DNA of 48,181 nt from a virus. Every line of letters begins with the position of its first letter. Position 1 is the first letter of the stretch. Location of the stretch: the IMG/VR virus record IMGVR_UViG_3300020580_000003, positions 1-48,181 of that record, one strand, 5' to 3'. This document shows positions 1-48,181 of the stretch, in pieces. Both the position numbers and the translations under genes were made by a program. The notes beneath the pieces were generated by a model, which saw only the letters and a program-made list of their open reading frames with translations, did not search any database and was not told where the DNA came from.

Positions 1-127
1 TGTATGTCCTTCGCCATTCCCTGTTTCTCTAAAAAAAGAGAGATTTTAAGGAAAGGTAGGGTATGGGGATGCAGGAAGGTCGACCCTATCGCTGTTTCTA
101 AGAATGAGGGAGATATCAGTAATTGAA
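1..127. repeat. Terminal direct repeat, left copy
   Basis: The first 127 bases are identical to the last 127 (48055-48181). This shows that the sequence closes on itself. 127 is a common maximum k-mer length in short-read assemblers, so the repeat is most simply an assembly overlap of a circular or circularly permuted genome of 48,054 bp. It lies inside a larger composite inverted repeat. Confidence 0.97.
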
Positions 128-301
128 GGGGAATGAGTGGAAAAATCAGATATCCGACAACTGACCAACCATCGCCCGCAGAATGCCTCTCAATCGATCA
201 GCGAAGCCCGCCCATGTGTTGGCGTGAGCCCTTGGCTACCATGGTAGCGGCGAGATGGATGGCCATTCAGCGAGCCCGACAAAACGTGAACAAACCTCAT
301 A
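128..301. other. Non-coding stretch with a 14-bp palindrome
   Basis: No convincing gene on either strand. Positions 235-248 form a perfect 14-bp palindrome, GCTACCATGGTAGC, a possible protein-binding site. The stretch continues the intergenic region that contains the composite inverted repeat. Confidence 0.6.
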
Positions 302-331
302 TAAAAAAGGCCGGGACAATGCCCGGCCTTT
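302..331 (-). terminator. Rho-independent terminator
   Basis: GGCCGGG (309-315) pairs with CCCGGCC (322-328) around a 6-base loop. On the minus strand the stem is followed by TTTTTTAT (308 to 301). It sits 25-50 bases downstream of the stop codon of the minus-strand gene at 356 and so ends that transcript. Confidence 0.92.
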
Positions 332-355
332 CAACTCAATCGATGGGGATTAGAC

Positions 356-667
356 TTAGACCCTACGGCCGCTATTCACTTGCTCCGCCAGCCAATCGCT
401 CAGATTAACCTGCGGCTTAGCTTCCTCCTTGGCCTTGGGCTTATCAATCAACGCAATCTTCAATTCCCTCGCCTTAGTCTCAAAGTCTAGCTTATAGCTA
501 TGCACTGCCCGCTTCTCCCTAACCTTGGGATCAATCGCGGCCAATATCTCAACCACCTCCGCATTGATGTCATTCTTTACCTCATCCATAAGCGTTAGCA
601 ATTCAACCAGCTTCGGGCTAAACGCTTCCTTGGGGAAATTGCGGAACTGCACCGGAGTCTTAGCCAT
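356..667 (-). CDS. Hypothetical protein with RRV C-terminus
   Basis: A 103-residue charged protein with a helical N-terminal half and a Lys/Glu-rich stretch (about 75-88). The family is not recognised. ATG 667 is preferred over GTG 670 because AGGAGA lies 6 bases upstream of the ATG. It is the last gene of its transcript, directly before the terminator at 302-331. It ends in SGRRV, one of eleven proteins here with this type of C-terminus. No gene follows, so these codons (CGT AGG GTC) do not serve as a ribosome binding site. Confidence 0.75.
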   Translation of the reverse strand: MAKTPVQFRNFPKEAFSPKLVELLTLMDEVKNDINAEVVEILAAIDPKVREKRAVHSYKLDFETKARELKIALIDKPKAKEEAKPQVNLSDWLAEQVNSGRRV

Positions 668-726
668 CACCTATCTCCTTGCCCCTATAGGGCTCTATGT
701 CATGGCACTATGCCGTTGACCCTTCC

Positions 727-763
727 ATCCTGTCACATGCTGCACCGCACAATCAAATCACAA
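727..763 (-). promoter_or_regulatory. Candidate minus-strand promoter with duplicated element
   Basis: On the minus strand, -35 TTGATT (756-751) lies 18 bases from CAGGAT (732-727), a weak -10. The block 736-763 is nearly identical to 46973-47000 (17 consecutive identical bases plus matching flanks), which also has TTGATT upstream of a -10-like TATCCT. It would transcribe the gene at 356-667. Confidence 0.45.
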
Positions 764-908
764 TCGCGTGAATGCACCTGCATCAATGTGTTGCCAGACC
801 GCCATCGAGCCGGGGGTGGGGGCCAAAAAGCGCGCGCTCGCCGTGGGCCATACCTCTTCTCAGCAAATAATGTGGATTTGGGAATCACCCGGGTGTTTGA
901 AATAACGC

Positions 909-937
909 TTGACATTTTGAGTTAGGTGTGTCAGAGT
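909..937 (+). promoter_or_regulatory. Sigma70-type late promoter candidate
   Basis: TTGACA (909-914), a 17-base spacer ending in GTGTGT, then CAGAGT (932-937). The -35 is perfect and the -10 matches 3 of 6. The spacer end and hexamer closely resemble the two minus-strand promoters at 44275 and 47893, which read TGT-TAGACT. It lies just before the ribosome binding site of the first plus-strand gene (GGAG 951-954, GTG 962) and is the only clear promoter seen for the 30-kb late operon. Confidence 0.65.
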
Positions 938-961
938 GGTGTAACAAGCTGGAGATTTTGC

Positions 962-1351
962 GTGGAAGTTGGGTTCCATAGCCTTGGCGTGGCGTTGCGG
1001 AGCGCAGTGTATATGCTTGTCTATAAGGGCAAGGTGATGTACGTCGGGCAATCGACGCAGCCATTGGTGCGGGTCTATTCCCATATCCGATCGAAGAAGA
1101 TGAAGCAAACCACCTTCGGTCCGCGGATGCTGAGGACAATTCCCTTCGACGATATATGGCTAAGGCCATGCGCCGTCAGCGAATTGAATGAAGTTGAAAA
1201 GGGGTTGATATTAAAATATCGACCCCAATTTAATACCAAACACAACGATGGGCCGCAGGTCAGAATCGATCTGAAAGAACTGGTGCGCACCTTAGCTCCA
1301 ACCCGAGGCAAGTTCCACCCAACCATAGGACACATCGAACGGAGAATCTAG
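962..1351 (+). CDS. GIY-YIG family endonuclease
   Basis: A 129-residue protein with a GIY-YIG nuclease core: the AVYML and MYVGQS strands (about 15-31) stand for GIY and YIG, followed by an Arg at 37, His at 41, and the helix with ELNEVEKGLI (74-83) holding the likely catalytic Glu, then RPQFN (87-91). Small single-domain GIY-YIG enzymes cut DNA and in phages act in homing, repair or genome processing. The GTG start at 962 is chosen because GGAG lies 7 bases upstream; an upstream in-frame GTG at 926 would overlap the promoter. The gene ends in ERRI, and its last codons contain the ribosome binding site of the next gene (TAGTG stop/start overlap). Its place before the terminase genes suggests a role near packaging, but this is inference. 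Confidence 0.8.
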   Translation: MEVGFHSLGVALRSAVYMLVYKGKVMYVGQSTQPLVRVYSHIRSKKMKQTTFGPRMLRTIPFDDIWLRPCAVSELNEVEKGLILKYRPQFNTKHNDGPQVRIDLKELVRTLAPTRGKFHPTIGHIERRI

Positions 1352-1938
1352 TGCTTACCCGCGGTCGACTACCCAAGGTCAAACTCACCATCGGTGCAAT
1401 CCGGCCCTTGACGCCGGACGACCTTGCGTGCCTGCGGGTCAAGCGCACCACCCCTACCGTTCAGCGGTTTCGCGATCCGCACCATCGTCTAGCCTACCTC
1501 CTGGCCATGGGCATCCGGCCCAAGGACGCTGCGGAGCAAACCGGCTATTCCATCGCGCGGGTGTACATCCTCCACTCCGATCCATCCTTCATGGACCTAA
1601 TCGCGCGCTATCGTCCAGAGGTCGCCGAAGAACGCCGTGAAGCGGTCCTTGACCAAGATCGCGAAGCCTTAGCCCTGCGCGCCAAGGCCCTTCGTCACAT
1701 GCATGAGCACTTCGACAAAGCTGACGAAGAGGGTGAACTGGTTCCCTTGGACAAAGCCCAACGGGTCTACGCTGACCTTGCGGACCGCACCGGGTTCACC
1801 AAAAAGTCCACCACGGTCAACATCAACGTCGACTTCGCCAAGAACCTCGAGCGTGCTCGGCAAGTCCGTGACGTCAACCGTCGAGTGATTGATCATGAAC
1901 CCAAACCAACGGAGCGGGGCCTTGTCCGACGCATCTAA
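1351..1938 (+). CDS. terS: Putative small terminase subunit
   Basis: A 195-residue protein with a helix-turn-helix-like segment (about 47-75, MGIRPKDAAEQTGYSIARVY) followed by a helical charged region and a C-terminal part (ADRTGFTKKSTTVNINVDF, about 148-166) of the kind seen in phage small terminase proteins. It would recognise the packaging site and recruit the large subunit encoded just downstream. GTG start overlaps the stop of the nuclease gene; GGAGA precedes it. The protein ends in LVRRI, here encoded by CGA CGC ATC, which is not a ribosome binding site. Assignment rests on position and the HTH and could be wrong. Confidence 0.6.
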   Translation: MLTRGRLPKVKLTIGAIRPLTPDDLACLRVKRTTPTVQRFRDPHHRLAYLLAMGIRPKDAAEQTGYSIARVYILHSDPSFMDLIARYRPEVAEERREAVLDQDREALALRAKALRHMHEHFDKADEEGELVPLDKAQRVYADLADRTGFTKKSTTVNINVDFAKNLERARQVRDVNRRVIDHEPKPTERGLVRRI

Positions 1939-1974
1939 GCCATCGGGTTGTCTGCGCCCCGAAGGCCTAGGGAA

Positions 1975-2016
1975 GGCCAGTGTGCTGCTCAGGTCGCTCC
2001 TTGAGCGCCACTGGCC
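1975..2016 (+). other. Intergenic stem-loop after terS
   Basis: GGCCAGTG (1975-1982) pairs with CACTGGCC (2009-2016); inside, GCTCAGG (1987-1993) pairs with CCTTGAGC (1999-2006) with one bulged base. No U-tract follows, so it is not a standard terminator. It fills the only larger gap (1939-2058) in this part of the operon. An RNA processing or packaging-recognition element is possible. Confidence 0.6.
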
Positions 2017-2058
2017 AACTCCTAATGGAACATCCGAACTAAACGGAGTAAAGGCAGA

Positions 2059-2283
2059 GTGCGCGAGAAACAGTTTCTGAGCGGATTCGGTCCACTAGCT
2101 GGCTTTGGAATCGACGTTCATGACCTACAGGCAGATCACACAAGAGAGCGGATTAAGGAATATTTCGTTACCCATCCAGGCGCATCCAGCAAAGATGCTT
2201 GCAGAGACTTGGGATTATCAAGACGAACACTAACAACCTATCTCCCGCAGATCAAACGGGAATGGCGCATAAAAGAGAAATGA
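2059..2283 (+). CDS. Small HTH DNA-binding protein
   Basis: 74 residues. The segment ASSKDACRDLGLSRRTLTTY (about 42-61) is a convincing helix-turn-helix, followed by a basic tail (KREWRIKEK). It starts with GTG (GGAG about 10 bases upstream) and ends just before the large terminase gene. It may be a second DNA-recognition factor of the terminase, or a regulator of the late operon. Confidence 0.7.
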   Translation: MREKQFLSGFGPLAGFGIDVHDLQADHTRERIKEYFVTHPGASSKDACRDLGLSRRTLTTYLPQIKREWRIKEK

Positions 2284-2290
2284 GCGATTG

Positions 2291-3829
2291 ATGTATATTG
2301 AAGGGGGCGCCGACGGTCTACACGAATGGCTCGCTAGCGTCTCTGGCGATCCCCTTGCCTTTACCCTTGGTGCATTCCCTTGGGGCGACCCTGACACAGT
2401 CCTAGCTGGCTTCGACGGCCCTGACGAATGGTCCCGCGACCTAATGGAGTTAATCCGCTGTGGACTTGTTAACCCTTCTGAAGCGATTCAAATCGCTACC
2501 GCATCCGGTCACGGCATCGGGAAGTCCGCTACCGTCGCCTGGATCATCCTCTGGGCATTCTGTACATTTCCAGACTGTCGTGGTGTCATCACGGCCAATA
2601 CCGAAACCCAACTCAAGACAAAGACTTGGGCGGAACTTGGCAAGTGGTTCAACCTCTGTTGGTTCACTCGTGACCATTTCACCCTCACCGCAACCGCTCT
2701 CTTCTCCAAGGACCCGGATCGGGAACGGACTTGGCGTATCGACATGATCCCTTGGTCGGAGAAGAATCCAGCCGCATTCGCTGGTCTTCACAACCAAGGG
2801 AAGCGCATTCTCTTGATCTTCGACGAAGCCTCCGAAATCGCCGATATGATTTGGGAAACAGCCGAGGGTGCTCTAACTGACGATAATACCGAAATCATCT
2901 GGCTCGTCTTTGGCAATCCCACTCGCAACTCTGGCCGGTTCAAAGAATGCTTTGAGGGAGGTCGTCATCATGAGTTTTGGAAGACGCGTCAAATCGATTC
3001 TCGCAGCGTTAAGGTTACTAACAAAGCCCGATTCGACAAGTGGATCAAAGCTTACGGACTGGACTCTGACTTCGTTCGTATTCGTGTACTCGGCCAGTTC
3101 CCCCGAGTTGGCGAGATGGAGTTTTTCAGTGCCGCAGATATTGATGCCGCTATGTCAGCGGATCGTGAAGTCTTCGTCGATGCCTTCACTCCCCTGTCAC
3201 TTGGAGTCGACGTTGCACGGTTTGGTCGGAACAACTCAGTTATCTTCCCACGTAAAGGTCGTGACGCACGTTCAATCGTCCGGCGACGCTACAATGGAAT
3301 TAATACTGTCGAACTTGCCAACAAAGTCCACGACGCCTATTATGAATGGCACCCAGATGGTATCTTCATCGACGGCGGTGGCGTAGGTGGTGGCGTAGTC
3401 GACAACTGTCGCCAACAGCGTCTCTTTGTTATCGAGGTTCAATTCGGCTCCAAAGACTCTATCACCGGCGTAGTCAACGACAACCCCGGCGAACGCTATG
3501 CCAATATGCGCGCCGCAATGTACGGCGCAGTTCGCGCATGGCTTAAAGGTGGGCTACTACCTATTGATCCCGATCTCCGCACCGCAATGCTCGCCATCCG
3601 CTACACCTTCAACAAGCAAGATCAAATCCAACTGGTCTCCAAAGAAGACCTAATGGATGACAATCCCAACCTCATCCTCGACGATCTCGACGCCCTAGCC
3701 CTAACCTTCGGCGGCCCCTTAGCTCGCAATCCACACGCAGGCTGGGAACACGCAGGCATCGTCGACCCCAAAGGCGACACCGCAGACTGTGAATACAACC
3801 CCTATGACAACGATCGGATGATAGCATGA
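2291..3829 (+). CDS. terL: Large terminase subunit
   Basis: 512 residues. The N-terminal ATPase has Walker A GHGIGKS (about 73-79) and Walker B LLIFDEAS (174-181). The C-terminal RNase-H-like nuclease shows LGVDVARFG (D about 307) and the metal-site strand FIDGGGVG (D about 361). It drives DNA into the procapsid through the portal and cuts the concatemer. ATG 2291 is preferred to TTG 2288. The stop overlaps the next start (ATGA). Length and motif order fit the family. Confidence 0.95.
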   Translation: MYIEGGADGLHEWLASVSGDPLAFTLGAFPWGDPDTVLAGFDGPDEWSRDLMELIRCGLVNPSEAIQIATASGHGIGKSATVAWIILWAFCTFPDCRGVITANTETQLKTKTWAELGKWFNLCWFTRDHFTLTATALFSKDPDRERTWRIDMIPWSEKNPAAFAGLHNQGKRILLIFDEASEIADMIWETAEGALTDDNTEIIWLVFGNPTRNSGRFKECFEGGRHHEFWKTRQIDSRSVKVTNKARFDKWIKAYGLDSDFVRIRVLGQFPRVGEMEFFSAADIDAAMSADREVFVDAFTPLSLGVDVARFGRNNSVIFPRKGRDARSIVRRRYNGINTVELANKVHDAYYEWHPDGIFIDGGGVGGGVVDNCRQQRLFVIEVQFGSKDSITGVVNDNPGERYANMRAAMYGAVRAWLKGGLLPIDPDLRTAMLAIRYTFNKQDQIQLVSKEDLMDDNPNLILDDLDALALTFGGPLARNPHAGWEHAGIVDPKGDTADCEYNPYDNDRMIA

Positions 3830-4137
3830 GAGACATCTCCCTTGATCCGCTGCTCTGCTCCATTGACCCAATCACCCTCACCGGCCTCGCTCTCGCTGGC
3901 CTCGCTGGCGCTGGCGGAGCCGCAGCTGCTGGCGCCTTTAGTGGTGGTGGTGCGCAAGCTCCCTCTGCCCCAACTCCAACTCCTGCCGCAGCGCCACCGC
4001 CCCCTCCCGCTTCTGCACCACCTGCTCAAGGCCCAGCTGGCAAGCCTGGCGGTGGCCAATCTGCACAACCATCCTTTATCGGCGCTAGCGCAACTCCTGC
4101 AACTGACACTGGGCAGAAGACCTTAGTAGGACAATAG
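3826..4137 (+). CDS. Small Ala/Pro/Gly-rich protein with hydrophobic segment
   Basis: 103 residues. A hydrophobic Ala/Gly stretch (about 16-40) is followed by a Pro/Ala-rich disordered region. Translationally coupled to terL (ATGA). Small proteins of this composition often lie between terminase and portal in podoviruses; their role is unknown. The hydrophobic part could span a membrane. Confidence 0.7.
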   Translation: MRDISLDPLLCSIDPITLTGLALAGLAGAGGAAAAGAFSGGGAQAPSAPTPTPAAAPPPPPASAPPAQGPAGKPGGGQSAQPSFIGASATPATDTGQKTLVGQ

Positions 4138-4138
4138 A

Positions 4139-4309
4139 ATGCCAGTAGTTCCTTTTAATAACAACTCCGGCGGAGCCGTGGTCGTCCCACGAGCAAAGCC
4201 TGACGAAGCTATGATCCTAATGGCAGGCGCCCAAATGTCAGCCGAACGCGATCCACCTACAGTGAAACCGAGCGGTAATGACCAGCCCATCCGCAACGCT
4301 AAGTCCTAA
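4139..4309 (+). CDS. 56-residue hypothetical protein between terL and portal
   Basis: Read directly from the sequence: it starts MPVVPFNNNSGGAVVVPRAK and ends PIRNAKS. ATG 4139 follows the previous stop by one base, and the end overlaps the portal start by 32 bases. No domain is recognised. Tight packing in the operon and the lack of any other gene here support it as real. Confidence 0.65.
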   Translation: MPVVPFNNNSGGAVVVPRAKPDEAMILMAGAQMSAERDPPTVKPSGNDQPIRNAKS

Positions 4310-6020
4310 GCGCTTAGCCCTCTACAACTTCAACATCGGTCGCCTAATGGGCCTCCGCGTCAACCGCTACTCTTGGTGGACCCACGCACGTGAACTAGCT
4401 GACTACTTCCTCCCGCGGCGTTACAAATGGATCGTCACCCCCAATCAGGCTTACAGGGGGAGCCCAATCAACCAACACATCCTCGACGAAACAGGAGTGA
4501 TCTGTGCGCGCAATTTGGCATCTGGCCTTGTTAGCGGCAAGTCTTCCCCTACTAGACCTTGGTTTAAGCTACGAGTTGGGAAGATCGACTCTACGCAGAC
4601 TTCGCCAGTCTCCCTCTGGCTTGCCGAATGTGAACGTCTCCTCTATCTCATCTTTAGCGAATCCAACTTCTACAACTGCATCTCCACCTTCTACTTCGAC
4701 CTCGTCGTATTCGGCACCGCCGTCCTTCTCATTTACGAAGACTACGATAACGTAATTAATTGCTACAACCCTTGCTTTGGTGAATACTACGTCGATATCG
4801 ATGGCCAATATCGCCCTCGCATATTCTATCGCGAATTCACAATGACCGTCGACGCAGTCGTCAATCGTTGGGGCTACGAGAACTGCTCCATATCAGTCCA
4901 GTCCTTATACGACGATCGCTCCGGCGCAAACCGCACCCGTGAAATCATCGTTGCCCATGCAGTCGAACCCAACACCGTAGACGACGCCTTCAAGTTTGGC
5001 ATTAGCCCCAAGTGGACCTTCCGCGAATCGTATTGGGAATGGGGCGGCTCAACCTCTCCTCAAGGTGGCGCACCTGGTCAAGGCGCAGGCTTCCTCTACG
5101 TCGGAGGCTTCTATGAACAAATGGCAATCATCGGTCGTTGGGACCTCGTCTCCAATGACGCCTATGGACGTAGTCCAGCAATGGATGCGCTCCCAGCACA
5201 GAAGCAAATCCAGCTTGAGCAACGTCGCAAGGCTCAAGCTATTGATAAGATGGTCAACCCTCCTCTCGTCGCCGACATGCAACTCAAAAACCAACCCGCC
5301 TCCCTGCTCCCTGGCGGCATTACCTACGTCTCTGGTTACACCACCTCCGGCAAGCCTGGTTTTAGCTCCGTTTACGACACCAAGTTCCCAGTCAATGACA
5401 TTGTCGAAGACCTAAAGGAAGTCTATCAGCGTATCTCCAAAACCTTCTTCAACGACGTGTTGATGACTGCTTCGCAGTTCGAAACCCGTTCCAACGTGAC
5501 CGCGATGGAATGGGATATGCGCCGTGCGGAATCTATGGTTCTACTTGGGCCTGCACTTGAACGTATTGACTATGAAGTTCTGGGTCCTACCATCGATCGC
5601 GTGTTCGCCATCGCCTCCCGAATCCCCGGTTTCCTTCCACCAGCCCCAGCTGAAATCGCTGGACAAATGATAACCGTCGACTACGTCTCAATGCTCTCTC
5701 AGGCCCAAAAGGCCGCAGCGGCTGGTGGCATTGAGCGCCTTGCTCAGTTCGCCGGAACCCTTGAGGGTATCAAACCTGGCACAATGGACAACGTCGACAC
5801 CGACGAAATGATTGAGGAATACTCCAACCTCCTCAATAACAAGCCCAAGCTAATCCGCTCTCCGGAAGAGTTGAAGCAAATCCGCGAAGCTGCGCAGCAA
5901 GCTCAGCAGCAAGCGCAGCAAGCAGCTATGGCGGAACAACTCTCCAAGTCCGCCAAGAACCTCTCTGACGTCAATCTTGGCGGTGGCCAACCCGCCGCGC
6001 AGCAAATCGGTGTTCAATAA
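4278..6020 (+). CDS. Portal (head-tail connector) protein
   Basis: 580 residues of the T7-type Head-tail connector family: the N-terminal helix with MGLRVNRYSWWTHARELADY, the PRRYKW segment (about 47-52), GLVSGKSSPTRPWFKL (about 83-98) and a long C-terminal Gln/Ala-rich helix (about 530-560). Twelve copies form the vertex ring through which DNA enters and leaves, and on which the scaffold, terminase and tail adaptor assemble. It follows the terminase and precedes the scaffold as expected. Confidence 0.93.
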   Translation: MTSPSATLSPKRLALYNFNIGRLMGLRVNRYSWWTHARELADYFLPRRYKWIVTPNQAYRGSPINQHILDETGVICARNLASGLVSGKSSPTRPWFKLRVGKIDSTQTSPVSLWLAECERLLYLIFSESNFYNCISTFYFDLVVFGTAVLLIYEDYDNVINCYNPCFGEYYVDIDGQYRPRIFYREFTMTVDAVVNRWGYENCSISVQSLYDDRSGANRTREIIVAHAVEPNTVDDAFKFGISPKWTFRESYWEWGGSTSPQGGAPGQGAGFLYVGGFYEQMAIIGRWDLVSNDAYGRSPAMDALPAQKQIQLEQRRKAQAIDKMVNPPLVADMQLKNQPASLLPGGITYVSGYTTSGKPGFSSVYDTKFPVNDIVEDLKEVYQRISKTFFNDVLMTASQFETRSNVTAMEWDMRRAESMVLLGPALERIDYEVLGPTIDRVFAIASRIPGFLPPAPAEIAGQMITVDYVSMLSQAQKAAAAGGIERLAQFAGTLEGIKPGTMDNVDTDEMIEEYSNLLNNKPKLIRSPEELKQIREAAQQAQQQAQQAAMAEQLSKSAKNLSDVNLGGGQPAAQQIGVQ

Positions 6021-6467
6021 ATGCAAGACTCTGCCTCCGAACGTAAGTCAATCCGCGCCGCAGAGAAGCGCGCTGCGCAGATAGATCGCGCTCGCGGTGA
6101 CTTCGTTCGCGTCATGATGTCCTCAATCGAAGGTCGGCTCTATCAATACGAATTCCTTGCCTCATGCAACGTCTTCCACTCAACCTTCAACCTAAACTCC
6201 ATGCAAATGGCCTTCGCAGAGGGCCAGCGCAATGTCGGTCTCCAACTGCTCAACGACATTATGCGTTTCTGTCCTGAGCAATACCTACCTATGATAAGGG
6301 AAGCCAATGTCAGACACGACAGTAACAACCGAACCGCCCGTCCTCGACCTTCCACCGACGACGCCACCGCAGCCGAATACTCCGGAAGCGAGGACGTCAG
6401 ATGGAACTCTGAAGGACCAATCGACACCCCCGACGACTACAACCCCTACCGAAACGAAGACGCCTGA
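6021..6467 (+). CDS. Bbp19-like protein
   Basis: 148 residues. The core (about 26-95) with LYQYEFLASCNVFHSTFN and MAFAEGQRNVGLQLLNDI matches the short family I know from Bordetella phage BPP-1 (Bbp19), encoded between portal and scaffold in many podoviruses; function unknown. The C-terminal 53 residues are polar and are read in another frame from the start of the scaffold gene (161-base overlap, 6307-6467). Starts directly after the portal stop. Confidence 0.8.
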   Translation: MQDSASERKSIRAAEKRAAQIDRARGDFVRVMMSSIEGRLYQYEFLASCNVFHSTFNLNSMQMAFAEGQRNVGLQLLNDIMRFCPEQYLPMIREANVRHDSNNRTARPRPSTDDATAAEYSGSEDVRWNSEGPIDTPDDYNPYRNEDA

Positions 6468-7005
6468 TCCGGCAAAGCCACCTGCGGCCCCTGAAACCTA
6501 TTCCGACTTTAAGGTCCCCGAAGGCGTCACCCTCAAACCCGACGCATTAAAGGAAGCCTCTGGCATCTTCAAGGAGTTGGGCCTTACCCAAGACCAAGCC
6601 CAACGCCTCGTCGACTTCTATGGCAAAGACATCAAGGCCGCCGCAGACGCGCCTAAAACCGCATTCGACACCATGGTCGATGGATGGAAAGCAGATGTCC
6701 TTAAGGACTCCTCCCTTGCCCTTGGCGAAGGCTTACGCCCTGATGTCAAGGAAAACATCGGTAAGCTCAAAGCAACCCTCGGCTCCGCAGCGGAAATCGC
6801 CGAATTCGACAAACTCATGAACATGAGTGGCCTTGGCAACAATCCAACTATAGTTAAGGCTTTGAACGCCTGGGGCAAGAACCTTGGCGAAGGCAAACAC
6901 GTGGCAGGTAACGGTCCGTCGCCCTTGGGTCAAAAAGCCCCAGCAGCCTCAGAACGTCCCTCCGTTGCCTCATCTATCTACCCTAACCTCCCCTCCCAGC
7001 GATGA
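6307..7005 (+). CDS. Putative scaffolding protein
   Basis: 232 residues. The N-terminal 60 residues are Pro/Thr-rich and disordered; the middle (VPEGVTLKPDALKEASGIFK, LTQDQAQRLVDFY) is the pattern common to podovirus scaffold proteins located between portal and capsid. It would shape the procapsid and then leave. A good ribosome binding site (AAGGGAAG, 6295-6302) supports ATG 6307 even though it lies inside the Bbp19-like gene. Confidence 0.8.
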   Translation: MSDTTVTTEPPVLDLPPTTPPQPNTPEARTSDGTLKDQSTPPTTTTPTETKTPDPAKPPAAPETYSDFKVPEGVTLKPDALKEASGIFKELGLTQDQAQRLVDFYGKDIKAAADAPKTAFDTMVDGWKADVLKDSSLALGEGLRPDVKENIGKLKATLGSAAEIAEFDKLMNMSGLGNNPTIVKALNAWGKNLGEGKHVAGNGPSPLGQKAPAASERPSVASSIYPNLPSQR

Positions 7006-7014
7006 TGAAACCTC

Positions 7015-7079
7015 AGAGAGGTTGAACGGCAATGCCCAGATTCATCCCGCTACTACCAGCAAGTCCCATCAACCTCTCT
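7015..7079 (+). other. Inverted repeat in the capsid-gene leader
   Basis: AGAGAGGTTGA (7015-7025) and TCAACCTCTCT (7069-7079) are perfect 11-bp arms separated by 43 bases. The right arm ends two bases before the ribosome binding site AGGAA (7081-7085) of the major capsid gene. A hairpin here could affect ribosome access, mRNA processing or stability. Confidence 0.7.
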
Positions 7080-7093
7080 AAGGAACCCAACCT

Positions 7094-8137
7094 ATGGCAA
7101 TTATCGGCTCACTAGCCCTCACCTATGCTGATTGGGCGAAGCGGCTCGAAGATGGATATCGAATCGCATCCATCATCGAACTCCTTTCCCAAACCAATGA
7201 AATCCTCGACGATATGCTCGTTGTCGAAGGCAACCTTCCAACTGGTCACAAGACCACGGTGCGCACCGGCTTGCCTCAGGCAACCTGGCGCTTGCTAAAC
7301 CAAGGCGTCCCGAACGCCAAGTCTACCACTGCCCAAATCGTCGACACCTGCGGAAACCTCGAAACCTACGCAGTGATCGACAAGGACATCGCTGATCTCA
7401 ATGGCAACACCGCTGAGTTCCGACTCAGTGAGGTCCGAGCCTTCCTAGAAGGTATGTCTCAGCAGATTGCCGCAACCCTCATGTATGGCAATCAGTTCAC
7501 CAACCCTGAGCGCTTCACTGGCTTCGCCCCTCGCTACTCAACCAAGACCGCTGCCAATTCCCAAACCGCAGCGAACGTCCTTGATGGTGGTGGAATCTCG
7601 TCGTCGAACACCTCAATCTGGATCACCACCTGGGGTTCAGACACCACCCATGCCACATTCCCCAAAGGCAAAATCACTGGTCTTCAGCACCGTGATATGG
7701 GTGAGTGGCCGGTTCAAGACGCCACTGGCAATACCTATCAAGCCTATCGTGACCACTTCAAATGGGAGATTGGGTTAGTCCTTCGTGACTGGAGATACAC
7801 TGCTAGGGTTGCGAACATCGACGTCACCCAGCTTACCGGCGTCTCGGCTGCGAACCTAATCAACTTGCTCGTCAGGGCGCTCTATCGTCTCCCCACCGCA
7901 CCAGCAGGAGCAACCGCTGTACAATCCTCCGACACCCCCGACATCCGTGCCAACATGGGTCGAGTCGTGATGTACTGTAACCGTGTGATCCGCACCTATC
8001 TCGACCTTCAGGCGATGAACAAAACCAACGTTCTGCTTCGCCTCGAAGAGTTCCAAGGTAAGGTGATCACCACCTTCCGCGGAATCCCTGTCCGCACCTG
8101 TGACGCGATCCTCAACAACGAAGCCCAAGTGGTTTAA
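7094..8137 (+). CDS. Major capsid protein
   Basis: 347 residues resembling the BPP-1 coat protein type: IIELLSQTNEILDDM (about 27-41), EGNLPTGHKTTVRTGLPQAT (about 45-64), NQGVPNAKSTTAQIVDTCG (about 71-89) and the AVIDKDIADLNGN segment. HK97-fold shell subunit. The gene has a clear ribosome binding site and is followed by the cement protein, as in BPP-1. No cleavable delta domain is apparent. Confidence 0.92.
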   Translation: MAIIGSLALTYADWAKRLEDGYRIASIIELLSQTNEILDDMLVVEGNLPTGHKTTVRTGLPQATWRLLNQGVPNAKSTTAQIVDTCGNLETYAVIDKDIADLNGNTAEFRLSEVRAFLEGMSQQIAATLMYGNQFTNPERFTGFAPRYSTKTAANSQTAANVLDGGGISSSNTSIWITTWGSDTTHATFPKGKITGLQHRDMGEWPVQDATGNTYQAYRDHFKWEIGLVLRDWRYTARVANIDVTQLTGVSAANLINLLVRALYRLPTAPAGATAVQSSDTPDIRANMGRVVMYCNRVIRTYLDLQAMNKTNVLLRLEEFQGKVITTFRGIPVRTCDAILNNEAQVV

Positions 8138-8147
8138 GGAGCAACCC

Positions 8148-8684
8148 ATGATTCTCGATGCACTACTTCAATTCTCCTCGGCTCAGAACTTGGCCGCTGT
8201 TGTTAGCACCATTAACAGCACCAATGACATCGATCTCCACATGGCTGGCATCCCAGTGCTTGCCAACCTTCAAGGCGCCAGAGACATTGGTATCGGTGAC
8301 GATCCTGCCCTCAAGCTCTTGGTTCAAGTTGTCACCGCATTCACCTCTGGTGGTGCCGCCACTCTACAGGTCGCTCTTAACGGCGCCCCCGATAACGGCT
8401 CTGGTGGTGAAGGTGCCTTTACTCAATGGTGGATTTCCCCAGCCTACGCTCTTGCCACTATCGCTGTGGTTGGCGCTCGGCTGATGGACATGGATATGCC
8501 TCGTCCGCCTGCTGGCGTTGGCATCCCTCGCTTCCTTCGTCTGACCTATATCATTGCTGGTGCCACTACCACCGCTGGAAACGTCAGTTCCTACCTCGTC
8601 CTTGATCGTCATGATCAACTTTACAACGCAACCAACAACGCAATCCTTGGTGGCTATCCACCCGGCGTTGTAGTCGCCAACTAA
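8148..8684 (+). CDS. Capsid cement/decoration protein, Bbp16-like
   Basis: 178 residues starting MILDALLQFSSAQNLAA with the RDIGIGDDPALKLLVQVVTAF core (positions about 45-65) typical of Bbp16-type jelly-roll proteins, which sit on the capsid lattice of BPP-1-like phages and stabilise it. ATG 8148 is chosen because AAGGAG lies 6-10 bases upstream; a longer in-frame start would overlap the capsid gene. Directly downstream of the capsid gene. Confidence 0.85.
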   Translation: MILDALLQFSSAQNLAAVVSTINSTNDIDLHMAGIPVLANLQGARDIGIGDDPALKLLVQVVTAFTSGGAATLQVALNGAPDNGSGGEGAFTQWWISPAYALATIAVVGARLMDMDMPRPPAGVGIPRFLRLTYIIAGATTTAGNVSSYLVLDRHDQLYNATNNAILGGYPPGVVVAN

Positions 8685-8695
8685 GGAGATCGGCA

Positions 8696-9181
8696 ATGAC
8701 CAAACTTCGTGCGTTTCTGGCGGGGGTGGTCATTGCCCTCGCCGTTGCGAGCCCAGCCATCTATAGCTGGGCTCAAGGGCAACTCTTCAACCGATCCATG
8801 TCCGGCAACGAAGTCGTGTCCATGGCACAAGGTGGGCCAGGTGGCCCATCAATCTTCGTTCCCTCATCTCAGCTACGCAATTCCACTGGTATGACCACTA
8901 CCGCCCTGACCTCTGGTACTTTGGTCTTGGGCGTCACCACTGGAACCTTAGTTTCCACAGCAGCCTCAGCTTCGCTAGCGGTCACCTTACCCCCACTCCC
9001 ATACGATGGCGAAATCTTCGAGTGGGTGAACGGTTCTGGTGGTGCTTTTACCGGTGCTACCGTAACCACTTCTGATGGCGCAACCTTAGTCAATAACACT
9101 ACCTTCGCTACCTTGGCGGCTGGTGCGTCGGTTGAGTTCCGCTATGCTCTTTCAACTACCTCTTGGTATCGGGTGCGGTGA
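8696..9181 (+). CDS. Virion-locus protein with Sec-type signal peptide
   Basis: 161 residues. The N-terminus (MTKLRAFLAGVVIALAVA) is basic then hydrophobic and leads to a plausible cleavage region near YSWA-QG (about 25-28). The rest is Thr/Gly/Ala-rich beta structure ending in WYRVR. Its position next to the cement gene suggests a head decoration or tail-associated protein. A secretion signal on such a protein is unexpected. Good AAGGAG ribosome binding site; stop overlaps the next start (TGATG). Confidence 0.8.
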   Translation: MTKLRAFLAGVVIALAVASPAIYSWAQGQLFNRSMSGNEVVSMAQGGPGGPSIFVPSSQLRNSTGMTTTALTSGTLVLGVTTGTLVSTAASASLAVTLPPLPYDGEIFEWVNGSGGAFTGATVTTSDGATLVNNTTFATLAAGASVEFRYALSTTSWYRVR

Positions 9182-9594
9182 TGAAGAAGCTCTGCGCTGC
9201 ATTACTCTTCCTGCTTGCGTTTGTTAGTGCGGCCCTCGCCGATAACACCGTTGGTCCAACCAACCAGATCATCTGCAACAAAGTGGCTCAGTTTAACGCT
9301 GGGCCAGTTGTCCTTACCCAAATAGTCCCCGCAGTAGCTGGTCAAGCGATCTATGTATGCGGATGGCATACAACCAACACCGGCGCTACTGGTACATTCT
9401 CATTCTCCTATGGTACCGGCGCAAACTGTGCCACTGGCACCACAGCAGTAATCCCTGCTACTAACGTAACCAGCACAGCGCCATCCGCTGACCACATCTC
9501 AATCGCCACGATCTTTGCTCCAGTAAATAATGCGCTATGCATCACTCCAAGCGTAGCGACAATCTCTTCTGTCATCTACTATTCACAATTCTAG
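9181..9594 (+). CDS. Small secreted or virion protein with signal peptide
   Basis: 137 residues beginning MKKLCAALLFLLAFVSAALA-DN, a textbook Sec signal with an ALA cleavage site (about residue 20). The mature part is Thr/Ala-rich, with four Cys (ICNK, YVCGW, NCATG, LCIT) that could form disulfides after export. Start ATG 9181 overlaps the previous stop. Function unknown; it may be exported, or be a virion protein with a retained hydrophobic N-terminus. Confidence 0.8.
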   Translation: MKKLCAALLFLLAFVSAALADNTVGPTNQIICNKVAQFNAGPVVLTQIVPAVAGQAIYVCGWHTTNTGATGTFSFSYGTGANCATGTTAVIPATNVTSTAPSADHISIATIFAPVNNALCITPSVATISSVIYYSQF

Positions 9595-9603
9595 GAGACT
9601 CCT

Positions 9604-9891
9604 ATGGACCCTAAGATAATCGACGACACCATCAGTCACCTATCAGGGGTCAAGGAACTCCTGACGCAACTCGGTCCGCTGAATGATGCCCATGCCAAAG
9701 CCACGGCCCAAGCGGAAGAGGCCAAGTCCTCCCTTGGCGCCAACCAGCGTGCATCCTATCGTTGGGTAGTTGCCCCAGGCGGCCCAGGTGAGATCGTGGT
9801 GCCCGCTACCAACCTTGCTGGTTATGGCATCCGCACCAAGTCCTCAACCTACGTCGGCACTGCCACCGCCGCGTGCAAATGGCGTGAGTAA
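9604..9891 (+). CDS. Hypothetical protein
   Basis: 95 residues: a helical N-terminal half (about 1-47, Ala/Glu-rich, coiled-coil-like) and a beta-rich C-terminal half (ending CKWRE). Ribosome binding site TAGGAG just before ATG 9604. No family recognised. Located among decoration and fibre genes, so a structural or assembly role is likely. Confidence 0.7.
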   Translation: MDPKIIDDTISHLSGVKELLTQLGPLNDAHAKATAQAEEAKSSLGANQRASYRWVVAPGGPGEIVVPATNLAGYGIRTKSSTYVGTATAACKWRE

Positions 9892-9894
9892 GCC

Positions 9895-10161
9895 ATGCGT
9901 AGCGCTCTTACCGGCCTTGGCACCCTAACCGGTCCTTGGGGAGAAATAACCGAACTCCCCACCTTCACCTGCGGCCATTGCCAAAACGTTCGCAGGGTTC
10001 AACCCATGTGCGATCCCGCTGACCTTGGTGGGCTTTGCAAAATATGTATGCGTGTAGTTTGTGAAAAGTGCGTAGGTCATGGTTGTGACCCGTTTGAGAA
10101 GAAACTCGAACGTGATGAAGCTAAAGGCCGAGCACTCCGCTGGATGAATGAATGTCTGTAA
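9895..10161 (+). CDS. Zinc-finger-like Cys-rich protein
   Basis: 88 residues with CGHC (26-29), then C39, and CKICMRVVCEKC (48-59) plus CGHGC-type residues, forming two CxxC pairs and additional Cys/His consistent with one or two bound zincs. A charged C-terminal helix follows (FEKKLERDEAKGRALR). Small proteins of this pattern occur in tail loci of proteobacterial podoviruses; function unknown. Confidence 0.75.
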   Translation: MRSALTGLGTLTGPWGEITELPTFTCGHCQNVRRVQPMCDPADLGGLCKICMRVVCEKCVGHGCDPFEKKLERDEAKGRALRWMNECL

Positions 10162-10556
10162 CTCAATTCGGAATAGTCTACGCAATCGGATCAGCGCAGA
10201 TTAGGCGCTATGTCTATCCGACTGCTAATAATGCCGAAATTGACACCCATCCATTAAGTGTAGGCGAGGCTATAGTTCATTGTTCAATAGGTCCTTATCC
10301 AAATGCAGCTGCGTGGCAGACAGCCGTCACAAACGCTGTTACAACCGCTGCCGGTAAAGCCCCTGGTGATCCTCGTTGTTGCGTAATTGATAGTGGTGGT
10401 AACGTAGTTAGTGTTATCTGCGGCGATCCAGTGCTTGATGCCCTAGCCTTTCCTGGAATGACTCTCGTCAACGATTTAAACGCTAATATTGGCTGGACGT
10501 GGTCAGCTATTGGTGGATTCGTCTCACCACCACCATTCACTGGTGGTAAGCCATGA
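10152..10556 (+). CDS. Hypothetical tail-region protein
   Basis: 134 residues, starting MSVTQFGIVYAIGSAQIRRY; mixed beta/alpha with a hydrophobic middle. Start overlaps the previous gene by 10 bases and its stop overlaps the next start (ATGA). No known domain. It directly precedes the repeat-containing fibre candidate and may assist it. Confidence 0.7.
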   Translation: MSVTQFGIVYAIGSAQIRRYVYPTANNAEIDTHPLSVGEAIVHCSIGPYPNAAAWQTAVTNAVTTAAGKAPGDPRCCVIDSGGNVVSVICGDPVLDALAFPGMTLVNDLNANIGWTWSAIGGFVSPPPFTGGKP

Positions 10557-12112
10557 CAACGATTGTCATCGTTAGCGGCACGTCTCAAACCAGCCCTGCG
10601 GATTGGAACAACGCCAATAACTCCATTCAAGCTATCGGTGCGGGTGGAGGTGGCTCATTTGGCCTGTCGGGTGCGTCAGGTGGTGGTGGAGAATATCGGC
10701 GGCTTAATAATTTCTCCGTCGCAACGCCCGGCACTACGGCTTTTAATTACGTCATTGGCGCGGGCGGCACAGGTGCAACTACCAATGTTAATGGTGGCAC
10801 AGGAACCAATACAACTTTCAACGTCAGTTCGGTCATCGCCGTTGGTGGTGGAGGAGGAACGTCAGCCGGCGTTGCCGGTGCTGGCGGCACAGGTGGAATC
10901 TATGGCGGTGGTGGTGGCGCTGGCGCGAACTCGCAAGCTACTCAAGGTGGCGCTGGCGGCAATGGTGCCAATGGCATCATCTTTATTACCTATACCCCGG
11001 CAGGTGCGGCAACTATTTGGGTCCCCAACGCCGATCCGCAACATTCAGTTGCAATAGCTGCTAGGGCCGCAGTTGCAGCTATTGCTATTGCATCCGGTTA
11101 TGCGTTTGTTCCGTTTAACACTCGGCAAATTAATACTCAGGTAGATGGTTGGCAACAACCTCTCAGCACCCCATTACCCGCTCCTAAAGCCCAACTTGGC
11201 TCAAGCTACGTTCCCTTTAACACTCCGCAAATAGCCGCAGGCATTCCGCAAGGTTGGGAATCGATCGCCTCGGCTGCGCCTGCGATAGCTCAGGTCAACG
11301 CACCACAGCTTCCCTTTATCGTTCCTCCATTCCCAATCCCCAGTGGTTGGCAATCAACTAGTGCCCTTGCACCACCGATTGCCTTGCCTCAGCTTGGCTA
11401 TTCATTTGTACCTTTTAACACCGCCCAAACTAACACCGTTACAATCGACAAGTGGCAACAGCCACTCTCAACTCCAGTCTTAGCACCAGCGGTTCAATTA
11501 GGCGCTACATTCGTACCATTCAACACTCTTCAACTCAACACCGCTCCGTTAGGTTGGTACCAAGCCCTCGCCACCACTCCACCCATACCACCTGTACAAC
11601 CTGGCTCATCGATCCTCTCTTATAATGTCGCGCCAGTTATCAATACCATCATCGGCATGGGTTGGTATCAGGCCTTGGCGACTACACCACCTGCGCCACT
11701 AAGCCAAGTTGGTGGTACGTTTGTTCCTTTCAACACTCCTCAAACAACTGCTGCTGTTTCTCCTTGGGGTTGGTATCAACCCCTTTCTCTCGCACCACCT
11801 ATTGCCCAAGCAATCCTACCTCAGACTACTTGGACCCCGGCCCCATTCCCAACCTTAACCCTTGCTTGGCAACAACCACTAGCCTCAACTCCACCCCCAA
11901 CCCTAGCGCAACTAGGTTCCACTTCCCTATCCTATTCCGTTGGGCTTATCGCTAATACCATCCCTGGAGGTATGAGTTGGCAGCAACCTCTATCTACACC
12001 AGTTCCCGTAGCCATTGCTTATCAAAGTGGCTTCTTCGTCCCCTACAACACCGCGCAGATCATCGTCACCACAACCCTAATCCAACGCACCTTAACTGGT
12101 GTTGGATTATAA
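10553..12112 (+). CDS. Putative tail fibre: Gly-rich domain plus PFNT/GWQQPL repeats
   Basis: 519 residues in two parts. Residues about 25-150 are very Gly-rich (GGGGG runs), resembling the polyglycine sandwich domains at fibre tips. Residues about 178-510 hold roughly nine imperfect repeats of 30-40 residues built on VPFNTxQ, then GW(Y/Q)QPLSTP and xAQLG. Such periodic beta repeats fit a shaft or a receptor-binding array. The start overlaps the previous stop. The Gly-rich part uses many GGT/GGC codons and could recombine. Function is inferred from composition and location. Confidence 0.65.
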   Translation: MTTIVIVSGTSQTSPADWNNANNSIQAIGAGGGGSFGLSGASGGGGEYRRLNNFSVATPGTTAFNYVIGAGGTGATTNVNGGTGTNTTFNVSSVIAVGGGGGTSAGVAGAGGTGGIYGGGGGAGANSQATQGGAGGNGANGIIFITYTPAGAATIWVPNADPQHSVAIAARAAVAAIAIASGYAFVPFNTRQINTQVDGWQQPLSTPLPAPKAQLGSSYVPFNTPQIAAGIPQGWESIASAAPAIAQVNAPQLPFIVPPFPIPSGWQSTSALAPPIALPQLGYSFVPFNTAQTNTVTIDKWQQPLSTPVLAPAVQLGATFVPFNTLQLNTAPLGWYQALATTPPIPPVQPGSSILSYNVAPVINTIIGMGWYQALATTPPAPLSQVGGTFVPFNTPQTTAAVSPWGWYQPLSLAPPIAQAILPQTTWTPAPFPTLTLAWQQPLASTPPPTLAQLGSTSLSYSVGLIANTIPGGMSWQQPLSTPVPVAIAYQSGFFVPYNTAQIIVTTTLIQRTLTGVGL

Positions 12113-12127
12113 CCTAGGAGAATTACT

Positions 12128-12658
12128 ATGGCCCGTTGGCGCCTTTCCACCTCCCACTACCTCTCGGTTGAAAACAACGAATGGGAATACAACGAAACCG
12201 ATCGCTCAAGCGGGAAGCAAATCCGCACTCGGCTCAAAGTTCCCCTCCAACTCGACATCGACGATCCCAACTGCTGGAACGTAACCTTCCGCAACCCCAG
12301 AGGCGAAATCATTGCAGGAGAGGTAATCGTCGCCCATCGAACCGGTGCGGAACGCGCAGACGATATCATCTTCGTTGGCGATCCAACTCCGGATATGATT
12401 CCCCTCGACGACGAAGCCAAGACCATTTCCAAGAGCTTCGAAAAGCGCTGGGGCGCCGCACCCAATGAAGACATCTCCTACGGTCAGAAGATGATCGAAG
12501 CCAGTCAGGCTGAGATGGCTCGGCTCAAGGCCGAATCCAACGTCGTGAAGATCGAAGGAATGGCTGAGATCATGTCAGCCATGACCGCTATGTTACAACA
12601 GAACCAACAGATGATGGCTAATTTAATTCAAGCTCAGAAGTCCGATCGGAGAGTGTGA
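12128..12658 (+). CDS. Hypothetical protein with RRV C-terminus
   Basis: 176 residues: a beta-rich N-terminal half (MARWRLSTSHYLSVENNEWE) and a C-terminal helix rich in Met/Gln (about 120-170), possibly a coiled-coil oligomerisation segment. It ends in SDRRV; the codons CGG AGA GTG TGA also provide the GGAGAG ribosome binding site of the next gene (TGATG). Structural role likely from position. Confidence 0.7.
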   Translation: MARWRLSTSHYLSVENNEWEYNETDRSSGKQIRTRLKVPLQLDIDDPNCWNVTFRNPRGEIIAGEVIVAHRTGAERADDIIFVGDPTPDMIPLDDEAKTISKSFEKRWGAAPNEDISYGQKMIEASQAEMARLKAESNVVKIEGMAEIMSAMTAMLQQNQQMMANLIQAQKSDRRV

Positions 12659-13083
12659 TGGCCGATCAACGGGACCTAGATCAAGGTGGCACTTTTAGGC
12701 AGACTCAAAAACTCTACCTAGGTCCCTCCGTAGGCTGGGTTGAGTACGCTGATCAGTGGCTACTAAACGTCACTGTTGGTGGAACAACAACCTTACAGCG
12801 TGGTACCAATTTGGTGCTTGTAAACTTCAATGGTGCCGTTACTATCCAACTTCCATCCCTCAAAGCCTCCGCCGCTGGTGCTCAGGCAATCCCTAAGCAA
12901 TTCACCACTGTCCCAATCACAATCTGTGACATTGGTGGCTTTGCCTTCAGCAACCCAATCACCGTGCTTCCTTTTGGCACTGAGCTAATCTCAGGTCTCG
13001 CCTCGGTGCCAATTGGTAGCAACTTTGGTTCTCTAGTAATCCGCCCTGATATAATTAACGGCGGTGGGACGATGCTCCAATGA
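12658..13083 (+). CDS. Beta-rich virion-locus protein
   Basis: 141 residues, mostly short beta strands (VTVGGTTTLQRGTNLVLV, GAVTIQLPSL). The start ATG 12658 overlaps the upstream stop. It ends against the tailspike gene (ATGA). Similar in style to the protein at 8696. A fibre-associated or decoration protein is plausible, with no recognised family. Confidence 0.65.
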   Translation: MADQRDLDQGGTFRQTQKLYLGPSVGWVEYADQWLLNVTVGGTTTLQRGTNLVLVNFNGAVTIQLPSLKASAAGAQAIPKQFTTVPITICDIGGFAFSNPITVLPFGTELISGLASVPIGSNFGSLVIRPDIINGGGTMLQ

Positions 13084-14738
13084 AAAAACTCCTTTTAGTT
13101 CTCGCCCTTCTTCTTGCTCCAAGCTTTGCCTGGGCTCAATGCAATGGCGTGTTCCCAAACAACACTACCTGCGCTAATGCCACTGGCGTCGCTGCCCTTC
13201 CAAAGCCAACTCCAAATTCCACCATAATAGTTCCACCTAATACCCTCACCAACGCACAGCTGGCCCAGATGCCAGCCAACACGGTCAAGTGCAACCCGAC
13301 CGGATCGACTGCCAACGCACAGGACTGCACGGCGCTTCCGACAAACGCCACAGCCGCTAACGTCAAGTGCGACGGCGTTACCGACGACACGGCTGCTATA
13401 AACGCAGCTTTGGCTGCGCATGCGTCGGTCGTGCTGCCGGCGGGCAGTTGCATTACATCCGGGCCGATCAATATCAATAACGCGTTAAATTACCTAATCG
13501 GCCAAGGCCCCACAGCGACGACTATTAGAAGTTCGGCAGCTTCGCAGCCCGTCATATCCGTAAGTGGCACTGCGGGTACGTGGGGCGTGTCGAATATGAC
13601 TATTTTGCATTCGGTAACCGCAACAGCCGGCGGTGACGGGATTGTGACCACTAGCGTTCTTACGAATAATGCTTGGATAACCAACGTCATAACGGAGCTA
13701 AATTATAACGGGCTCAATCTCGGCACCTGTGTTTATGGCATCATTGAGAATGTAATTTCTCAACTCAACCAATTCCACGGCGTTGTAATGACGGCGTCGG
13801 CCACGAATGGCGGGCTTCAGTGGCAACTGAACCAGGTGATTTCGCAGAGTAACGTAGCAACCGGCTTTACTGTACAGAATGTAACCGGTCCCGCCGCTAC
13901 GACTGTGGGATTTTGGAATAACATTGCAACCGCCTTCAACTCCGGTTTCGGCATCGTATTTCAGGGGTTGGCTTCAAACCCCATAGCCAACATTAGAGTG
14001 AGCAACCTTTTTGCTGGTCAAGACGGCAATAGCGAAATCTTTCTTAACACCTTCGACGTTGCCCTCTCTCATATTTTCTCAAACATCAACTTGGAACTTG
14101 CCGGCACATCCCCCACAGGTCCAAACCTAACGACCCCCGCGAGCGGAATCGGGCACGGGTTCGAGCTGACTGCCAACAATTCAGAAGTCTTCATCACCAA
14201 TTGCATGATCAACGCAATGTCGGGAAGTGGCATCCAGAGTCAGGCTAAAGGTCTGAACGTCCAGAACTGTGCCATCTTGAACAATAGCTCAAACGGGATA
14301 TCGATTGCAGCGGGCGGCGTGTACGCTCAGAACAACCGTATCTTCAACACCGCAGGCGCTGCGCAGAAGATAGGAATAGCGCTCCAAGCGGGCACCACGC
14401 TCAACAGCCTTCTCAACAATGACCTTGTTGGCCCGAATGGTGTCGGAAACGCGACGTTCAACATATCGAATGCGTCCACGGCGCTCAATAATATCATCGA
14501 AAACAACAACGGGTTTAACCCGCAGGGGGCGACAGGCATAACGGTTGGCGCCTCCCCGTTCACTTATCGAGCCGGCCCGACAGGAGAACAGGTATTCATT
14601 ATCGGCGGTACGATAACGGCTCTTAACGTCTTCGGTGCTGCCCCTTCGGTAACGACCAATTCGTTTTATCTAGGGCCTAATCAATTTATTGTGGTCACTT
14701 ATACGGCGGCCCCAACAATGGCAACAGTTCGTCAGTGA
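13080..14738 (+). CDS. Tailspike with pectate-lyase-type beta-helix and signal peptide
   Basis: 552 residues. A Sec-like signal, MKKLLLVLALLLAPSFAWA-Q (1-20), is followed by a linker. CDGVTDDTAAINAAL (about 98-112) is the entry signature of pectate-lyase-superfamily beta-helices, and repetitive beta-helix sequence with many Asn/Ile/Ser residues runs to about 480. A short C-terminal domain ends the protein. Such tailspikes bind and often cleave surface polysaccharide. No classic N-terminal virion-anchoring domain is apparent. Codon use from about 13260 seems to differ from the neighbours, suggesting exchange of the receptor-binding part. Confidence 0.82.
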   Translation: MKKLLLVLALLLAPSFAWAQCNGVFPNNTTCANATGVAALPKPTPNSTIIVPPNTLTNAQLAQMPANTVKCNPTGSTANAQDCTALPTNATAANVKCDGVTDDTAAINAALAAHASVVLPAGSCITSGPININNALNYLIGQGPTATTIRSSAASQPVISVSGTAGTWGVSNMTILHSVTATAGGDGIVTTSVLTNNAWITNVITELNYNGLNLGTCVYGIIENVISQLNQFHGVVMTASATNGGLQWQLNQVISQSNVATGFTVQNVTGPAATTVGFWNNIATAFNSGFGIVFQGLASNPIANIRVSNLFAGQDGNSEIFLNTFDVALSHIFSNINLELAGTSPTGPNLTTPASGIGHGFELTANNSEVFITNCMINAMSGSGIQSQAKGLNVQNCAILNNSSNGISIAAGGVYAQNNRIFNTAGAAQKIGIALQAGTTLNSLLNNDLVGPNGVGNATFNISNASTALNNIIENNNGFNPQGATGITVGASPFTYRAGPTGEQVFIIGGTITALNVFGAAPSVTTNSFYLGPNQFIVVTYTAAPTMATVRQ

Positions 14739-14757
14739 TAAAACGCTTTTTATCACT
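14734..14757 (+). other. Stem-loop at the tailspike stop codon
   Basis: AGTGATAAAA (14734-14743) and TTTTATCACT (14748-14757) are perfect 10-bp arms with a 4-base loop CGCT. The stop codon lies in the left arm. AT-rich and not followed by a U-tract, so it is a weak terminator at most; it may protect or process the mRNA, or mark a cassette border. Confidence 0.65.
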
Positions 14758-14806
14758 CCACGCTGGTACATACGAGGTTTATCCACTAATCACGAGGGTA
14801 ATTCAA

Positions 14807-15205
14807 ATGGCAGACGAACCCGAATACAAACTTGACGAAAGCGTAACCGAACGTGACCTTCTCTTTCGTATCTCGCGAGAACTTATAACCATGCGTAAGA
14901 TGTTCACCGAAGCCATCAGCTTCATGCGCGCAGCAGAAAGTGAGGTTCCTGAATCCCTTCGTCGCTTTGCCAATTACATGCATGATATTCATGATATCAA
15001 ATACATGTACGAAGAACTAGGCCATCCATCCCCGCAGCACCTTAAAGACGAACTAGAGCGCCTTGACGATCGCTATCGCCAAATTCTCAAAACCCTCCAT
15101 ACCGACGGTGGAGCATTAGAAAAAATCCGTCGTGAGATGGCAGATGATCCTGAGAATCGTTGGGATCATGCCAAGCAACTAACCTTCAAACGGAGTGGAT
15201 TATGA
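14807..15205 (+). CDS. Helical hypothetical protein
   Basis: 132 residues, strongly charged and helical (ERDLLFRISRELITMRKMFT; ELERLDDRYRQILKTL). ATG 14807 has GAGGG 6-8 bases upstream; an upstream in-frame start at 14735 would run through the stem-loop. Ends in ATGA overlap with the next gene. A chaperone or structural adaptor is possible, with no family recognised. Confidence 0.7.
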   Translation: MADEPEYKLDESVTERDLLFRISRELITMRKMFTEAISFMRAAESEVPESLRRFANYMHDIHDIKYMYEELGHPSPQHLKDELERLDDRYRQILKTLHTDGGALEKIRREMADDPENRWDHAKQLTFKRSGL

Positions 15206-15408
15206 AACAAGGACGAGCAACCAGAGACGTGAGCGAAAGCTCAAAGACAGAACCTGTTAGCCGGGGTGTGAATAAGAGCTTCGTGTCAGACATTGGTAAC
15301 CAAGTGGTCCGCCCCGGCGGTCCGGTACCGATGTACGAAGGTCGGGGCCTTAAAGCTCCGATGGTATCACAGAAAACTTCCAATAAAGGTTCACAAGGCA
15401 AATACTGA
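15202..15408 (+). CDS. Small hypothetical protein
   Basis: 68 residues, basic and Ser/Gly-rich, largely disordered (starts MKQGRATRDVSESS). CGGAGTG upstream and ATGA overlap support ATG 15202. One of three short genes just before the tail adaptor gene. Confidence 0.7.
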   Translation: MKQGRATRDVSESSKTEPVSRGVNKSFVSDIGNQVVRPGGPVPMYEGRGLKAPMVSQKTSNKGSQGKY

Positions 15409-15417
15409 AAGGAAACG

Positions 15418-15672
15418 ATGATGCCTGGACTTGATAATCTAAGTGAGATCGCAGCCCTTCTTCATATCGAAGAAAAGACACGCGATCAGCCGAAGTTGAA
15501 AGATATTCACGACGCTGCGATGCGTGCATTGGATGGGCATAACGCCAATCACGCACCGCAGTTGCCTGAGCCTGCGTTGCCGGTTACTGCGCCTCCAACG
15601 GCGCTTACGGCAGTGGAGCCTGAAGCCGAATCCGAAGCCGAAACCAACGGTGAAACCTTGAGGAGAATCTAA
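15418..15672 (+). CDS. Small hypothetical protein with RRI C-terminus
   Basis: 84 residues: a helical N-terminus (about 5-40) and a Pro/Ala/Glu-rich tail. AAGGAAA precedes ATG 15418. The end TLRRI is encoded by AGG AGA ATC TAA, which also forms the ribosome binding site of the following gene (TAATG). Confidence 0.7.
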   Translation: MMPGLDNLSEIAALLHIEEKTRDQPKLKDIHDAAMRALDGHNANHAPQLPEPALPVTAPPTALTAVEPEAESEAETNGETLRRI

Positions 15673-15872
15673 TGGATCAGCGACCAAAGATGAAAGACGT
15701 TATGGGCTATATGGCTCCGCAGGGACCAACCAACATCATGGATGGCAACGGTCCAGGTCTCCACGGCGATAACTATGGCAATAGCCAAATGCCAAGCGGT
15801 AGCCAATCCAGCGGCAAGCCTGGCCTTGGTGGTGACAACTGTGGTAACTGCGGCTCTCAAGGAAAGCGCTAG
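15672..15872 (+). CDS. Small Gly-rich protein with CxxC-like tail
   Basis: 66 residues, Gly/Asn/Ser-rich, with DNCGNCGSQGKR at the C-terminus. Starts within the stop of the previous gene (TAATG). No known domain; location suggests a minor virion or assembly factor. Confidence 0.65.
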   Translation: MDQRPKMKDVMGYMAPQGPTNIMDGNGPGLHGDNYGNSQMPSGSQSSGKPGLGGDNCGNCGSQGKR

Positions 15873-15875
15873 CCC

Positions 15876-16976
15876 ATGACCCAACTTGTCGATATCTGTA
15901 ATCGTGCCTTGCAGGTACTCGGCACACGCACAACCGTAGCGGCGAGTGAGGTTGGACCTGGATCGACTCCAGTCTCCAACGAAGCGATTCAGTTCAACCT
16001 CATCTTTGCCAATATGCGTGATGATCTGCTCCGCAAAGCACCGTGGAATTGTGCGATGCGGACCGCGAACTTGGTTTATATCACCTCCGCACCTGGCACA
16101 CCTGAAAACACCTCTGCTGCCACAACTCTCTGGGCACCTGGCCAACCCGCACCGCCTTGGGCCTATGAGTATCAATACCCAGTTGATTGCCTTCGTCCAG
16201 CCTTCGTCATTCCCTCCACTCAAACTGGATTCGTCTCTGGCGTCCCAATAACCACCGCAGTAACCGGTGGAGCCTCATCATATTGGTGGGGACAGCCAAT
16301 TCGCTACGCAGTGCAAACCGATAACTTCTTCGGAGTTCTATCCGCAGCGGTTGCCTTTGGCGGCACAGGCTACAACGTAGGTGACTTAATAACCCTCGTT
16401 GGTGCGCCACAAGGTGCCCTTCCAATTGGCGCCCCGGTTGTGCTTCAAGTCCTCACCGCACCCGGTGGTGTAATCGGTACCGTAGCCGTCATCAATCAAG
16501 TCAATGGCGCGTCACCAATCGTTGGAGGTTCCTACTTTGCCATTCAAGCCAATCCTGTAGCTCAAGGCTCTACCACTGGTCTTGGCACTGGCGCTACCTT
16601 CAACCTTACCCAAGCCACTACCGCTACCCCTCAGCGCGTGATTCTCACCAATCAAGAATTTGCAACGTTGAATTACGTCAGCCAGATCACCGATCCAAAC
16701 ATCATGGATTCCATGTTCCAGACCGCTTGGATTAATCTCTGCGCCTCAGCGATGACTATTGCGCTCAAAGAGAACTCTCGTGAAAAAGCCAACGGCCTAA
16801 TCAAACAAGTCAACGCCGCAATTGAACAAGCCCGCGTAGCCGATGGTAACGAAGCCCTAACCGTCAACGACGTAACCCCCGATTTCATCCGCATCCGTGG
16901 CATTGCCTATACCGATGGCTACACCACTGGACCGTATGACGGATTCCAATCCGCTGATTTCTTCCCGATGTACTGA
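15876..16976 (+). CDS. Tail tubular protein A-like head-tail adaptor
   Basis: 366 residues. The N-terminal part (MTQLVDICNRALQVLGTRTT; MRDDLLRKAPWNCAMRTANL; PWAYEYQYPVDCLRP) matches the helical adaptor proteins that dock on the portal in podoviruses. A beta-rich insertion (about 150-250, with FGGTGYNVGDLITLVG) interrupts the helical fold, and the C-terminal helices (about 260-320) resume it. The nozzle gene follows directly, as in T7 (gp11 then gp12). Confidence 0.82.
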   Translation: MTQLVDICNRALQVLGTRTTVAASEVGPGSTPVSNEAIQFNLIFANMRDDLLRKAPWNCAMRTANLVYITSAPGTPENTSAATTLWAPGQPAPPWAYEYQYPVDCLRPAFVIPSTQTGFVSGVPITTAVTGGASSYWWGQPIRYAVQTDNFFGVLSAAVAFGGTGYNVGDLITLVGAPQGALPIGAPVVLQVLTAPGGVIGTVAVINQVNGASPIVGGSYFAIQANPVAQGSTTGLGTGATFNLTQATTATPQRVILTNQEFATLNYVSQITDPNIMDSMFQTAWINLCASAMTIALKENSREKANGLIKQVNAAIEQARVADGNEALTVNDVTPDFIRIRGIAYTDGYTTGPYDGFQSADFFPMY

Positions 16977-16985
16977 GGACTACCA

Positions 16986-19832
16986 GTGAGCGAAAGTCAT
17001 ATCCAAGCATCATTTAATTCCGGTGAATGGAGCCCAAAGCTCTACGCCCGAGTTGACTTAGCCAAGTATAAATCTGGCGCAGCCAATCTCCAAAACTGGT
17101 TTGTCGACTACCGTGGCGGTGCATCGACCCGCACTGGAACTAAATACATCCTTCAATGCTTTAAGTCCGCAACAGCTGTTCGATTGATCCCTTTCCAGGC
17201 ATCCTTCACCGTTGGCTACGTACTCGAGTTTGGTGATCACTACGTTAGGTTCTTCTTCAACGGAGCGCCAGTTTTAGAAAACGCATTTACCATAACCGGC
17301 GCCTCTAAAGCTAATCCATGCGTAATCCAAGTCCCAGGCAATGCTTATGGCATTGGTGATTGGATATTCGTCACCGGCATAGTTGGTATGACCCAACTTA
17401 ATGGTCGCTATTTCCAAGTTACCAATGTAGTCGGCGCCGCAGTTACCTTAGCCAATCTTCAAGGCGTTGCTATCAATTCCCTTGCTTTTGGCACTTATAT
17501 CTCCGGTGGCACCGCTTCTCGTGTCTATACCATCACTTCTCCTTATCTCGCAGCTGATCTTGCTAAGATAAAATATGCCCAAAATGTTAGTCAGATGGTG
17601 CTCTGCCATCCATCTTACCAACCCTATATTCTAACTCTTGTAACCGCTGCTAATTGGACCTTACTTCCGATCGTTATTGGCACAACTGCTTCCCCTCCAG
17701 CTATATCCTCACTCACTTCTAGTGTAGGTGCCGGTACAAATAACGTTGGGTATTCCTACGTAGTTACAAGCATCGATGGTAATGGTCAAGAATCATCACC
17801 CAGCGTAGCTAGTGCTATAACTTCCTCCGACATGCGCACTACGGCTATGACAATTGCTGTTCAATGGGGTGCAGTTGCTGGAGCCGTAGCCTATAACGTT
17901 TATAAATCCGACGTAACCTATTTCAGTGTCGTCCCTGCGGGTCAGACCTATGGCTTTATTGGTTCATCAACTAGTACTCGACTTGATGATTCTAATATAA
18001 GTCCAGACTTCGCCCAAACCCCACCAATTGCCAAGAATCCATTCCAGGGCTCTGGAGTGGCATCTGTAGCCGTAACTTCCGCAGGCACGTATACAACTGT
18101 CCCTACAGCATCCTTAACTGGTGCATCGTCAACAATCGCTGGTTCTCTCGGCGTTACGCTCCAAGTTCAAGGCACACCAACCGTTGCAACTGGTGGAACT
18201 GGTTATGCCATAGGTCAAACAGTCGTATTCACCAACGGAGTTATTCTCACAGTTGCAACTATCGGCGCTGGCAACTCAGTTGCCTCCTGGCAACCAATTA
18301 CCTTCCCACCATCTAACGGTGGGGCAGTCACCGCAGGCACAACTCCATCAAATCCTGTAAGTCAGCTATCAACCTCAGGCTCAGGCACAGGCGTAACGGC
18401 TAATCTAACTTGGGGTGTCGGGCAAGTTTCTGTCCTGAACTCTGGTGCGGGGTATCTATCCGTTCCAAACGTTACCTTCTCTGCCGGTGCAGCTTCAGCA
18501 ACTGCCTCTCTTGGCGCTAGTTCAAATGGATTCCCTTCCGTTCCAGCATTCTTTCAACAACGCTTAATTCTTGCTGGACCCACTGCATCGCCGCAAACCT
18601 TTTATATGTCTCAACCCGGTGCGTATACCAATTTCAACGTAAGCTCTCCAGCACAGGCATCTGATTCCATTACCGCAACCTTAGTCTCAGGTCAGCTGAA
18701 CACGATTAAATCCATGGTCTCACAAACCACTGGTTTGCTTGTGCTAACTGATAGAGCTAGTTGGTTAATCAATGGCGGCTCTCCAGGTTCCGCTATAACC
18801 CCAACGGCCTTGGTTGCTAATGCCCAGAGCTTCAATGGCGTTAGCGATGTTCAACCAATCATCGCTAACTACGATGTCCTTTATGTCCAAGCCAAAGGTT
18901 CTATCGTTCGAGACTCTTCTTACAACATCTACGCCAATGTCTACACCGGTACAGACATCTCTATCCTCGCCTCCCATCTATTCTATGGCTTCAATATTAC
19001 CAATTGGGCTTGGGCGGAAGAACCGTTTAAAATGGTTTGGGGAGTGCGCAGTGACGGTGTGATGCTTACGCTGACATTTCTAAAGGAACAGGATTTCATC
19101 GGCTGGTCTCATAGCGTTACTCAAGGCACATTCCAATCCGTTGCGTCGGTTACTGAGCAAAATACTCCATCAGGTACAGTTGACGCAGTCTACACAACCG
19201 TTCAAAGGGTAGTGAATGGCAATACAGTTCAATACATCGAACGATTTGCGGAACGCATATTTCCCGCAGGAGTCAAAGACGCCTGGTGCGTGGATGCAGG
19301 GTTACAGTATGTTGGTCCTCCAGTTAGTACTTTCTCCGGAGCCGAACATCTGGCCGGTCTCACAGTCACTGGTCTAGCTGACGGTGTTATCATTCCAAGT
19401 TTCGTCATGCCCGTCTCAGGTATATTCACCCTGGGGGTACCTGCATCCAAGGTTACTGTGGGAATAGGTTACGTGTGTGATGGTCAAACCCTCGCCATTG
19501 ATCTTGGTGAACCAACAATTCAAGGTCGGGTGAAGAAGATTGAGAACATCGATATGAAGGTAGCAGAAACCCTTGGTCTTCAAGTTGGCTCCTCAACTAG
19601 CACCTTGGTGCCGATGAAGGATTTGATTCAAGGAAATGTTAGCTCAATGCTAACTGGGCAGCCAAGCCAAATAGTAACTGATCTCGTAACCGGTGATGCT
19701 AAGACAATCCTAGACCCAACCTATACTGTCCCGGGTCAAATAGCGTTTCGCCAATCCAACCCATACCCCGCCACTGTTCTTGGTGTGATTCTCAATGTGG
19801 TCGAGCACAATGAAAAGAGGACTGGAGCATGA
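16986..19832 (+). CDS. Tail tubular protein B-like nozzle protein
   Basis: 948 residues, GTG start with GAGGA upstream. The N-terminus (SFNSGEWSPKLYARVDLAKY, GGASTRTGTKYI) is the common opening of podovirus nozzle proteins. A fibronectin-III-like segment (about 235-330, ending in NVYKSDV and related strands) and a GxGY-type beta insertion (about 355-500) are inserted before the C-terminal beta-propeller-like part (FFQQRLILAGP onward, about 515-800). It forms the tail tube below the adaptor. Larger than T7 gp12 because of the inserts. Confidence 0.85.
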   Translation: MSESHIQASFNSGEWSPKLYARVDLAKYKSGAANLQNWFVDYRGGASTRTGTKYILQCFKSATAVRLIPFQASFTVGYVLEFGDHYVRFFFNGAPVLENAFTITGASKANPCVIQVPGNAYGIGDWIFVTGIVGMTQLNGRYFQVTNVVGAAVTLANLQGVAINSLAFGTYISGGTASRVYTITSPYLAADLAKIKYAQNVSQMVLCHPSYQPYILTLVTAANWTLLPIVIGTTASPPAISSLTSSVGAGTNNVGYSYVVTSIDGNGQESSPSVASAITSSDMRTTAMTIAVQWGAVAGAVAYNVYKSDVTYFSVVPAGQTYGFIGSSTSTRLDDSNISPDFAQTPPIAKNPFQGSGVASVAVTSAGTYTTVPTASLTGASSTIAGSLGVTLQVQGTPTVATGGTGYAIGQTVVFTNGVILTVATIGAGNSVASWQPITFPPSNGGAVTAGTTPSNPVSQLSTSGSGTGVTANLTWGVGQVSVLNSGAGYLSVPNVTFSAGAASATASLGASSNGFPSVPAFFQQRLILAGPTASPQTFYMSQPGAYTNFNVSSPAQASDSITATLVSGQLNTIKSMVSQTTGLLVLTDRASWLINGGSPGSAITPTALVANAQSFNGVSDVQPIIANYDVLYVQAKGSIVRDSSYNIYANVYTGTDISILASHLFYGFNITNWAWAEEPFKMVWGVRSDGVMLTLTFLKEQDFIGWSHSVTQGTFQSVASVTEQNTPSGTVDAVYTTVQRVVNGNTVQYIERFAERIFPAGVKDAWCVDAGLQYVGPPVSTFSGAEHLAGLTVTGLADGVIIPSFVMPVSGIFTLGVPASKVTVGIGYVCDGQTLAIDLGEPTIQGRVKKIENIDMKVAETLGLQVGSSTSTLVPMKDLIQGNVSSMLTGQPSQIVTDLVTGDAKTILDPTYTVPGQIAFRQSNPYPATVLGVILNVVEHNEKRTGA

Positions 19833-20245
19833 ATGTAGATGTGCAGTATGTTAGTCGAGAGAATCGAGCGAAGCTATTAGCCAACCTCGCGTTTGAAAGC
19901 CCTGAGGAGTATAAGATAGTTGAACAGTATATGACTAAGTCAGATTATATCATCGCGGGTAGCGTTGATGGAAATCTATGCTGCGTCCTTGGCGCAATTA
20001 GCGAGACGCTGATTTCTGAGAAAGCCTATATCTGGTTCCTTCACACAGCGGAGTTTGATCGATATAAGTTCGTCTTTGCGCGACGGAGTCGAGATATTAT
20101 TCAAACCCTCCGATCACACCATTCTATATTTGTCGGTCATTGTTTAAGAGATAGTAAGGTCGCACGCCGTTGGGTTAAGTGGCTTGGGGCTAGGTTCACC
20201 GGGGAAACTGGTGAGTTGGTTTCCTTTGAAATTGGGGCAGCGTAA
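19829..20245 (+). CDS. T7 gp13-like internal/assembly protein
   Basis: 138 residues resembling the acetyltransferase-like gp13 family (DUF2833): VLGAISETLISEKAYIWFLH (about 54-73), then IFVGHCLRDSKVARRWVKWL. In T7 this protein is required for assembly of the internal core. Overlaps the nozzle stop (ATGA) and the next start (TAATG), so it is translationally coupled on both sides. Confidence 0.75.
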   Translation: MNVDVQYVSRENRAKLLANLAFESPEEYKIVEQYMTKSDYIIAGSVDGNLCCVLGAISETLISEKAYIWFLHTAEFDRYKFVFARRSRDIIQTLRSHHSIFVGHCLRDSKVARRWVKWLGARFTGETGELVSFEIGAA

Positions 20246-20790
20246 TGGCCGGGCCGTTAGCGATAGCTGGATTAGGCGCCACACTTGTTGGCGGAATAAT
20301 GCAGGGCGCTGGAAAGAAGCAGGAAGCTGATGCCCAAGCGAGGATGTATAACTATCAGGCACAGGTAGCGCAGATTAACTCGTCGATCGATAAGCAGAAT
20401 GCAGATTACGCAATTAACAAAGGTGAGCAGCAGGCGACGATTGAGGGACTCAAGGCTGGTCAGGAAATGGGGAAGATTAAGGTTGCGCAGGCTGCGTCAG
20501 GGTTTGACGTTAACACTGGATCAAACCTAGAGGTTCAGAAATCCCAACGTCTAGTAACTGGGATTGATTTGGAACAAATTCGTGCTAACGCGTCGAAGAC
20601 GGCCTATGACTATAACGTCAAGTCGGTGATGGATGTTAACCAAGCTGGGCTGGATGTGATGGCATCAGAGAACGCTAGTCAGGCTGGTAGTATAGAAATG
20701 ATGTCCAGCTTAGTTTCCACCGCTGGCTCAGTGGCGAGTAAGTGGTCGCAAGCTTCGCAGAGCGGTGTGTTTAACTCGATGGGGACTTAA
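20245..20790 (+). CDS. T7 gp14-like internal virion protein
   Basis: 181 residues: hydrophobic Gly/Ala N-terminus (about 1-25), then a long helical Gln/Ala-rich body with AQAASGFDVNTGSNLEVQKS (about 88-107). This matches the gp14-type ejection protein that forms the outer-membrane part of the DNA channel. Order gp13-, gp14-, transglycosylase protein, giant protein follows T7. Confidence 0.8.
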   Translation: MAGPLAIAGLGATLVGGIMQGAGKKQEADAQARMYNYQAQVAQINSSIDKQNADYAINKGEQQATIEGLKAGQEMGKIKVAQAASGFDVNTGSNLEVQKSQRLVTGIDLEQIRANASKTAYDYNVKSVMDVNQAGLDVMASENASQAGSIEMMSSLVSTAGSVASKWSQASQSGVFNSMGT

Positions 20791-20793
20791 CTA

Positions 20794-22914
20794 ATGCCTC
20801 AGGTTCCTTATAGCGGTGTACCTGATGTGGCTCCGCAGGATGATCCGCTTCCGCGGTATTCTGCTGACACTCCCATTGCGGCCTTTGGTGGAGCAACTGC
20901 GCACGCGTTAACTGAACTTGGTGGGAGCTTTAGTAAGGATGGTGAGGAGCTATGGCAGCGCGCTGATGCAATGCAGCAGCTTAAGAACTCTAGCGCAGCC
21001 AATGAGGCCGCAGCCAACTATCAGGAGCAGGCAGGTAAGCTTCATGCGGATTTTAGCGCGCTGCAAGGGAAGGACGCAGTTGAAGCCTATCCAAACTATA
21101 TTGCCAATCTAAAGCAGGCCCGTAAATCCATTGGAGATGGCTTAGACAATCCCATTGCGCAGAAGCTGTATGAAAACGAGAGCCTTAGTATTCAGGGGCG
21201 AACGATCTTCAACGGCGCTGGGCACGCGGCCAGTGAAAATAAGGCCTATTCCATCGGTGCCTCAGCGGCTAGGGTTCAATCCGCATACAACGCCGCCCTT
21301 GTCGACCCAACGGATGAAAAAGGATTTCAGGAACACTTAGCCACAACCATTGCTAATACCCGATCCCAATGGCAACAGAAGGGTGCGGATCAAGACACAA
21401 TCGACAACGCAGTGCACAAAGCTACCTCCGATCTATATTACGCTCGCATCACTGGCCTAGCTCGCCAACAACCCTTTGCCGCGAGCAAGATGCTCGACCA
21501 AGCAACCAAAGATGGAAAGATCAATGGAGAAGACATTGGCCGACTCACCGCAATCGTACGTGACGCGACGCACACGGTTGGAGCGAGAAATATATCATCT
21601 GAGGTCATGTCTGGAAGCGATCTCAGCTGGGGATCAAAACCTGTATCAATGCCACAGGCTAAGCTTGCTATTGGCACTTTTGAATCCGGAAATAATTACC
21701 AGTCAATTGGAGTGCAGACTGATCACGGACGCGCCCTCGGTCGATACCAAGTGATGGAGGAATTCCTTCCCGACTTCCTCAAGCAAGCTGGGATGCCAGC
21801 GATGTCTACGCAGGACTTCCTAAAGTCTCCCAGTGCGCAGGATAAGTTATTTGAGAGTGTGTTTGGCAAGTATATGCAAGATGGCGGATCGTTTAACGAA
21901 GCCGCCTCAAAGTGGTTCTCAGGCAAACCCATAGCTCAAGCGGGTAATGCTAAGGATGCTAATAGTACAACTGTACCGAGATATCTGCGGAATACCAACG
22001 CAATCCTTGCCCGCAACGCTGGGCTACAAGATCAGATCGCGGCGGGTCGAACTAGAGCCGATCAACTTTCACCGAATGATCCGCTGATGGCTGATTACGC
22101 TGAACAACGTATCATCACCGATCACAACCAAACCATTGCCGCCAAACGCGACGACGACTATCGCAATCGCCAAACGGTTGAGGGTGCGTTGATGGGTGGG
22201 CAAAGCGGCAAGCTTCCAACCTCTGTCGAAGACCTCAAGGCCGCTGGTCCAGATGTCGAAGCCGCCTGGCAAAAGTTGGTTCAACAGTCGCCAAGTGATG
22301 CGCGGCGATATATGGGAGTAATGGCAAGGAATGCCAAAGGTGACACAGCTTGGACCCAAGAGAATCTGACTGAATACCAGCGGCTTAAGGGTATGGCCCA
22401 ATCTGACCCAGCGCAGTTTCTCGACACAGATGTGATTGGTGCCAACTTACCAATTAGTGCCAGGAAGGAGTTGGTTAATCTTCAAATCGCCAAGAAGTCT
22501 AACGCAGAAGCTGACCCACGGATTATGTACGCATTACAAATACTCCGTCCAACTATGGATCAGGCCAACATCACCCGCAAAGCCGACGCTGATGGCTATG
22601 ATAAGTTCGTTGGTGGATTGCAAAGTGCGATGGATACCTACGCACGGGACAACAAGAAACCAGCGGACGCCAAAGCCATCCAAGAAATTGGGCAGCGCCT
22701 GCTCCAAACCCGTGCTGGAACTGGGTGGTTTGGATCGAACGTTGGTGCGCAGCGGGTGTTTGAAGTCAGCGTCCCCGACAAACACCGCAACGCAATCATT
22801 CAGCAAGTTCAAGAGGAAAAGGGCGTGGTCCCAACCGATGACATGATCCAGCGCATCTATGCTCGCCAAGTTTATAACGATTTATTTGCCAAACGAGCCA
22901 AAGCCAATGAGTGA
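20794..22914 (+). CDS. Internal virion protein with lytic transglycosylase domain
   Basis: 706 residues. Helical N-terminal 280 residues, then a transglycosylase-like domain: IGTFESGNNY with the likely catalytic Glu at 297, ALGRYQVM (about 317-324), and conserved FLKSPSAQDKLFE. The rest is helical. It would be ejected with the DNA and open the peptidoglycan. In T7 this activity is in gp16; here it is in the equivalent of gp15. Confidence 0.82.
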   Translation: MPQVPYSGVPDVAPQDDPLPRYSADTPIAAFGGATAHALTELGGSFSKDGEELWQRADAMQQLKNSSAANEAAANYQEQAGKLHADFSALQGKDAVEAYPNYIANLKQARKSIGDGLDNPIAQKLYENESLSIQGRTIFNGAGHAASENKAYSIGASAARVQSAYNAALVDPTDEKGFQEHLATTIANTRSQWQQKGADQDTIDNAVHKATSDLYYARITGLARQQPFAASKMLDQATKDGKINGEDIGRLTAIVRDATHTVGARNISSEVMSGSDLSWGSKPVSMPQAKLAIGTFESGNNYQSIGVQTDHGRALGRYQVMEEFLPDFLKQAGMPAMSTQDFLKSPSAQDKLFESVFGKYMQDGGSFNEAASKWFSGKPIAQAGNAKDANSTTVPRYLRNTNAILARNAGLQDQIAAGRTRADQLSPNDPLMADYAEQRIITDHNQTIAAKRDDDYRNRQTVEGALMGGQSGKLPTSVEDLKAAGPDVEAAWQKLVQQSPSDARRYMGVMARNAKGDTAWTQENLTEYQRLKGMAQSDPAQFLDTDVIGANLPISARKELVNLQIAKKSNAEADPRIMYALQILRPTMDQANITRKADADGYDKFVGGLQSAMDTYARDNKKPADAKAIQEIGQRLLQTRAGTGWFGSNVGAQRVFEVSVPDKHRNAIIQQVQEEKGVVPTDDMIQRIYARQVYNDLFAKRAKANE

Positions 22915-25900
22915 CACTGATGTCAATACGGATTATTCTAATGTCATTCACGGAATGTTCGGCACTGAGTCTGCTGGGAATGTTGCGGCTAACATCGACA
23001 TCAACCCTGATGACTCCGCTAGGGCCTATGCGTTAGAAAAAGCCACTGGCGTTCCAGCCTCAATCATCGCTGGCGATCTCCCAACCTTTGAACGTAATAC
23101 CAAAGCTACAGTGGCGAATACCATTGTCAGCAACAACATGTATATTAATGACTTTGTGCAACGGCATCCGCTGAATAGCCAAATCTTCAACGACTCCTAT
23201 GGTCAACTCGATACGTTGAGCGATGGCCTCGCAGGCTTGGGTAAATCATTCCGCGAAGGTTTTGGCGACCAGCCACTCAACACTAAGAAATTCTACACCG
23301 GCTTCGGCTCAGATGAAGAGTTCGCCAAGACCTTAGACATGACCGGAGGCAACCACCTAGCCACCGCTGCCTATGGTGTGCTTGGCCAAGGGATTGGCCT
23401 TGCCGAGGTTGGCTTCGAGGGTCTATCCCGTTCCATCTCCGGGGCAATTCACGCTAGTCACGATGTGCTGGAGAAGGTTGGTGGGAAGCAGTTAGCTGAC
23501 GATGTCGCCGGTATGGTCGAATACTCCATGGTGCGGGGTGATATTGGTGTCAAGGCTGGAGGTGGTGGCGCAGAAGGTCCGATGAATGTACTAGCCAAGG
23601 TCAAGCCTTGGCTTTATAGCGATAAGCTCCCTCCAGCAGGCATCCACCCCGAGATTGATAAGGTTAAGACTGAGGCCAATCAATCGGCACTTGAGTTGTT
23701 GGATCAGAAGGTAACTGAGGCTCAGGGAGTCCCCGGTCGTGAGCGCGCACCAGAACTCCTCCGTGACTTCGTCAATCAGCACACCCAAGACGCAACAATG
23801 GGGATCAGTGGTGAAGCGGTTATTAAGCTTTATGGGGATAAGCTTCCTAGTGCTGACGATGGGATTCTTGGTTGGGTGCCGAATCTCAAAGAACAGCTTG
23901 ATGTGGCTCGTGAAACCGGAGCCGATATCACCGTGCCGATGGCGGATTGGATTACGAAGGTTGATCCGGAGGTTCACAAGGCGCTGCATGATGATTTGAG
24001 GGTTGTGCAAGGTGGGATCACCACCCGCGAAGCAACTGAACTCGCTGCGCAGCCACCGCCAATCCCCACGGTTGACGAAACTATCCCAGTGGTGCGCGCT
24101 GCGGGTGGCTATGAGCCTATGTTTGCCCTTGGAGACCGTAAGCTTACCATTCAAAGAATGATCGATAAAGATCGAATGAAGAATACTGAACGTAACGCAC
24201 AAATAAACTGGGAGATTGGTGAGCCTGGAGCCAGATGGAGCGAATTAAGTTCAGAAGAACAACAAGCTGCTACTGCGAAAGAATATGATAGATTACAAGA
24301 AGTGTGGGCTAATTTTCATGACTTTGATCTGATAAATGAAAAAGGCGAAAGCGTTGGCACCCTCAATCTCAGCGAACAAAAGGGTGGCAAAGACCTTTAC
24401 GTTGAGATGATCAACGGCCTTGGGGAATATTACAACCCAAATCATTTTGGCCCTGCGCTAATGCGCGATCTAAAAGCCCAGATCAAAGCCGAGTTCCCCA
24501 ACGCTGAGTACCTAACCGGTCATCGAGTCTCTGGGGCTCGTGAGAAGGCTGGAAAGGAGATGACTTCCTTAGCACAGGTGCGGATTAAACTAGCCGAAGC
24601 CGACACCGATCCAGCCATCATCCACAACCAAATGTCAGACCTAGTCGGCGGTGCTTGGCTAGAAACCTACCCTGGGGTTGAAGCTTACCTCAAGCCTACG
24701 GAGTTATTCAATGCCAAAGAAGCCGATATATCATCCGCTGTTGATGCGGAGCTTGCTCGTTTGCTTCCTAACCGCAGCTTTATATCTGCCCCTGTCGGTG
24801 ACATTCGACGGCCTGTAGTCAACGTTAATCCTCAAGGATTCTTCCAAGCATATCCAGGTAAGCTTCCTGTTATTGCTTACTCTCTTAATGCAGATTCGCC
24901 GCTTGGTGTAGCGCGACATGAGTCAATTCACGCACTTCGTCAGATGGGACTATTCCATCCAGCGGAATGGAGAGCCCTAGAAAAAGCTGCGGTGGATGAG
25001 AAATGGTTGCAGAAGTATGGGATTGAGGGTCGGTATTCAACCTTGCCTAGGGGCAAACAGTTAGAAGAAGGTATTGCCGAGGCCTTCCGTCACTGGATGC
25101 GGGAGAAGTCCTTGCGTGAAGGCACTCCTCGCACCCTTGTTGATCAGATATTCGAAAAGCTAGAGAACTTCCTAGCATCGATTAAAGAGGCGATTGGGAA
25201 GGTGCTTGGTAGGGAACCAACCTTTGATGATCTCTTCAGCCGCATCGACCGCGGGGAGATTGCGGAACGTGGTGGACATGCACAAGTTGGGGAGCCACCT
25301 TCCTTTGCTCAAGCTCCAGATGACTATTATATCAAAGGTAAACCCCCTGAACCTGCTAATACCAATGTATCTCAGGCTCAAGTTAAAGCCATGCTTCCTG
25401 AGCCATTGTCTCGTCGAGAACGTGACTGGCAGAACTATGGCAAACACATGTCTCCGGATGACGTGCTTGGTTCTGAAGTGGTTTGGTCTGCGGCTGCTTT
25501 AGGTCAGGAGTCAGGGCTTGGTAGAGCGGAGGAATTTGCAGCCGCAGCAAATGATCTATGGAAACGTATGGGAGCAAATAGATACATAACTCCTGAGTTG
25601 GCTGAGCGATATATGCGTGTGGAGGAGGCTAAAGCTAAGGGTATTGGTCCTGCGCCATCCTTTGCTGAGCCACCTTTAGAAAAGGGAACCGGTACCGAAG
25701 TCCTCCCACCATTCCGCGCCGCTAAAGACATCGGGATGACGGTTAAGGACTACAACAATTACATGAAGCTGATTGAGGCGAGGCAAAAGGCTGACCTTGC
25801 CCAATCCTCTCGTCGAGTCTTAGCCGAGCAAACCAAACGTCAAACAGCGGAATGGAAAGCTAACGCTGAAGCTATGCGGCTCGATGTCGTCAAGGACCTA

Positions 25901-28900
25901 AACGCACGGCCAGATATCGCCGCAGACAAATTCTTAGCCAACGCCGAACTCCATGGAGCAAAACTTGAGAACAGCTATAAGCTCGACCGAGAGTCGATGA
26001 CCAAAGAGCAAGCCGCAGTGCTCCCCAACGAATACCTCACTGGTCGGATGGGGGTTAAGGCCGATGACGTTGCCCATCTCTTTGGCTATCCAACCGGCGA
26101 CAGCATGATCGCTGGCCTTGCTCGCCTGAATGAAACCCGCAAAGCAACCGGCCTTGGCCGTGATCGCTTTATGCGCCACCTAATCGATGTCGAAATCGCG
26201 CGACGTATGGAGGTTGAACATGGATTTCTGGAGAAGAATATCCTTGAAGAGGCAAAGGATCAGATACTCAGTAATAATCAACTGGACCTACTACACCAAG
26301 AGACTTACCATCTGGCGAGATTGGCTGGTACGTCGTTTGGGGAGATAACTCGAGATCAGTTGGTTACCCAAGCTAAAGCCAAGTTTGATGCGTTGCCAAT
26401 GCGAGCTATCGATAGCGAGAAGTGGTTCAAGGAAGCTGGAAAGCATGGGAAGAATGCGGAATCATCTTTACTCGCAGGCAAACCCGCTGATGCCTTCCGT
26501 GCCAAGCAAGCGCAGTACTTCAACACTATCTACGCCCAGATGGCCAAAGAGGTTGAGAAGCAACGGACCAAACTCGATAAGGCCGCAAAGCCATTCCGCA
26601 AGACTGATGTCAAGGGTGTCGAGCCCGAATATCTAAACCACATCCAAAACCTCCTCGCACAAATGGGGTATAAAGTTGGCCGATCATTGGAGAATATCGA
26701 AGAGAACCTCACCCGGCGCCAAGCGACCTTGGAGGAATTCGCCGATGGCAAGCTATCTGAGAGCTTTGGCTATCGTGATATTCCTATTGCTGATGTTATT
26801 GTGGATGGTAAACTCACCGCTGTGGACGACCTTACCACACATGATTTTCTTGGCGCAAAACAGACCGTAGATGCGTTGATTAAGAACGCAAGGGATGAGC
26901 AGAAGATTATCCGCGCTGGTGAGGCAGCGGATCGGGCAGCGGTTCTAACCGAGATGCGGGATCATATCGAACGGTTTCCACTCCAACCCATGAACGCAAC
27001 CAAGACTCGGTGGGATAAGCTTAAGGACCTACCTAAAACATTCCTCGCATCCGTCACCAATATGGAAACCTTCCTTAATCGTATGGGAGATCGCGATCCG
27101 CAATCGGTCTTTAATAAATACATTACCTATCCCGCCGCAGCTGCCGCGAATCGCAAATCTGCTCTCCAACGTGAGTACGCGCGGAAGTATCAAGCCATCG
27201 GAGAGATCGAAGACAAGGACAAGAAGATCGTTGCGCCATTCAACGATCCCACTACTGGCCGACCGTTCATTAACTTCACTCGTGGAAACGTTGCCACGAT
27301 GCTTCAAAACGCTGGCAACCGATCCAATTGGGAAGTCTTAGCCAAGGGCTACGGTGCAGATCCTATTGCGCTAATGGATTGGCTCGTGGCAAATACAAAA
27401 AAGACCGATTGGGAACGCGCACAGAAACTGGGCAAGGACGTGTTCAATGGACTCGTCAAACTAGCGGATCAGGAATATGAGCATATCCACGGAATCACGA
27501 TCGATAAAATCCCGCTCGAACCCATCAACAATATACACGGTAATTATGAAGGATGGTACCACCCTCTTATCAAGCACCCAGACATCGAAGGAAAATCTCC
27601 TATCCGCGATGGAGCCTATGATGACGGCGATTTTGGACATATCACAACTTCTAACGGCTACACCAGAAAGCGCAGCGGGGCAGCGTATCCATTAGACCTT
27701 AACCCGGATATGACGCCAGTGCGCATTGGACAGATGATCCATGATATTAGCTTTCGGTCGTTTGTACTTGAGACTCAGAAGCTATTTAAAGACCCGGGAC
27801 TGTCGAACACAATCACTGGCCACTACGGTGCGGAATACAACGGTCGCAACTTTCTAATCCCTTGGCTCAAAGACATTGCTGGACAAGAGTCTATTCCATC
27901 CCGCGCTGCTGCTAAAGGGAGGCAGATATCTGAGTTCCTACGGCAGAACGTTATCTCCACCTACATCGGCTTCAACCCTTTCACCGCCTTTAAGCACGGC
28001 CCAACTGCCCTAGTCATGTCCTCTAAGCAAGTTGGACCGATGAACTTCCTGCGCGCAACGCAAGACCTTTATGCTCGATCACCATCATTAACTCAAGCCA
28101 ACCATGAATTTGTAATGCAATGGAGTGAGGAACTCCAGCGTCGTGAACGCCATTGGCAAGACACTATCTTCGGTGCGCACTCAGAGATCGAAGGTGCCAA
28201 AGGCATACGAGAAAACATAATCCAAAGCGGTAGTTGGCTAGTGGCTAAGTCCGATATGTTCTCCGCTAAACCAACTTGGCTCGCAGCTTACCGATCCGCA
28301 CAAGAGGAAGGACTAAATCATGGCGAGCGAATCGACCAAGCCGATGCTGCTGTTCGACTTGCCCACGGCTCTACAGCAGTCACAAACCAACCCGGACTTG
28401 TGCGTGGAGGTGGTGCTTTACATGCATGGCTCACGTCAGTCTATGGCTTTTTTGGTACGGTCATGCAGCGACGCATTGAACTTGCCCAAGACATTCACGA
28501 CACCTGGGGACTAGCTAAGCAAGGGCAGATATCCGCCATGGCGAAGAATCTCCCTGGCATTGCAGGGGATGTATTTGCCTATGTTATCTGGCCGACATTG
28601 GTTGAGGAATGGGTGACTGGTCTAACGACTGATGACAAACGAGGATGGCTCGAACATGCCGCAACCGCCAGCCTTCTTGGCCTTAGTTCCTCGGTTTTGT
28701 ATCTTCGTGATGTTGTGCATGGGATTCTTAGTGGTCAGGATGTGGGTGTGGGACTTATCTCCTCACCTCTCCACGACGTTGTCAAAGCCGCAAAGGACCT
28801 TGGTCGTAAGGACGCATTTACCAAGGCCAGAATGGGTAAGACCATGGGGGACACTCTCACCGCATTCGGACATGGAACCGGAATGGCGCCTAAGACAATA

Positions 28901-29017
28901 GACAACGCTATAAGGTTCGGGATCGACTTGGTGAATCAGCAAGCTCATCCTAAGTCCGTTGGTGACGTATTGCGCGGAGTCACTAAGGGCACAACGCAAC
29001 CTCGAGAGGAAAAGTAA
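22907..29017 (+). CDS. Giant internal virion (polyvalent) protein with HExxH motif
   Basis: 2036 residues from ATG 22907, which overlaps the previous stop by 8 bases. The position equals that of T7 gp16, so ejection with the genome is likely. HESIH (671-675) with a downstream GIAEAF Glu about 45-50 residues later is a zincin metallopeptidase signature. The long helical C-terminal half (about 1250-1990) resembles the large polyvalent protein associated regions of phage and conjugative-element giant proteins. Several regions (about 830-900, 920-960) are Pro-rich linkers. The specific activity cannot be read from the sequence. Confidence 0.8.
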   Translation: MSDTDVNTDYSNVIHGMFGTESAGNVAANIDINPDDSARAYALEKATGVPASIIAGDLPTFERNTKATVANTIVSNNMYINDFVQRHPLNSQIFNDSYGQLDTLSDGLAGLGKSFREGFGDQPLNTKKFYTGFGSDEEFAKTLDMTGGNHLATAAYGVLGQGIGLAEVGFEGLSRSISGAIHASHDVLEKVGGKQLADDVAGMVEYSMVRGDIGVKAGGGGAEGPMNVLAKVKPWLYSDKLPPAGIHPEIDKVKTEANQSALELLDQKVTEAQGVPGRERAPELLRDFVNQHTQDATMGISGEAVIKLYGDKLPSADDGILGWVPNLKEQLDVARETGADITVPMADWITKVDPEVHKALHDDLRVVQGGITTREATELAAQPPPIPTVDETIPVVRAAGGYEPMFALGDRKLTIQRMIDKDRMKNTERNAQINWEIGEPGARWSELSSEEQQAATAKEYDRLQEVWANFHDFDLINEKGESVGTLNLSEQKGGKDLYVEMINGLGEYYNPNHFGPALMRDLKAQIKAEFPNAEYLTGHRVSGAREKAGKEMTSLAQVRIKLAEADTDPAIIHNQMSDLVGGAWLETYPGVEAYLKPTELFNAKEADISSAVDAELARLLPNRSFISAPVGDIRRPVVNVNPQGFFQAYPGKLPVIAYSLNADSPLGVARHESIHALRQMGLFHPAEWRALEKAAVDEKWLQKYGIEGRYSTLPRGKQLEEGIAEAFRHWMREKSLREGTPRTLVDQIFEKLENFLASIKEAIGKVLGREPTFDDLFSRIDRGEIAERGGHAQVGEPPSFAQAPDDYYIKGKPPEPANTNVSQAQVKAMLPEPLSRRERDWQNYGKHMSPDDVLGSEVVWSAAALGQESGLGRAEEFAAAANDLWKRMGANRYITPELAERYMRVEEAKAKGIGPAPSFAEPPLEKGTGTEVLPPFRAAKDIGMTVKDYNNYMKLIEARQKADLAQSSRRVLAEQTKRQTAEWKANAEAMRLDVVKDLNARPDIAADKFLANAELHGAKLENSYKLDRESMTKEQAAVLPNEYLTGRMGVKADDVAHLFGYPTGDSMIAGLARLNETRKATGLGRDRFMRHLIDVEIARRMEVEHGFLEKNILEEAKDQILSNNQLDLLHQETYHLARLAGTSFGEITRDQLVTQAKAKFDALPMRAIDSEKWFKEAGKHGKNAESSLLAGKPADAFRAKQAQYFNTIYAQMAKEVEKQRTKLDKAAKPFRKTDVKGVEPEYLNHIQNLLAQMGYKVGRSLENIEENLTRRQATLEEFADGKLSESFGYRDIPIADVIVDGKLTAVDDLTTHDFLGAKQTVDALIKNARDEQKIIRAGEAADRAAVLTEMRDHIERFPLQPMNATKTRWDKLKDLPKTFLASVTNMETFLNRMGDRDPQSVFNKYITYPAAAAANRKSALQREYARKYQAIGEIEDKDKKIVAPFNDPTTGRPFINFTRGNVATMLQNAGNRSNWEVLAKGYGADPIALMDWLVANTKKTDWERAQKLGKDVFNGLVKLADQEYEHIHGITIDKIPLEPINNIHGNYEGWYHPLIKHPDIEGKSPIRDGAYDDGDFGHITTSNGYTRKRSGAAYPLDLNPDMTPVRIGQMIHDISFRSFVLETQKLFKDPGLSNTITGHYGAEYNGRNFLIPWLKDIAGQESIPSRAAAKGRQISEFLRQNVISTYIGFNPFTAFKHGPTALVMSSKQVGPMNFLRATQDLYARSPSLTQANHEFVMQWSEELQRRERHWQDTIFGAHSEIEGAKGIRENIIQSGSWLVAKSDMFSAKPTWLAAYRSAQEEGLNHGERIDQADAAVRLAHGSTAVTNQPGLVRGGGALHAWLTSVYGFFGTVMQRRIELAQDIHDTWGLAKQGQISAMAKNLPGIAGDVFAYVIWPTLVEEWVTGLTTDDKRGWLEHAATASLLGLSSSVLYLRDVVHGILSGQDVGVGLISSPLHDVVKAAKDLGRKDAFTKARMGKTMGDTLTAFGHGTGMAPKTIDNAIRFGIDLVNQQAHPKSVGDVLRGVTKGTTQPREEK

Positions 29018-29676
29018 TGGAGCAGATACTCACCAGCCTAATAGACAAAGGCCCAGAGCTTATAATCTTTCTCGGAATGTTGGCGATCTGCTGGCGATCT
29101 TTGGGGATCGCGCATGACTTGGCTAAGACGGTGCTTACGCAGGGGGCTCCGCAACCACAGCCATCTCAACCCGCACCGGTAGTGGTGCCCACTCCTAAGC
29201 CTAGCGCGCCGCCAGTAGTTACCCCTCATCCACCAATCTCTACTCAACCCGTTGACGTAGTTGATCAAGGATTGGTGAACTTTATTAAAAAGGAAGAAGG
29301 CTTCTCCGCCAAAGCCTATTGGGATTACAAACAATACTCCATTGGTTTCGGCACCAAGGCCACTTCCGCAACGGAGGTTATTACCGAAGCCGAAGGTGAG
29401 GCTCGACTAACGGTTGAGATCGATAAGGCTTGGAAGTTGGTTCAACCAATCCTCCCCGCAGATACACCAATTGGCGTCAAGCAAGCCCTACTCGATCTAA
29501 CCTACAACGCAGGGTCCGGTTGGGAACAGGGCTCCCTGGGTGCTGCGGTGAAAGCTGGGAAATGGGACACTGTGAAAGCAGATATTCTCCTGTATAACCA
29601 CGCAGGAGGACAGGTAAACGCTGGGCTTACTAAACGGCGGGAAGCTGAAGTATCGTGGTTTGATAACCCTTTATAA
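29017..29676 (+). CDS. Membrane-anchored GH24-type lysozyme (endolysin)
   Basis: 219 residues. A hydrophobic N-terminal segment (about 15-27) could act as a signal anchor, followed by a Pro-rich linker (about 45-80) and a GH24 lysozyme domain. KEEGFSAKAYWDYKQYSIGFG holds the catalytic Glu and an Asp nine residues later, with Ser in the usual Thr position and one residue fewer between them. DLTYNAGSG and TKRREAEVSWF are further family marks. Cleaves peptidoglycan at lysis. Start overlaps the giant gene (TAATG). Confidence 0.9.
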   Translation: MEQILTSLIDKGPELIIFLGMLAICWRSLGIAHDLAKTVLTQGAPQPQPSQPAPVVVPTPKPSAPPVVTPHPPISTQPVDVVDQGLVNFIKKEEGFSAKAYWDYKQYSIGFGTKATSATEVITEAEGEARLTVEIDKAWKLVQPILPADTPIGVKQALLDLTYNAGSGWEQGSLGAAVKAGKWDTVKADILLYNHAGGQVNAGLTKRREAEVSWFDNPL

Positions 29677-29687
29677 GGAGACCAACT

Positions 29688-30041
29688 ATGGCTACTACCA
29701 CCGTCACAACTTCCGGGATTGCTTCCGCTGCCGCTACTGCTGAGAAGGTTGTGGAGGCGATTGCTAAAGTAGAAGGTCCGATTCTTACTGGAATCTCTAT
29801 CTTCGTCCCCGGTGCCGCAGCAATCACCGTTCCGTTGGAGACCATCCTTCCGCTGATTATTCCTGATATCGAGAAGGCTTTGAATGATATCTCCACTGGT
29901 ACTTATGGTGATATCTTTGAAGTGGCGCGGGAGTTTGTTCAGCATATTACCGCTGGCAAGACTAACTCAGCAGTTCTCTCCGCTCCGGGCCAGACCACTG
30001 GCGCTCCGCGGCCTGATCCTTCAACACTTGGTTCTGGCTAG
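29688..30041 (+). CDS. Small hydrophobic lysis-region protein
   Basis: 117 residues with a hydrophobic central region (about 30-62, GISIFVPGAAAITVPLETIL) but no strong transmembrane pair. AAGGAGA lies before ATG 29688. It follows the lysozyme and precedes a terminator-like hairpin. It may be a lysis accessory protein; no family recognised. Confidence 0.65.
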   Translation: MATTTVTTSGIASAAATAEKVVEAIAKVEGPILTGISIFVPGAAAITVPLETILPLIIPDIEKALNDISTGTYGDIFEVAREFVQHITAGKTNSAVLSAPGQTTGAPRPDPSTLGSG

Positions 30042-30045
30042 CATT

Positions 30046-30067
30046 AAAAAGGGGCTACGGCCCCTTT
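30046..30067 (+). terminator. Terminator-like hairpin in the lysis region
   Basis: AAAGGGGC (30048-30055) and GCCCCTTT (30060-30067) with a TACG tetraloop. On the plus strand it is followed by CCTCT, a poor U-tract; on the minus strand the stem is followed by TTTTT. Partial termination for the plus transcript, or a stop for minus-strand read-through from the replication operon, are both possible. Confidence 0.7.
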
Positions 30068-30088
30068 CCTCTCACTCCGGGTAGGCCC

Positions 30089-30454
30089 ATGGTAGACGAT
30101 CGACGGACGAGCAACATGCCTGAGCGTATCGCAGGAATGTCTGGGCGAATGGATCATTTAGAGGAAGATATTAGAGACATGAAGCAATTTATGAAAACCT
30201 TAGTAGATGATATCAAGGATACTGTTCGATCTCAGATTAGTGAGTTGAAGAGCGAGCAACTCGGGGACCTTAAAACTCGCTTGAATGATGGCTATCGGCA
30301 GCTGAATGAACATGACCTGCGGCTTAGGGATGTGGAGAAGCAACATAATGCTTACGCCGCAGCGGGTGGGGTTCTTGGGTGGTTGGTGAAAACCACTATT
30401 GGTGTGCTTGGTGTGCTGGCAGGTGCGTTTGGGTGGGAACACTTTCGGCATTAG
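30089..30454 (+). CDS. Coiled-coil protein with C-terminal membrane segment (holin-like)
   Basis: 121 residues: a charged coiled coil (about 14-88, MDHLEEDIRDMKQFMKTL) and one C-terminal hydrophobic segment (about 92-113, GGVLGWLVKTTIGVLGVLAG). This organisation is like XhlA-type lysis proteins. Located after the lysozyme. It may be a holin or holin accessory. Confidence 0.7.
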   Translation: MVDDRRTSNMPERIAGMSGRMDHLEEDIRDMKQFMKTLVDDIKDTVRSQISELKSEQLGDLKTRLNDGYRQLNEHDLRLRDVEKQHNAYAAAGGVLGWLVKTTIGVLGVLAGAFGWEHFRH

Positions 30455-30469
30455 GAATGGAGTGGGACT

Positions 30470-31015
30470 GTGATTGGGAATGATGATGATGATGATCGAG
30501 TACCACGGGGTCGGCGGCGCGTGGTCGTTACCGATCCCGATCCAACCGTCGCGGTTAAGGAGGCACTAACGCTGGCGATTAAGAACCTTAGTGATAAGGT
30601 TAGTAATCAGTTTGATGCGAACGATCGAGCGGTGTCGCTTGCTAGGAACGAATTGGCTGCGCAGCTAGCCGCGATGATTATATCCATTGATGGAAAGTTC
30701 GCGGCGAATAAAGACTTGGTGGATCAGTTGGCCAAGGCAAATGCGGTTGCACTAACCGCTGCGCTGCAAACACAAAAGGAAAGCGCTGCGAAGAGTGAGG
30801 TGGCGGTTGGGGATATGTTAAAGCAGCTACAAAGTGAATTTCGAATCGCTAATAGTACCACGAATGAAAAGATCGATCGGCTGACTTCACGGATCGATAC
30901 TGGTGAGGGGCAGTCAAAGGGGAAGGGTGATCTGTGGGGATACTTCGTCGGCGCTGCGGGATTATTGGCGTTACTATTCTCACTGTTCTATCACAATGGG
31001 GCTAACATTCACTAG
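30470..31015 (+). CDS. Coiled-coil protein with C-terminal membrane anchor
   Basis: 181 residues from GTG 30470 (GGAG 7 bases upstream). A run of five Asp (from a GAT repeat) near the N-terminus, a basic patch (RGRRR), a long helical body and one C-terminal hydrophobic segment (about 157-174, VGAAGLLALLFSLFY). Same plan as the preceding protein but longer. A lysis or membrane-associated role is inferred from location and topology. Confidence 0.68.
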   Translation: MIGNDDDDDRVPRGRRRVVVTDPDPTVAVKEALTLAIKNLSDKVSNQFDANDRAVSLARNELAAQLAAMIISIDGKFAANKDLVDQLAKANAVALTAALQTQKESAAKSEVAVGDMLKQLQSEFRIANSTTNEKIDRLTSRIDTGEGQSKGKGDLWGYFVGAAGLLALLFSLFYHNGANIH

Positions 31016-31027
31016 AGGAGACTAGCT

Positions 31028-31186
31028 ATGCAAAACGTTGGACTGATCTTTCTCGTATTCGCATTCGTAATTATGTGTATCTCGATGCGGATTCCGGCTG
31101 TGGGTGGTTGGGGACTAACTGCAATGGGCCTTGCGTTCTGGATTGCGTCGGAGCTTATCGGAGGTCTTGGGAAGGTGTTTCACTGA
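31028..31186 (+). CDS. Small two-segment membrane protein, holin candidate
   Basis: 52 residues read directly: starts MQNVGLIFLVFAFVIMCI and ends GGLGKVFH. Two hydrophobic segments (about 4-19 and 28-44) are joined by a short polar turn (SMRIPAVGG). GAGGAG precedes ATG 31028. Last gene of the late operon; its stop lies 4 bases beyond the end of the convergent ATPase gene. Size and topology fit a class II holin. Confidence 0.7.
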   Translation: MQNVGLIFLVFAFVIMCISMRIPAVGGWGLTAMGLAFWIASELIGGLGKVFH

Positions 31187-32418
31187 TCCTTCGTCACCTT
31201 ATAAACCTGCTGCCCTGTGCGTTTATCCACTCCAATCGCCTGAATCTTCCCACTTCCCTCAAGTATCTCCACAATGCGGAGGATTGAGTGGAGTGGGATT
31301 TTGTCTTTGGCGAAGTTGATTATCTTGTGCTTGGCTACGCCTTGCCCTCGGTCAATGGTTTGCATGAAGTACATTATTTCCTCAATCGCCTGACCATCAG
31401 CGTTTCCACTTCCCGATTTGAATATCTCTGGCATTGCGCTCTCTGCCTCCAGTAACCATCCCATTGCGGTGTTGAAGTCGGCCTTGGTTAACACCAGTCC
31501 ATTCCCTCGGTCTATCGACGCAATCATCGACAGTTTATATAAATGGGCTCGCCTTCGTGTAACGTAATGGAGGAGTTTTGGATGAGAAGGTACGGGTATC
31601 TCACCCGCTCCGCGCCAGTTGTTAACGGCATCTCGGTAATCTTCAGTGACCTCGAATTCTCCCGTGAGACTATTGATAATTCGAAGATCGTGTTCGAGAT
31701 CAGTGGAATGGTTGTGTGTTTTGGGCGCGAAGTCATCTCCGGTTATCCTTTCATCAGAGAAGATCATCAGTAGGCGAGAGGTGAAGCCTTGTTCCCACGC
31801 GCCTTCTGGCATGAACTTCATTAGGTTGGAGGGGGTAGAACCACAGAGCATATTTAGTTGCGGAGATTTGATCTTGATGTTATCTCCCTTGAACATTCGT
31901 CGAGCTTGGGAGTATGGATCAGGATCATAGAAGGCCGATAGGCCCGCAATCATTTCATTCCCGTACTCATGTACGAATGCTCCCAATTCATCAGCAGCGA
32001 TATACATACTATTATATTCGAGAGGAGTATCAGGTAAACGAACCAGAAATCGTTTGGCCTGTACCAAAGAGTCAACAAGAGCGGAGAAAGTAAGGCTAAC
32101 GGGAGCAAGATGAAAGTCAGGGAGATCAATAACATAGCTTCGTGCCTCACGGATTGTTCTGGTTTTACCCACGCCTGGGTGGCCGAGGATTAGGACGTAG
32201 ATATTAGGGAATAGTGGGCGACTTGTCTTTACCCATACCTTTTGCTCCAGAACTGCCGCGATGGTACTAATCGCACTCCAACGCCTGAAGATTAATGGGC
32301 TATCTAGATTTTCGGTTTGCTCGATAAATGACTCTATCCAAGAGGCCAACTTCCGCTTGTCTTTGGCGGTCGTCGTGCCCTTTGAAATTGATGAGTCCAT
32401 TAGGATTTTTCCGTGCAT
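31180..32418 (-). CDS. DUF3987-like AAA ATPase / replicative helicase candidate
   Basis: 412 residues. Walker A GHPGVGKT (about 79-86), Walker B YIAADELG (139-146), and the segment with CGSTPSNLMKFMPEGAWEQG followed by FTSRLLMIF fit the DUF3987-type ATPases of phages, which are linked to replication and often act as helicases. No primase domain is present. Its first 119 bases overlap the polymerase gene, and the start is uncertain between several Met codons (GGGGGA supports ATG 32418). It closes the replication operon. Confidence 0.8.
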   Translation of the reverse strand: MHGKILMDSSISKGTTTAKDKRKLASWIESFIEQTENLDSPLIFRRWSAISTIAAVLEQKVWVKTSRPLFPNIYVLILGHPGVGKTRTIREARSYVIDLPDFHLAPVSLTFSALVDSLVQAKRFLVRLPDTPLEYNSMYIAADELGAFVHEYGNEMIAGLSAFYDPDPYSQARRMFKGDNIKIKSPQLNMLCGSTPSNLMKFMPEGAWEQGFTSRLLMIFSDERITGDDFAPKTHNHSTDLEHDLRIINSLTGEFEVTEDYRDAVNNWRGAGEIPVPSHPKLLHYVTRRRAHLYKLSMIASIDRGNGLVLTKADFNTAMGWLLEAESAMPEIFKSGSGNADGQAIEEIMYFMQTIDRGQGVAKHKIINFAKDKIPLHSILRIVEILEGSGKIQAIGVDKRTGQQVYKVTKDQ

Positions 32419-33820
32419 CATATTTCCCCCGGTTCCATCCTACTTGGCAATCATATGGAATTGACAGTGTGCGGCCATTCTTGAGCGGCACGTCAACTGC
32501 CAACATTTGGCGAAGCTGTGGAACAATCTGATCCTCCAATTCTTCATGATACATCCAAGTTGTGGCGTCATGGTCTTGCATCATGAGGATGGCAGGACGC
32601 TTGCGCCAGGTGTTTAGCATTCCGATGTTGACGATGTCCGCAAGAGAACCCTGCGGATCGAATGCAATAGCTTCGCGGATTACATCCGGGTCGTTGCGCC
32701 GACCAAGGAACCAACGCTTACGGCCCATTAAGTTAATCAGGTATCCCTTAGTCCATACCTGGCCCTTGACCCATTCCTGCCATCGCTCATGCGAGGGGAA
32801 AGCGTCAAAGTATTTAGGCTGGAACTGCCTGACGATGTTAATCGGTAGCTTAGTCTGTTGAGATAGTGTCTCAGCCTTTCCTCCATAATTCGACCCGTGT
32901 CCCAGCTTTTTGCACATATCTCTATGCGATAGGTGACGATAGAATTTCGTCTCCGCAATATCCTTATCCTTGCTGAGGTCGTTAGTCCATTTAAGTCCCG
33001 GCCAACAAATTCGTGCAACTGCTGTATGCACGTCGCCGGAATCGACAGCGTCGAGGTATATAGGATCATTGAAGAGGTTCCATTCTATCCCTCCGACGAC
33101 GTAGCTTTCGCCGGATTTGGCGTCGAATTTGGCGAACTTGTAACCGGGGTCAGCAATAAATATAGACCTAAGGGACTCTTTAATATTCTGTACGTTCCCT
33201 CCAGTTCCGTATTCGGAATACGAAGAACTGAACCTTCCGGTGTTAGTTCCGGCGATATTATAACTGGTCCGCATTCGTCCATCAGTATCGATATCTGTCT
33301 TGAGGACCCCAATGTCCTTAGCGAGTTCTCGCATTGTAGACATATGGGCGATGATTTGTTTAGTGATGGTGTACGCCTCCATCTTCTCCAGCGCAGCGCG
33401 ATCGACTGTGGGTCTGCCATAGCGTTTGATCTCCGGGATTTGAAGGTGGGTGTAGAACAATAGTTTAAGATCATCATTCGATCGCCAGTTGAACCACTTC
33501 ATCCCCACTCCGTCGAGGACGATAAGCTCAAGCTGACGTTCGAGTTGGGCGAGTGCGTCGTAGTATTCCTCAAGAACCTCGGTGCGGCGACCTTGATCAA
33601 CGAGAACGCCGCGAGCATTCATTTCGAGGACAGGACCTTGGAGTGCCTTGCTTAGGGCATACGTCTGCGCTTCGTTGGTTGTTAATTCGTTGTGACCGAA
33701 TTTTATTGCTTCGTAGACTTCACGAGTGATACAACAATCCAGGCCGTTATACGCCATCTCCCTCTCGAAGTCGGAGAGGGAGGTTGGGTCCATGGATTGG
33801 GTGCTTATGATTCTAGCCAT
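32300..33820 (-). CDS. DNA polymerase I-type polymerase subunit (C-terminal cistron)
   Basis: 506 residues. It begins with the last part of the proofreading domain: YNGLD (24-28) is the Exo III YxxxD motif. The polymerase domain follows: TNTGRFSSS (192-200), motif A with D233 and E238, motif B R300/K304/H308/Y312-G313, motif C H417-D418. The position equal to E. coli Phe762 is His and that of Glu883 is Ala. The start ATG shares one base with the stop of the upstream cistron (TAATG), so the two parts should be made in step and probably associate. Confidence 0.92.
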   Translation of the reverse strand: MARIISTQSMDPTSLSDFEREMAYNGLDCCITREVYEAIKFGHNELTTNEAQTYALSKALQGPVLEMNARGVLVDQGRRTEVLEEYYDALAQLERQLELIVLDGVGMKWFNWRSNDDLKLLFYTHLQIPEIKRYGRPTVDRAALEKMEAYTITKQIIAHMSTMRELAKDIGVLKTDIDTDGRMRTSYNIAGTNTGRFSSSYSEYGTGGNVQNIKESLRSIFIADPGYKFAKFDAKSGESYVVGGIEWNLFNDPIYLDAVDSGDVHTAVARICWPGLKWTNDLSKDKDIAETKFYRHLSHRDMCKKLGHGSNYGGKAETLSQQTKLPINIVRQFQPKYFDAFPSHERWQEWVKGQVWTKGYLINLMGRKRWFLGRRNDPDVIREAIAFDPQGSLADIVNIGMLNTWRKRPAILMMQDHDATTWMYHEELEDQIVPQLRQMLAVDVPLKNGRTLSIPYDCQVGWNRGKYDARKNPNGLINFKGHDDRQRQAEVGLLDRVIYRANRKSR

Positions 33821-34923
33821 TACTCATCTCGTTTCACCGTCTCGTGTTTCTTCCGCATATGTTTCCAACTTCCATGATCGGTATAGATCGACCCAAGATA
33901 TCCCAATCCTTTGAGGCTTTCCGGCTGCCTCGCATGATGCGCCAGCATCGTATCTTCCTTTGCTCCCTTCACTAAGATGCCGTAGGATCGCATTAGGAAT
34001 CCGATGTCATAAACCCCATTCTGAAACAACTTACCTATCGCTCCGTCCTCAAGAACTCCGCGCACAATTTCCCAACACTGCCGCTCATGCTCCGCAGTTG
34101 GCCAGTAATTTCCTCCCGCTGCGCGGCTGTCATCGAACGGTATAACGATCGCAAGATCGGCTCGGGGAGCGAAGCCAATGCAAGTAACTCTTGTTCCTGC
34201 CGTCTCAATGTCGACAGATAACAGATCGCAAGTCCGCACATAATCGTCGATAAATCTTCCGATGTCTTCGAGCGTGGGCTCGATCCAGATTTCGCAGTTC
34301 GGTCGACGGATTTCGCCATAGGCCATCTCCCGTTTGGCTTTCATTAAGTCCATGATTACTGTGGGTCGGAGTTCCCATTGTCTGAGGACCGCTGCGGGAT
34401 GGTAGGTGGGGAGGATTTTGAAGTCTGCAACTGTGTGCGTAGAGTAGAGAGTTGTGCCTCGCAGCTTACTGACGCCAGTTTTACCACCCAAAGCCCAAAG
34501 AGGAGTATTGCCCAGGCACACAATGAGATTAGGATTGTGAACCAGAATTTCTTCACTAAGTCTTTCCAACTCGGGCTCATACCGGGCATCAAGGTATCCG
34601 GATTTGATAAGAGTTGGGTAACCAGGGATTCCGTTAGCTTTTGGTCCGCAGACGGTTTCGAGTTTGTTCGCGTGGGGGTGGAAGTTGAGGACGTTGGTTC
34701 GGTGGATTTCGTCACTGTGTAACCTCCAGATTGAGTCGAGGAGATGCGGATCGCGGGTGTCCCAATACTTCCGCAGAAAGCGTTTATCCTCCCCCGTTAA
34801 GGTGAGGATTTTGGCTTCATCGAGTTGATTGAGGAGTTCTATTCCCGAGGGGCCAACGAAGGGAGCGCCTATGCGCTCCTCTTCTGAGCCCATGGCTTCG
34901 CCAAGGAGGACTAGGGGGGTCAT
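33820..34923 (-). CDS. UDG-like domain fused to 3'-5' exonuclease (N-terminal polymerase cistron)
   Basis: 367 residues from ATG 34923 (ATGA overlap with the DUF3310 gene). Residues about 5-200 resemble family 4-type uracil-DNA glycosylases: GEAMGSEEERIGAPFVGPSG (8-27), TNVLNFHP (76-83), and YHPAAVLR with His 175. Residues about 236-330 are a DEDDy exonuclease: Exo I SVDIETAG (D238, E240), Exo II FQNGVYDIGFL (D306). The Exo III motif is missing here and lies in the next cistron. The glycosylase-like part may detect uracil or only guide the polymerase. Confidence 0.87.
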   Translation of the reverse strand: MTPLVLLGEAMGSEEERIGAPFVGPSGIELLNQLDEAKILTLTGEDKRFLRKYWDTRDPHLLDSIWRLHSDEIHRTNVLNFHPHANKLETVCGPKANGIPGYPTLIKSGYLDARYEPELERLSEEILVHNPNLIVCLGNTPLWALGGKTGVSKLRGTTLYSTHTVADFKILPTYHPAAVLRQWELRPTVIMDLMKAKREMAYGEIRRPNCEIWIEPTLEDIGRFIDDYVRTCDLLSVDIETAGTRVTCIGFAPRADLAIVIPFDDSRAAGGNYWPTAEHERQCWEIVRGVLEDGAIGKLFQNGVYDIGFLMRSYGILVKGAKEDTMLAHHARQPESLKGLGYLGSIYTDHGSWKHMRKKHETVKRDE

Positions 34924-35333
34924 CGCTTGCTCGTAAGCCGCATGATCTCGTCGTTGAGATACCACTGAGCCTTCTTTAGGTTCTCAATCGGATCGCCCTT
35001 GTCCTCGTAGCGCCAGATGTATTTAATTGCGTTGCCGATATTGAAGTTCATATGCCTAGTGACTTCAATGCACTCTATACCAGAGGGATGCTTTCTGTAG
35101 TGCGAAGGATTGATTGGGTCTTCCGCAAGTCCATTGACCGAAGTCGCTTCTGCAACAAGTCCCGAATCGTGCTGGGTCGGCGGCGCAGTGCTCTCGCTAT
35201 CTGCCTTATTGGCATTCCTTCGACGAAGGCCGAAAGGGCTAGGCCCTTTTCCAAAGGTGTCATGCACAACCGGCGTCGCGAGGGTTTCATCAAGATTCTC
35301 CATAAGAGAGCTAGCATCGAATGGTTTTTGCAT
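34920..35333 (-). CDS. DUF3310 family protein
   Basis: 137 residues. The C-terminal 65 residues (INPSHYRKHPSGIECIEVTR to KKAQWYLNDEI) are a clear DUF3310 domain, a short family near replication genes in many phages, of unknown function. The N-terminal 70 residues look disordered and are read in another frame from an HTH gene (35075-35290). ATG 35333 has GGAGA just upstream, 12 bases after a terminator-like structure. Coupled to the polymerase gene by ATGA. Confidence 0.88.
   Translation of the reverse strand: MQKPFDASSLMENLDETLATPVVHDTFGKGPSPFGLRRRNANKADSESTAPPTQHDSGLVAEATSVNGLAEDPINPSHYRKHPSGIECIEVTRHMNFNIGNAIKYIWRYEDKGDPIENLKKAQWYLNDEIMRLTSKR
35075..35290 (-). CDS. Out-of-frame HTH protein inside the DUF3310 gene
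   Basis: 71 residues. TPLEKGLALSAFVEGMPIRQ continued by IARALRRRPSTIRDLL (about 11-46) has the full pattern of an IS30/HTH_38-type helix-turn-helix. ATG 35290 has GGAG 7 bases upstream. It is read in a different frame from the DUF3310 gene on the same strand and overlaps mainly its non-conserved N-terminal part. It may be a real DNA-binding regulator with the DUF3310 extension overprinted on it, or the remnant of one. Confidence 0.55.
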   Translation of the reverse strand: MKPSRRRLCMTPLEKGLALSAFVEGMPIRQIARALRRRPSTIRDLLQKRLRSMDLRKTQSILRTTESIPLV

Positions 35334-35345
35334 GGTGTCTCCGTT

Positions 35346-35380
35346 AAAAAGGCTGAGGGCCCATTTGCGGCGCCCTCAGC
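35346..35380 (-). terminator. Intrinsic terminator/attenuator inside the replication operon
   Basis: GCTGAGGGC (35352-35360) and GCCCTCAGC (35372-35380) form a 9-bp stem with an 11-base loop. On the minus strand the stem is followed by C and TTTTT (35350-35346), then AACGGAGACACC and the ATG of the DUF3310 gene. It lies between the SSB-like gene and the DUF3310/polymerase group and could reduce polymerase transcription relative to upstream genes. Confidence 0.85.
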
Positions 35381-35421
35381 AAGTTGCCCACGAGGATAAC
35401 TACGTGGGTTGGGGGAGGTGG

Positions 35422-35886
35422 TTATTCCTCAACTGGCGCGGTTTTGCCAATGTTGGCGTAGACGGTGGTTCCATCCTTCGATGCGGTGTGGACCACATTT
35501 GCCACGAACTGGCAATTGGGGGTTTCATCGATGCACTGACGAGTGGTCTTACCCTCGCCATCGATTCCGCAATGCTGAAGGAACTCCTGCAAGCGATAGA
35601 CGGAGTCGGGGGTGATGTAGAAGGTAAGTCTAGTGGCGTAGTCAGTGAGCGCACGTACAGTGCCATCGGACTTCGCACCCCATTCGTCAAGGGCCTCTTG
35701 GTCAACATCGTCGAATGCCTGGAGGCACTTGATATTGAACTCATAGAATGGCGTCTGCTTTTCCTTGGACTTATCGTATCGCGGCATGCCTTGGACTACC
35801 CAAAGGTAGGTGCCGACAGGAAGGGGCTTGGGCTTGTCGATTTGGGTTGCGGGTTTGTCGAGGATGTCAGAGATTTGATTTGCCAT
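35422..35886 (-). CDS. SSB-like replication protein (tentative)
   Basis: 154 residues from ATG 35886: MANQISDILDKPATQIDKP, then LPVGTYLWVVQG and PFYEFNIKCLQAFDDVD with an acidic C-terminal end (APVEE). Strand-rich N-terminal half and place next to the Sak4-like ATPase fit a single-strand DNA-binding or DUF-type recombination accessory protein, but no decisive motif is seen. An upstream in-frame extension overlaps the preceding gene and is not used. Confidence 0.6.
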   Translation of the reverse strand: MANQISDILDKPATQIDKPKPLPVGTYLWVVQGMPRYDKSKEKQTPFYEFNIKCLQAFDDVDQEALDEWGAKSDGTVRALTDYATRLTFYITPDSVYRLQEFLQHCGIDGEGKTTRQCIDETPNCQFVANVVHTASKDGTTVYANIGKTAPVEE

Positions 35887-35911
35887 TTGATTGTTTGCTT
35901 TCGGTTGGGTT

Positions 35912-36106
35912 TTAGAATTGGATGTCGTCAGTGGTAACATAAGCTGACCGGGCTGGTGTTTGGGTCGGGTGCGTTTCCTCTTCTGCTTTCGAGATTTCGC
36001 TTTGAAGTAGGGCGTAAACCCTGTCTCCGGCGTTGGGCATATCGAGGCGAGATAGTGCCTCAAGTGCGATGGATAGGTTTCGGATTCGGGATGTGACATT
36101 GCTCAT
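35912..36106 (-). CDS. Small helical hypothetical protein
   Basis: 64 residues starting MSNVTSRIRNLSIALEALSR; helical N-terminal half and polar tail. The start overlaps the stop of the Acb2-like gene (ATGA). No family recognised. Confidence 0.7.
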   Translation of the reverse strand: MSNVTSRIRNLSIALEALSRLDMPNAGDRVYALLQSEISKAEEETHPTQTPARSAYVTTDDIQF

Positions 36107-36345
36107 CGCCAAGTAACTGCCTTCACCGCCCACATCTGTGCGGTCTGCGCTTCGGTGATGGCAATGGAGCAAAGACGTACCATCTCAGGATTGTCTCCAC
36201 GCTTAATGTAGCCTTTGCGGAAATCATCCATGTGATCGATGATCTGCGCATATAGTCTTTTTAACGTGTCAACATCACCCATTCCTGATGGGTTGAAGCT
36301 AAGGCCAACTGCCTTTTCGCCAAAGGTCTGTACTTGATCCGTCAT
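36103..36345 (-). CDS. Acb2/Tad1-hairpin-like protein (anti-CBASS candidate)
   Basis: 80 residues: KAVGLSFNPSG (about 11-21), DTLKRLYAQIIDHMDDF (26-42) and AITEAQTAQMWAVKAVTW (62-79). This helical-hairpin pattern is what I associate with the Acb2/Tad1 hairpin family; Acb2 proteins sequester cyclic nucleotides and block CBASS defence. Similarity is judged by eye, so function is probable, not proven. It is coupled to the ATPase gene (TAATG) and the next small gene (ATGA), inside the replication operon, so it would be made early. Confidence 0.68.
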   Translation of the reverse strand: MTDQVQTFGEKAVGLSFNPSGMGDVDTLKRLYAQIIDHMDDFRKGYIKRGDNPEMVRLCSIAITEAQTAQMWAVKAVTWR

Positions 36346-37220
36346 TATATCTTCCTCGCTAAGGTTAAGGCCTTGGGTTTCACCACTGGTGTCTGCTCCA
36401 CTGGCTTCGTTGGGGAGGCCTTGAGGACCCCAAAGAATTCTGCCAAACCCGTGTCGATTGGATAACTCTTCGCCATCTCAAACGGCTTTGGGTTCTTAAG
36501 GTCAATCATCGCCGTGGCGACGGTGGTTATTTGTCGCTTTCCGTTTTTATTTTCGCACAACGCAACGGAGTTGAAATAGCGCGGGATAATAGGTCCCAAC
36601 GCTGACCCGACGCTGGTTGGATATCCTTTCTTCGATCCGTCGGGATTTTCGATGTAGCGAATATGACTGGTGATGATGACATTAGTTCGAAACGCCTCAC
36701 CGGTGACGAAGGCCAAGACACTCTCAATTGCATCTTGGGCATCTTTGTACACCGCTCGCGCATCGAATTTGCCATCTTTACCACGTGCGGCCAGAGGTTC
36801 TCTGAAAGCGAACGCTGCGTCGGATAGGAATGTAAGGGAATCGATGATAAGTATCGTATCTGACCCCCACTCGGACGGCACACCAAGGTCAGTTTCAACT
36901 CCTTCATCGATATATTTCCACCGATCAAGAAGTTTAACAGCATCAACAAACGCTTTGGGGGTGCCTGCGATAACAGGGCCTTCCGGCCCAGATTTATACT
37001 TGTCTCGTAGTGTGCGGAACTCGACGTTGTTGATCTTATCTGGGCAGTCTCTGAGGACGAACTGTTTGAGTACATCAAGGCCGTTGTCCATGTCTAGGAT
37101 GCGCAGCTTATACCCCGCTGCGACTAGGGAGGCTAAGGCGCCGGTTTTACCGGAACCGGAATCGCCTTCGATGAGGAGTTTGGTGAACTCATTGGATTGG
37201 TGATTGGCTAGGCTGGGCAA
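36345..37220 (-). CDS. Sak4-like RecA-fold ATPase
   Basis: 291 residues: Walker A GDSGSGKT (19-26), Walker B TILIIDSLTF (122-131), then a long RecA-core region with VIITSHIRYI. This is the AAA_24/Sak4 type used by phages for single-strand annealing recombination, usually with an SSB, which may be the gene downstream. The start is TTG at 37220 with a strong GGAGG 6 bases upstream. It ends in LARKI; AGG AAG ATA TAATG also acts as the ribosome binding site and overlap for the Acb2-like gene. Confidence 0.87.
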   Translation of the reverse strand: MPSLANHQSNEFTKLLIEGDSGSGKTGALASLVAAGYKLRILDMDNGLDVLKQFVLRDCPDKINNVEFRTLRDKYKSGPEGPVIAGTPKAFVDAVKLLDRWKYIDEGVETDLGVPSEWGSDTILIIDSLTFLSDAAFAFREPLAARGKDGKFDARAVYKDAQDAIESVLAFVTGEAFRTNVIITSHIRYIENPDGSKKGYPTSVGSALGPIIPRYFNSVALCENKNGKRQITTVATAMIDLKNPKPFEMAKSYPIDTGLAEFFGVLKASPTKPVEQTPVVKPKALTLARKI

Positions 37221-37416
37221 GAAGCACCTCCGTGTAAAGGGTTAATAGGTCACCATCGTGGAGATCAAGGCGGGTGGTGTCGTGTGTGATACGGATGGTA
37301 GTTGGTGAGCCGTACTGCGCGCCGATAAGAATAGTGAATCCCTTATCGGTTATGTCGGTGACTGGGGCTTTGAGAAGTGGGAGGACTAGTCTCATCTGGG
37401 TTTTAGTGGGTTCCAT
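37189..37416 (-). CDS. Small beta-rich hypothetical protein
   Basis: 75 residues (starts MEPTKTQMRLVLPLLKAPVT), with alternating hydrophobic strands. GGAGGAAG precedes ATG 37416. It overlaps the nuclease gene by 25 bases and the ATPase gene by 32 bases. No known family. Confidence 0.7.
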   Translation of the reverse strand: MEPTKTQMRLVLPLLKAPVTDITDKGFTILIGAQYGSPTTIRITHDTTRLDLHDGDLLTLYTEVLLAQPSQSPIQ

Positions 37417-38384
37417 CTTTCTTCCTCCGGAAGTTTAACAAAGTCTGCCTCTAGGAAACGTTCACGGACTGAGGAGTCTTTAGAACACACCCCCCTGAAC
37501 TTACACCCACCAAACTTATCACATGCGGTGTCGTTCTGCGGCCAGTAGTTGATGGTTGCATATTGCTCAGCCATGTGAAGGTGGATTCGTAGATCATGCA
37601 CCCATTCCTCAATCTGCGCATGGGTGCGGAATGTGAAGCCTCGTTGGTAGCTATTAGGTTTCTCGAGTAAAACCTGCGCTGCGTCGATAATCACCCCTTT
37701 AATCACGGTTCCTAAAACGACTTGGCCTGCGAGGGTGTAGAGGGACATTTGATTATTGGGTGAGAATTGGTCGAAGAAGTACGGACCAGGGGCGATGGAA
37801 GTGGTCTTCCGATCCATTACGAAGGTTTGTTCGTTGAAGGTGACGACTCGGTCGAGGTGGCCACAGAGGACGTATGGCTGATTAACATCTGCATATTCGC
37901 CATTGGTTAGTGTGTATACACTTGATTCTGGCCCCCAATCCAACTCAAACCTAAAACTCACCTCAGTTGCAGCTGATCCATTCTCTCTAACAACTGTTTG
38001 TGCCGTATCGTCTTTATACTTGTCAAGGTAGTCAAGGACGAGTGAGATGAGGGTGCGGGGGTTTTTGTAGTTCCCAGCGCGAGTAGTAGTATCAGGATTC
38101 CAAGTGCTAATCCGCTTAAGAAGCAGAAGAATAGTTTCGCGCACACTATCTTCATGCCCTTCACCTGAAATACGGAATCCATCGTATTCCTCCAATGCTT
38201 TGTGGTATTCGATTCCAAAGCGAAGGTGGATTGAGTCTTCCTTAGGGGACCAACCATCGAGCATGGTGTATTGGTAGAGGCGAGGACACGTCTTCAGATA
38301 TCCTAGGCTAGTTGAGTCCCATGCGTATTGGATGTTGGTGCCGGGGAGGTAGGGACTTAGGTGTTTGACTGGAATGGGTTTCAT
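37392..38384 (-). CDS. Cas4/RecB-like PD-(D/E)XK nuclease
   Basis: 330 residues. CPRLYQY (33-39), RFGIEYHKALEEYD (55-68), and the catalytic core GHLDRVV with D178, then VMDRKTTS (D191, K193). Cys33 and the C-terminal Cys group (in NDTACDKFGGCKFRGVC, about 288-304) could hold a 4Fe-4S cluster as in Cas4/AddB. Likely an exonuclease that makes single-stranded ends for the Sak4-like ATPase. ATGA overlap with the preceding gene. Confidence 0.87.
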   Translation of the reverse strand: MKPIPVKHLSPYLPGTNIQYAWDSTSLGYLKTCPRLYQYTMLDGWSPKEDSIHLRFGIEYHKALEEYDGFRISGEGHEDSVRETILLLLKRISTWNPDTTTRAGNYKNPRTLISLVLDYLDKYKDDTAQTVVRENGSAATEVSFRFELDWGPESSVYTLTNGEYADVNQPYVLCGHLDRVVTFNEQTFVMDRKTTSIAPGPYFFDQFSPNNQMSLYTLAGQVVLGTVIKGVIIDAAQVLLEKPNSYQRGFTFRTHAQIEEWVHDLRIHLHMAEQYATINYWPQNDTACDKFGGCKFRGVCSKDSSVRERFLEADFVKLPEEERWNPLKPR

Positions 38385-38623
38385 ATCCTCCTCACCAACT
38401 TTGGCTTAGCTGGAGTAAGCCCTAGGGCCTCAAGATCAATCTTCACCGCAGGTCCAACGTCCTTCTTTGGTCGTTTGCCACCAACCTCTTTAACTGCCCG
38501 TTGATTACGATGGTAGGCAATTATGGCATCTAGCCTCTTTCGTCCTAAGGTGCCTTCGGCGGTAGAGAGTTCCATTGGATCGATGGTCATTAGGTAGTCA
38601 ATGTCGTTGAGTTCGTCACTCAT
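38381..38623 (-). CDS. Small hypothetical protein with RRI C-terminus
   Basis: 80 residues from ATG 38623 (MSDELNDIDYLMTIDPMEL), basic C-terminal half ending KLVRRI. The last codons AGG AGG ATA TGA contain the ribosome binding site and, through ATGA, the start of the nuclease gene. Confidence 0.75.
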   Translation of the reverse strand: MSDELNDIDYLMTIDPMELSTAEGTLGRKRLDAIIAYHRNQRAVKEVGGKRPKKDVGPAVKIDLEALGLTPAKPKLVRRI

Positions 38624-38799
38624 GGCGCCCAACCTTTCTGCACTCTATAAGATCGAGTTTCAGCTGCCTCTTTCGCATCTTTGTGTGAGTCGTATGGACC
38701 TTGTAATAGGGTCATATTCAGTGCATTCATCACACACCAGCCACTGCCACTGACCAATGCAATAATCATTACTTCAGACTCATTAGACTTATCACTCAT
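38620..38799 (-). CDS. 59-residue hypothetical protein
   Basis: Read directly: starts MSDKSNESEVMIIALVSGSG and ends YRVQKGWAP. Contains GPYDSHKDAKEAAETR, a helix near the C-terminus. The stop overlaps the next start (ATGA), and the start lies 7 bases inside the end of the preceding gene. No family recognised; operon packing makes it convincing. Confidence 0.75.
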   Translation of the reverse strand: MSDKSNESEVMIIALVSGSGWCVMNALNMTLLQGPYDSHKDAKEAAETRSYRVQKGWAP

Positions 38800-38983
38800 C
38801 GTCGTAGTCTCCTACTATCAGCCTTCCCCTACTTCCCTTGGTGCGGATCATATTACAGTGGATTTTCACCAACTCCCTAATGACCCCCGTCCAGCCTTGG
38901 CCATAGTGGGTTATCATTAGCTCCTTATCCCGGTCGAAGAGTTTTACCTCGGCTCGGGTTACCTCAAGTAGTGGGCGTGGCAT
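38792..38983 (-). CDS. Small protein, possible ribbon-helix-helix
   Basis: 63 residues. RAEVKLFDRDKELMITHYGQ then GWTGVIRELVKIH (about 10-42) resembles a short ribbon-helix-helix DNA-binding fold (strand, helix, G-x-GW turn, helix). Could regulate the operon. It overlaps the preceding gene by 20 bases. Tentative. Confidence 0.6.
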   Translation of the reverse strand: MPRPLLEVTRAEVKLFDRDKELMITHYGQGWTGVIRELVKIHCNMIRTKGSRGRLIVGDYDDE

Positions 38984-39200
38984 CTGGTAGCTCCACTGAT
39001 TTGCGGATTATAAATACTTCCTTCCTCCCTTCGGGGCAGAAGGTCATCAGGTCTTCGTAGGCTTCGCCATCAGGCTTGGCTTCCCATATCTGATGGCGAA
39101 GGCGCACAGGATCACTAGTCTCTATAGCGATCCCCATCTCTTCCTCCGCTGCCCGTTCCCAAAGAGCGAGTAAGATGTCAGGGTTGAACTTAGGCACCAT
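38964..39200 (-). CDS. Small hypothetical protein
   Basis: 78 residues, acidic and helical N-terminus (MVPKFNPDILLALWERAAEE). GGGAGA lies before ATG 39200, within the end of the preceding 53-residue gene. No family recognised. Confidence 0.72.
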   Translation of the reverse strand: MVPKFNPDILLALWERAAEEEMGIAIETSDPVRLRHQIWEAKPDGEAYEDLMTFCPEGRKEVFIIRKSVELPDATPTT

Positions 39201-39351
39201 TCTCTCCCTTCGGCATAATTTGCATTGTAGTTGATTCGTTGGTCTCTCTGTCGATCATAATGATTCGATCAGCGACTATTATAAGACCCATTCTGTTGGC
39301 TATAATCATCACCTCGTCGTAGAAATTCTTGGCTTTGTTATATATGCTCAT
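39190..39351 (-). CDS. 53-residue hypothetical protein
   Basis: Read directly: starts MSIYNKAKNFYDEVMIIANR, ends QIMPKGENGA. ATG 39351 overlaps the previous stop (ATGA), and the end overlaps the next start; its last codons carry GGGAGA for that gene. No family recognised. Confidence 0.75.
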   Translation of the reverse strand: MSIYNKAKNFYDEVMIIANRMGLIIVADRIIMIDRETNESTTMQIMPKGENGA

Positions 39352-39689
39352 GCTCCATTCTCCTCCGCCTCGATTTCGCTCAGGAGTTCAATCTCCGGTG
39401 CGTTCTTATCCTTTGGCTCAACGTAGAGGAAGATGGTGCCATCTTCGCCGTGGCGGATGCGGACTTGAAGCACATCGTAGGCCGACTGCCCGTGCATAGG
39501 ATCGCCGGGCTCGTAGGTTTTGCTATTCTCCCGACGGTCAATTGCACGTGCGTTGTGCATACGCATTTGGTAATTCCGCGCAGCGCTGGCATCGTCGAAC
39601 GCTAGTCGAATACCCTTAGGGTCCTCAAGTGCCGCGTCGTAGACTTCATAGATGTCTTTGTACGACATCCGATTGGTGGGGATTGGCAT
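39348..39689 (-). CDS. Hypothetical protein
   Basis: 113 residues, mixed charge, with a helix-rich first half (DIYEVYDAALEDPKGIRLAF) and a strand region VLQVRIRHGEDGTIFLYVEP. It begins 3 bases after the zinc-ribbon gene stop. Function unknown. Confidence 0.72.
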   Translation of the reverse strand: MPIPTNRMSYKDIYEVYDAALEDPKGIRLAFDDASAARNYQMRMHNARAIDRRENSKTYEPGDPMHGQSAYDVLQVRIRHGEDGTIFLYVEPKDKNAPEIELLSEIEAEENGA

Positions 39690-39691
39690 TG

Positions 39692-39883
39692 TTATTTCCT
39701 TACCTCATAGGTTGACCAACGGAAGTTACATTCCGTACACTTCCGTCGGCGGTTGATGGCTCCGTTTTTATTCTGTCGGGTGTCAAGGACTGTGGATTCC
39801 CCACCGCAGAGATTACACTTACCAGTGGATAGTCTTAGAGTCGATTTCGAAGTATCTATTCGAAGAGCGTGTCTGGATGACAT
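39692..39883 (-). CDS. NrdR-like zinc-ribbon protein
   Basis: 63 residues. CNLCGGESTVLDTRQ (about 23-37) and RRRKCTECNFRWSTYE (about 45-60) reproduce the NrdR-type zinc ribbon (CxxC ... CxxC with the RRR and TYE marks). NrdR represses ribonucleotide reductase genes, but the ATP-cone is absent here, so this is only a zinc-ribbon protein. The start ATG 39883 lies inside the helicase gene with a weak ribosome binding site; overlap 65 bases. Confidence 0.7.
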   Translation of the reverse strand: MSSRHALRIDTSKSTLRLSTGKCNLCGGESTVLDTRQNKNGAINRRRKCTECNFRWSTYEVRK

Positions 39884-41234
39884 AGCGGATGTTCCGGTCT
39901 TGCTGGCTTTCGCCAATGATGTAAGGATCGAGGTGATACACAAGTGGAAACTCCAGTCCTTTGGACTTATGCCCGGTCATTAGTTGAATGGCGCCGCGTT
40001 GTTTGAAGAGATGCTCAGCGTAGCCAATGGCTTGGCTGAGGCTGGTGCCTTGACGAATGATGATCCGCATGCATTCCGCCATATCCGGTGCGGACTTCGA
40101 TCCCTTTTCTAATTTGCCCTCCAACCACTCATCAACCGCCGCAAGCGCCGCGCCTTGTCCGATATCTCTGTCTCCGAGTTTTTCGAGGGTTTTAACAATT
40201 CTAGGGCCGATGTCGCTACCGACAAGGTTGATGCCATGTCCATGAGCAATGAGCTTAAAAGCAAGGCCCAGTAATGGGGCATTGTTTCGGCAGATGAACA
40301 CTGCGTTTGGTTCGAAGTCTCTGGCGTAGTGGTAATCTCGGTTTCCAACTTCTCCTCCTTTGTTAAACCATTTGAAGTGCGGGACGTGCCAATGTGCGTT
40401 GCGGACGATTGCCTCAGGACATCGAAATGATATGCTGAGGTCGAGTTCAGTGGTATTGTATAACCGGACCGCGTCAGCCATTCCCATAGATTTAGCGCCG
40501 CGGAATCCGTAGATATTCTGATGGGGGTCTCCGACACCGATCAATCTCCTATCGCCAACCAGCTTCCGAATCATCTCATGGTTAACTGGGTTCAAATCTT
40601 GATATTCGTCAACGAGGGTAAGAGGAAATTTAGGATATGTTCCTCCGAACAGTGCTGACATGTATACTTGATCGTTAAAGTCGATGACGCCGTCGTAGCT
40701 GAGTTTAATGGATGCTCTAAGTACCGCGTCAATGAGATCGCGGATAAGATCATCGGGTTCCTCATCCAGCGTGGCATGGAGTGCATTCTTTCCAGCAAGT
40801 CTTGTTGCAGTTGGATACACGCCGTCTGGGACGTAGCCGATAGCTTTAGCCATCTCGACGCCTTGGCGAACCTGATCATACGCGGTCCAGATAGTTCGCG
40901 CCGTTGGGCCTTTGACTTCATCACAGATTCCTTTGAAGATTTCATAGGTCTTCTTGGTGTTGAGGGATGGGTTGCGACCAATTACCGTGGCCCAGATACC
41001 GTGGCCCAGGGCGTTGAAGGTTTTCACAGAGGTAGTGGTTTGCATACGGGAAGCGGCTTCCTCTGCGTTGCGTTTGTTGAACACTAGATAGAGAATTGGT
41101 TTCTGCTTAACCACCCCTTCCAGCATTTCGAGGGTTGAGGTTTTGCCTGTGCCTGCGAGAGCGTTGAGCATTACGTTAGCGGAGGTGGATTTAGCGGTGG
41201 CTAGGATGGTAGTCTGTTCATCGGTTGGGGTCAT
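39819..41234 (-). CDS. UvrD/Dda-type superfamily 1 DNA helicase
   Basis: 471 residues: Walker A ALAGTGKT (25-32), DEYQD (209-213), GDPHQNIYGFRGA (235-247), ISFRCPE motif, TGHKSKGLEF (about 430-440) and a C-terminal IQTRS. These are the SF1 helicase motifs in order. It unwinds DNA in replication, repair or recombination. AAAGG precedes ATG 41234. Confidence 0.92.
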   Translation of the reverse strand: MTPTDEQTTILATAKSTSANVMLNALAGTGKTSTLEMLEGVVKQKPILYLVFNKRNAEEAASRMQTTTSVKTFNALGHGIWATVIGRNPSLNTKKTYEIFKGICDEVKGPTARTIWTAYDQVRQGVEMAKAIGYVPDGVYPTATRLAGKNALHATLDEEPDDLIRDLIDAVLRASIKLSYDGVIDFNDQVYMSALFGGTYPKFPLTLVDEYQDLNPVNHEMIRKLVGDRRLIGVGDPHQNIYGFRGAKSMGMADAVRLYNTTELDLSISFRCPEAIVRNAHWHVPHFKWFNKGGEVGNRDYHYARDFEPNAVFICRNNAPLLGLAFKLIAHGHGINLVGSDIGPRIVKTLEKLGDRDIGQGAALAAVDEWLEGKLEKGSKSAPDMAECMRIIIRQGTSLSQAIGYAEHLFKQRGAIQLMTGHKSKGLEFPLVYHLDPYIIGESQQDRNIRYVIQTRSSNRYFEIDSKTIHW

Positions 41235-41451
41235 TGGATACCTTTACTAAAGCCAAGAACTTCATAATAGAAGTTGTTAGGGAGTGGAGTTTGATAGTGA
41301 CCTCATCTTCGGTTGAGCTATTTTGCGCAATCATCAGCGCAATGAAGAACTCCATAACCATCATCATCTCACACGGCTCAAGGGATTGTGAGATGCACCA
41401 ATCACGTAGGGCGTTGGTACAGGCACATAGGTCTTGTTTGGTTTCGATCAT
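41218..41451 (-). CDS. Small helical hypothetical protein
   Basis: 77 residues, Met-rich helix (EPCEMMMVMEFFIALMIAQ, about 25-43) and four Cys in the first 27 residues (CACTNALRDWC). Overlaps the helicase start by 17 bases. No family recognised. Confidence 0.7.
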   Translation of the reverse strand: MIETKQDLCACTNALRDWCISQSLEPCEMMMVMEFFIALMIAQNSSTEDEVTIKLHSLTTSIMKFLALVKVSNDPNR

Positions 41452-41454
41452 TGG

Positions 41455-41694
41455 TTAGTTCCACTTCATCTTCGAGCCAGTGGCGAGTTTGGTTATTTGA
41501 CTAACCATACGATGTAGCATCTGTCCAAGTCTAATGAAGCCGGAACCGATAACTTCATCACCATTGGCCTTACGCAGATGGCCGAGGACGTAGAGGCATT
41601 CTTCTGCGTAACGAAGGTGCTCGATTAGACGAGTGTATGTCATAGCCTCATCAGCCTGACCACCCTTGGTTTCGTAGGTTGGGTATTCAGTCAT
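41455..41694 (-). CDS. Small helical hypothetical protein
   Basis: 79 residues from ATG 41694 (GAGGA 7 bases upstream): MTEYPTYETKGGQADEAMTY with a long helix to the end (HRMVSQITKL). The family is common among small early proteins of phages but is not identified here. Confidence 0.72.
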   Translation of the reverse strand: MTEYPTYETKGGQADEAMTYTRLIEHLRYAEECLYVLGHLRKANGDEVIGSGFIRLGQMLHRMVSQITKLATGSKMKWN

Positions 41695-42004
41695 TGCCAA
41701 TCCTCTTCTGCGCATTGTAGGTTTTGATTAGCTCAGGTCGGAGGATTTCGCTAATACGATCACTTTCAGCACGCTTGCGCACTGTCATGCCTTCGACTAG
41801 GTCTTTAATGTTAGGGCGCATTTGGTCGAAAGAAGTGCACTGGGAGATTTTATAGATTTGTTCGTCCATGTTGCGCAAGGTGCGCACTAAGTATTCCACT
41901 TGGTTACGAAGGGCTGCGCTGGCTTTGTAATTGGTCTCAGCGTTTTCTCGAAGTTGGGCTTCTAGTTCCGCTATGCGCCTATCTTTGGCTTTGTTAAACA
42001 TCAT
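41687..42004 (-). CDS. Coiled-coil hypothetical protein
   Basis: 105 residues, charged heptad-like sequence (AKDRRIAELEAQLRENAET; ALRNQVEYLVRTLRNMDEQI). ATGATG start in the ribosome binding site region of the preceding gene (CGGAGG). Likely a coiled-coil dimer of unknown role. Confidence 0.75.
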   Translation of the reverse strand: MMFNKAKDRRIAELEAQLRENAETNYKASAALRNQVEYLVRTLRNMDEQIYKISQCTSFDQMRPNIKDLVEGMTVRKRAESDRISEILRPELIKTYNAQKRIGND

Positions 42005-42408
42005 ATCCTCCGTTTCAGCGTCCCAACCATCCCCGCAGGTTTGGCTAGGCCGATTTCTGCTAGTAGGTTGCGTTTTGGTGCCTTGGGTTCTGCGCGGGTG
42101 GTGTAGTGATCGGGAAGGTCATCTGGCATATCGCCAGCAGACTGTTGAATAGATTTGCAGTGACAACCACCGTAGTCCTTGAACTCATGCTCAGTAAAGA
42201 TGTCATAAAACTCCATACTCCACCACGGATACGCTCGATGGCCACTGGTTGGTATGATCCACCAATACTTAAGATCATTACACTCGGAACAATAGGTGAA
42301 TTGATCTCGGTTTTGCCAAGTTGCGCACTCAGCACATTCTATCTGCGTCGCAACGTCAAACGCAGCCTCCCCTCGGACCTTATGTGCTATAAGCCAACGA
42401 TCAGTCAC
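42001..42408 (-). CDS. Zinc-binding hypothetical protein with RRI C-terminus
   Basis: 135 residues with CAEC (about 25-28), CSEC (40-43) and CHC, consistent with a zinc ribbon. The Pro/Lys-rich C-terminus ends TLKRRI, encoded by AAA CGG AGG ATA TGA, which also gives the next gene its ribosome binding site. Function unknown. Confidence 0.75.
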   Translation of the reverse strand: MTDRWLIAHKVRGEAAFDVATQIECAECATWQNRDQFTYCSECNDLKYWWIIPTSGHRAYPWWSMEFYDIFTEHEFKDYGGCHCKSIQQSAGDMPDDLPDHYTTRAEPKAPKRNLLAEIGLAKPAGMVGTLKRRI

Positions 42409-42605
42409 TTAGCACCTTTGATTAAAGCTAGAATGACGCGAAGGTTTGCTTCGTAGGAAACGGCTATTGGACCGAGACTATCGTTGGTCTCAGGGTCGTT
42501 GAGTTCGTGTAGGAATGCGGTACACGCTACGCGGATTGTCATTGACTCACCAATGGTTAGCGGTTTGCCATTGATTGTGATTTGAGCTTCGTGGAAGATT
42601 GCCAT
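42405..42605 (-). CDS. Small hypothetical protein
   Basis: 66 residues with a strand pair near the N-terminus (AQITINGKPLTIGESMTIRV) and a helical end. Start in TAATG with the previous gene. Conserved-looking but not identified. Confidence 0.72.
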   Translation of the reverse strand: MAIFHEAQITINGKPLTIGESMTIRVACTAFLHELNDPETNDSLGPIAVSYEANLRVILALIKGAK

Positions 42606-42949
42606 TAGACCATTCCTAATTTACGAAGTAGATTTAGGGCAATCGCCCGTTGTTCGTCGGTTTGCACAATCTTATTCTGCTTACGATAGACCGCACTTGC
42701 GCCAACGGATTGACAAACATAACCCGGTTCAACTGGGACTTTAGTGTAGTTCTTCTCAGCCGAAGGCACTAGCTCATAGCGTGTACGGAGGAAATTGAGT
42801 GCTTTGCTCAATGCGCCTTCAGTTATTGGGTATTTTTGAACATAGGGATTGCCTTTGGTGGAGGGGATTTCGATATAGATATATCGATCATCAACCCACG
42901 CGGTGACGGCCCAGGAAGGTTTGGCAGTTGGGGCTTGAGAGGCGGACAT
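42605..42949 (-). CDS. Hypothetical protein
   Basis: 114 residues: beta-rich N-terminal half (SWAVTAWVDDRYIYIEIPST) and helical C-terminal half. CGGAGG 8-10 bases before ATG 42949, supplied by the RRI codons of the upstream gene. Confidence 0.73.
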   Translation of the reverse strand: MSASQAPTAKPSWAVTAWVDDRYIYIEIPSTKGNPYVQKYPITEGALSKALNFLRTRYELVPSAEKNYTKVPVEPGYVCQSVGASAVYRKQNKIVQTDEQRAIALNLLRKLGMV

Positions 42950-42951
42950 TG

Positions 42952-43368
42952 TTATATCCTCCGTTTAATGGGGCCAATTGAGGGATGCGGATTGGCTATG
43001 ATGGATGGGGGTGGATGCGCCAATTCTTCAGTAATTGCTACATCCAGGGCGGAGGATACCTCATTATGAAATGACATGAGGATTTGTTCCTCTTGTAGTC
43101 CAGTTAGCTGAGGTTCTTCGCAGAAGGTTTGTTCGCCTTCGGGAACCAACACTACCTTGTTTTCAAAATCCCAAAACCCACTAGTGTTCTCCAACCCCTC
43201 GGCTATTAGGGTTGGTAGCATTTGCCTATGACGGCAGGTTGGCTTTGAGCCTGCGGGGCATTCGCATTCGGTTTCGCTTAGGAGGTAGGATGATTCAACG
43301 TCTAGATCGTTGGTGAATTTGGTTATTCGCCATTGATCGCCGTCGGTCTTTAGGTTATAGAGAGTCAT
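42952..43368 (-). CDS. SWIM-type zinc-finger-like protein with RRI C-terminus
   Basis: 138 residues from ATG 43368 (ATGA overlap). ECECPAGSKPTCRHRQML (about 34-51) matches the CxC...CxH pattern of SWIM zinc fingers, which bind DNA or protein. A Pro-rich end finishes in PIKRRI (AAA CGG AGG ATA TAA), which also forms the next ribosome binding site. Confidence 0.78.
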   Translation of the reverse strand: MTLYNLKTDGDQWRITKFTNDLDVESSYLLSETECECPAGSKPTCRHRQMLPTLIAEGLENTSGFWDFENKVVLVPEGEQTFCEEPQLTGLQEEQILMSFHNEVSSALDVAITEELAHPPPSIIANPHPSIGPIKRRI

Positions 43369-43544
43369 TTGATCCATCCTTCTCGCGCTTCGCGTGCGAT
43401 CTCCAACGCATCAAGGGTTTGCTTAAGGTTGGTTGTGGTATAGTAGGGAAGCGATTCTATTGCGCGGTAGAATAGCTCCCGATCTGGAATGGAATGGCCA
43501 TGCTCTGCGCACCATTGGACATAGACTTCGTAGGTAGTTTGCAT
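43365..43544 (-). CDS. Small hypothetical protein
   Basis: 59 residues from ATG 43544 (TAATG with the previous gene): MQTTYEVYVQWCAEHGHSIP, helical throughout. A longer in-frame start would overlap the upstream gene and is not needed. Function unknown. Confidence 0.7.
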   Translation of the reverse strand: MQTTYEVYVQWCAEHGHSIPDRELFYRAIESLPYYTTTNLKQTLDALEIAREAREGWIK

Positions 43545-43807
43545 TATGAAACTTCCTGAGGAGTGAACATGCACGTTCCGATGGTGCTAGAGGATTGAGT
43601 AGGTGCGTAAACGCATATATGGCACTGGCCATCTGGTGATGGGTATTGGTGGTTCTTGGTAAAGTATATCCCATGCCATTGCCGCGCTCCATTGGAGATG
43701 GCTTCGGCGATCTCTTCACACGGCACCGGGTGACAATCCTTACCATCGCAGCAAGATTGCGGATACCACGAATGAGCGAGGATTAGAGCGGCATATAGGC
43801 GTTTCAT
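43544..43807 (-). CDS. Cys-rich secreted-type protein (AHxWYPxxCC family)
   Basis: 87 residues. A short hydrophobic start MKRLYAALILA then HSWYPQSCCDGKDCHPVPCE (12-31) and CHICVYAP. I recognise this WYP-CC-DC-PVPC layout from exported proteins of Alphaproteobacteria; five or more Cys would form disulfides outside the cytoplasm. The signal segment is short (about 10 residues), so export is uncertain. It may be a host-derived gene. Confidence 0.72.
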   Translation of the reverse strand: MKRLYAALILAHSWYPQSCCDGKDCHPVPCEEIAEAISNGARQWHGIYFTKNHQYPSPDGQCHICVYAPTQSSSTIGTCMFTPQEVS

Positions 43808-43821
43808 TGGGTGATTTCCTA

Positions 43822-44244
43822 TTATACCCTGCGAATTAACTTACCTATTACTTTAGGTGTCGGTCGCGGTGTTTGGCCATAAATTACCTTTAAGATACTT
43901 ATAGGCCTTCGTTCTTTTTCACTTGGTTGCCAAGAGGCTCTACCCTTGGCTATCATATCTACAACATTATCGGCTCTAGTTCCAATGAACAAATGATCTG
44001 GGTTCCAGCAGGGTGGATTATCGCATCTGTGTAGTAGGCACTTACCCTCTGGAACCTTTTTACCTTTCATAAGCCGCCAAGTTACGTGAGTTACTAGTTG
44101 ATCTTTATCTTGATATGGTACTCTTCCATAGCCGTACTGATTGCATTCACCAATGTATTCCCAACATCCCCTATCGTTAAAGATGGTGCGAGCGAATATG
44201 TACTCCATTATTGTTTGATTAGAGGTAATACGTCCACCACGCAT
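43822..44244 (-). CDS. HNH endonuclease
   Basis: 140 residues: GCWEYIGECNQYGYGRV (about 26-42), LLHRCDNPPCWNPDHLFIGT (about 70-89) with the HNH residues, and NVVDMIAKGR. This is the HNH_3 type common as free-standing phage homing or nicking enzymes. It is the first gene after promoter 44275-44303. It ends KLIRRV, encoded by CGC AGG GTA TAA, which is not the next gene's ribosome binding site (that is AGGAAA). Confidence 0.9.
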   Translation of the reverse strand: MRGGRITSNQTIMEYIFARTIFNDRGCWEYIGECNQYGYGRVPYQDKDQLVTHVTWRLMKGKKVPEGKCLLHRCDNPPCWNPDHLFIGTRADNVVDMIAKGRASWQPSEKERRPISILKVIYGQTPRPTPKVIGKLIRRV

Positions 44245-44255
44245 TTTTATGATCC

Positions 44256-44269
44256 TATAATCGATTATA
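44256..44269. promoter_or_regulatory. 14-bp palindrome at the promoter start point
   Basis: TATAATCGATTATA is a perfect palindrome 6 bases downstream of the -10, at the expected transcription start. A repressor operator is a natural reading; it might also be a binding site for a phage regulator. Confidence 0.55.
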
Positions 44270-44274
44270 TACCC

Positions 44275-44303
44275 AGTCTAACATACTTTAGCCATATTGT
44301 CAA
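44275..44303 (-). promoter_or_regulatory. Strong sigma70-type promoter of the replication unit
   Basis: On the minus strand TTGACA (44303-44298), a 17-base spacer ending in TATGT, and TAGACT (44280-44275). Upstream of the HNH gene with a leader of about 25 bases. The same spacing and TGT-TAGACT ending recur at 47893-47921. Confidence 0.88.
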
Positions 44304-44355
44304 TCCCTGATATTACTGATGCAACCACATAAGGGAGATTAAGAGACAAATGGAC

Positions 44356-44388
44356 AAAAAAATAGCCACGGGGTTTAAGCCGTGGCTA
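44356..44388 (-). terminator. Strong intrinsic terminator
   Basis: TAGCCACGG (44363-44371) pairs with CCGTGGCTA (44380-44388). On the minus strand it is followed by seven T (44362-44356). It ends the upper minus-strand unit just after the gene at 44400 and isolates it from the promoter at 44275. Confidence 0.95.
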
Positions 44389-44399
44389 AGTTGGGGGAG

Positions 44400-45326
44400 T
44401 TAGGCGACTGAGGGAGAGTTATACCAATCCCACCACTCTTGACGGATTTCACCGTTCCAGTCCCATTTCTTGGGCTCTCGCTTAACGGCGATGGCGTCCA
44501 TCGGGTGCGAACCAACAGCCAAAGTAGCGACAGGAGGGACTTGGGCAGGAATGGGTGTCGTAGTAGAACTTACAGTAGGGTCCGAGGGCACGCTAACACC
44601 GTCAGTTGGGATGGGCGTTGTGGGCGAGACAGTAGTTGTTTCGGCACTTGTCTGGGGTGGTATAGCGTCCGTAGGCGTCTCGACAGGAGTAGTAGGGTTT
44701 GCTTGCACGCTAACGCCCTTATTAGGTGATGACGCAGAGGCAGGAGATGATTGCGCTTCTGAGATAGCCACATTTGGGGCAGAGGGTTGGTCCAAAGTAG
44801 TAGGGGTGGTTGCACTCTGACCCAAGTCAGGGGCAGGATACACTGGGTCAGTACTTCCGATAGGCTCGGTTGTCGTAGTCGTAGTAGAAGTCGAAGCGAC
44901 TTGGGCCGCGATAGGGTCCGTAACCTCCGTCTTGACCTCCACTGGGTCGCTAGATGAGGTAGTGGGGGAGAACGGCTCGATAGGAGTTGGCTCAGGAAGC
45001 GGCGGCTCAACGGCCTTTAAGACCCCCTGAGCGTCGCCCACAAGCTTTTTAAGAATGCCCTTGAGAGTGCTGGCAACGTCATCGCTTTCGAGAAACCTAA
45101 GCTCTGCGTCGTCACGCGCTACCTCCAAACGTCGGATTTCTGCGTGGAGACTATCGATCTCACTGGCGCGATCCATGAGTTTAAGCTCAAGGCGCTGGAT
45201 GGTGTTGGATTTGTGGTCGATCTCATGACGAGCTTCACTGAGTGCGTGTTCGACACTTGGAAGGGTATCATAGGCTTTGGCCATCTCCACGAGGGAGTGG
45301 ACGAAATTCTCTGCTTGAGGTGACAT
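44400..45326 (-). CDS. Coiled-coil and Thr/Pro/Ser-rich protein
   Basis: 308 residues in three parts: a coiled coil (about 15-85), a long low-complexity Thr/Pro/Ser/Val region (about 107-270) and a conserved-looking Trp-rich C-terminus (KKWDWNGEIRQEWWDWYNS, about 286-304). AAAGG precedes ATG 45326. No family recognised. The shape suggests an extended tether with a binding tail. It is alone between a structured leader and a strong terminator, so it may be highly expressed. Confidence 0.8.
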   Translation of the reverse strand: MSPQAENFVHSLVEMAKAYDTLPSVEHALSEARHEIDHKSNTIQRLELKLMDRASEIDSLHAEIRRLEVARDDAELRFLESDDVASTLKGILKKLVGDAQGVLKAVEPPLPEPTPIEPFSPTTSSSDPVEVKTEVTDPIAAQVASTSTTTTTTEPIGSTDPVYPAPDLGQSATTPTTLDQPSAPNVAISEAQSSPASASSPNKGVSVQANPTTPVETPTDAIPPQTSAETTTVSPTTPIPTDGVSVPSDPTVSSTTTPIPAQVPPVATLAVGSHPMDAIAVKREPKKWDWNGEIRQEWWDWYNSPSVA

Positions 45327-45601
45327 ATGTCTACGCCTTTATATTGTCATCCAGCATTCTATGACCAGCTAGTGGTGCTTAATGCGGGCTCTGACTGATG
45401 AAAGGGAACCCCAATGGGCCATTTGAGATATACTCATTGGTGCCATTGGGGCATTGGGTCTAACTCTACGGGTCTAAACGATCCTTGGCTGTGACATTGA
45501 GTAGATCATGAGTGCCGAGCCATTACTCGGAGCCTCTCAGTCTTGCGTACTCAACTACCGCACATGCTAGTGGGTTCCAATTACTCGTTTAGACTATGCG
45601 C
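45327..45601 (-). other. Structured intergenic region
   Basis: 275 bases without a gene. GTCTAAACGA (45472-45481) and TCGTTTAGAC (45585-45594) form perfect 10-bp outer arms. Inside are TTGAGTA/TACTCAA (7 bp) and CCGAG/CTCGG around a 6-base loop. Nearer the gene at 45326, CCCCAATGG (45409-45417) pairs with CCATTGGGG (45443-45451), followed on the minus strand by TTCCCTTT, a possible weak terminator. CATTGG recurs at 45435, 45444 and 45452. A structured RNA or leader is likely. Confidence 0.65.
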
Positions 45602-46270
45602 CTAACGGGCCGGGTGATGAACCGCACCCGACGGGGTATGCGTCGCAACCGGAACCGGCTTGGCCTTACGGCCCTTAACCAATCCCGCCTGCTTAGCGGA
45701 GATGGGCTTATTGGCTTTCGCCTCAGCCTTCTTCGCCTCTTCCTTCGCAATCTTGGCTGTATCTTCCTTCACACCAGCGATAAGAGCGCTGAGGTCGATA
45801 GAGGTGGGAACCTCCTGACGAGCCTTGATTGCCTGCTCCGCCATCTGCACAATCGACGGATCAAGGCCGATAAGCTCCTTAGCAGCGGAAGTGATCTCGG
45901 ACGCCTTGACGGCATAGAGCTTCTTCCCCGCGGCCTTAAGACCATCACGCACCCTCTCACGAGCGATACGGAGTGCCTCAGTGCCAACTGCTTTATCGAG
46001 CTTCGCGGCTTCGGACTTAGAGGCTTTGCCGGAGAACTTGATCTCTCCCGCAGCGATCTTAGCGACGTTTTGCGTCGCGATAATCATAGCCTCTTTACGC
46101 ACGGTAGCTTCATCGCCAAGGTCTTTGATGGTGACCTTGGACATTCCGCGATTTGCGAGGGTCTTGAGGCCTTGAAGAAGCGCCTCTGCGTAGACTGCCT
46201 CAGGGAGGGTGTCGGTGTCAATCTCTACCACACCCTTGCCCTTTACAATCGGGACTTGCATAATAGCCAT
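45602..46270 (-). CDS. Abundant-type helical hypothetical protein
   Basis: 222 residues: an N-terminal strand region (MAIMQVPIVKGKGVVEIDTD), then Ala/Lys-rich helices (about 75-190) and a basic Pro-rich end (KGRKAKPVPVATHTPSG). Family not recognised. It has its own promoter candidate (-10 TATAAT, 46365-46360). The high Lys/Ala content suggests nucleic-acid or nucleoid association; this is inference only. Confidence 0.8.
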   Translation of the reverse strand: MAIMQVPIVKGKGVVEIDTDTLPEAVYAEALLQGLKTLANRGMSKVTIKDLGDEATVRKEAMIIATQNVAKIAAGEIKFSGKASKSEAAKLDKAVGTEALRIARERVRDGLKAAGKKLYAVKASEITSAAKELIGLDPSIVQMAEQAIKARQEVPTSIDLSALIAGVKEDTAKIAKEEAKKAEAKANKPISAKQAGLVKGRKAKPVPVATHTPSGAVHHPAR

Positions 46271-46484
46271 TGGATTGAACTCGCTATTATCTCAGCTAGT
46301 GATGGACTAGCACCATTTGGGCCAAGTGGCCCTAGAGAATGCGCTACCAGCGAGCGACCATTATAAGGATTTGCAACGCAGTGACCCCTAGGTCTGTTGG
46401 TCTATGGCTTCTCTATACGCTTGGGGCGGGTAAGTCGTTAGACTGCCCGCCGTAAGAGCGTTTAGCTCATAGGTGATTTAGAGA
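46271..46484 (-). promoter_or_regulatory. Intergenic region with promoter and stem-loops
   Basis: On the minus strand a perfect TATAAT (46365-46360) with GGGTCA 16 bases upstream (3 of 6) forms a plausible promoter for the gene at 46270. Upstream of it is a stem-loop, GGCGGG ... CCCGCC with an inner AGTC-TAAC-GACT hairpin (about 46434-46460), and GAGC-TAAAC-GCTC. No tRNA could be fitted. GGTCTA/GGTCTG recurs several times here and in 45456-45480. Confidence 0.55.
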
Positions 46485-46706
46485 TTAGGGTCTGTAGATA
46501 TTCCATTCCTTTGCCACACTAGCCGCTGCATCGTAGGCATCTTTCAATGCCTTAGCAGCAAAATCAGTTGCCTCATCTTCACTATCAAACGTGATATTGG
46601 GCCAATACGTGCAGTCGGACCCAGTTCGCAACGCTGGATGAAATGGTCCTGAGCCGTAGCTTGATGCAACTGTCCCAAACTCAATCCGTACTGTGTCTGT
46701 GCTCAT
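46485..46706 (-). CDS. Small hypothetical protein
   Basis: 73 residues from ATG 46706 (GGGGAGA 7-8 bases upstream): MSTDTVRIEFGTVASSYGSG, a strand-rich start, then a helical end (EATDFAAKALKDAYDAA). Function unknown. Confidence 0.72.
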   Translation of the reverse strand: MSTDTVRIEFGTVASSYGSGPFHPALRTGSDCTYWPNITFDSEDEATDFAAKALKDAYDAAASVAKEWNIYRP

Positions 46707-46749
46707 AATGCAGTCTCCCCTTGCTTGTGTTGTAATGGCGCTGCGCGCC

Positions 46750-46923
46750 TCAGCCTTGCGGTATTCCACTTCCGTTGTTTGGATTATCCTTAATCCATTG
46801 GTCTACATCAGTATACTCTCTAGTATGTTCGCTCTTGTTATCATCTCTAGGAATAGCATAGCCAATGTGGTTATTCAATTGATATGCGAACTTAAACATC
46901 CTACCACATTTGCACTTGAACAT
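46750..46923 (-). CDS. 57-residue zinc-finger-like protein
   Basis: Read directly: starts MFKCKCGRMFKFAYQLNNHI and ends NNGSGIPQG. The pattern KCKCGRMFKFAYQLNNH resembles a C2H2-type finger with a closely spaced CxC, and another His lies at about 33. GGAGGG lies 5 bases before ATG 46923. A candidate promoter lies 40-70 bases upstream. Confidence 0.75.
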   Translation of the reverse strand: MFKCKCGRMFKFAYQLNNHIGYAIPRDDNKSEHTREYTDVDQWIKDNPNNGSGIPQG

Positions 46924-46963
46924 CTATTCCCTCCCTTACGATCTATAGGCTGCGCCTAGCAAT

Positions 46964-47000
46964 AGGATACCCCATGTTGCGGCGCACAATCAAATCACAT
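46964..47000 (-). promoter_or_regulatory. Candidate minus-strand promoter, second copy of the duplicated element
   Basis: TTGATT (46993-46988), 18-base spacer, TATCCT (46969-46964, 4 of 6). The block 46973-47000 matches 736-763, where TTGATT is also in the -35 position. It would serve the zinc-finger gene at 46923. Confidence 0.5.
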
Positions 47001-47196
47001 TTTCGTGATGTTGCGGCGCAGCATGATACGACGTTTAATCCACAACTGCTGCGCTCTGAGTTCACGACGCAGATTACGCCTAGCTCTGCGATAGGTTTCC
47101 GCTGGCCTAGCCTCTGCCTTTGGTCAGCGTTCCGCTGTGACTACGCGCGTTGGGCCACCTAGCCATATCCCGCAGGATATTATATCCACCTAACAT
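46995..47196 (-). pseudogene. Short gene apparently split by a frameshift
   Basis: ATG 47196 has an excellent GGGGAG and follows the previous stop as TGATG. It reads 29 codons (MLGGYNILRDMARWPNARSH to TAG 47107). In the +1 frame, with 15 bases of overlap, an open frame continues to TGA 46995 with a protein-like basic sequence (ETYRRARRNLRRELRAQQLW). One gene broken by an indel, a programmed shift, or a sequence error would all explain this. Confidence 0.45.
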
Positions 47197-47543
47197 CACT
47201 TATCTCCCCTTTGCCAATAGGTTGTTGGATTTCTCACATACTCACTCTCACTATACCTCCCAAGGTCACGAGGATACTGCTCAACCCCATAGCTTTCCCC
47301 TCCCCAAGCGTTCGTATAGCGCACGATCCGCACCGGCCATCCATCCTCAGCCGCATACTTCCCCGCGATAATCTGATCCGCTATTCCTTCGATACCGTTC
47401 CCATTTGTACTTCTCCTCTCGTTAACGCCGTGCCGTTGAACTCCTTCGCCACACCGCTGCGCTATCAGCCTTACGGTGCGGTACGATTCATTAAGCGGCG
47501 CGTTGCGCCTCAGACTCTCCGCTTCAACGGCCTTGAATTGATC
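47196..47543 (-). pseudogene. Open frame without a normal start codon
   Basis: 115 open codons end at TGA 47196. The latter half (IEGIADQIIAGKYAAEDGWP, then RIVRYTNAWGGESYGVEQYP) looks like a real protein. No ATG, GTG or TTG lies in the first half. An ATG with a strong AGAGGAG site (47404-47402) is in the wrong frame and meets TAG after 7 codons (47381). A frameshift between 47381 and 47404 would join the start to the open frame. The translation was done by hand. Confidence 0.45.
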
Positions 47544-47857
47544 TCAGCTATATATCGTCTGTGCTCAATTCGATCCACAATCTCTTGTGGTGTTGGCGGC
47601 GCAGCAATTGGTGATTCAACAACCTTTACCAATTGCTCAGGTAATCTAGCATGTTGAACCCAATACTCCGCAGCACGTTGAGGATTGGCTTTCAACAGCC
47701 GCGCATGCTTCTCCCTCTGATGCCACAACGGCAATATCTTCTCTGACAATGGTTGCATCTTTGGCGGTAACGCATTATCCACTGCCAATGCCTTGGCCAT
47801 CTCTTGAGAGTTAATCAACGCTATCAACTCCCTAACCTGCTTACTATCCTCACTCAT
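47510..47857 (-). CDS. Hypothetical protein with RRV C-terminus
   Basis: 115 residues, helical (MSEDSKQVRELIALINSQEM; LWHQREKHARLLKANPQRA). It is the first gene after promoter 47893-47921. It ends PLKRRV (CGG AGA GTC TGA). No normal start follows within coupling distance, so the sequence is not an obvious ribosome binding site. Family not recognised. Confidence 0.75.
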   Translation of the reverse strand: MSEDSKQVRELIALINSQEMAKALAVDNALPPKMQPLSEKILPLWHQREKHARLLKANPQRAAEYWVQHARLPEQLVKVVESPIAAPPTPQEIVDRIEHRRYIAEINSRPLKRRV

Positions 47858-47892
47858 GATCGCCGGTCCGGTTGGTTTGCCACTATCTCATC

Positions 47893-47921
47893 AGTCTAAC
47901 ACACATCGCTCCATTTGTCAA
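47893..47921 (-). promoter_or_regulatory. Strong sigma70-type early promoter
   Basis: On the minus strand TTGACA (47921-47916), a 17-base spacer ending GTGTGT, and TAGACT (47898-47893). Start about 30 bases before ATG 47857. It has the same -35, spacer length and -10 as the promoter at 44275. Confidence 0.88.
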
Positions 47922-47971
47922 CAACAATCCGCAACCTATTTCACTCATTCCATTCCCTATCCCTTATCTTC

Positions 47972-48181
47972 CCACTCATTCCCCTTCAATCACCATTCCC
48001 TCCCTCATTCTTAGAATTGGTCATAGGGTCGACCTTCCTGCCTCTCCCCTTGGGTGTATGTCCTTCGCCATTCCCTGTTTCTCTAAAAAAAGAGAGATTT
48101 TAAGGAAAGGTAGGGTATGGGGATGCAGGAAGGTCGACCCTATCGCTGTTTCTAAGAATGAGGGAGATATCAGTAATTGAA
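47972..48181. repeat. Composite inverted repeat spanning the genome junction
   Basis: After closing the circle, three pairs of perfect arms nest around one centre: 47972-47990 pairs with 122-140 (19 bp), 48000-48016 with 96-112 (17 bp), and 48023-48041 with 71-89 (19 bp, containing GTCGAC). The second and third right arms recur at 48150-48166 and 48125-48143 in the terminal repeat. Shorter pairs continue inward: 48045-48049 with 65-69, 7-11 with 48-52, and TCTCT 26-30 with AGAGA 37-41. The region is non-coding and lies between a minus-strand terminator (302-331) and a minus-strand promoter (47893-47921). It could form a cruciform in DNA or a very long hairpin in RNA. An origin, a packaging site or a recombination site are possible; the sequence alone does not decide. 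Confidence 0.9.
48055..48181. repeat. Terminal direct repeat, right copy
   Basis: Exact copy of positions 1-127. Only one copy should be counted when the genome is closed. Confidence 0.97.

Follow-up and report, generated by a model that had tools for sequence, protein, structure and literature searches.

A shared basic C-terminal ending on unrelated proteins of a T7-like phage, a candidate docking tail

In phage T7, the single-stranded-DNA-binding protein (SSB) gp2.5 ends in DGDF and the helicase-primase gp4 in DTDF. Basic patches of the T7 DNA polymerase, gp5, are the docking site of the gp4 tail (PMC5997990), and the tail of gp2.5 has been implicated in contacts with the polymerase and the primase-helicase (PMC5686142). 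HK620 Sak4 binds its DUF669 SSB via the C-terminal six residues of the SSB (PMC5928155). MuA ends in RRKKAI, a basic-plus-Ile C-terminal ClpX degron (PMC8138137). Among the papers listed by our literature searches, none dealt with a C-terminal tripeptide common to several proteins of a phage.

Eleven proteins with a common ending

An R-[RK]-[IV] C-terminus is present on 11 proteins of a 48 kb T7-like phage from soil (the window, that is, the whole stretch of 48,181 nt analysed here), against 0.03 expected for 69 genes at the internal rate of its clade (0.00047 per position). The Poisson value of ∼ 1e-24 is descriptive only because the motif was picked post hoc, but the relatives provide independent confirmation. 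The eleven endings had been listed in a reading of the sequence without database searches, and every C-terminus was found as written. Start codons are uncertain for some of the tailed genes; the C-termini are unaffected.

The GIY-YIG endonuclease (926/1013-1351, plus strand; PF01541, E = 1.6e-5) ends in ERRI (tail codons 1340-1348), is coupled to the gene at 1351 and has RRI in 13 of 17 family members. That next gene (1351-1938, plus strand) encodes the protein in the small-terminase position, which ends in LVRRI (1927-1935; CGA CGC ATC) and is uncoupled. Its nearest orthologue ends in LVRRV, encoded by CGA CGA GTC, and the 26 family members comprise RRI, RRV, RKV, RRF, RRL and RRM variants as well as losses. 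On the same strand, the late-region protein 12128-12658 ends in DRRV (12647-12655) and is found in all 18 complete or nearly complete genomes; among 23 sequences R175 is invariant and R174 is kept in at least 90%. Its AF2 model has an ordered β domain, helices and six disordered last residues (pLDDT < 50), and a fold search with this model matched nothing significant. The small late protein 15418/15421-15672 ends in LRRI (15661-15669, plus strand). Four of its five family members have RRI or RKI, and similar small proteins of G007, G019, G023 and G033 also end in RRV or RRI.

The remaining carriers lie on the minus strand. The Sak4-like recombinase (36345-37220; PF13479, E = 1.9e-10; phrog_124, E = 1.3e-11) ends in ARKI (36348-36356); its orthologue in the relative G010 has the identical ending, encoded by GCA CGT AAA ATC and uncoupled. 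An 80-residue protein adjoining a PDDEXK exonuclease (38381-38623) ends in LVRRI (38384-38392), and in its 15 orthologues R78 and R79 are nearly invariant while the linker varies. The LKRRI end of 42001-42408 (42004-42012) belongs to a longer module, NLLAEIGLAKP...LKRRI. The family of 42952-43368, which ends in IKRRI (42955-42963), has RRI in seven, RRF in two, and RRL and KIP in one each of 11 members. The HNH endonuclease (43822-44244; PF13392, E = 7.2e-8) ends in LIRRV (43825-43833; CGC AGG GTA) and is uncoupled; seven related HNH proteins encoded on other viral contigs do not have the tail. A 103-residue protein (356-667) ends in GRRV (359-367; CGT AGG GTC), likewise uncoupled, with neither a start codon nor a next gene near its stop and with a hairpin and T-run, seen on inspection, 3' of the tail codons. 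Finally, 47510-47857 ends in LKRRV (47513-47521) and has no next gene.

The ending among relatives and the Shine-Dalgarno overlap

The clade sample comprised 26 genomes or fragments with 1,426 proteins. R-[RK]-[IV] ends were found on 82 of these (0.67 expected), and on 77 of 1,386 once identical 20-residue ends had been removed. No other offset within 29 residues of the end shows the same motif more than four times, which makes it strictly terminal. Carriers fall into 24 protein families (BLAST), while TerL, portal, capsid, polymerase, helicase and SSB are tail-free. Proline makes up 13.5% of the linker before the tail versus 5.8%, which, with the pLDDT of the last six residues of 12128, indicates a flexible linker. 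Spread by duplication of one gene's end is countered by the 24 families and by 70 different tail 9-mers among 103 carriers, although a short module common to four families, KIDLxALGLxP...RRI, may have arisen that way.

The variants change in concert. Within a genome, tails of different families agree in the class of their last residue (p = 2e-4), and RK replaces RR in seven of nine tails of G002, all on unrelated proteins, versus 5 of 104 elsewhere (Fisher 7e-7), in tests from which the shared ancestry of related genomes is not fully removed. Tails in G016 are KRRxIP-like, and other lineages favour F, L/M or KRRxIP.

The comparison of terminal with internal k-mer sharing can be used on any phage clade. 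The pair statistic gave z = 13.6 for the window, 0.1–0.5 for T7, Pseudomonas AF and Cobetia Carin1, and 2.6 for Escherichia TL-2011b. It is a weak statistic, since BPP-1 and BL94 as single genomes score only 1.4–1.6 despite a strong DLV excess at clade level. In the distant group of Bordetella phage BPP-1, 37 proteins end in DLV (0.39 expected) and [DGSEN]L[VI] ends occur in nine families, recurring in TerS, an exonuclease, the SSB and two small-protein families. The functions are partly those of the window carriers (small terminase, recombination exonuclease, small late protein), with the SSB in addition. DLV is common to Caulobacter and Bordetella phages, and the tail therefore tracks the phage rather than the host. 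No shared tail was seen by eye in Caulobacter phage Kuura. Among isolated phages in INPHARED, portal and terminase matches were all below 60% identity, Sak4 had two matches (25–27%) and 38381 none. In a GTDB scan for the host, the sole hits were a contig of 4.5 kb belonging to an Actinomycetes MAG and, in a Syntrophobacteraceae MAG, a distant locus.

An in-frame Shine-Dalgarno (SD) sequence, AGGAGG, reads Arg-Arg, and ATA or ATC could follow from the geometry of overlapping genes, so that the ending would be a side effect of the SD. Seven of the eleven window cases had been called coupled, which is borne out at the nucleotide level, and coupled carriers do prefer AGG, CGG and AGA, whereas uncoupled ones take the common CGN codons. 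However, 28 of 755 genes without any SD 4-mer in their last 21 nt end in R[RK]-hydrophobic (0.94 expected), and the motif also ends 5 of 180 genes with neither ATG/GTG near the stop nor a next gene (0.08 expected). The two other SD phases are about as frequent and share no common ending; a hydrophobic last residue is found in 54% of cases in the Arg-coding phase versus 9–10% in the others. Over the last three codons, compared codon pairs differ synonymously in 790 cases and non-synonymously in 280; just upstream the counts are 345 and 3,343. SD overlap thus accounts for no more than which Arg codons coupled genes use. It still contributes to codon choice, but as a full explanation it is contradicted by the genes without an SD, by the phase control and by the codon freedom, and we give it next to no credence.

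These data uphold the suggestion of the sequence-only reading that the peptide is selected and not the SD alone. That reading would have been abandoned had relatives carried the motif only near a close downstream start; uncoupled genes carry it too. If anything it under-called the selection, since the phase control places the SD-coupled tails under peptide selection as well. Of its four uncoupled genes, 356, 1351-1938 and 43822 hold, and 47510 is ambiguous: the tail codons are SD-like (CGGAGAG) and a homologue in G010 (20762) ends in KRRI and is coupled to its next gene, so that the copy in the window may retain a trace of former coupling.

A candidate receptor and the competing readings

As relatives keep the ending for the sake of the protein, the tail is probably a plug for one shared partner. 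On balance we lean towards a lineage-specific docking tail, hydrophobic-x-R-[RK]-[I/V/L/M/F]-COOH, borne by a flexible linker rich in Pro, with one common receptor in phage DNA metabolism. The clients in each phage would be the small-terminase-position protein, the Sak4-like recombinase, the GIY-YIG and HNH endonucleases and small early and late proteins, all plugging into a receptor that would gather them at replicating, recombining and packaging DNA. The shared docking, targeting or degradation tag proposed earlier stands as a shared tag, and among docking, degradation and packaging we favour docking.

We infer that the receptor is phage-encoded and suggest, with less assurance, that it is the predicted SSB at 35422-35886 (minus strand; DUF669-type OB fold), the leading candidate, which is tail-less and acidic. 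DUF669 is recognized in 6 of 18 family members (best E = 4.6e-5), and Foldseek matches the ssDNA-binding protein PrgE (E = 4.6e-5). In all 18 genomes this protein extends 3–8 residues beyond its last strand, has a net charge of −7 to −12 and carries no RR tail. One small gene separates its gene from that of Sak4. The partner tail would then enter the SSB, the reverse of an SSB tail entering its partner. Against a docking tail stand the two clients amid late genes (12128 and 15418), odd for a replisome client, the losses, such as the LESKNG end of the small-terminase-position protein in five close relatives, and the BPP-1 tail, which is acidic and also on the SSB, so that in that group the SSB cannot be the tail-less receptor. 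More generally, we tentatively raise the possibility that in at least two distant groups of tailed phages unrelated DNA-handling proteins are labelled by one lineage-specific C-terminal tripeptide, co-evolving genome-wide, which would serve as an address code for one hub encoded by the phage, here the tail-less SSB in a reversal of SSB-tail logic.

The tail could also be a signal that a host AAA+ protease recognizes for degradation, in which case nucleases, recombinase and terminase would be short-lived. MuA with ClpX is a precedent (PMC8138137) and the clients include potentially harmful nucleases, but MuA has more basic residues and AI at its end. One would expect the specificity of ClpX to be widely conserved, yet the tail differs among phage lineages (RRI, RRF, KRRxIP, DLV), and DLV, in phages of both Caulobacter and Bordetella, follows phage and not host; we consider a degron unlikely. 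Encapsulins, which are HK97-fold shells, bind C-terminal cargo peptides, and a virion or procapsid loading signal, which would package tailed proteins with the capsid or close to it for delivery along with the DNA, would suit the two clients encoded among late genes. Early-region proteins make up most of the clients, however, and the small-terminase-position protein, a frequent carrier, is not expected in the virion, which makes such a signal quite improbable. A basic tail of a general kind, serving to bind DNA or touch membranes with no specific receptor, would agree with two Arg plus hydrophobic residues on many proteins that act on DNA. Non-specific DNA binding does not need a strict C-terminal register, a conserved hydrophobic last residue or concerted lineage changes, and the BPP-1 tail is acidic; we regard this as very unlikely.

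If a docking tail is correct, the last three residues would assign unknown phage proteins to one functional hub, and the enrolment of foreign genes, for instance that of the HNH nuclease, would be visible in their gain of the tail. Sequence alone would then offer a handle on how phages organize replication, recombination and packaging, and phage genomes could be searched for address tails specific to other lineages.

Comparison with known C-terminal tails

The window tails resemble RRKKAI in placing basic residues before a C-terminal Ile (or Val) in phage proteins, but KKAI is absent, and MuA is one protein without a client set or lineage-specific variants. The bacterial SSB tip (DDDIPF) and the HK620 SSB tail (NDYPPF), which recruits Sak4, follow the same logic of a C-terminal peptide and a hub, with a DUF669-type SSB near sak4 (PMC5928155). 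Here the SSB stops right after the OB fold and the partners, Sak4 among them, bear tails of opposite charge. The BPP-1 group also has one tripeptide on unrelated proteins of partly the same classes, although DLV is acidic-hydrophobic and also sits on a gp2.5-like SSB. With T7 gp2.5 and gp4, the window has in common a short C-terminal tail with a hydrophobic last residue on phage proteins that are otherwise unrelated. The T7 tails are acidic with Phe and on two proteins only, whereas R-[RK]-hydrophobic is basic, mostly ends in I/V and is found on as many as 11 proteins, among them nucleases, a recombinase and the small-terminase-position protein, with the SSB not a carrier. The window tail would act in the manner of a T7-type tail without being one.

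The phage and its relatives

The window spans a complete virus record from IMG/VR (48,181 bases). Its ends carry a direct repeat of 127 bases (1-127 and 48055-48181); this terminal repeat may reflect genuine terminal redundancy, or else a k-mer overlap left by the assembly of a circular map. The encoded phage is T7-like (podoviral) and carries genes for terminase, T7-type portal, capsid and tail, along with a helicase, a PDDEXK exonuclease, a Sak4-like recombinase (36345-37220, minus strand, C-terminus ARKI) and a DNA polymerase encoded by two neighbouring genes. With the window terminase, 80 relatives were found in IMG/VR, 25 of which were retrieved wholly or in large part. Isolated phages, including Bordetella BPP-1 and Caulobacter phages, are all distant (portal and terminase matches < 60% identity).

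The polymerase belongs to family A and is divided between two overlapping minus-strand genes (32300-33820 and 33820-34965), matching phrog_17 positions 551-798 and 807-1231; the division is found in 18/18 complete relatives. In Caulobacter phage Kuura the layout is similar: the annotated polymerase gene (25487-27169) overlaps an unnamed gene that comes after it. A short palindrome, GGCGC-N3-GCGCC, occurs twice (46737-46749 and 47497-47509), each time right behind the stop codon of a minus-strand gene.

Selection on the C-terminal peptide

All eleven R-(R/K)-(I/V) C-termini (tails) that the sequence-only reading listed for the window are present as written. Genes were called with a single method across 26 genomes or fragments, the window among them, and proteins of at least 50 residues were counted. 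R[RK][IV] ends 82 of 1,426 proteins versus 0.67 expected from its internal rate, and 77 of 1,386 (0.65 expected) after removal of proteins with identical last 20 residues; shifted 1 to 29 residues inward, it occurs at most four times at any offset. The proteins bearing the tail (carriers) fall into 24 BLAST families. The complete motif is hydrophobic-x-R-[RK]-[I/V/F/L/M], proline is enriched just ahead of it (13.5% versus 5.8%), and a longer KIDLxALGLxP...RRI-like end is common to four unrelated families.

In coupled carriers, where the Shine-Dalgarno (SD) of the next gene overlaps the tail, AGG, CGG and AGA are the preferred arginine codons, and the tail codons therefore also serve as SD. The sequence-only reading had nevertheless hinted at selection on the peptide, and this holds up, as tails are not confined to genes with another start close by. 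Among genes lacking GGAG, GAGG, AGGA or AAGG within the last 21 bases, 28/755 end in R[RK]-hydrophobic versus 0.94 expected (24/716 with duplicates removed); 5 of the 180 genes with neither ATG or GTG near the stop nor a following gene are carriers, versus 0.08 expected for R[RK][IV]. Uncoupled carriers use CGN arginine codons, about as the genomes do overall. Where coupled genes have the SD in the tail, its three reading phases are similarly frequent (82, 127 and 117), and only the arginine-reading phase is rich in hydrophobic last residues (54%, versus 9 and 10% in the other phases).

The last three codons of carrier orthologues show 790 synonymous versus 280 non-synonymous differences, against 345 versus 3,343 in the codons just upstream; choosing carriers by motif lowers the non-synonymous count and leaves synonymous freedom unaffected. 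Both arginines are nearly invariant in the family of the 80-residue protein 38381 (15 sequences), in which the linker varies in length and sequence, and R175 is invariant in the 23 sequences of the late-region 12128 family. The protein at the small-terminase position (1351-1938, plus strand) ends in LVRRI, its closest orthologue in LVRRV with different codons. Together, these sequence comparisons make peptide-level selection on the tail very nearly certain.

Other protein ends are conserved as well. TAH ends 15 members of the 22-member family of 45602-46270 (minus strand). The PDDEXK exonuclease (37392-38384, minus strand), which comes directly after carrier 38381, ends in WNPLKPR, and its relatives in WNPL[KR]xR.

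Possible roles and a candidate receptor

Tails of unrelated proteins vary together from one lineage to another. RK is found in seven of nine such tails in the related genome G002 versus 5/104 elsewhere (Fisher 7e-7); F is preferred as last residue in G013, G014, G004 and G011, and L/M in G012. In G016, three proteins end in KRRxIP-like sequences and others in KRK/KRR-A. The last-residue class agrees across families within genomes at 0.78 versus 0.63 in within-family shuffles (p = 2e-4), a test that removes the shared ancestry of related genomes only incompletely. Certain members of carrier families are tail-less; the HNH endonuclease (43822-44244) has the tail in the window, and seven HNH relatives on other viral contigs do not.

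We lean towards reading the tail as a docking peptide. The late-region carriers are at odds with a pure replisome role, and the tail could possibly act instead as a degron or as a signal for virion loading. A docking receptor would be expected to be shared among the genomes and to lack the tail itself, which is the case for TerL, portal, capsid, tail, polymerase, helicase and the single-stranded-DNA-binding protein (SSB).

For the SSB (35422-35886; DUF669 found in 6/18 family members), Foldseek matches PrgE, which binds ssDNA (E 4.6e-5, with a low TM of 0.5-0.6), and the model has five long strands. The SSB C-terminus lies 3 to 8 residues past the last strand in 18/18 complete genomes; this tail-less form contrasts with the tailed SSBs that other phages have. 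The net charge is -7 to -12, with an acidic cluster conserved at residues 59-64. In HK620 the gene of a DUF669 SSB adjoins sak4, and Sak4 binding needs the last six residues of the SSB (PMC5928155). The window SSB gene is also near sak4; here, however, the SSB lacks a tail, and it is Sak4 that has gained one, of basic character. We therefore propose that docking may be reversed, such that partner tails would plug into the SSB, although a role for the SSB as hub seems rather unlikely. Between sak4 and the SSB gene lies 35912-36106 (minus strand), encoding a 64-residue protein that ends in TTDDIQF; four of its family of six have IPF ends like the tip of bacterial SSB, here borne by a small protein in its own right.

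Shared C-termini in other phages

Inspection for shared protein ends was extended to genomes from distant groups. In BPP-1 and Caulobacter BL94, proteins also share a C-terminus, different from that of the window. In 80 BPP-1-group loci the commonest C-terminal tripeptide is DLV (37/1,091 versus 0.39 expected); GLV, SLV and DLI occur as its variants. Nine families of this group have [DGSEN]L[VI] ends. These recur in five of them (small terminase, bbp38 exonuclease, gp2.5-like SSB and two small proteins, one of which is a late protein of the bbp15 type) and are less frequent in the other four, among them a methylase. These classes overlap with the window carriers, and thus partly the same kinds of protein bear a different tail there. 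That DLV is common to Bordetella and Caulobacter phages, despite their far-apart hosts, would favour a phage-encoded reader. In T7, gp2.5 ends in DGDF and gp4 in DTDF; the gp4 tail touches the polymerase (PMC5997990), and that of gp2.5 is implicated in contacts with polymerase and primase-helicase (PMC5686142).
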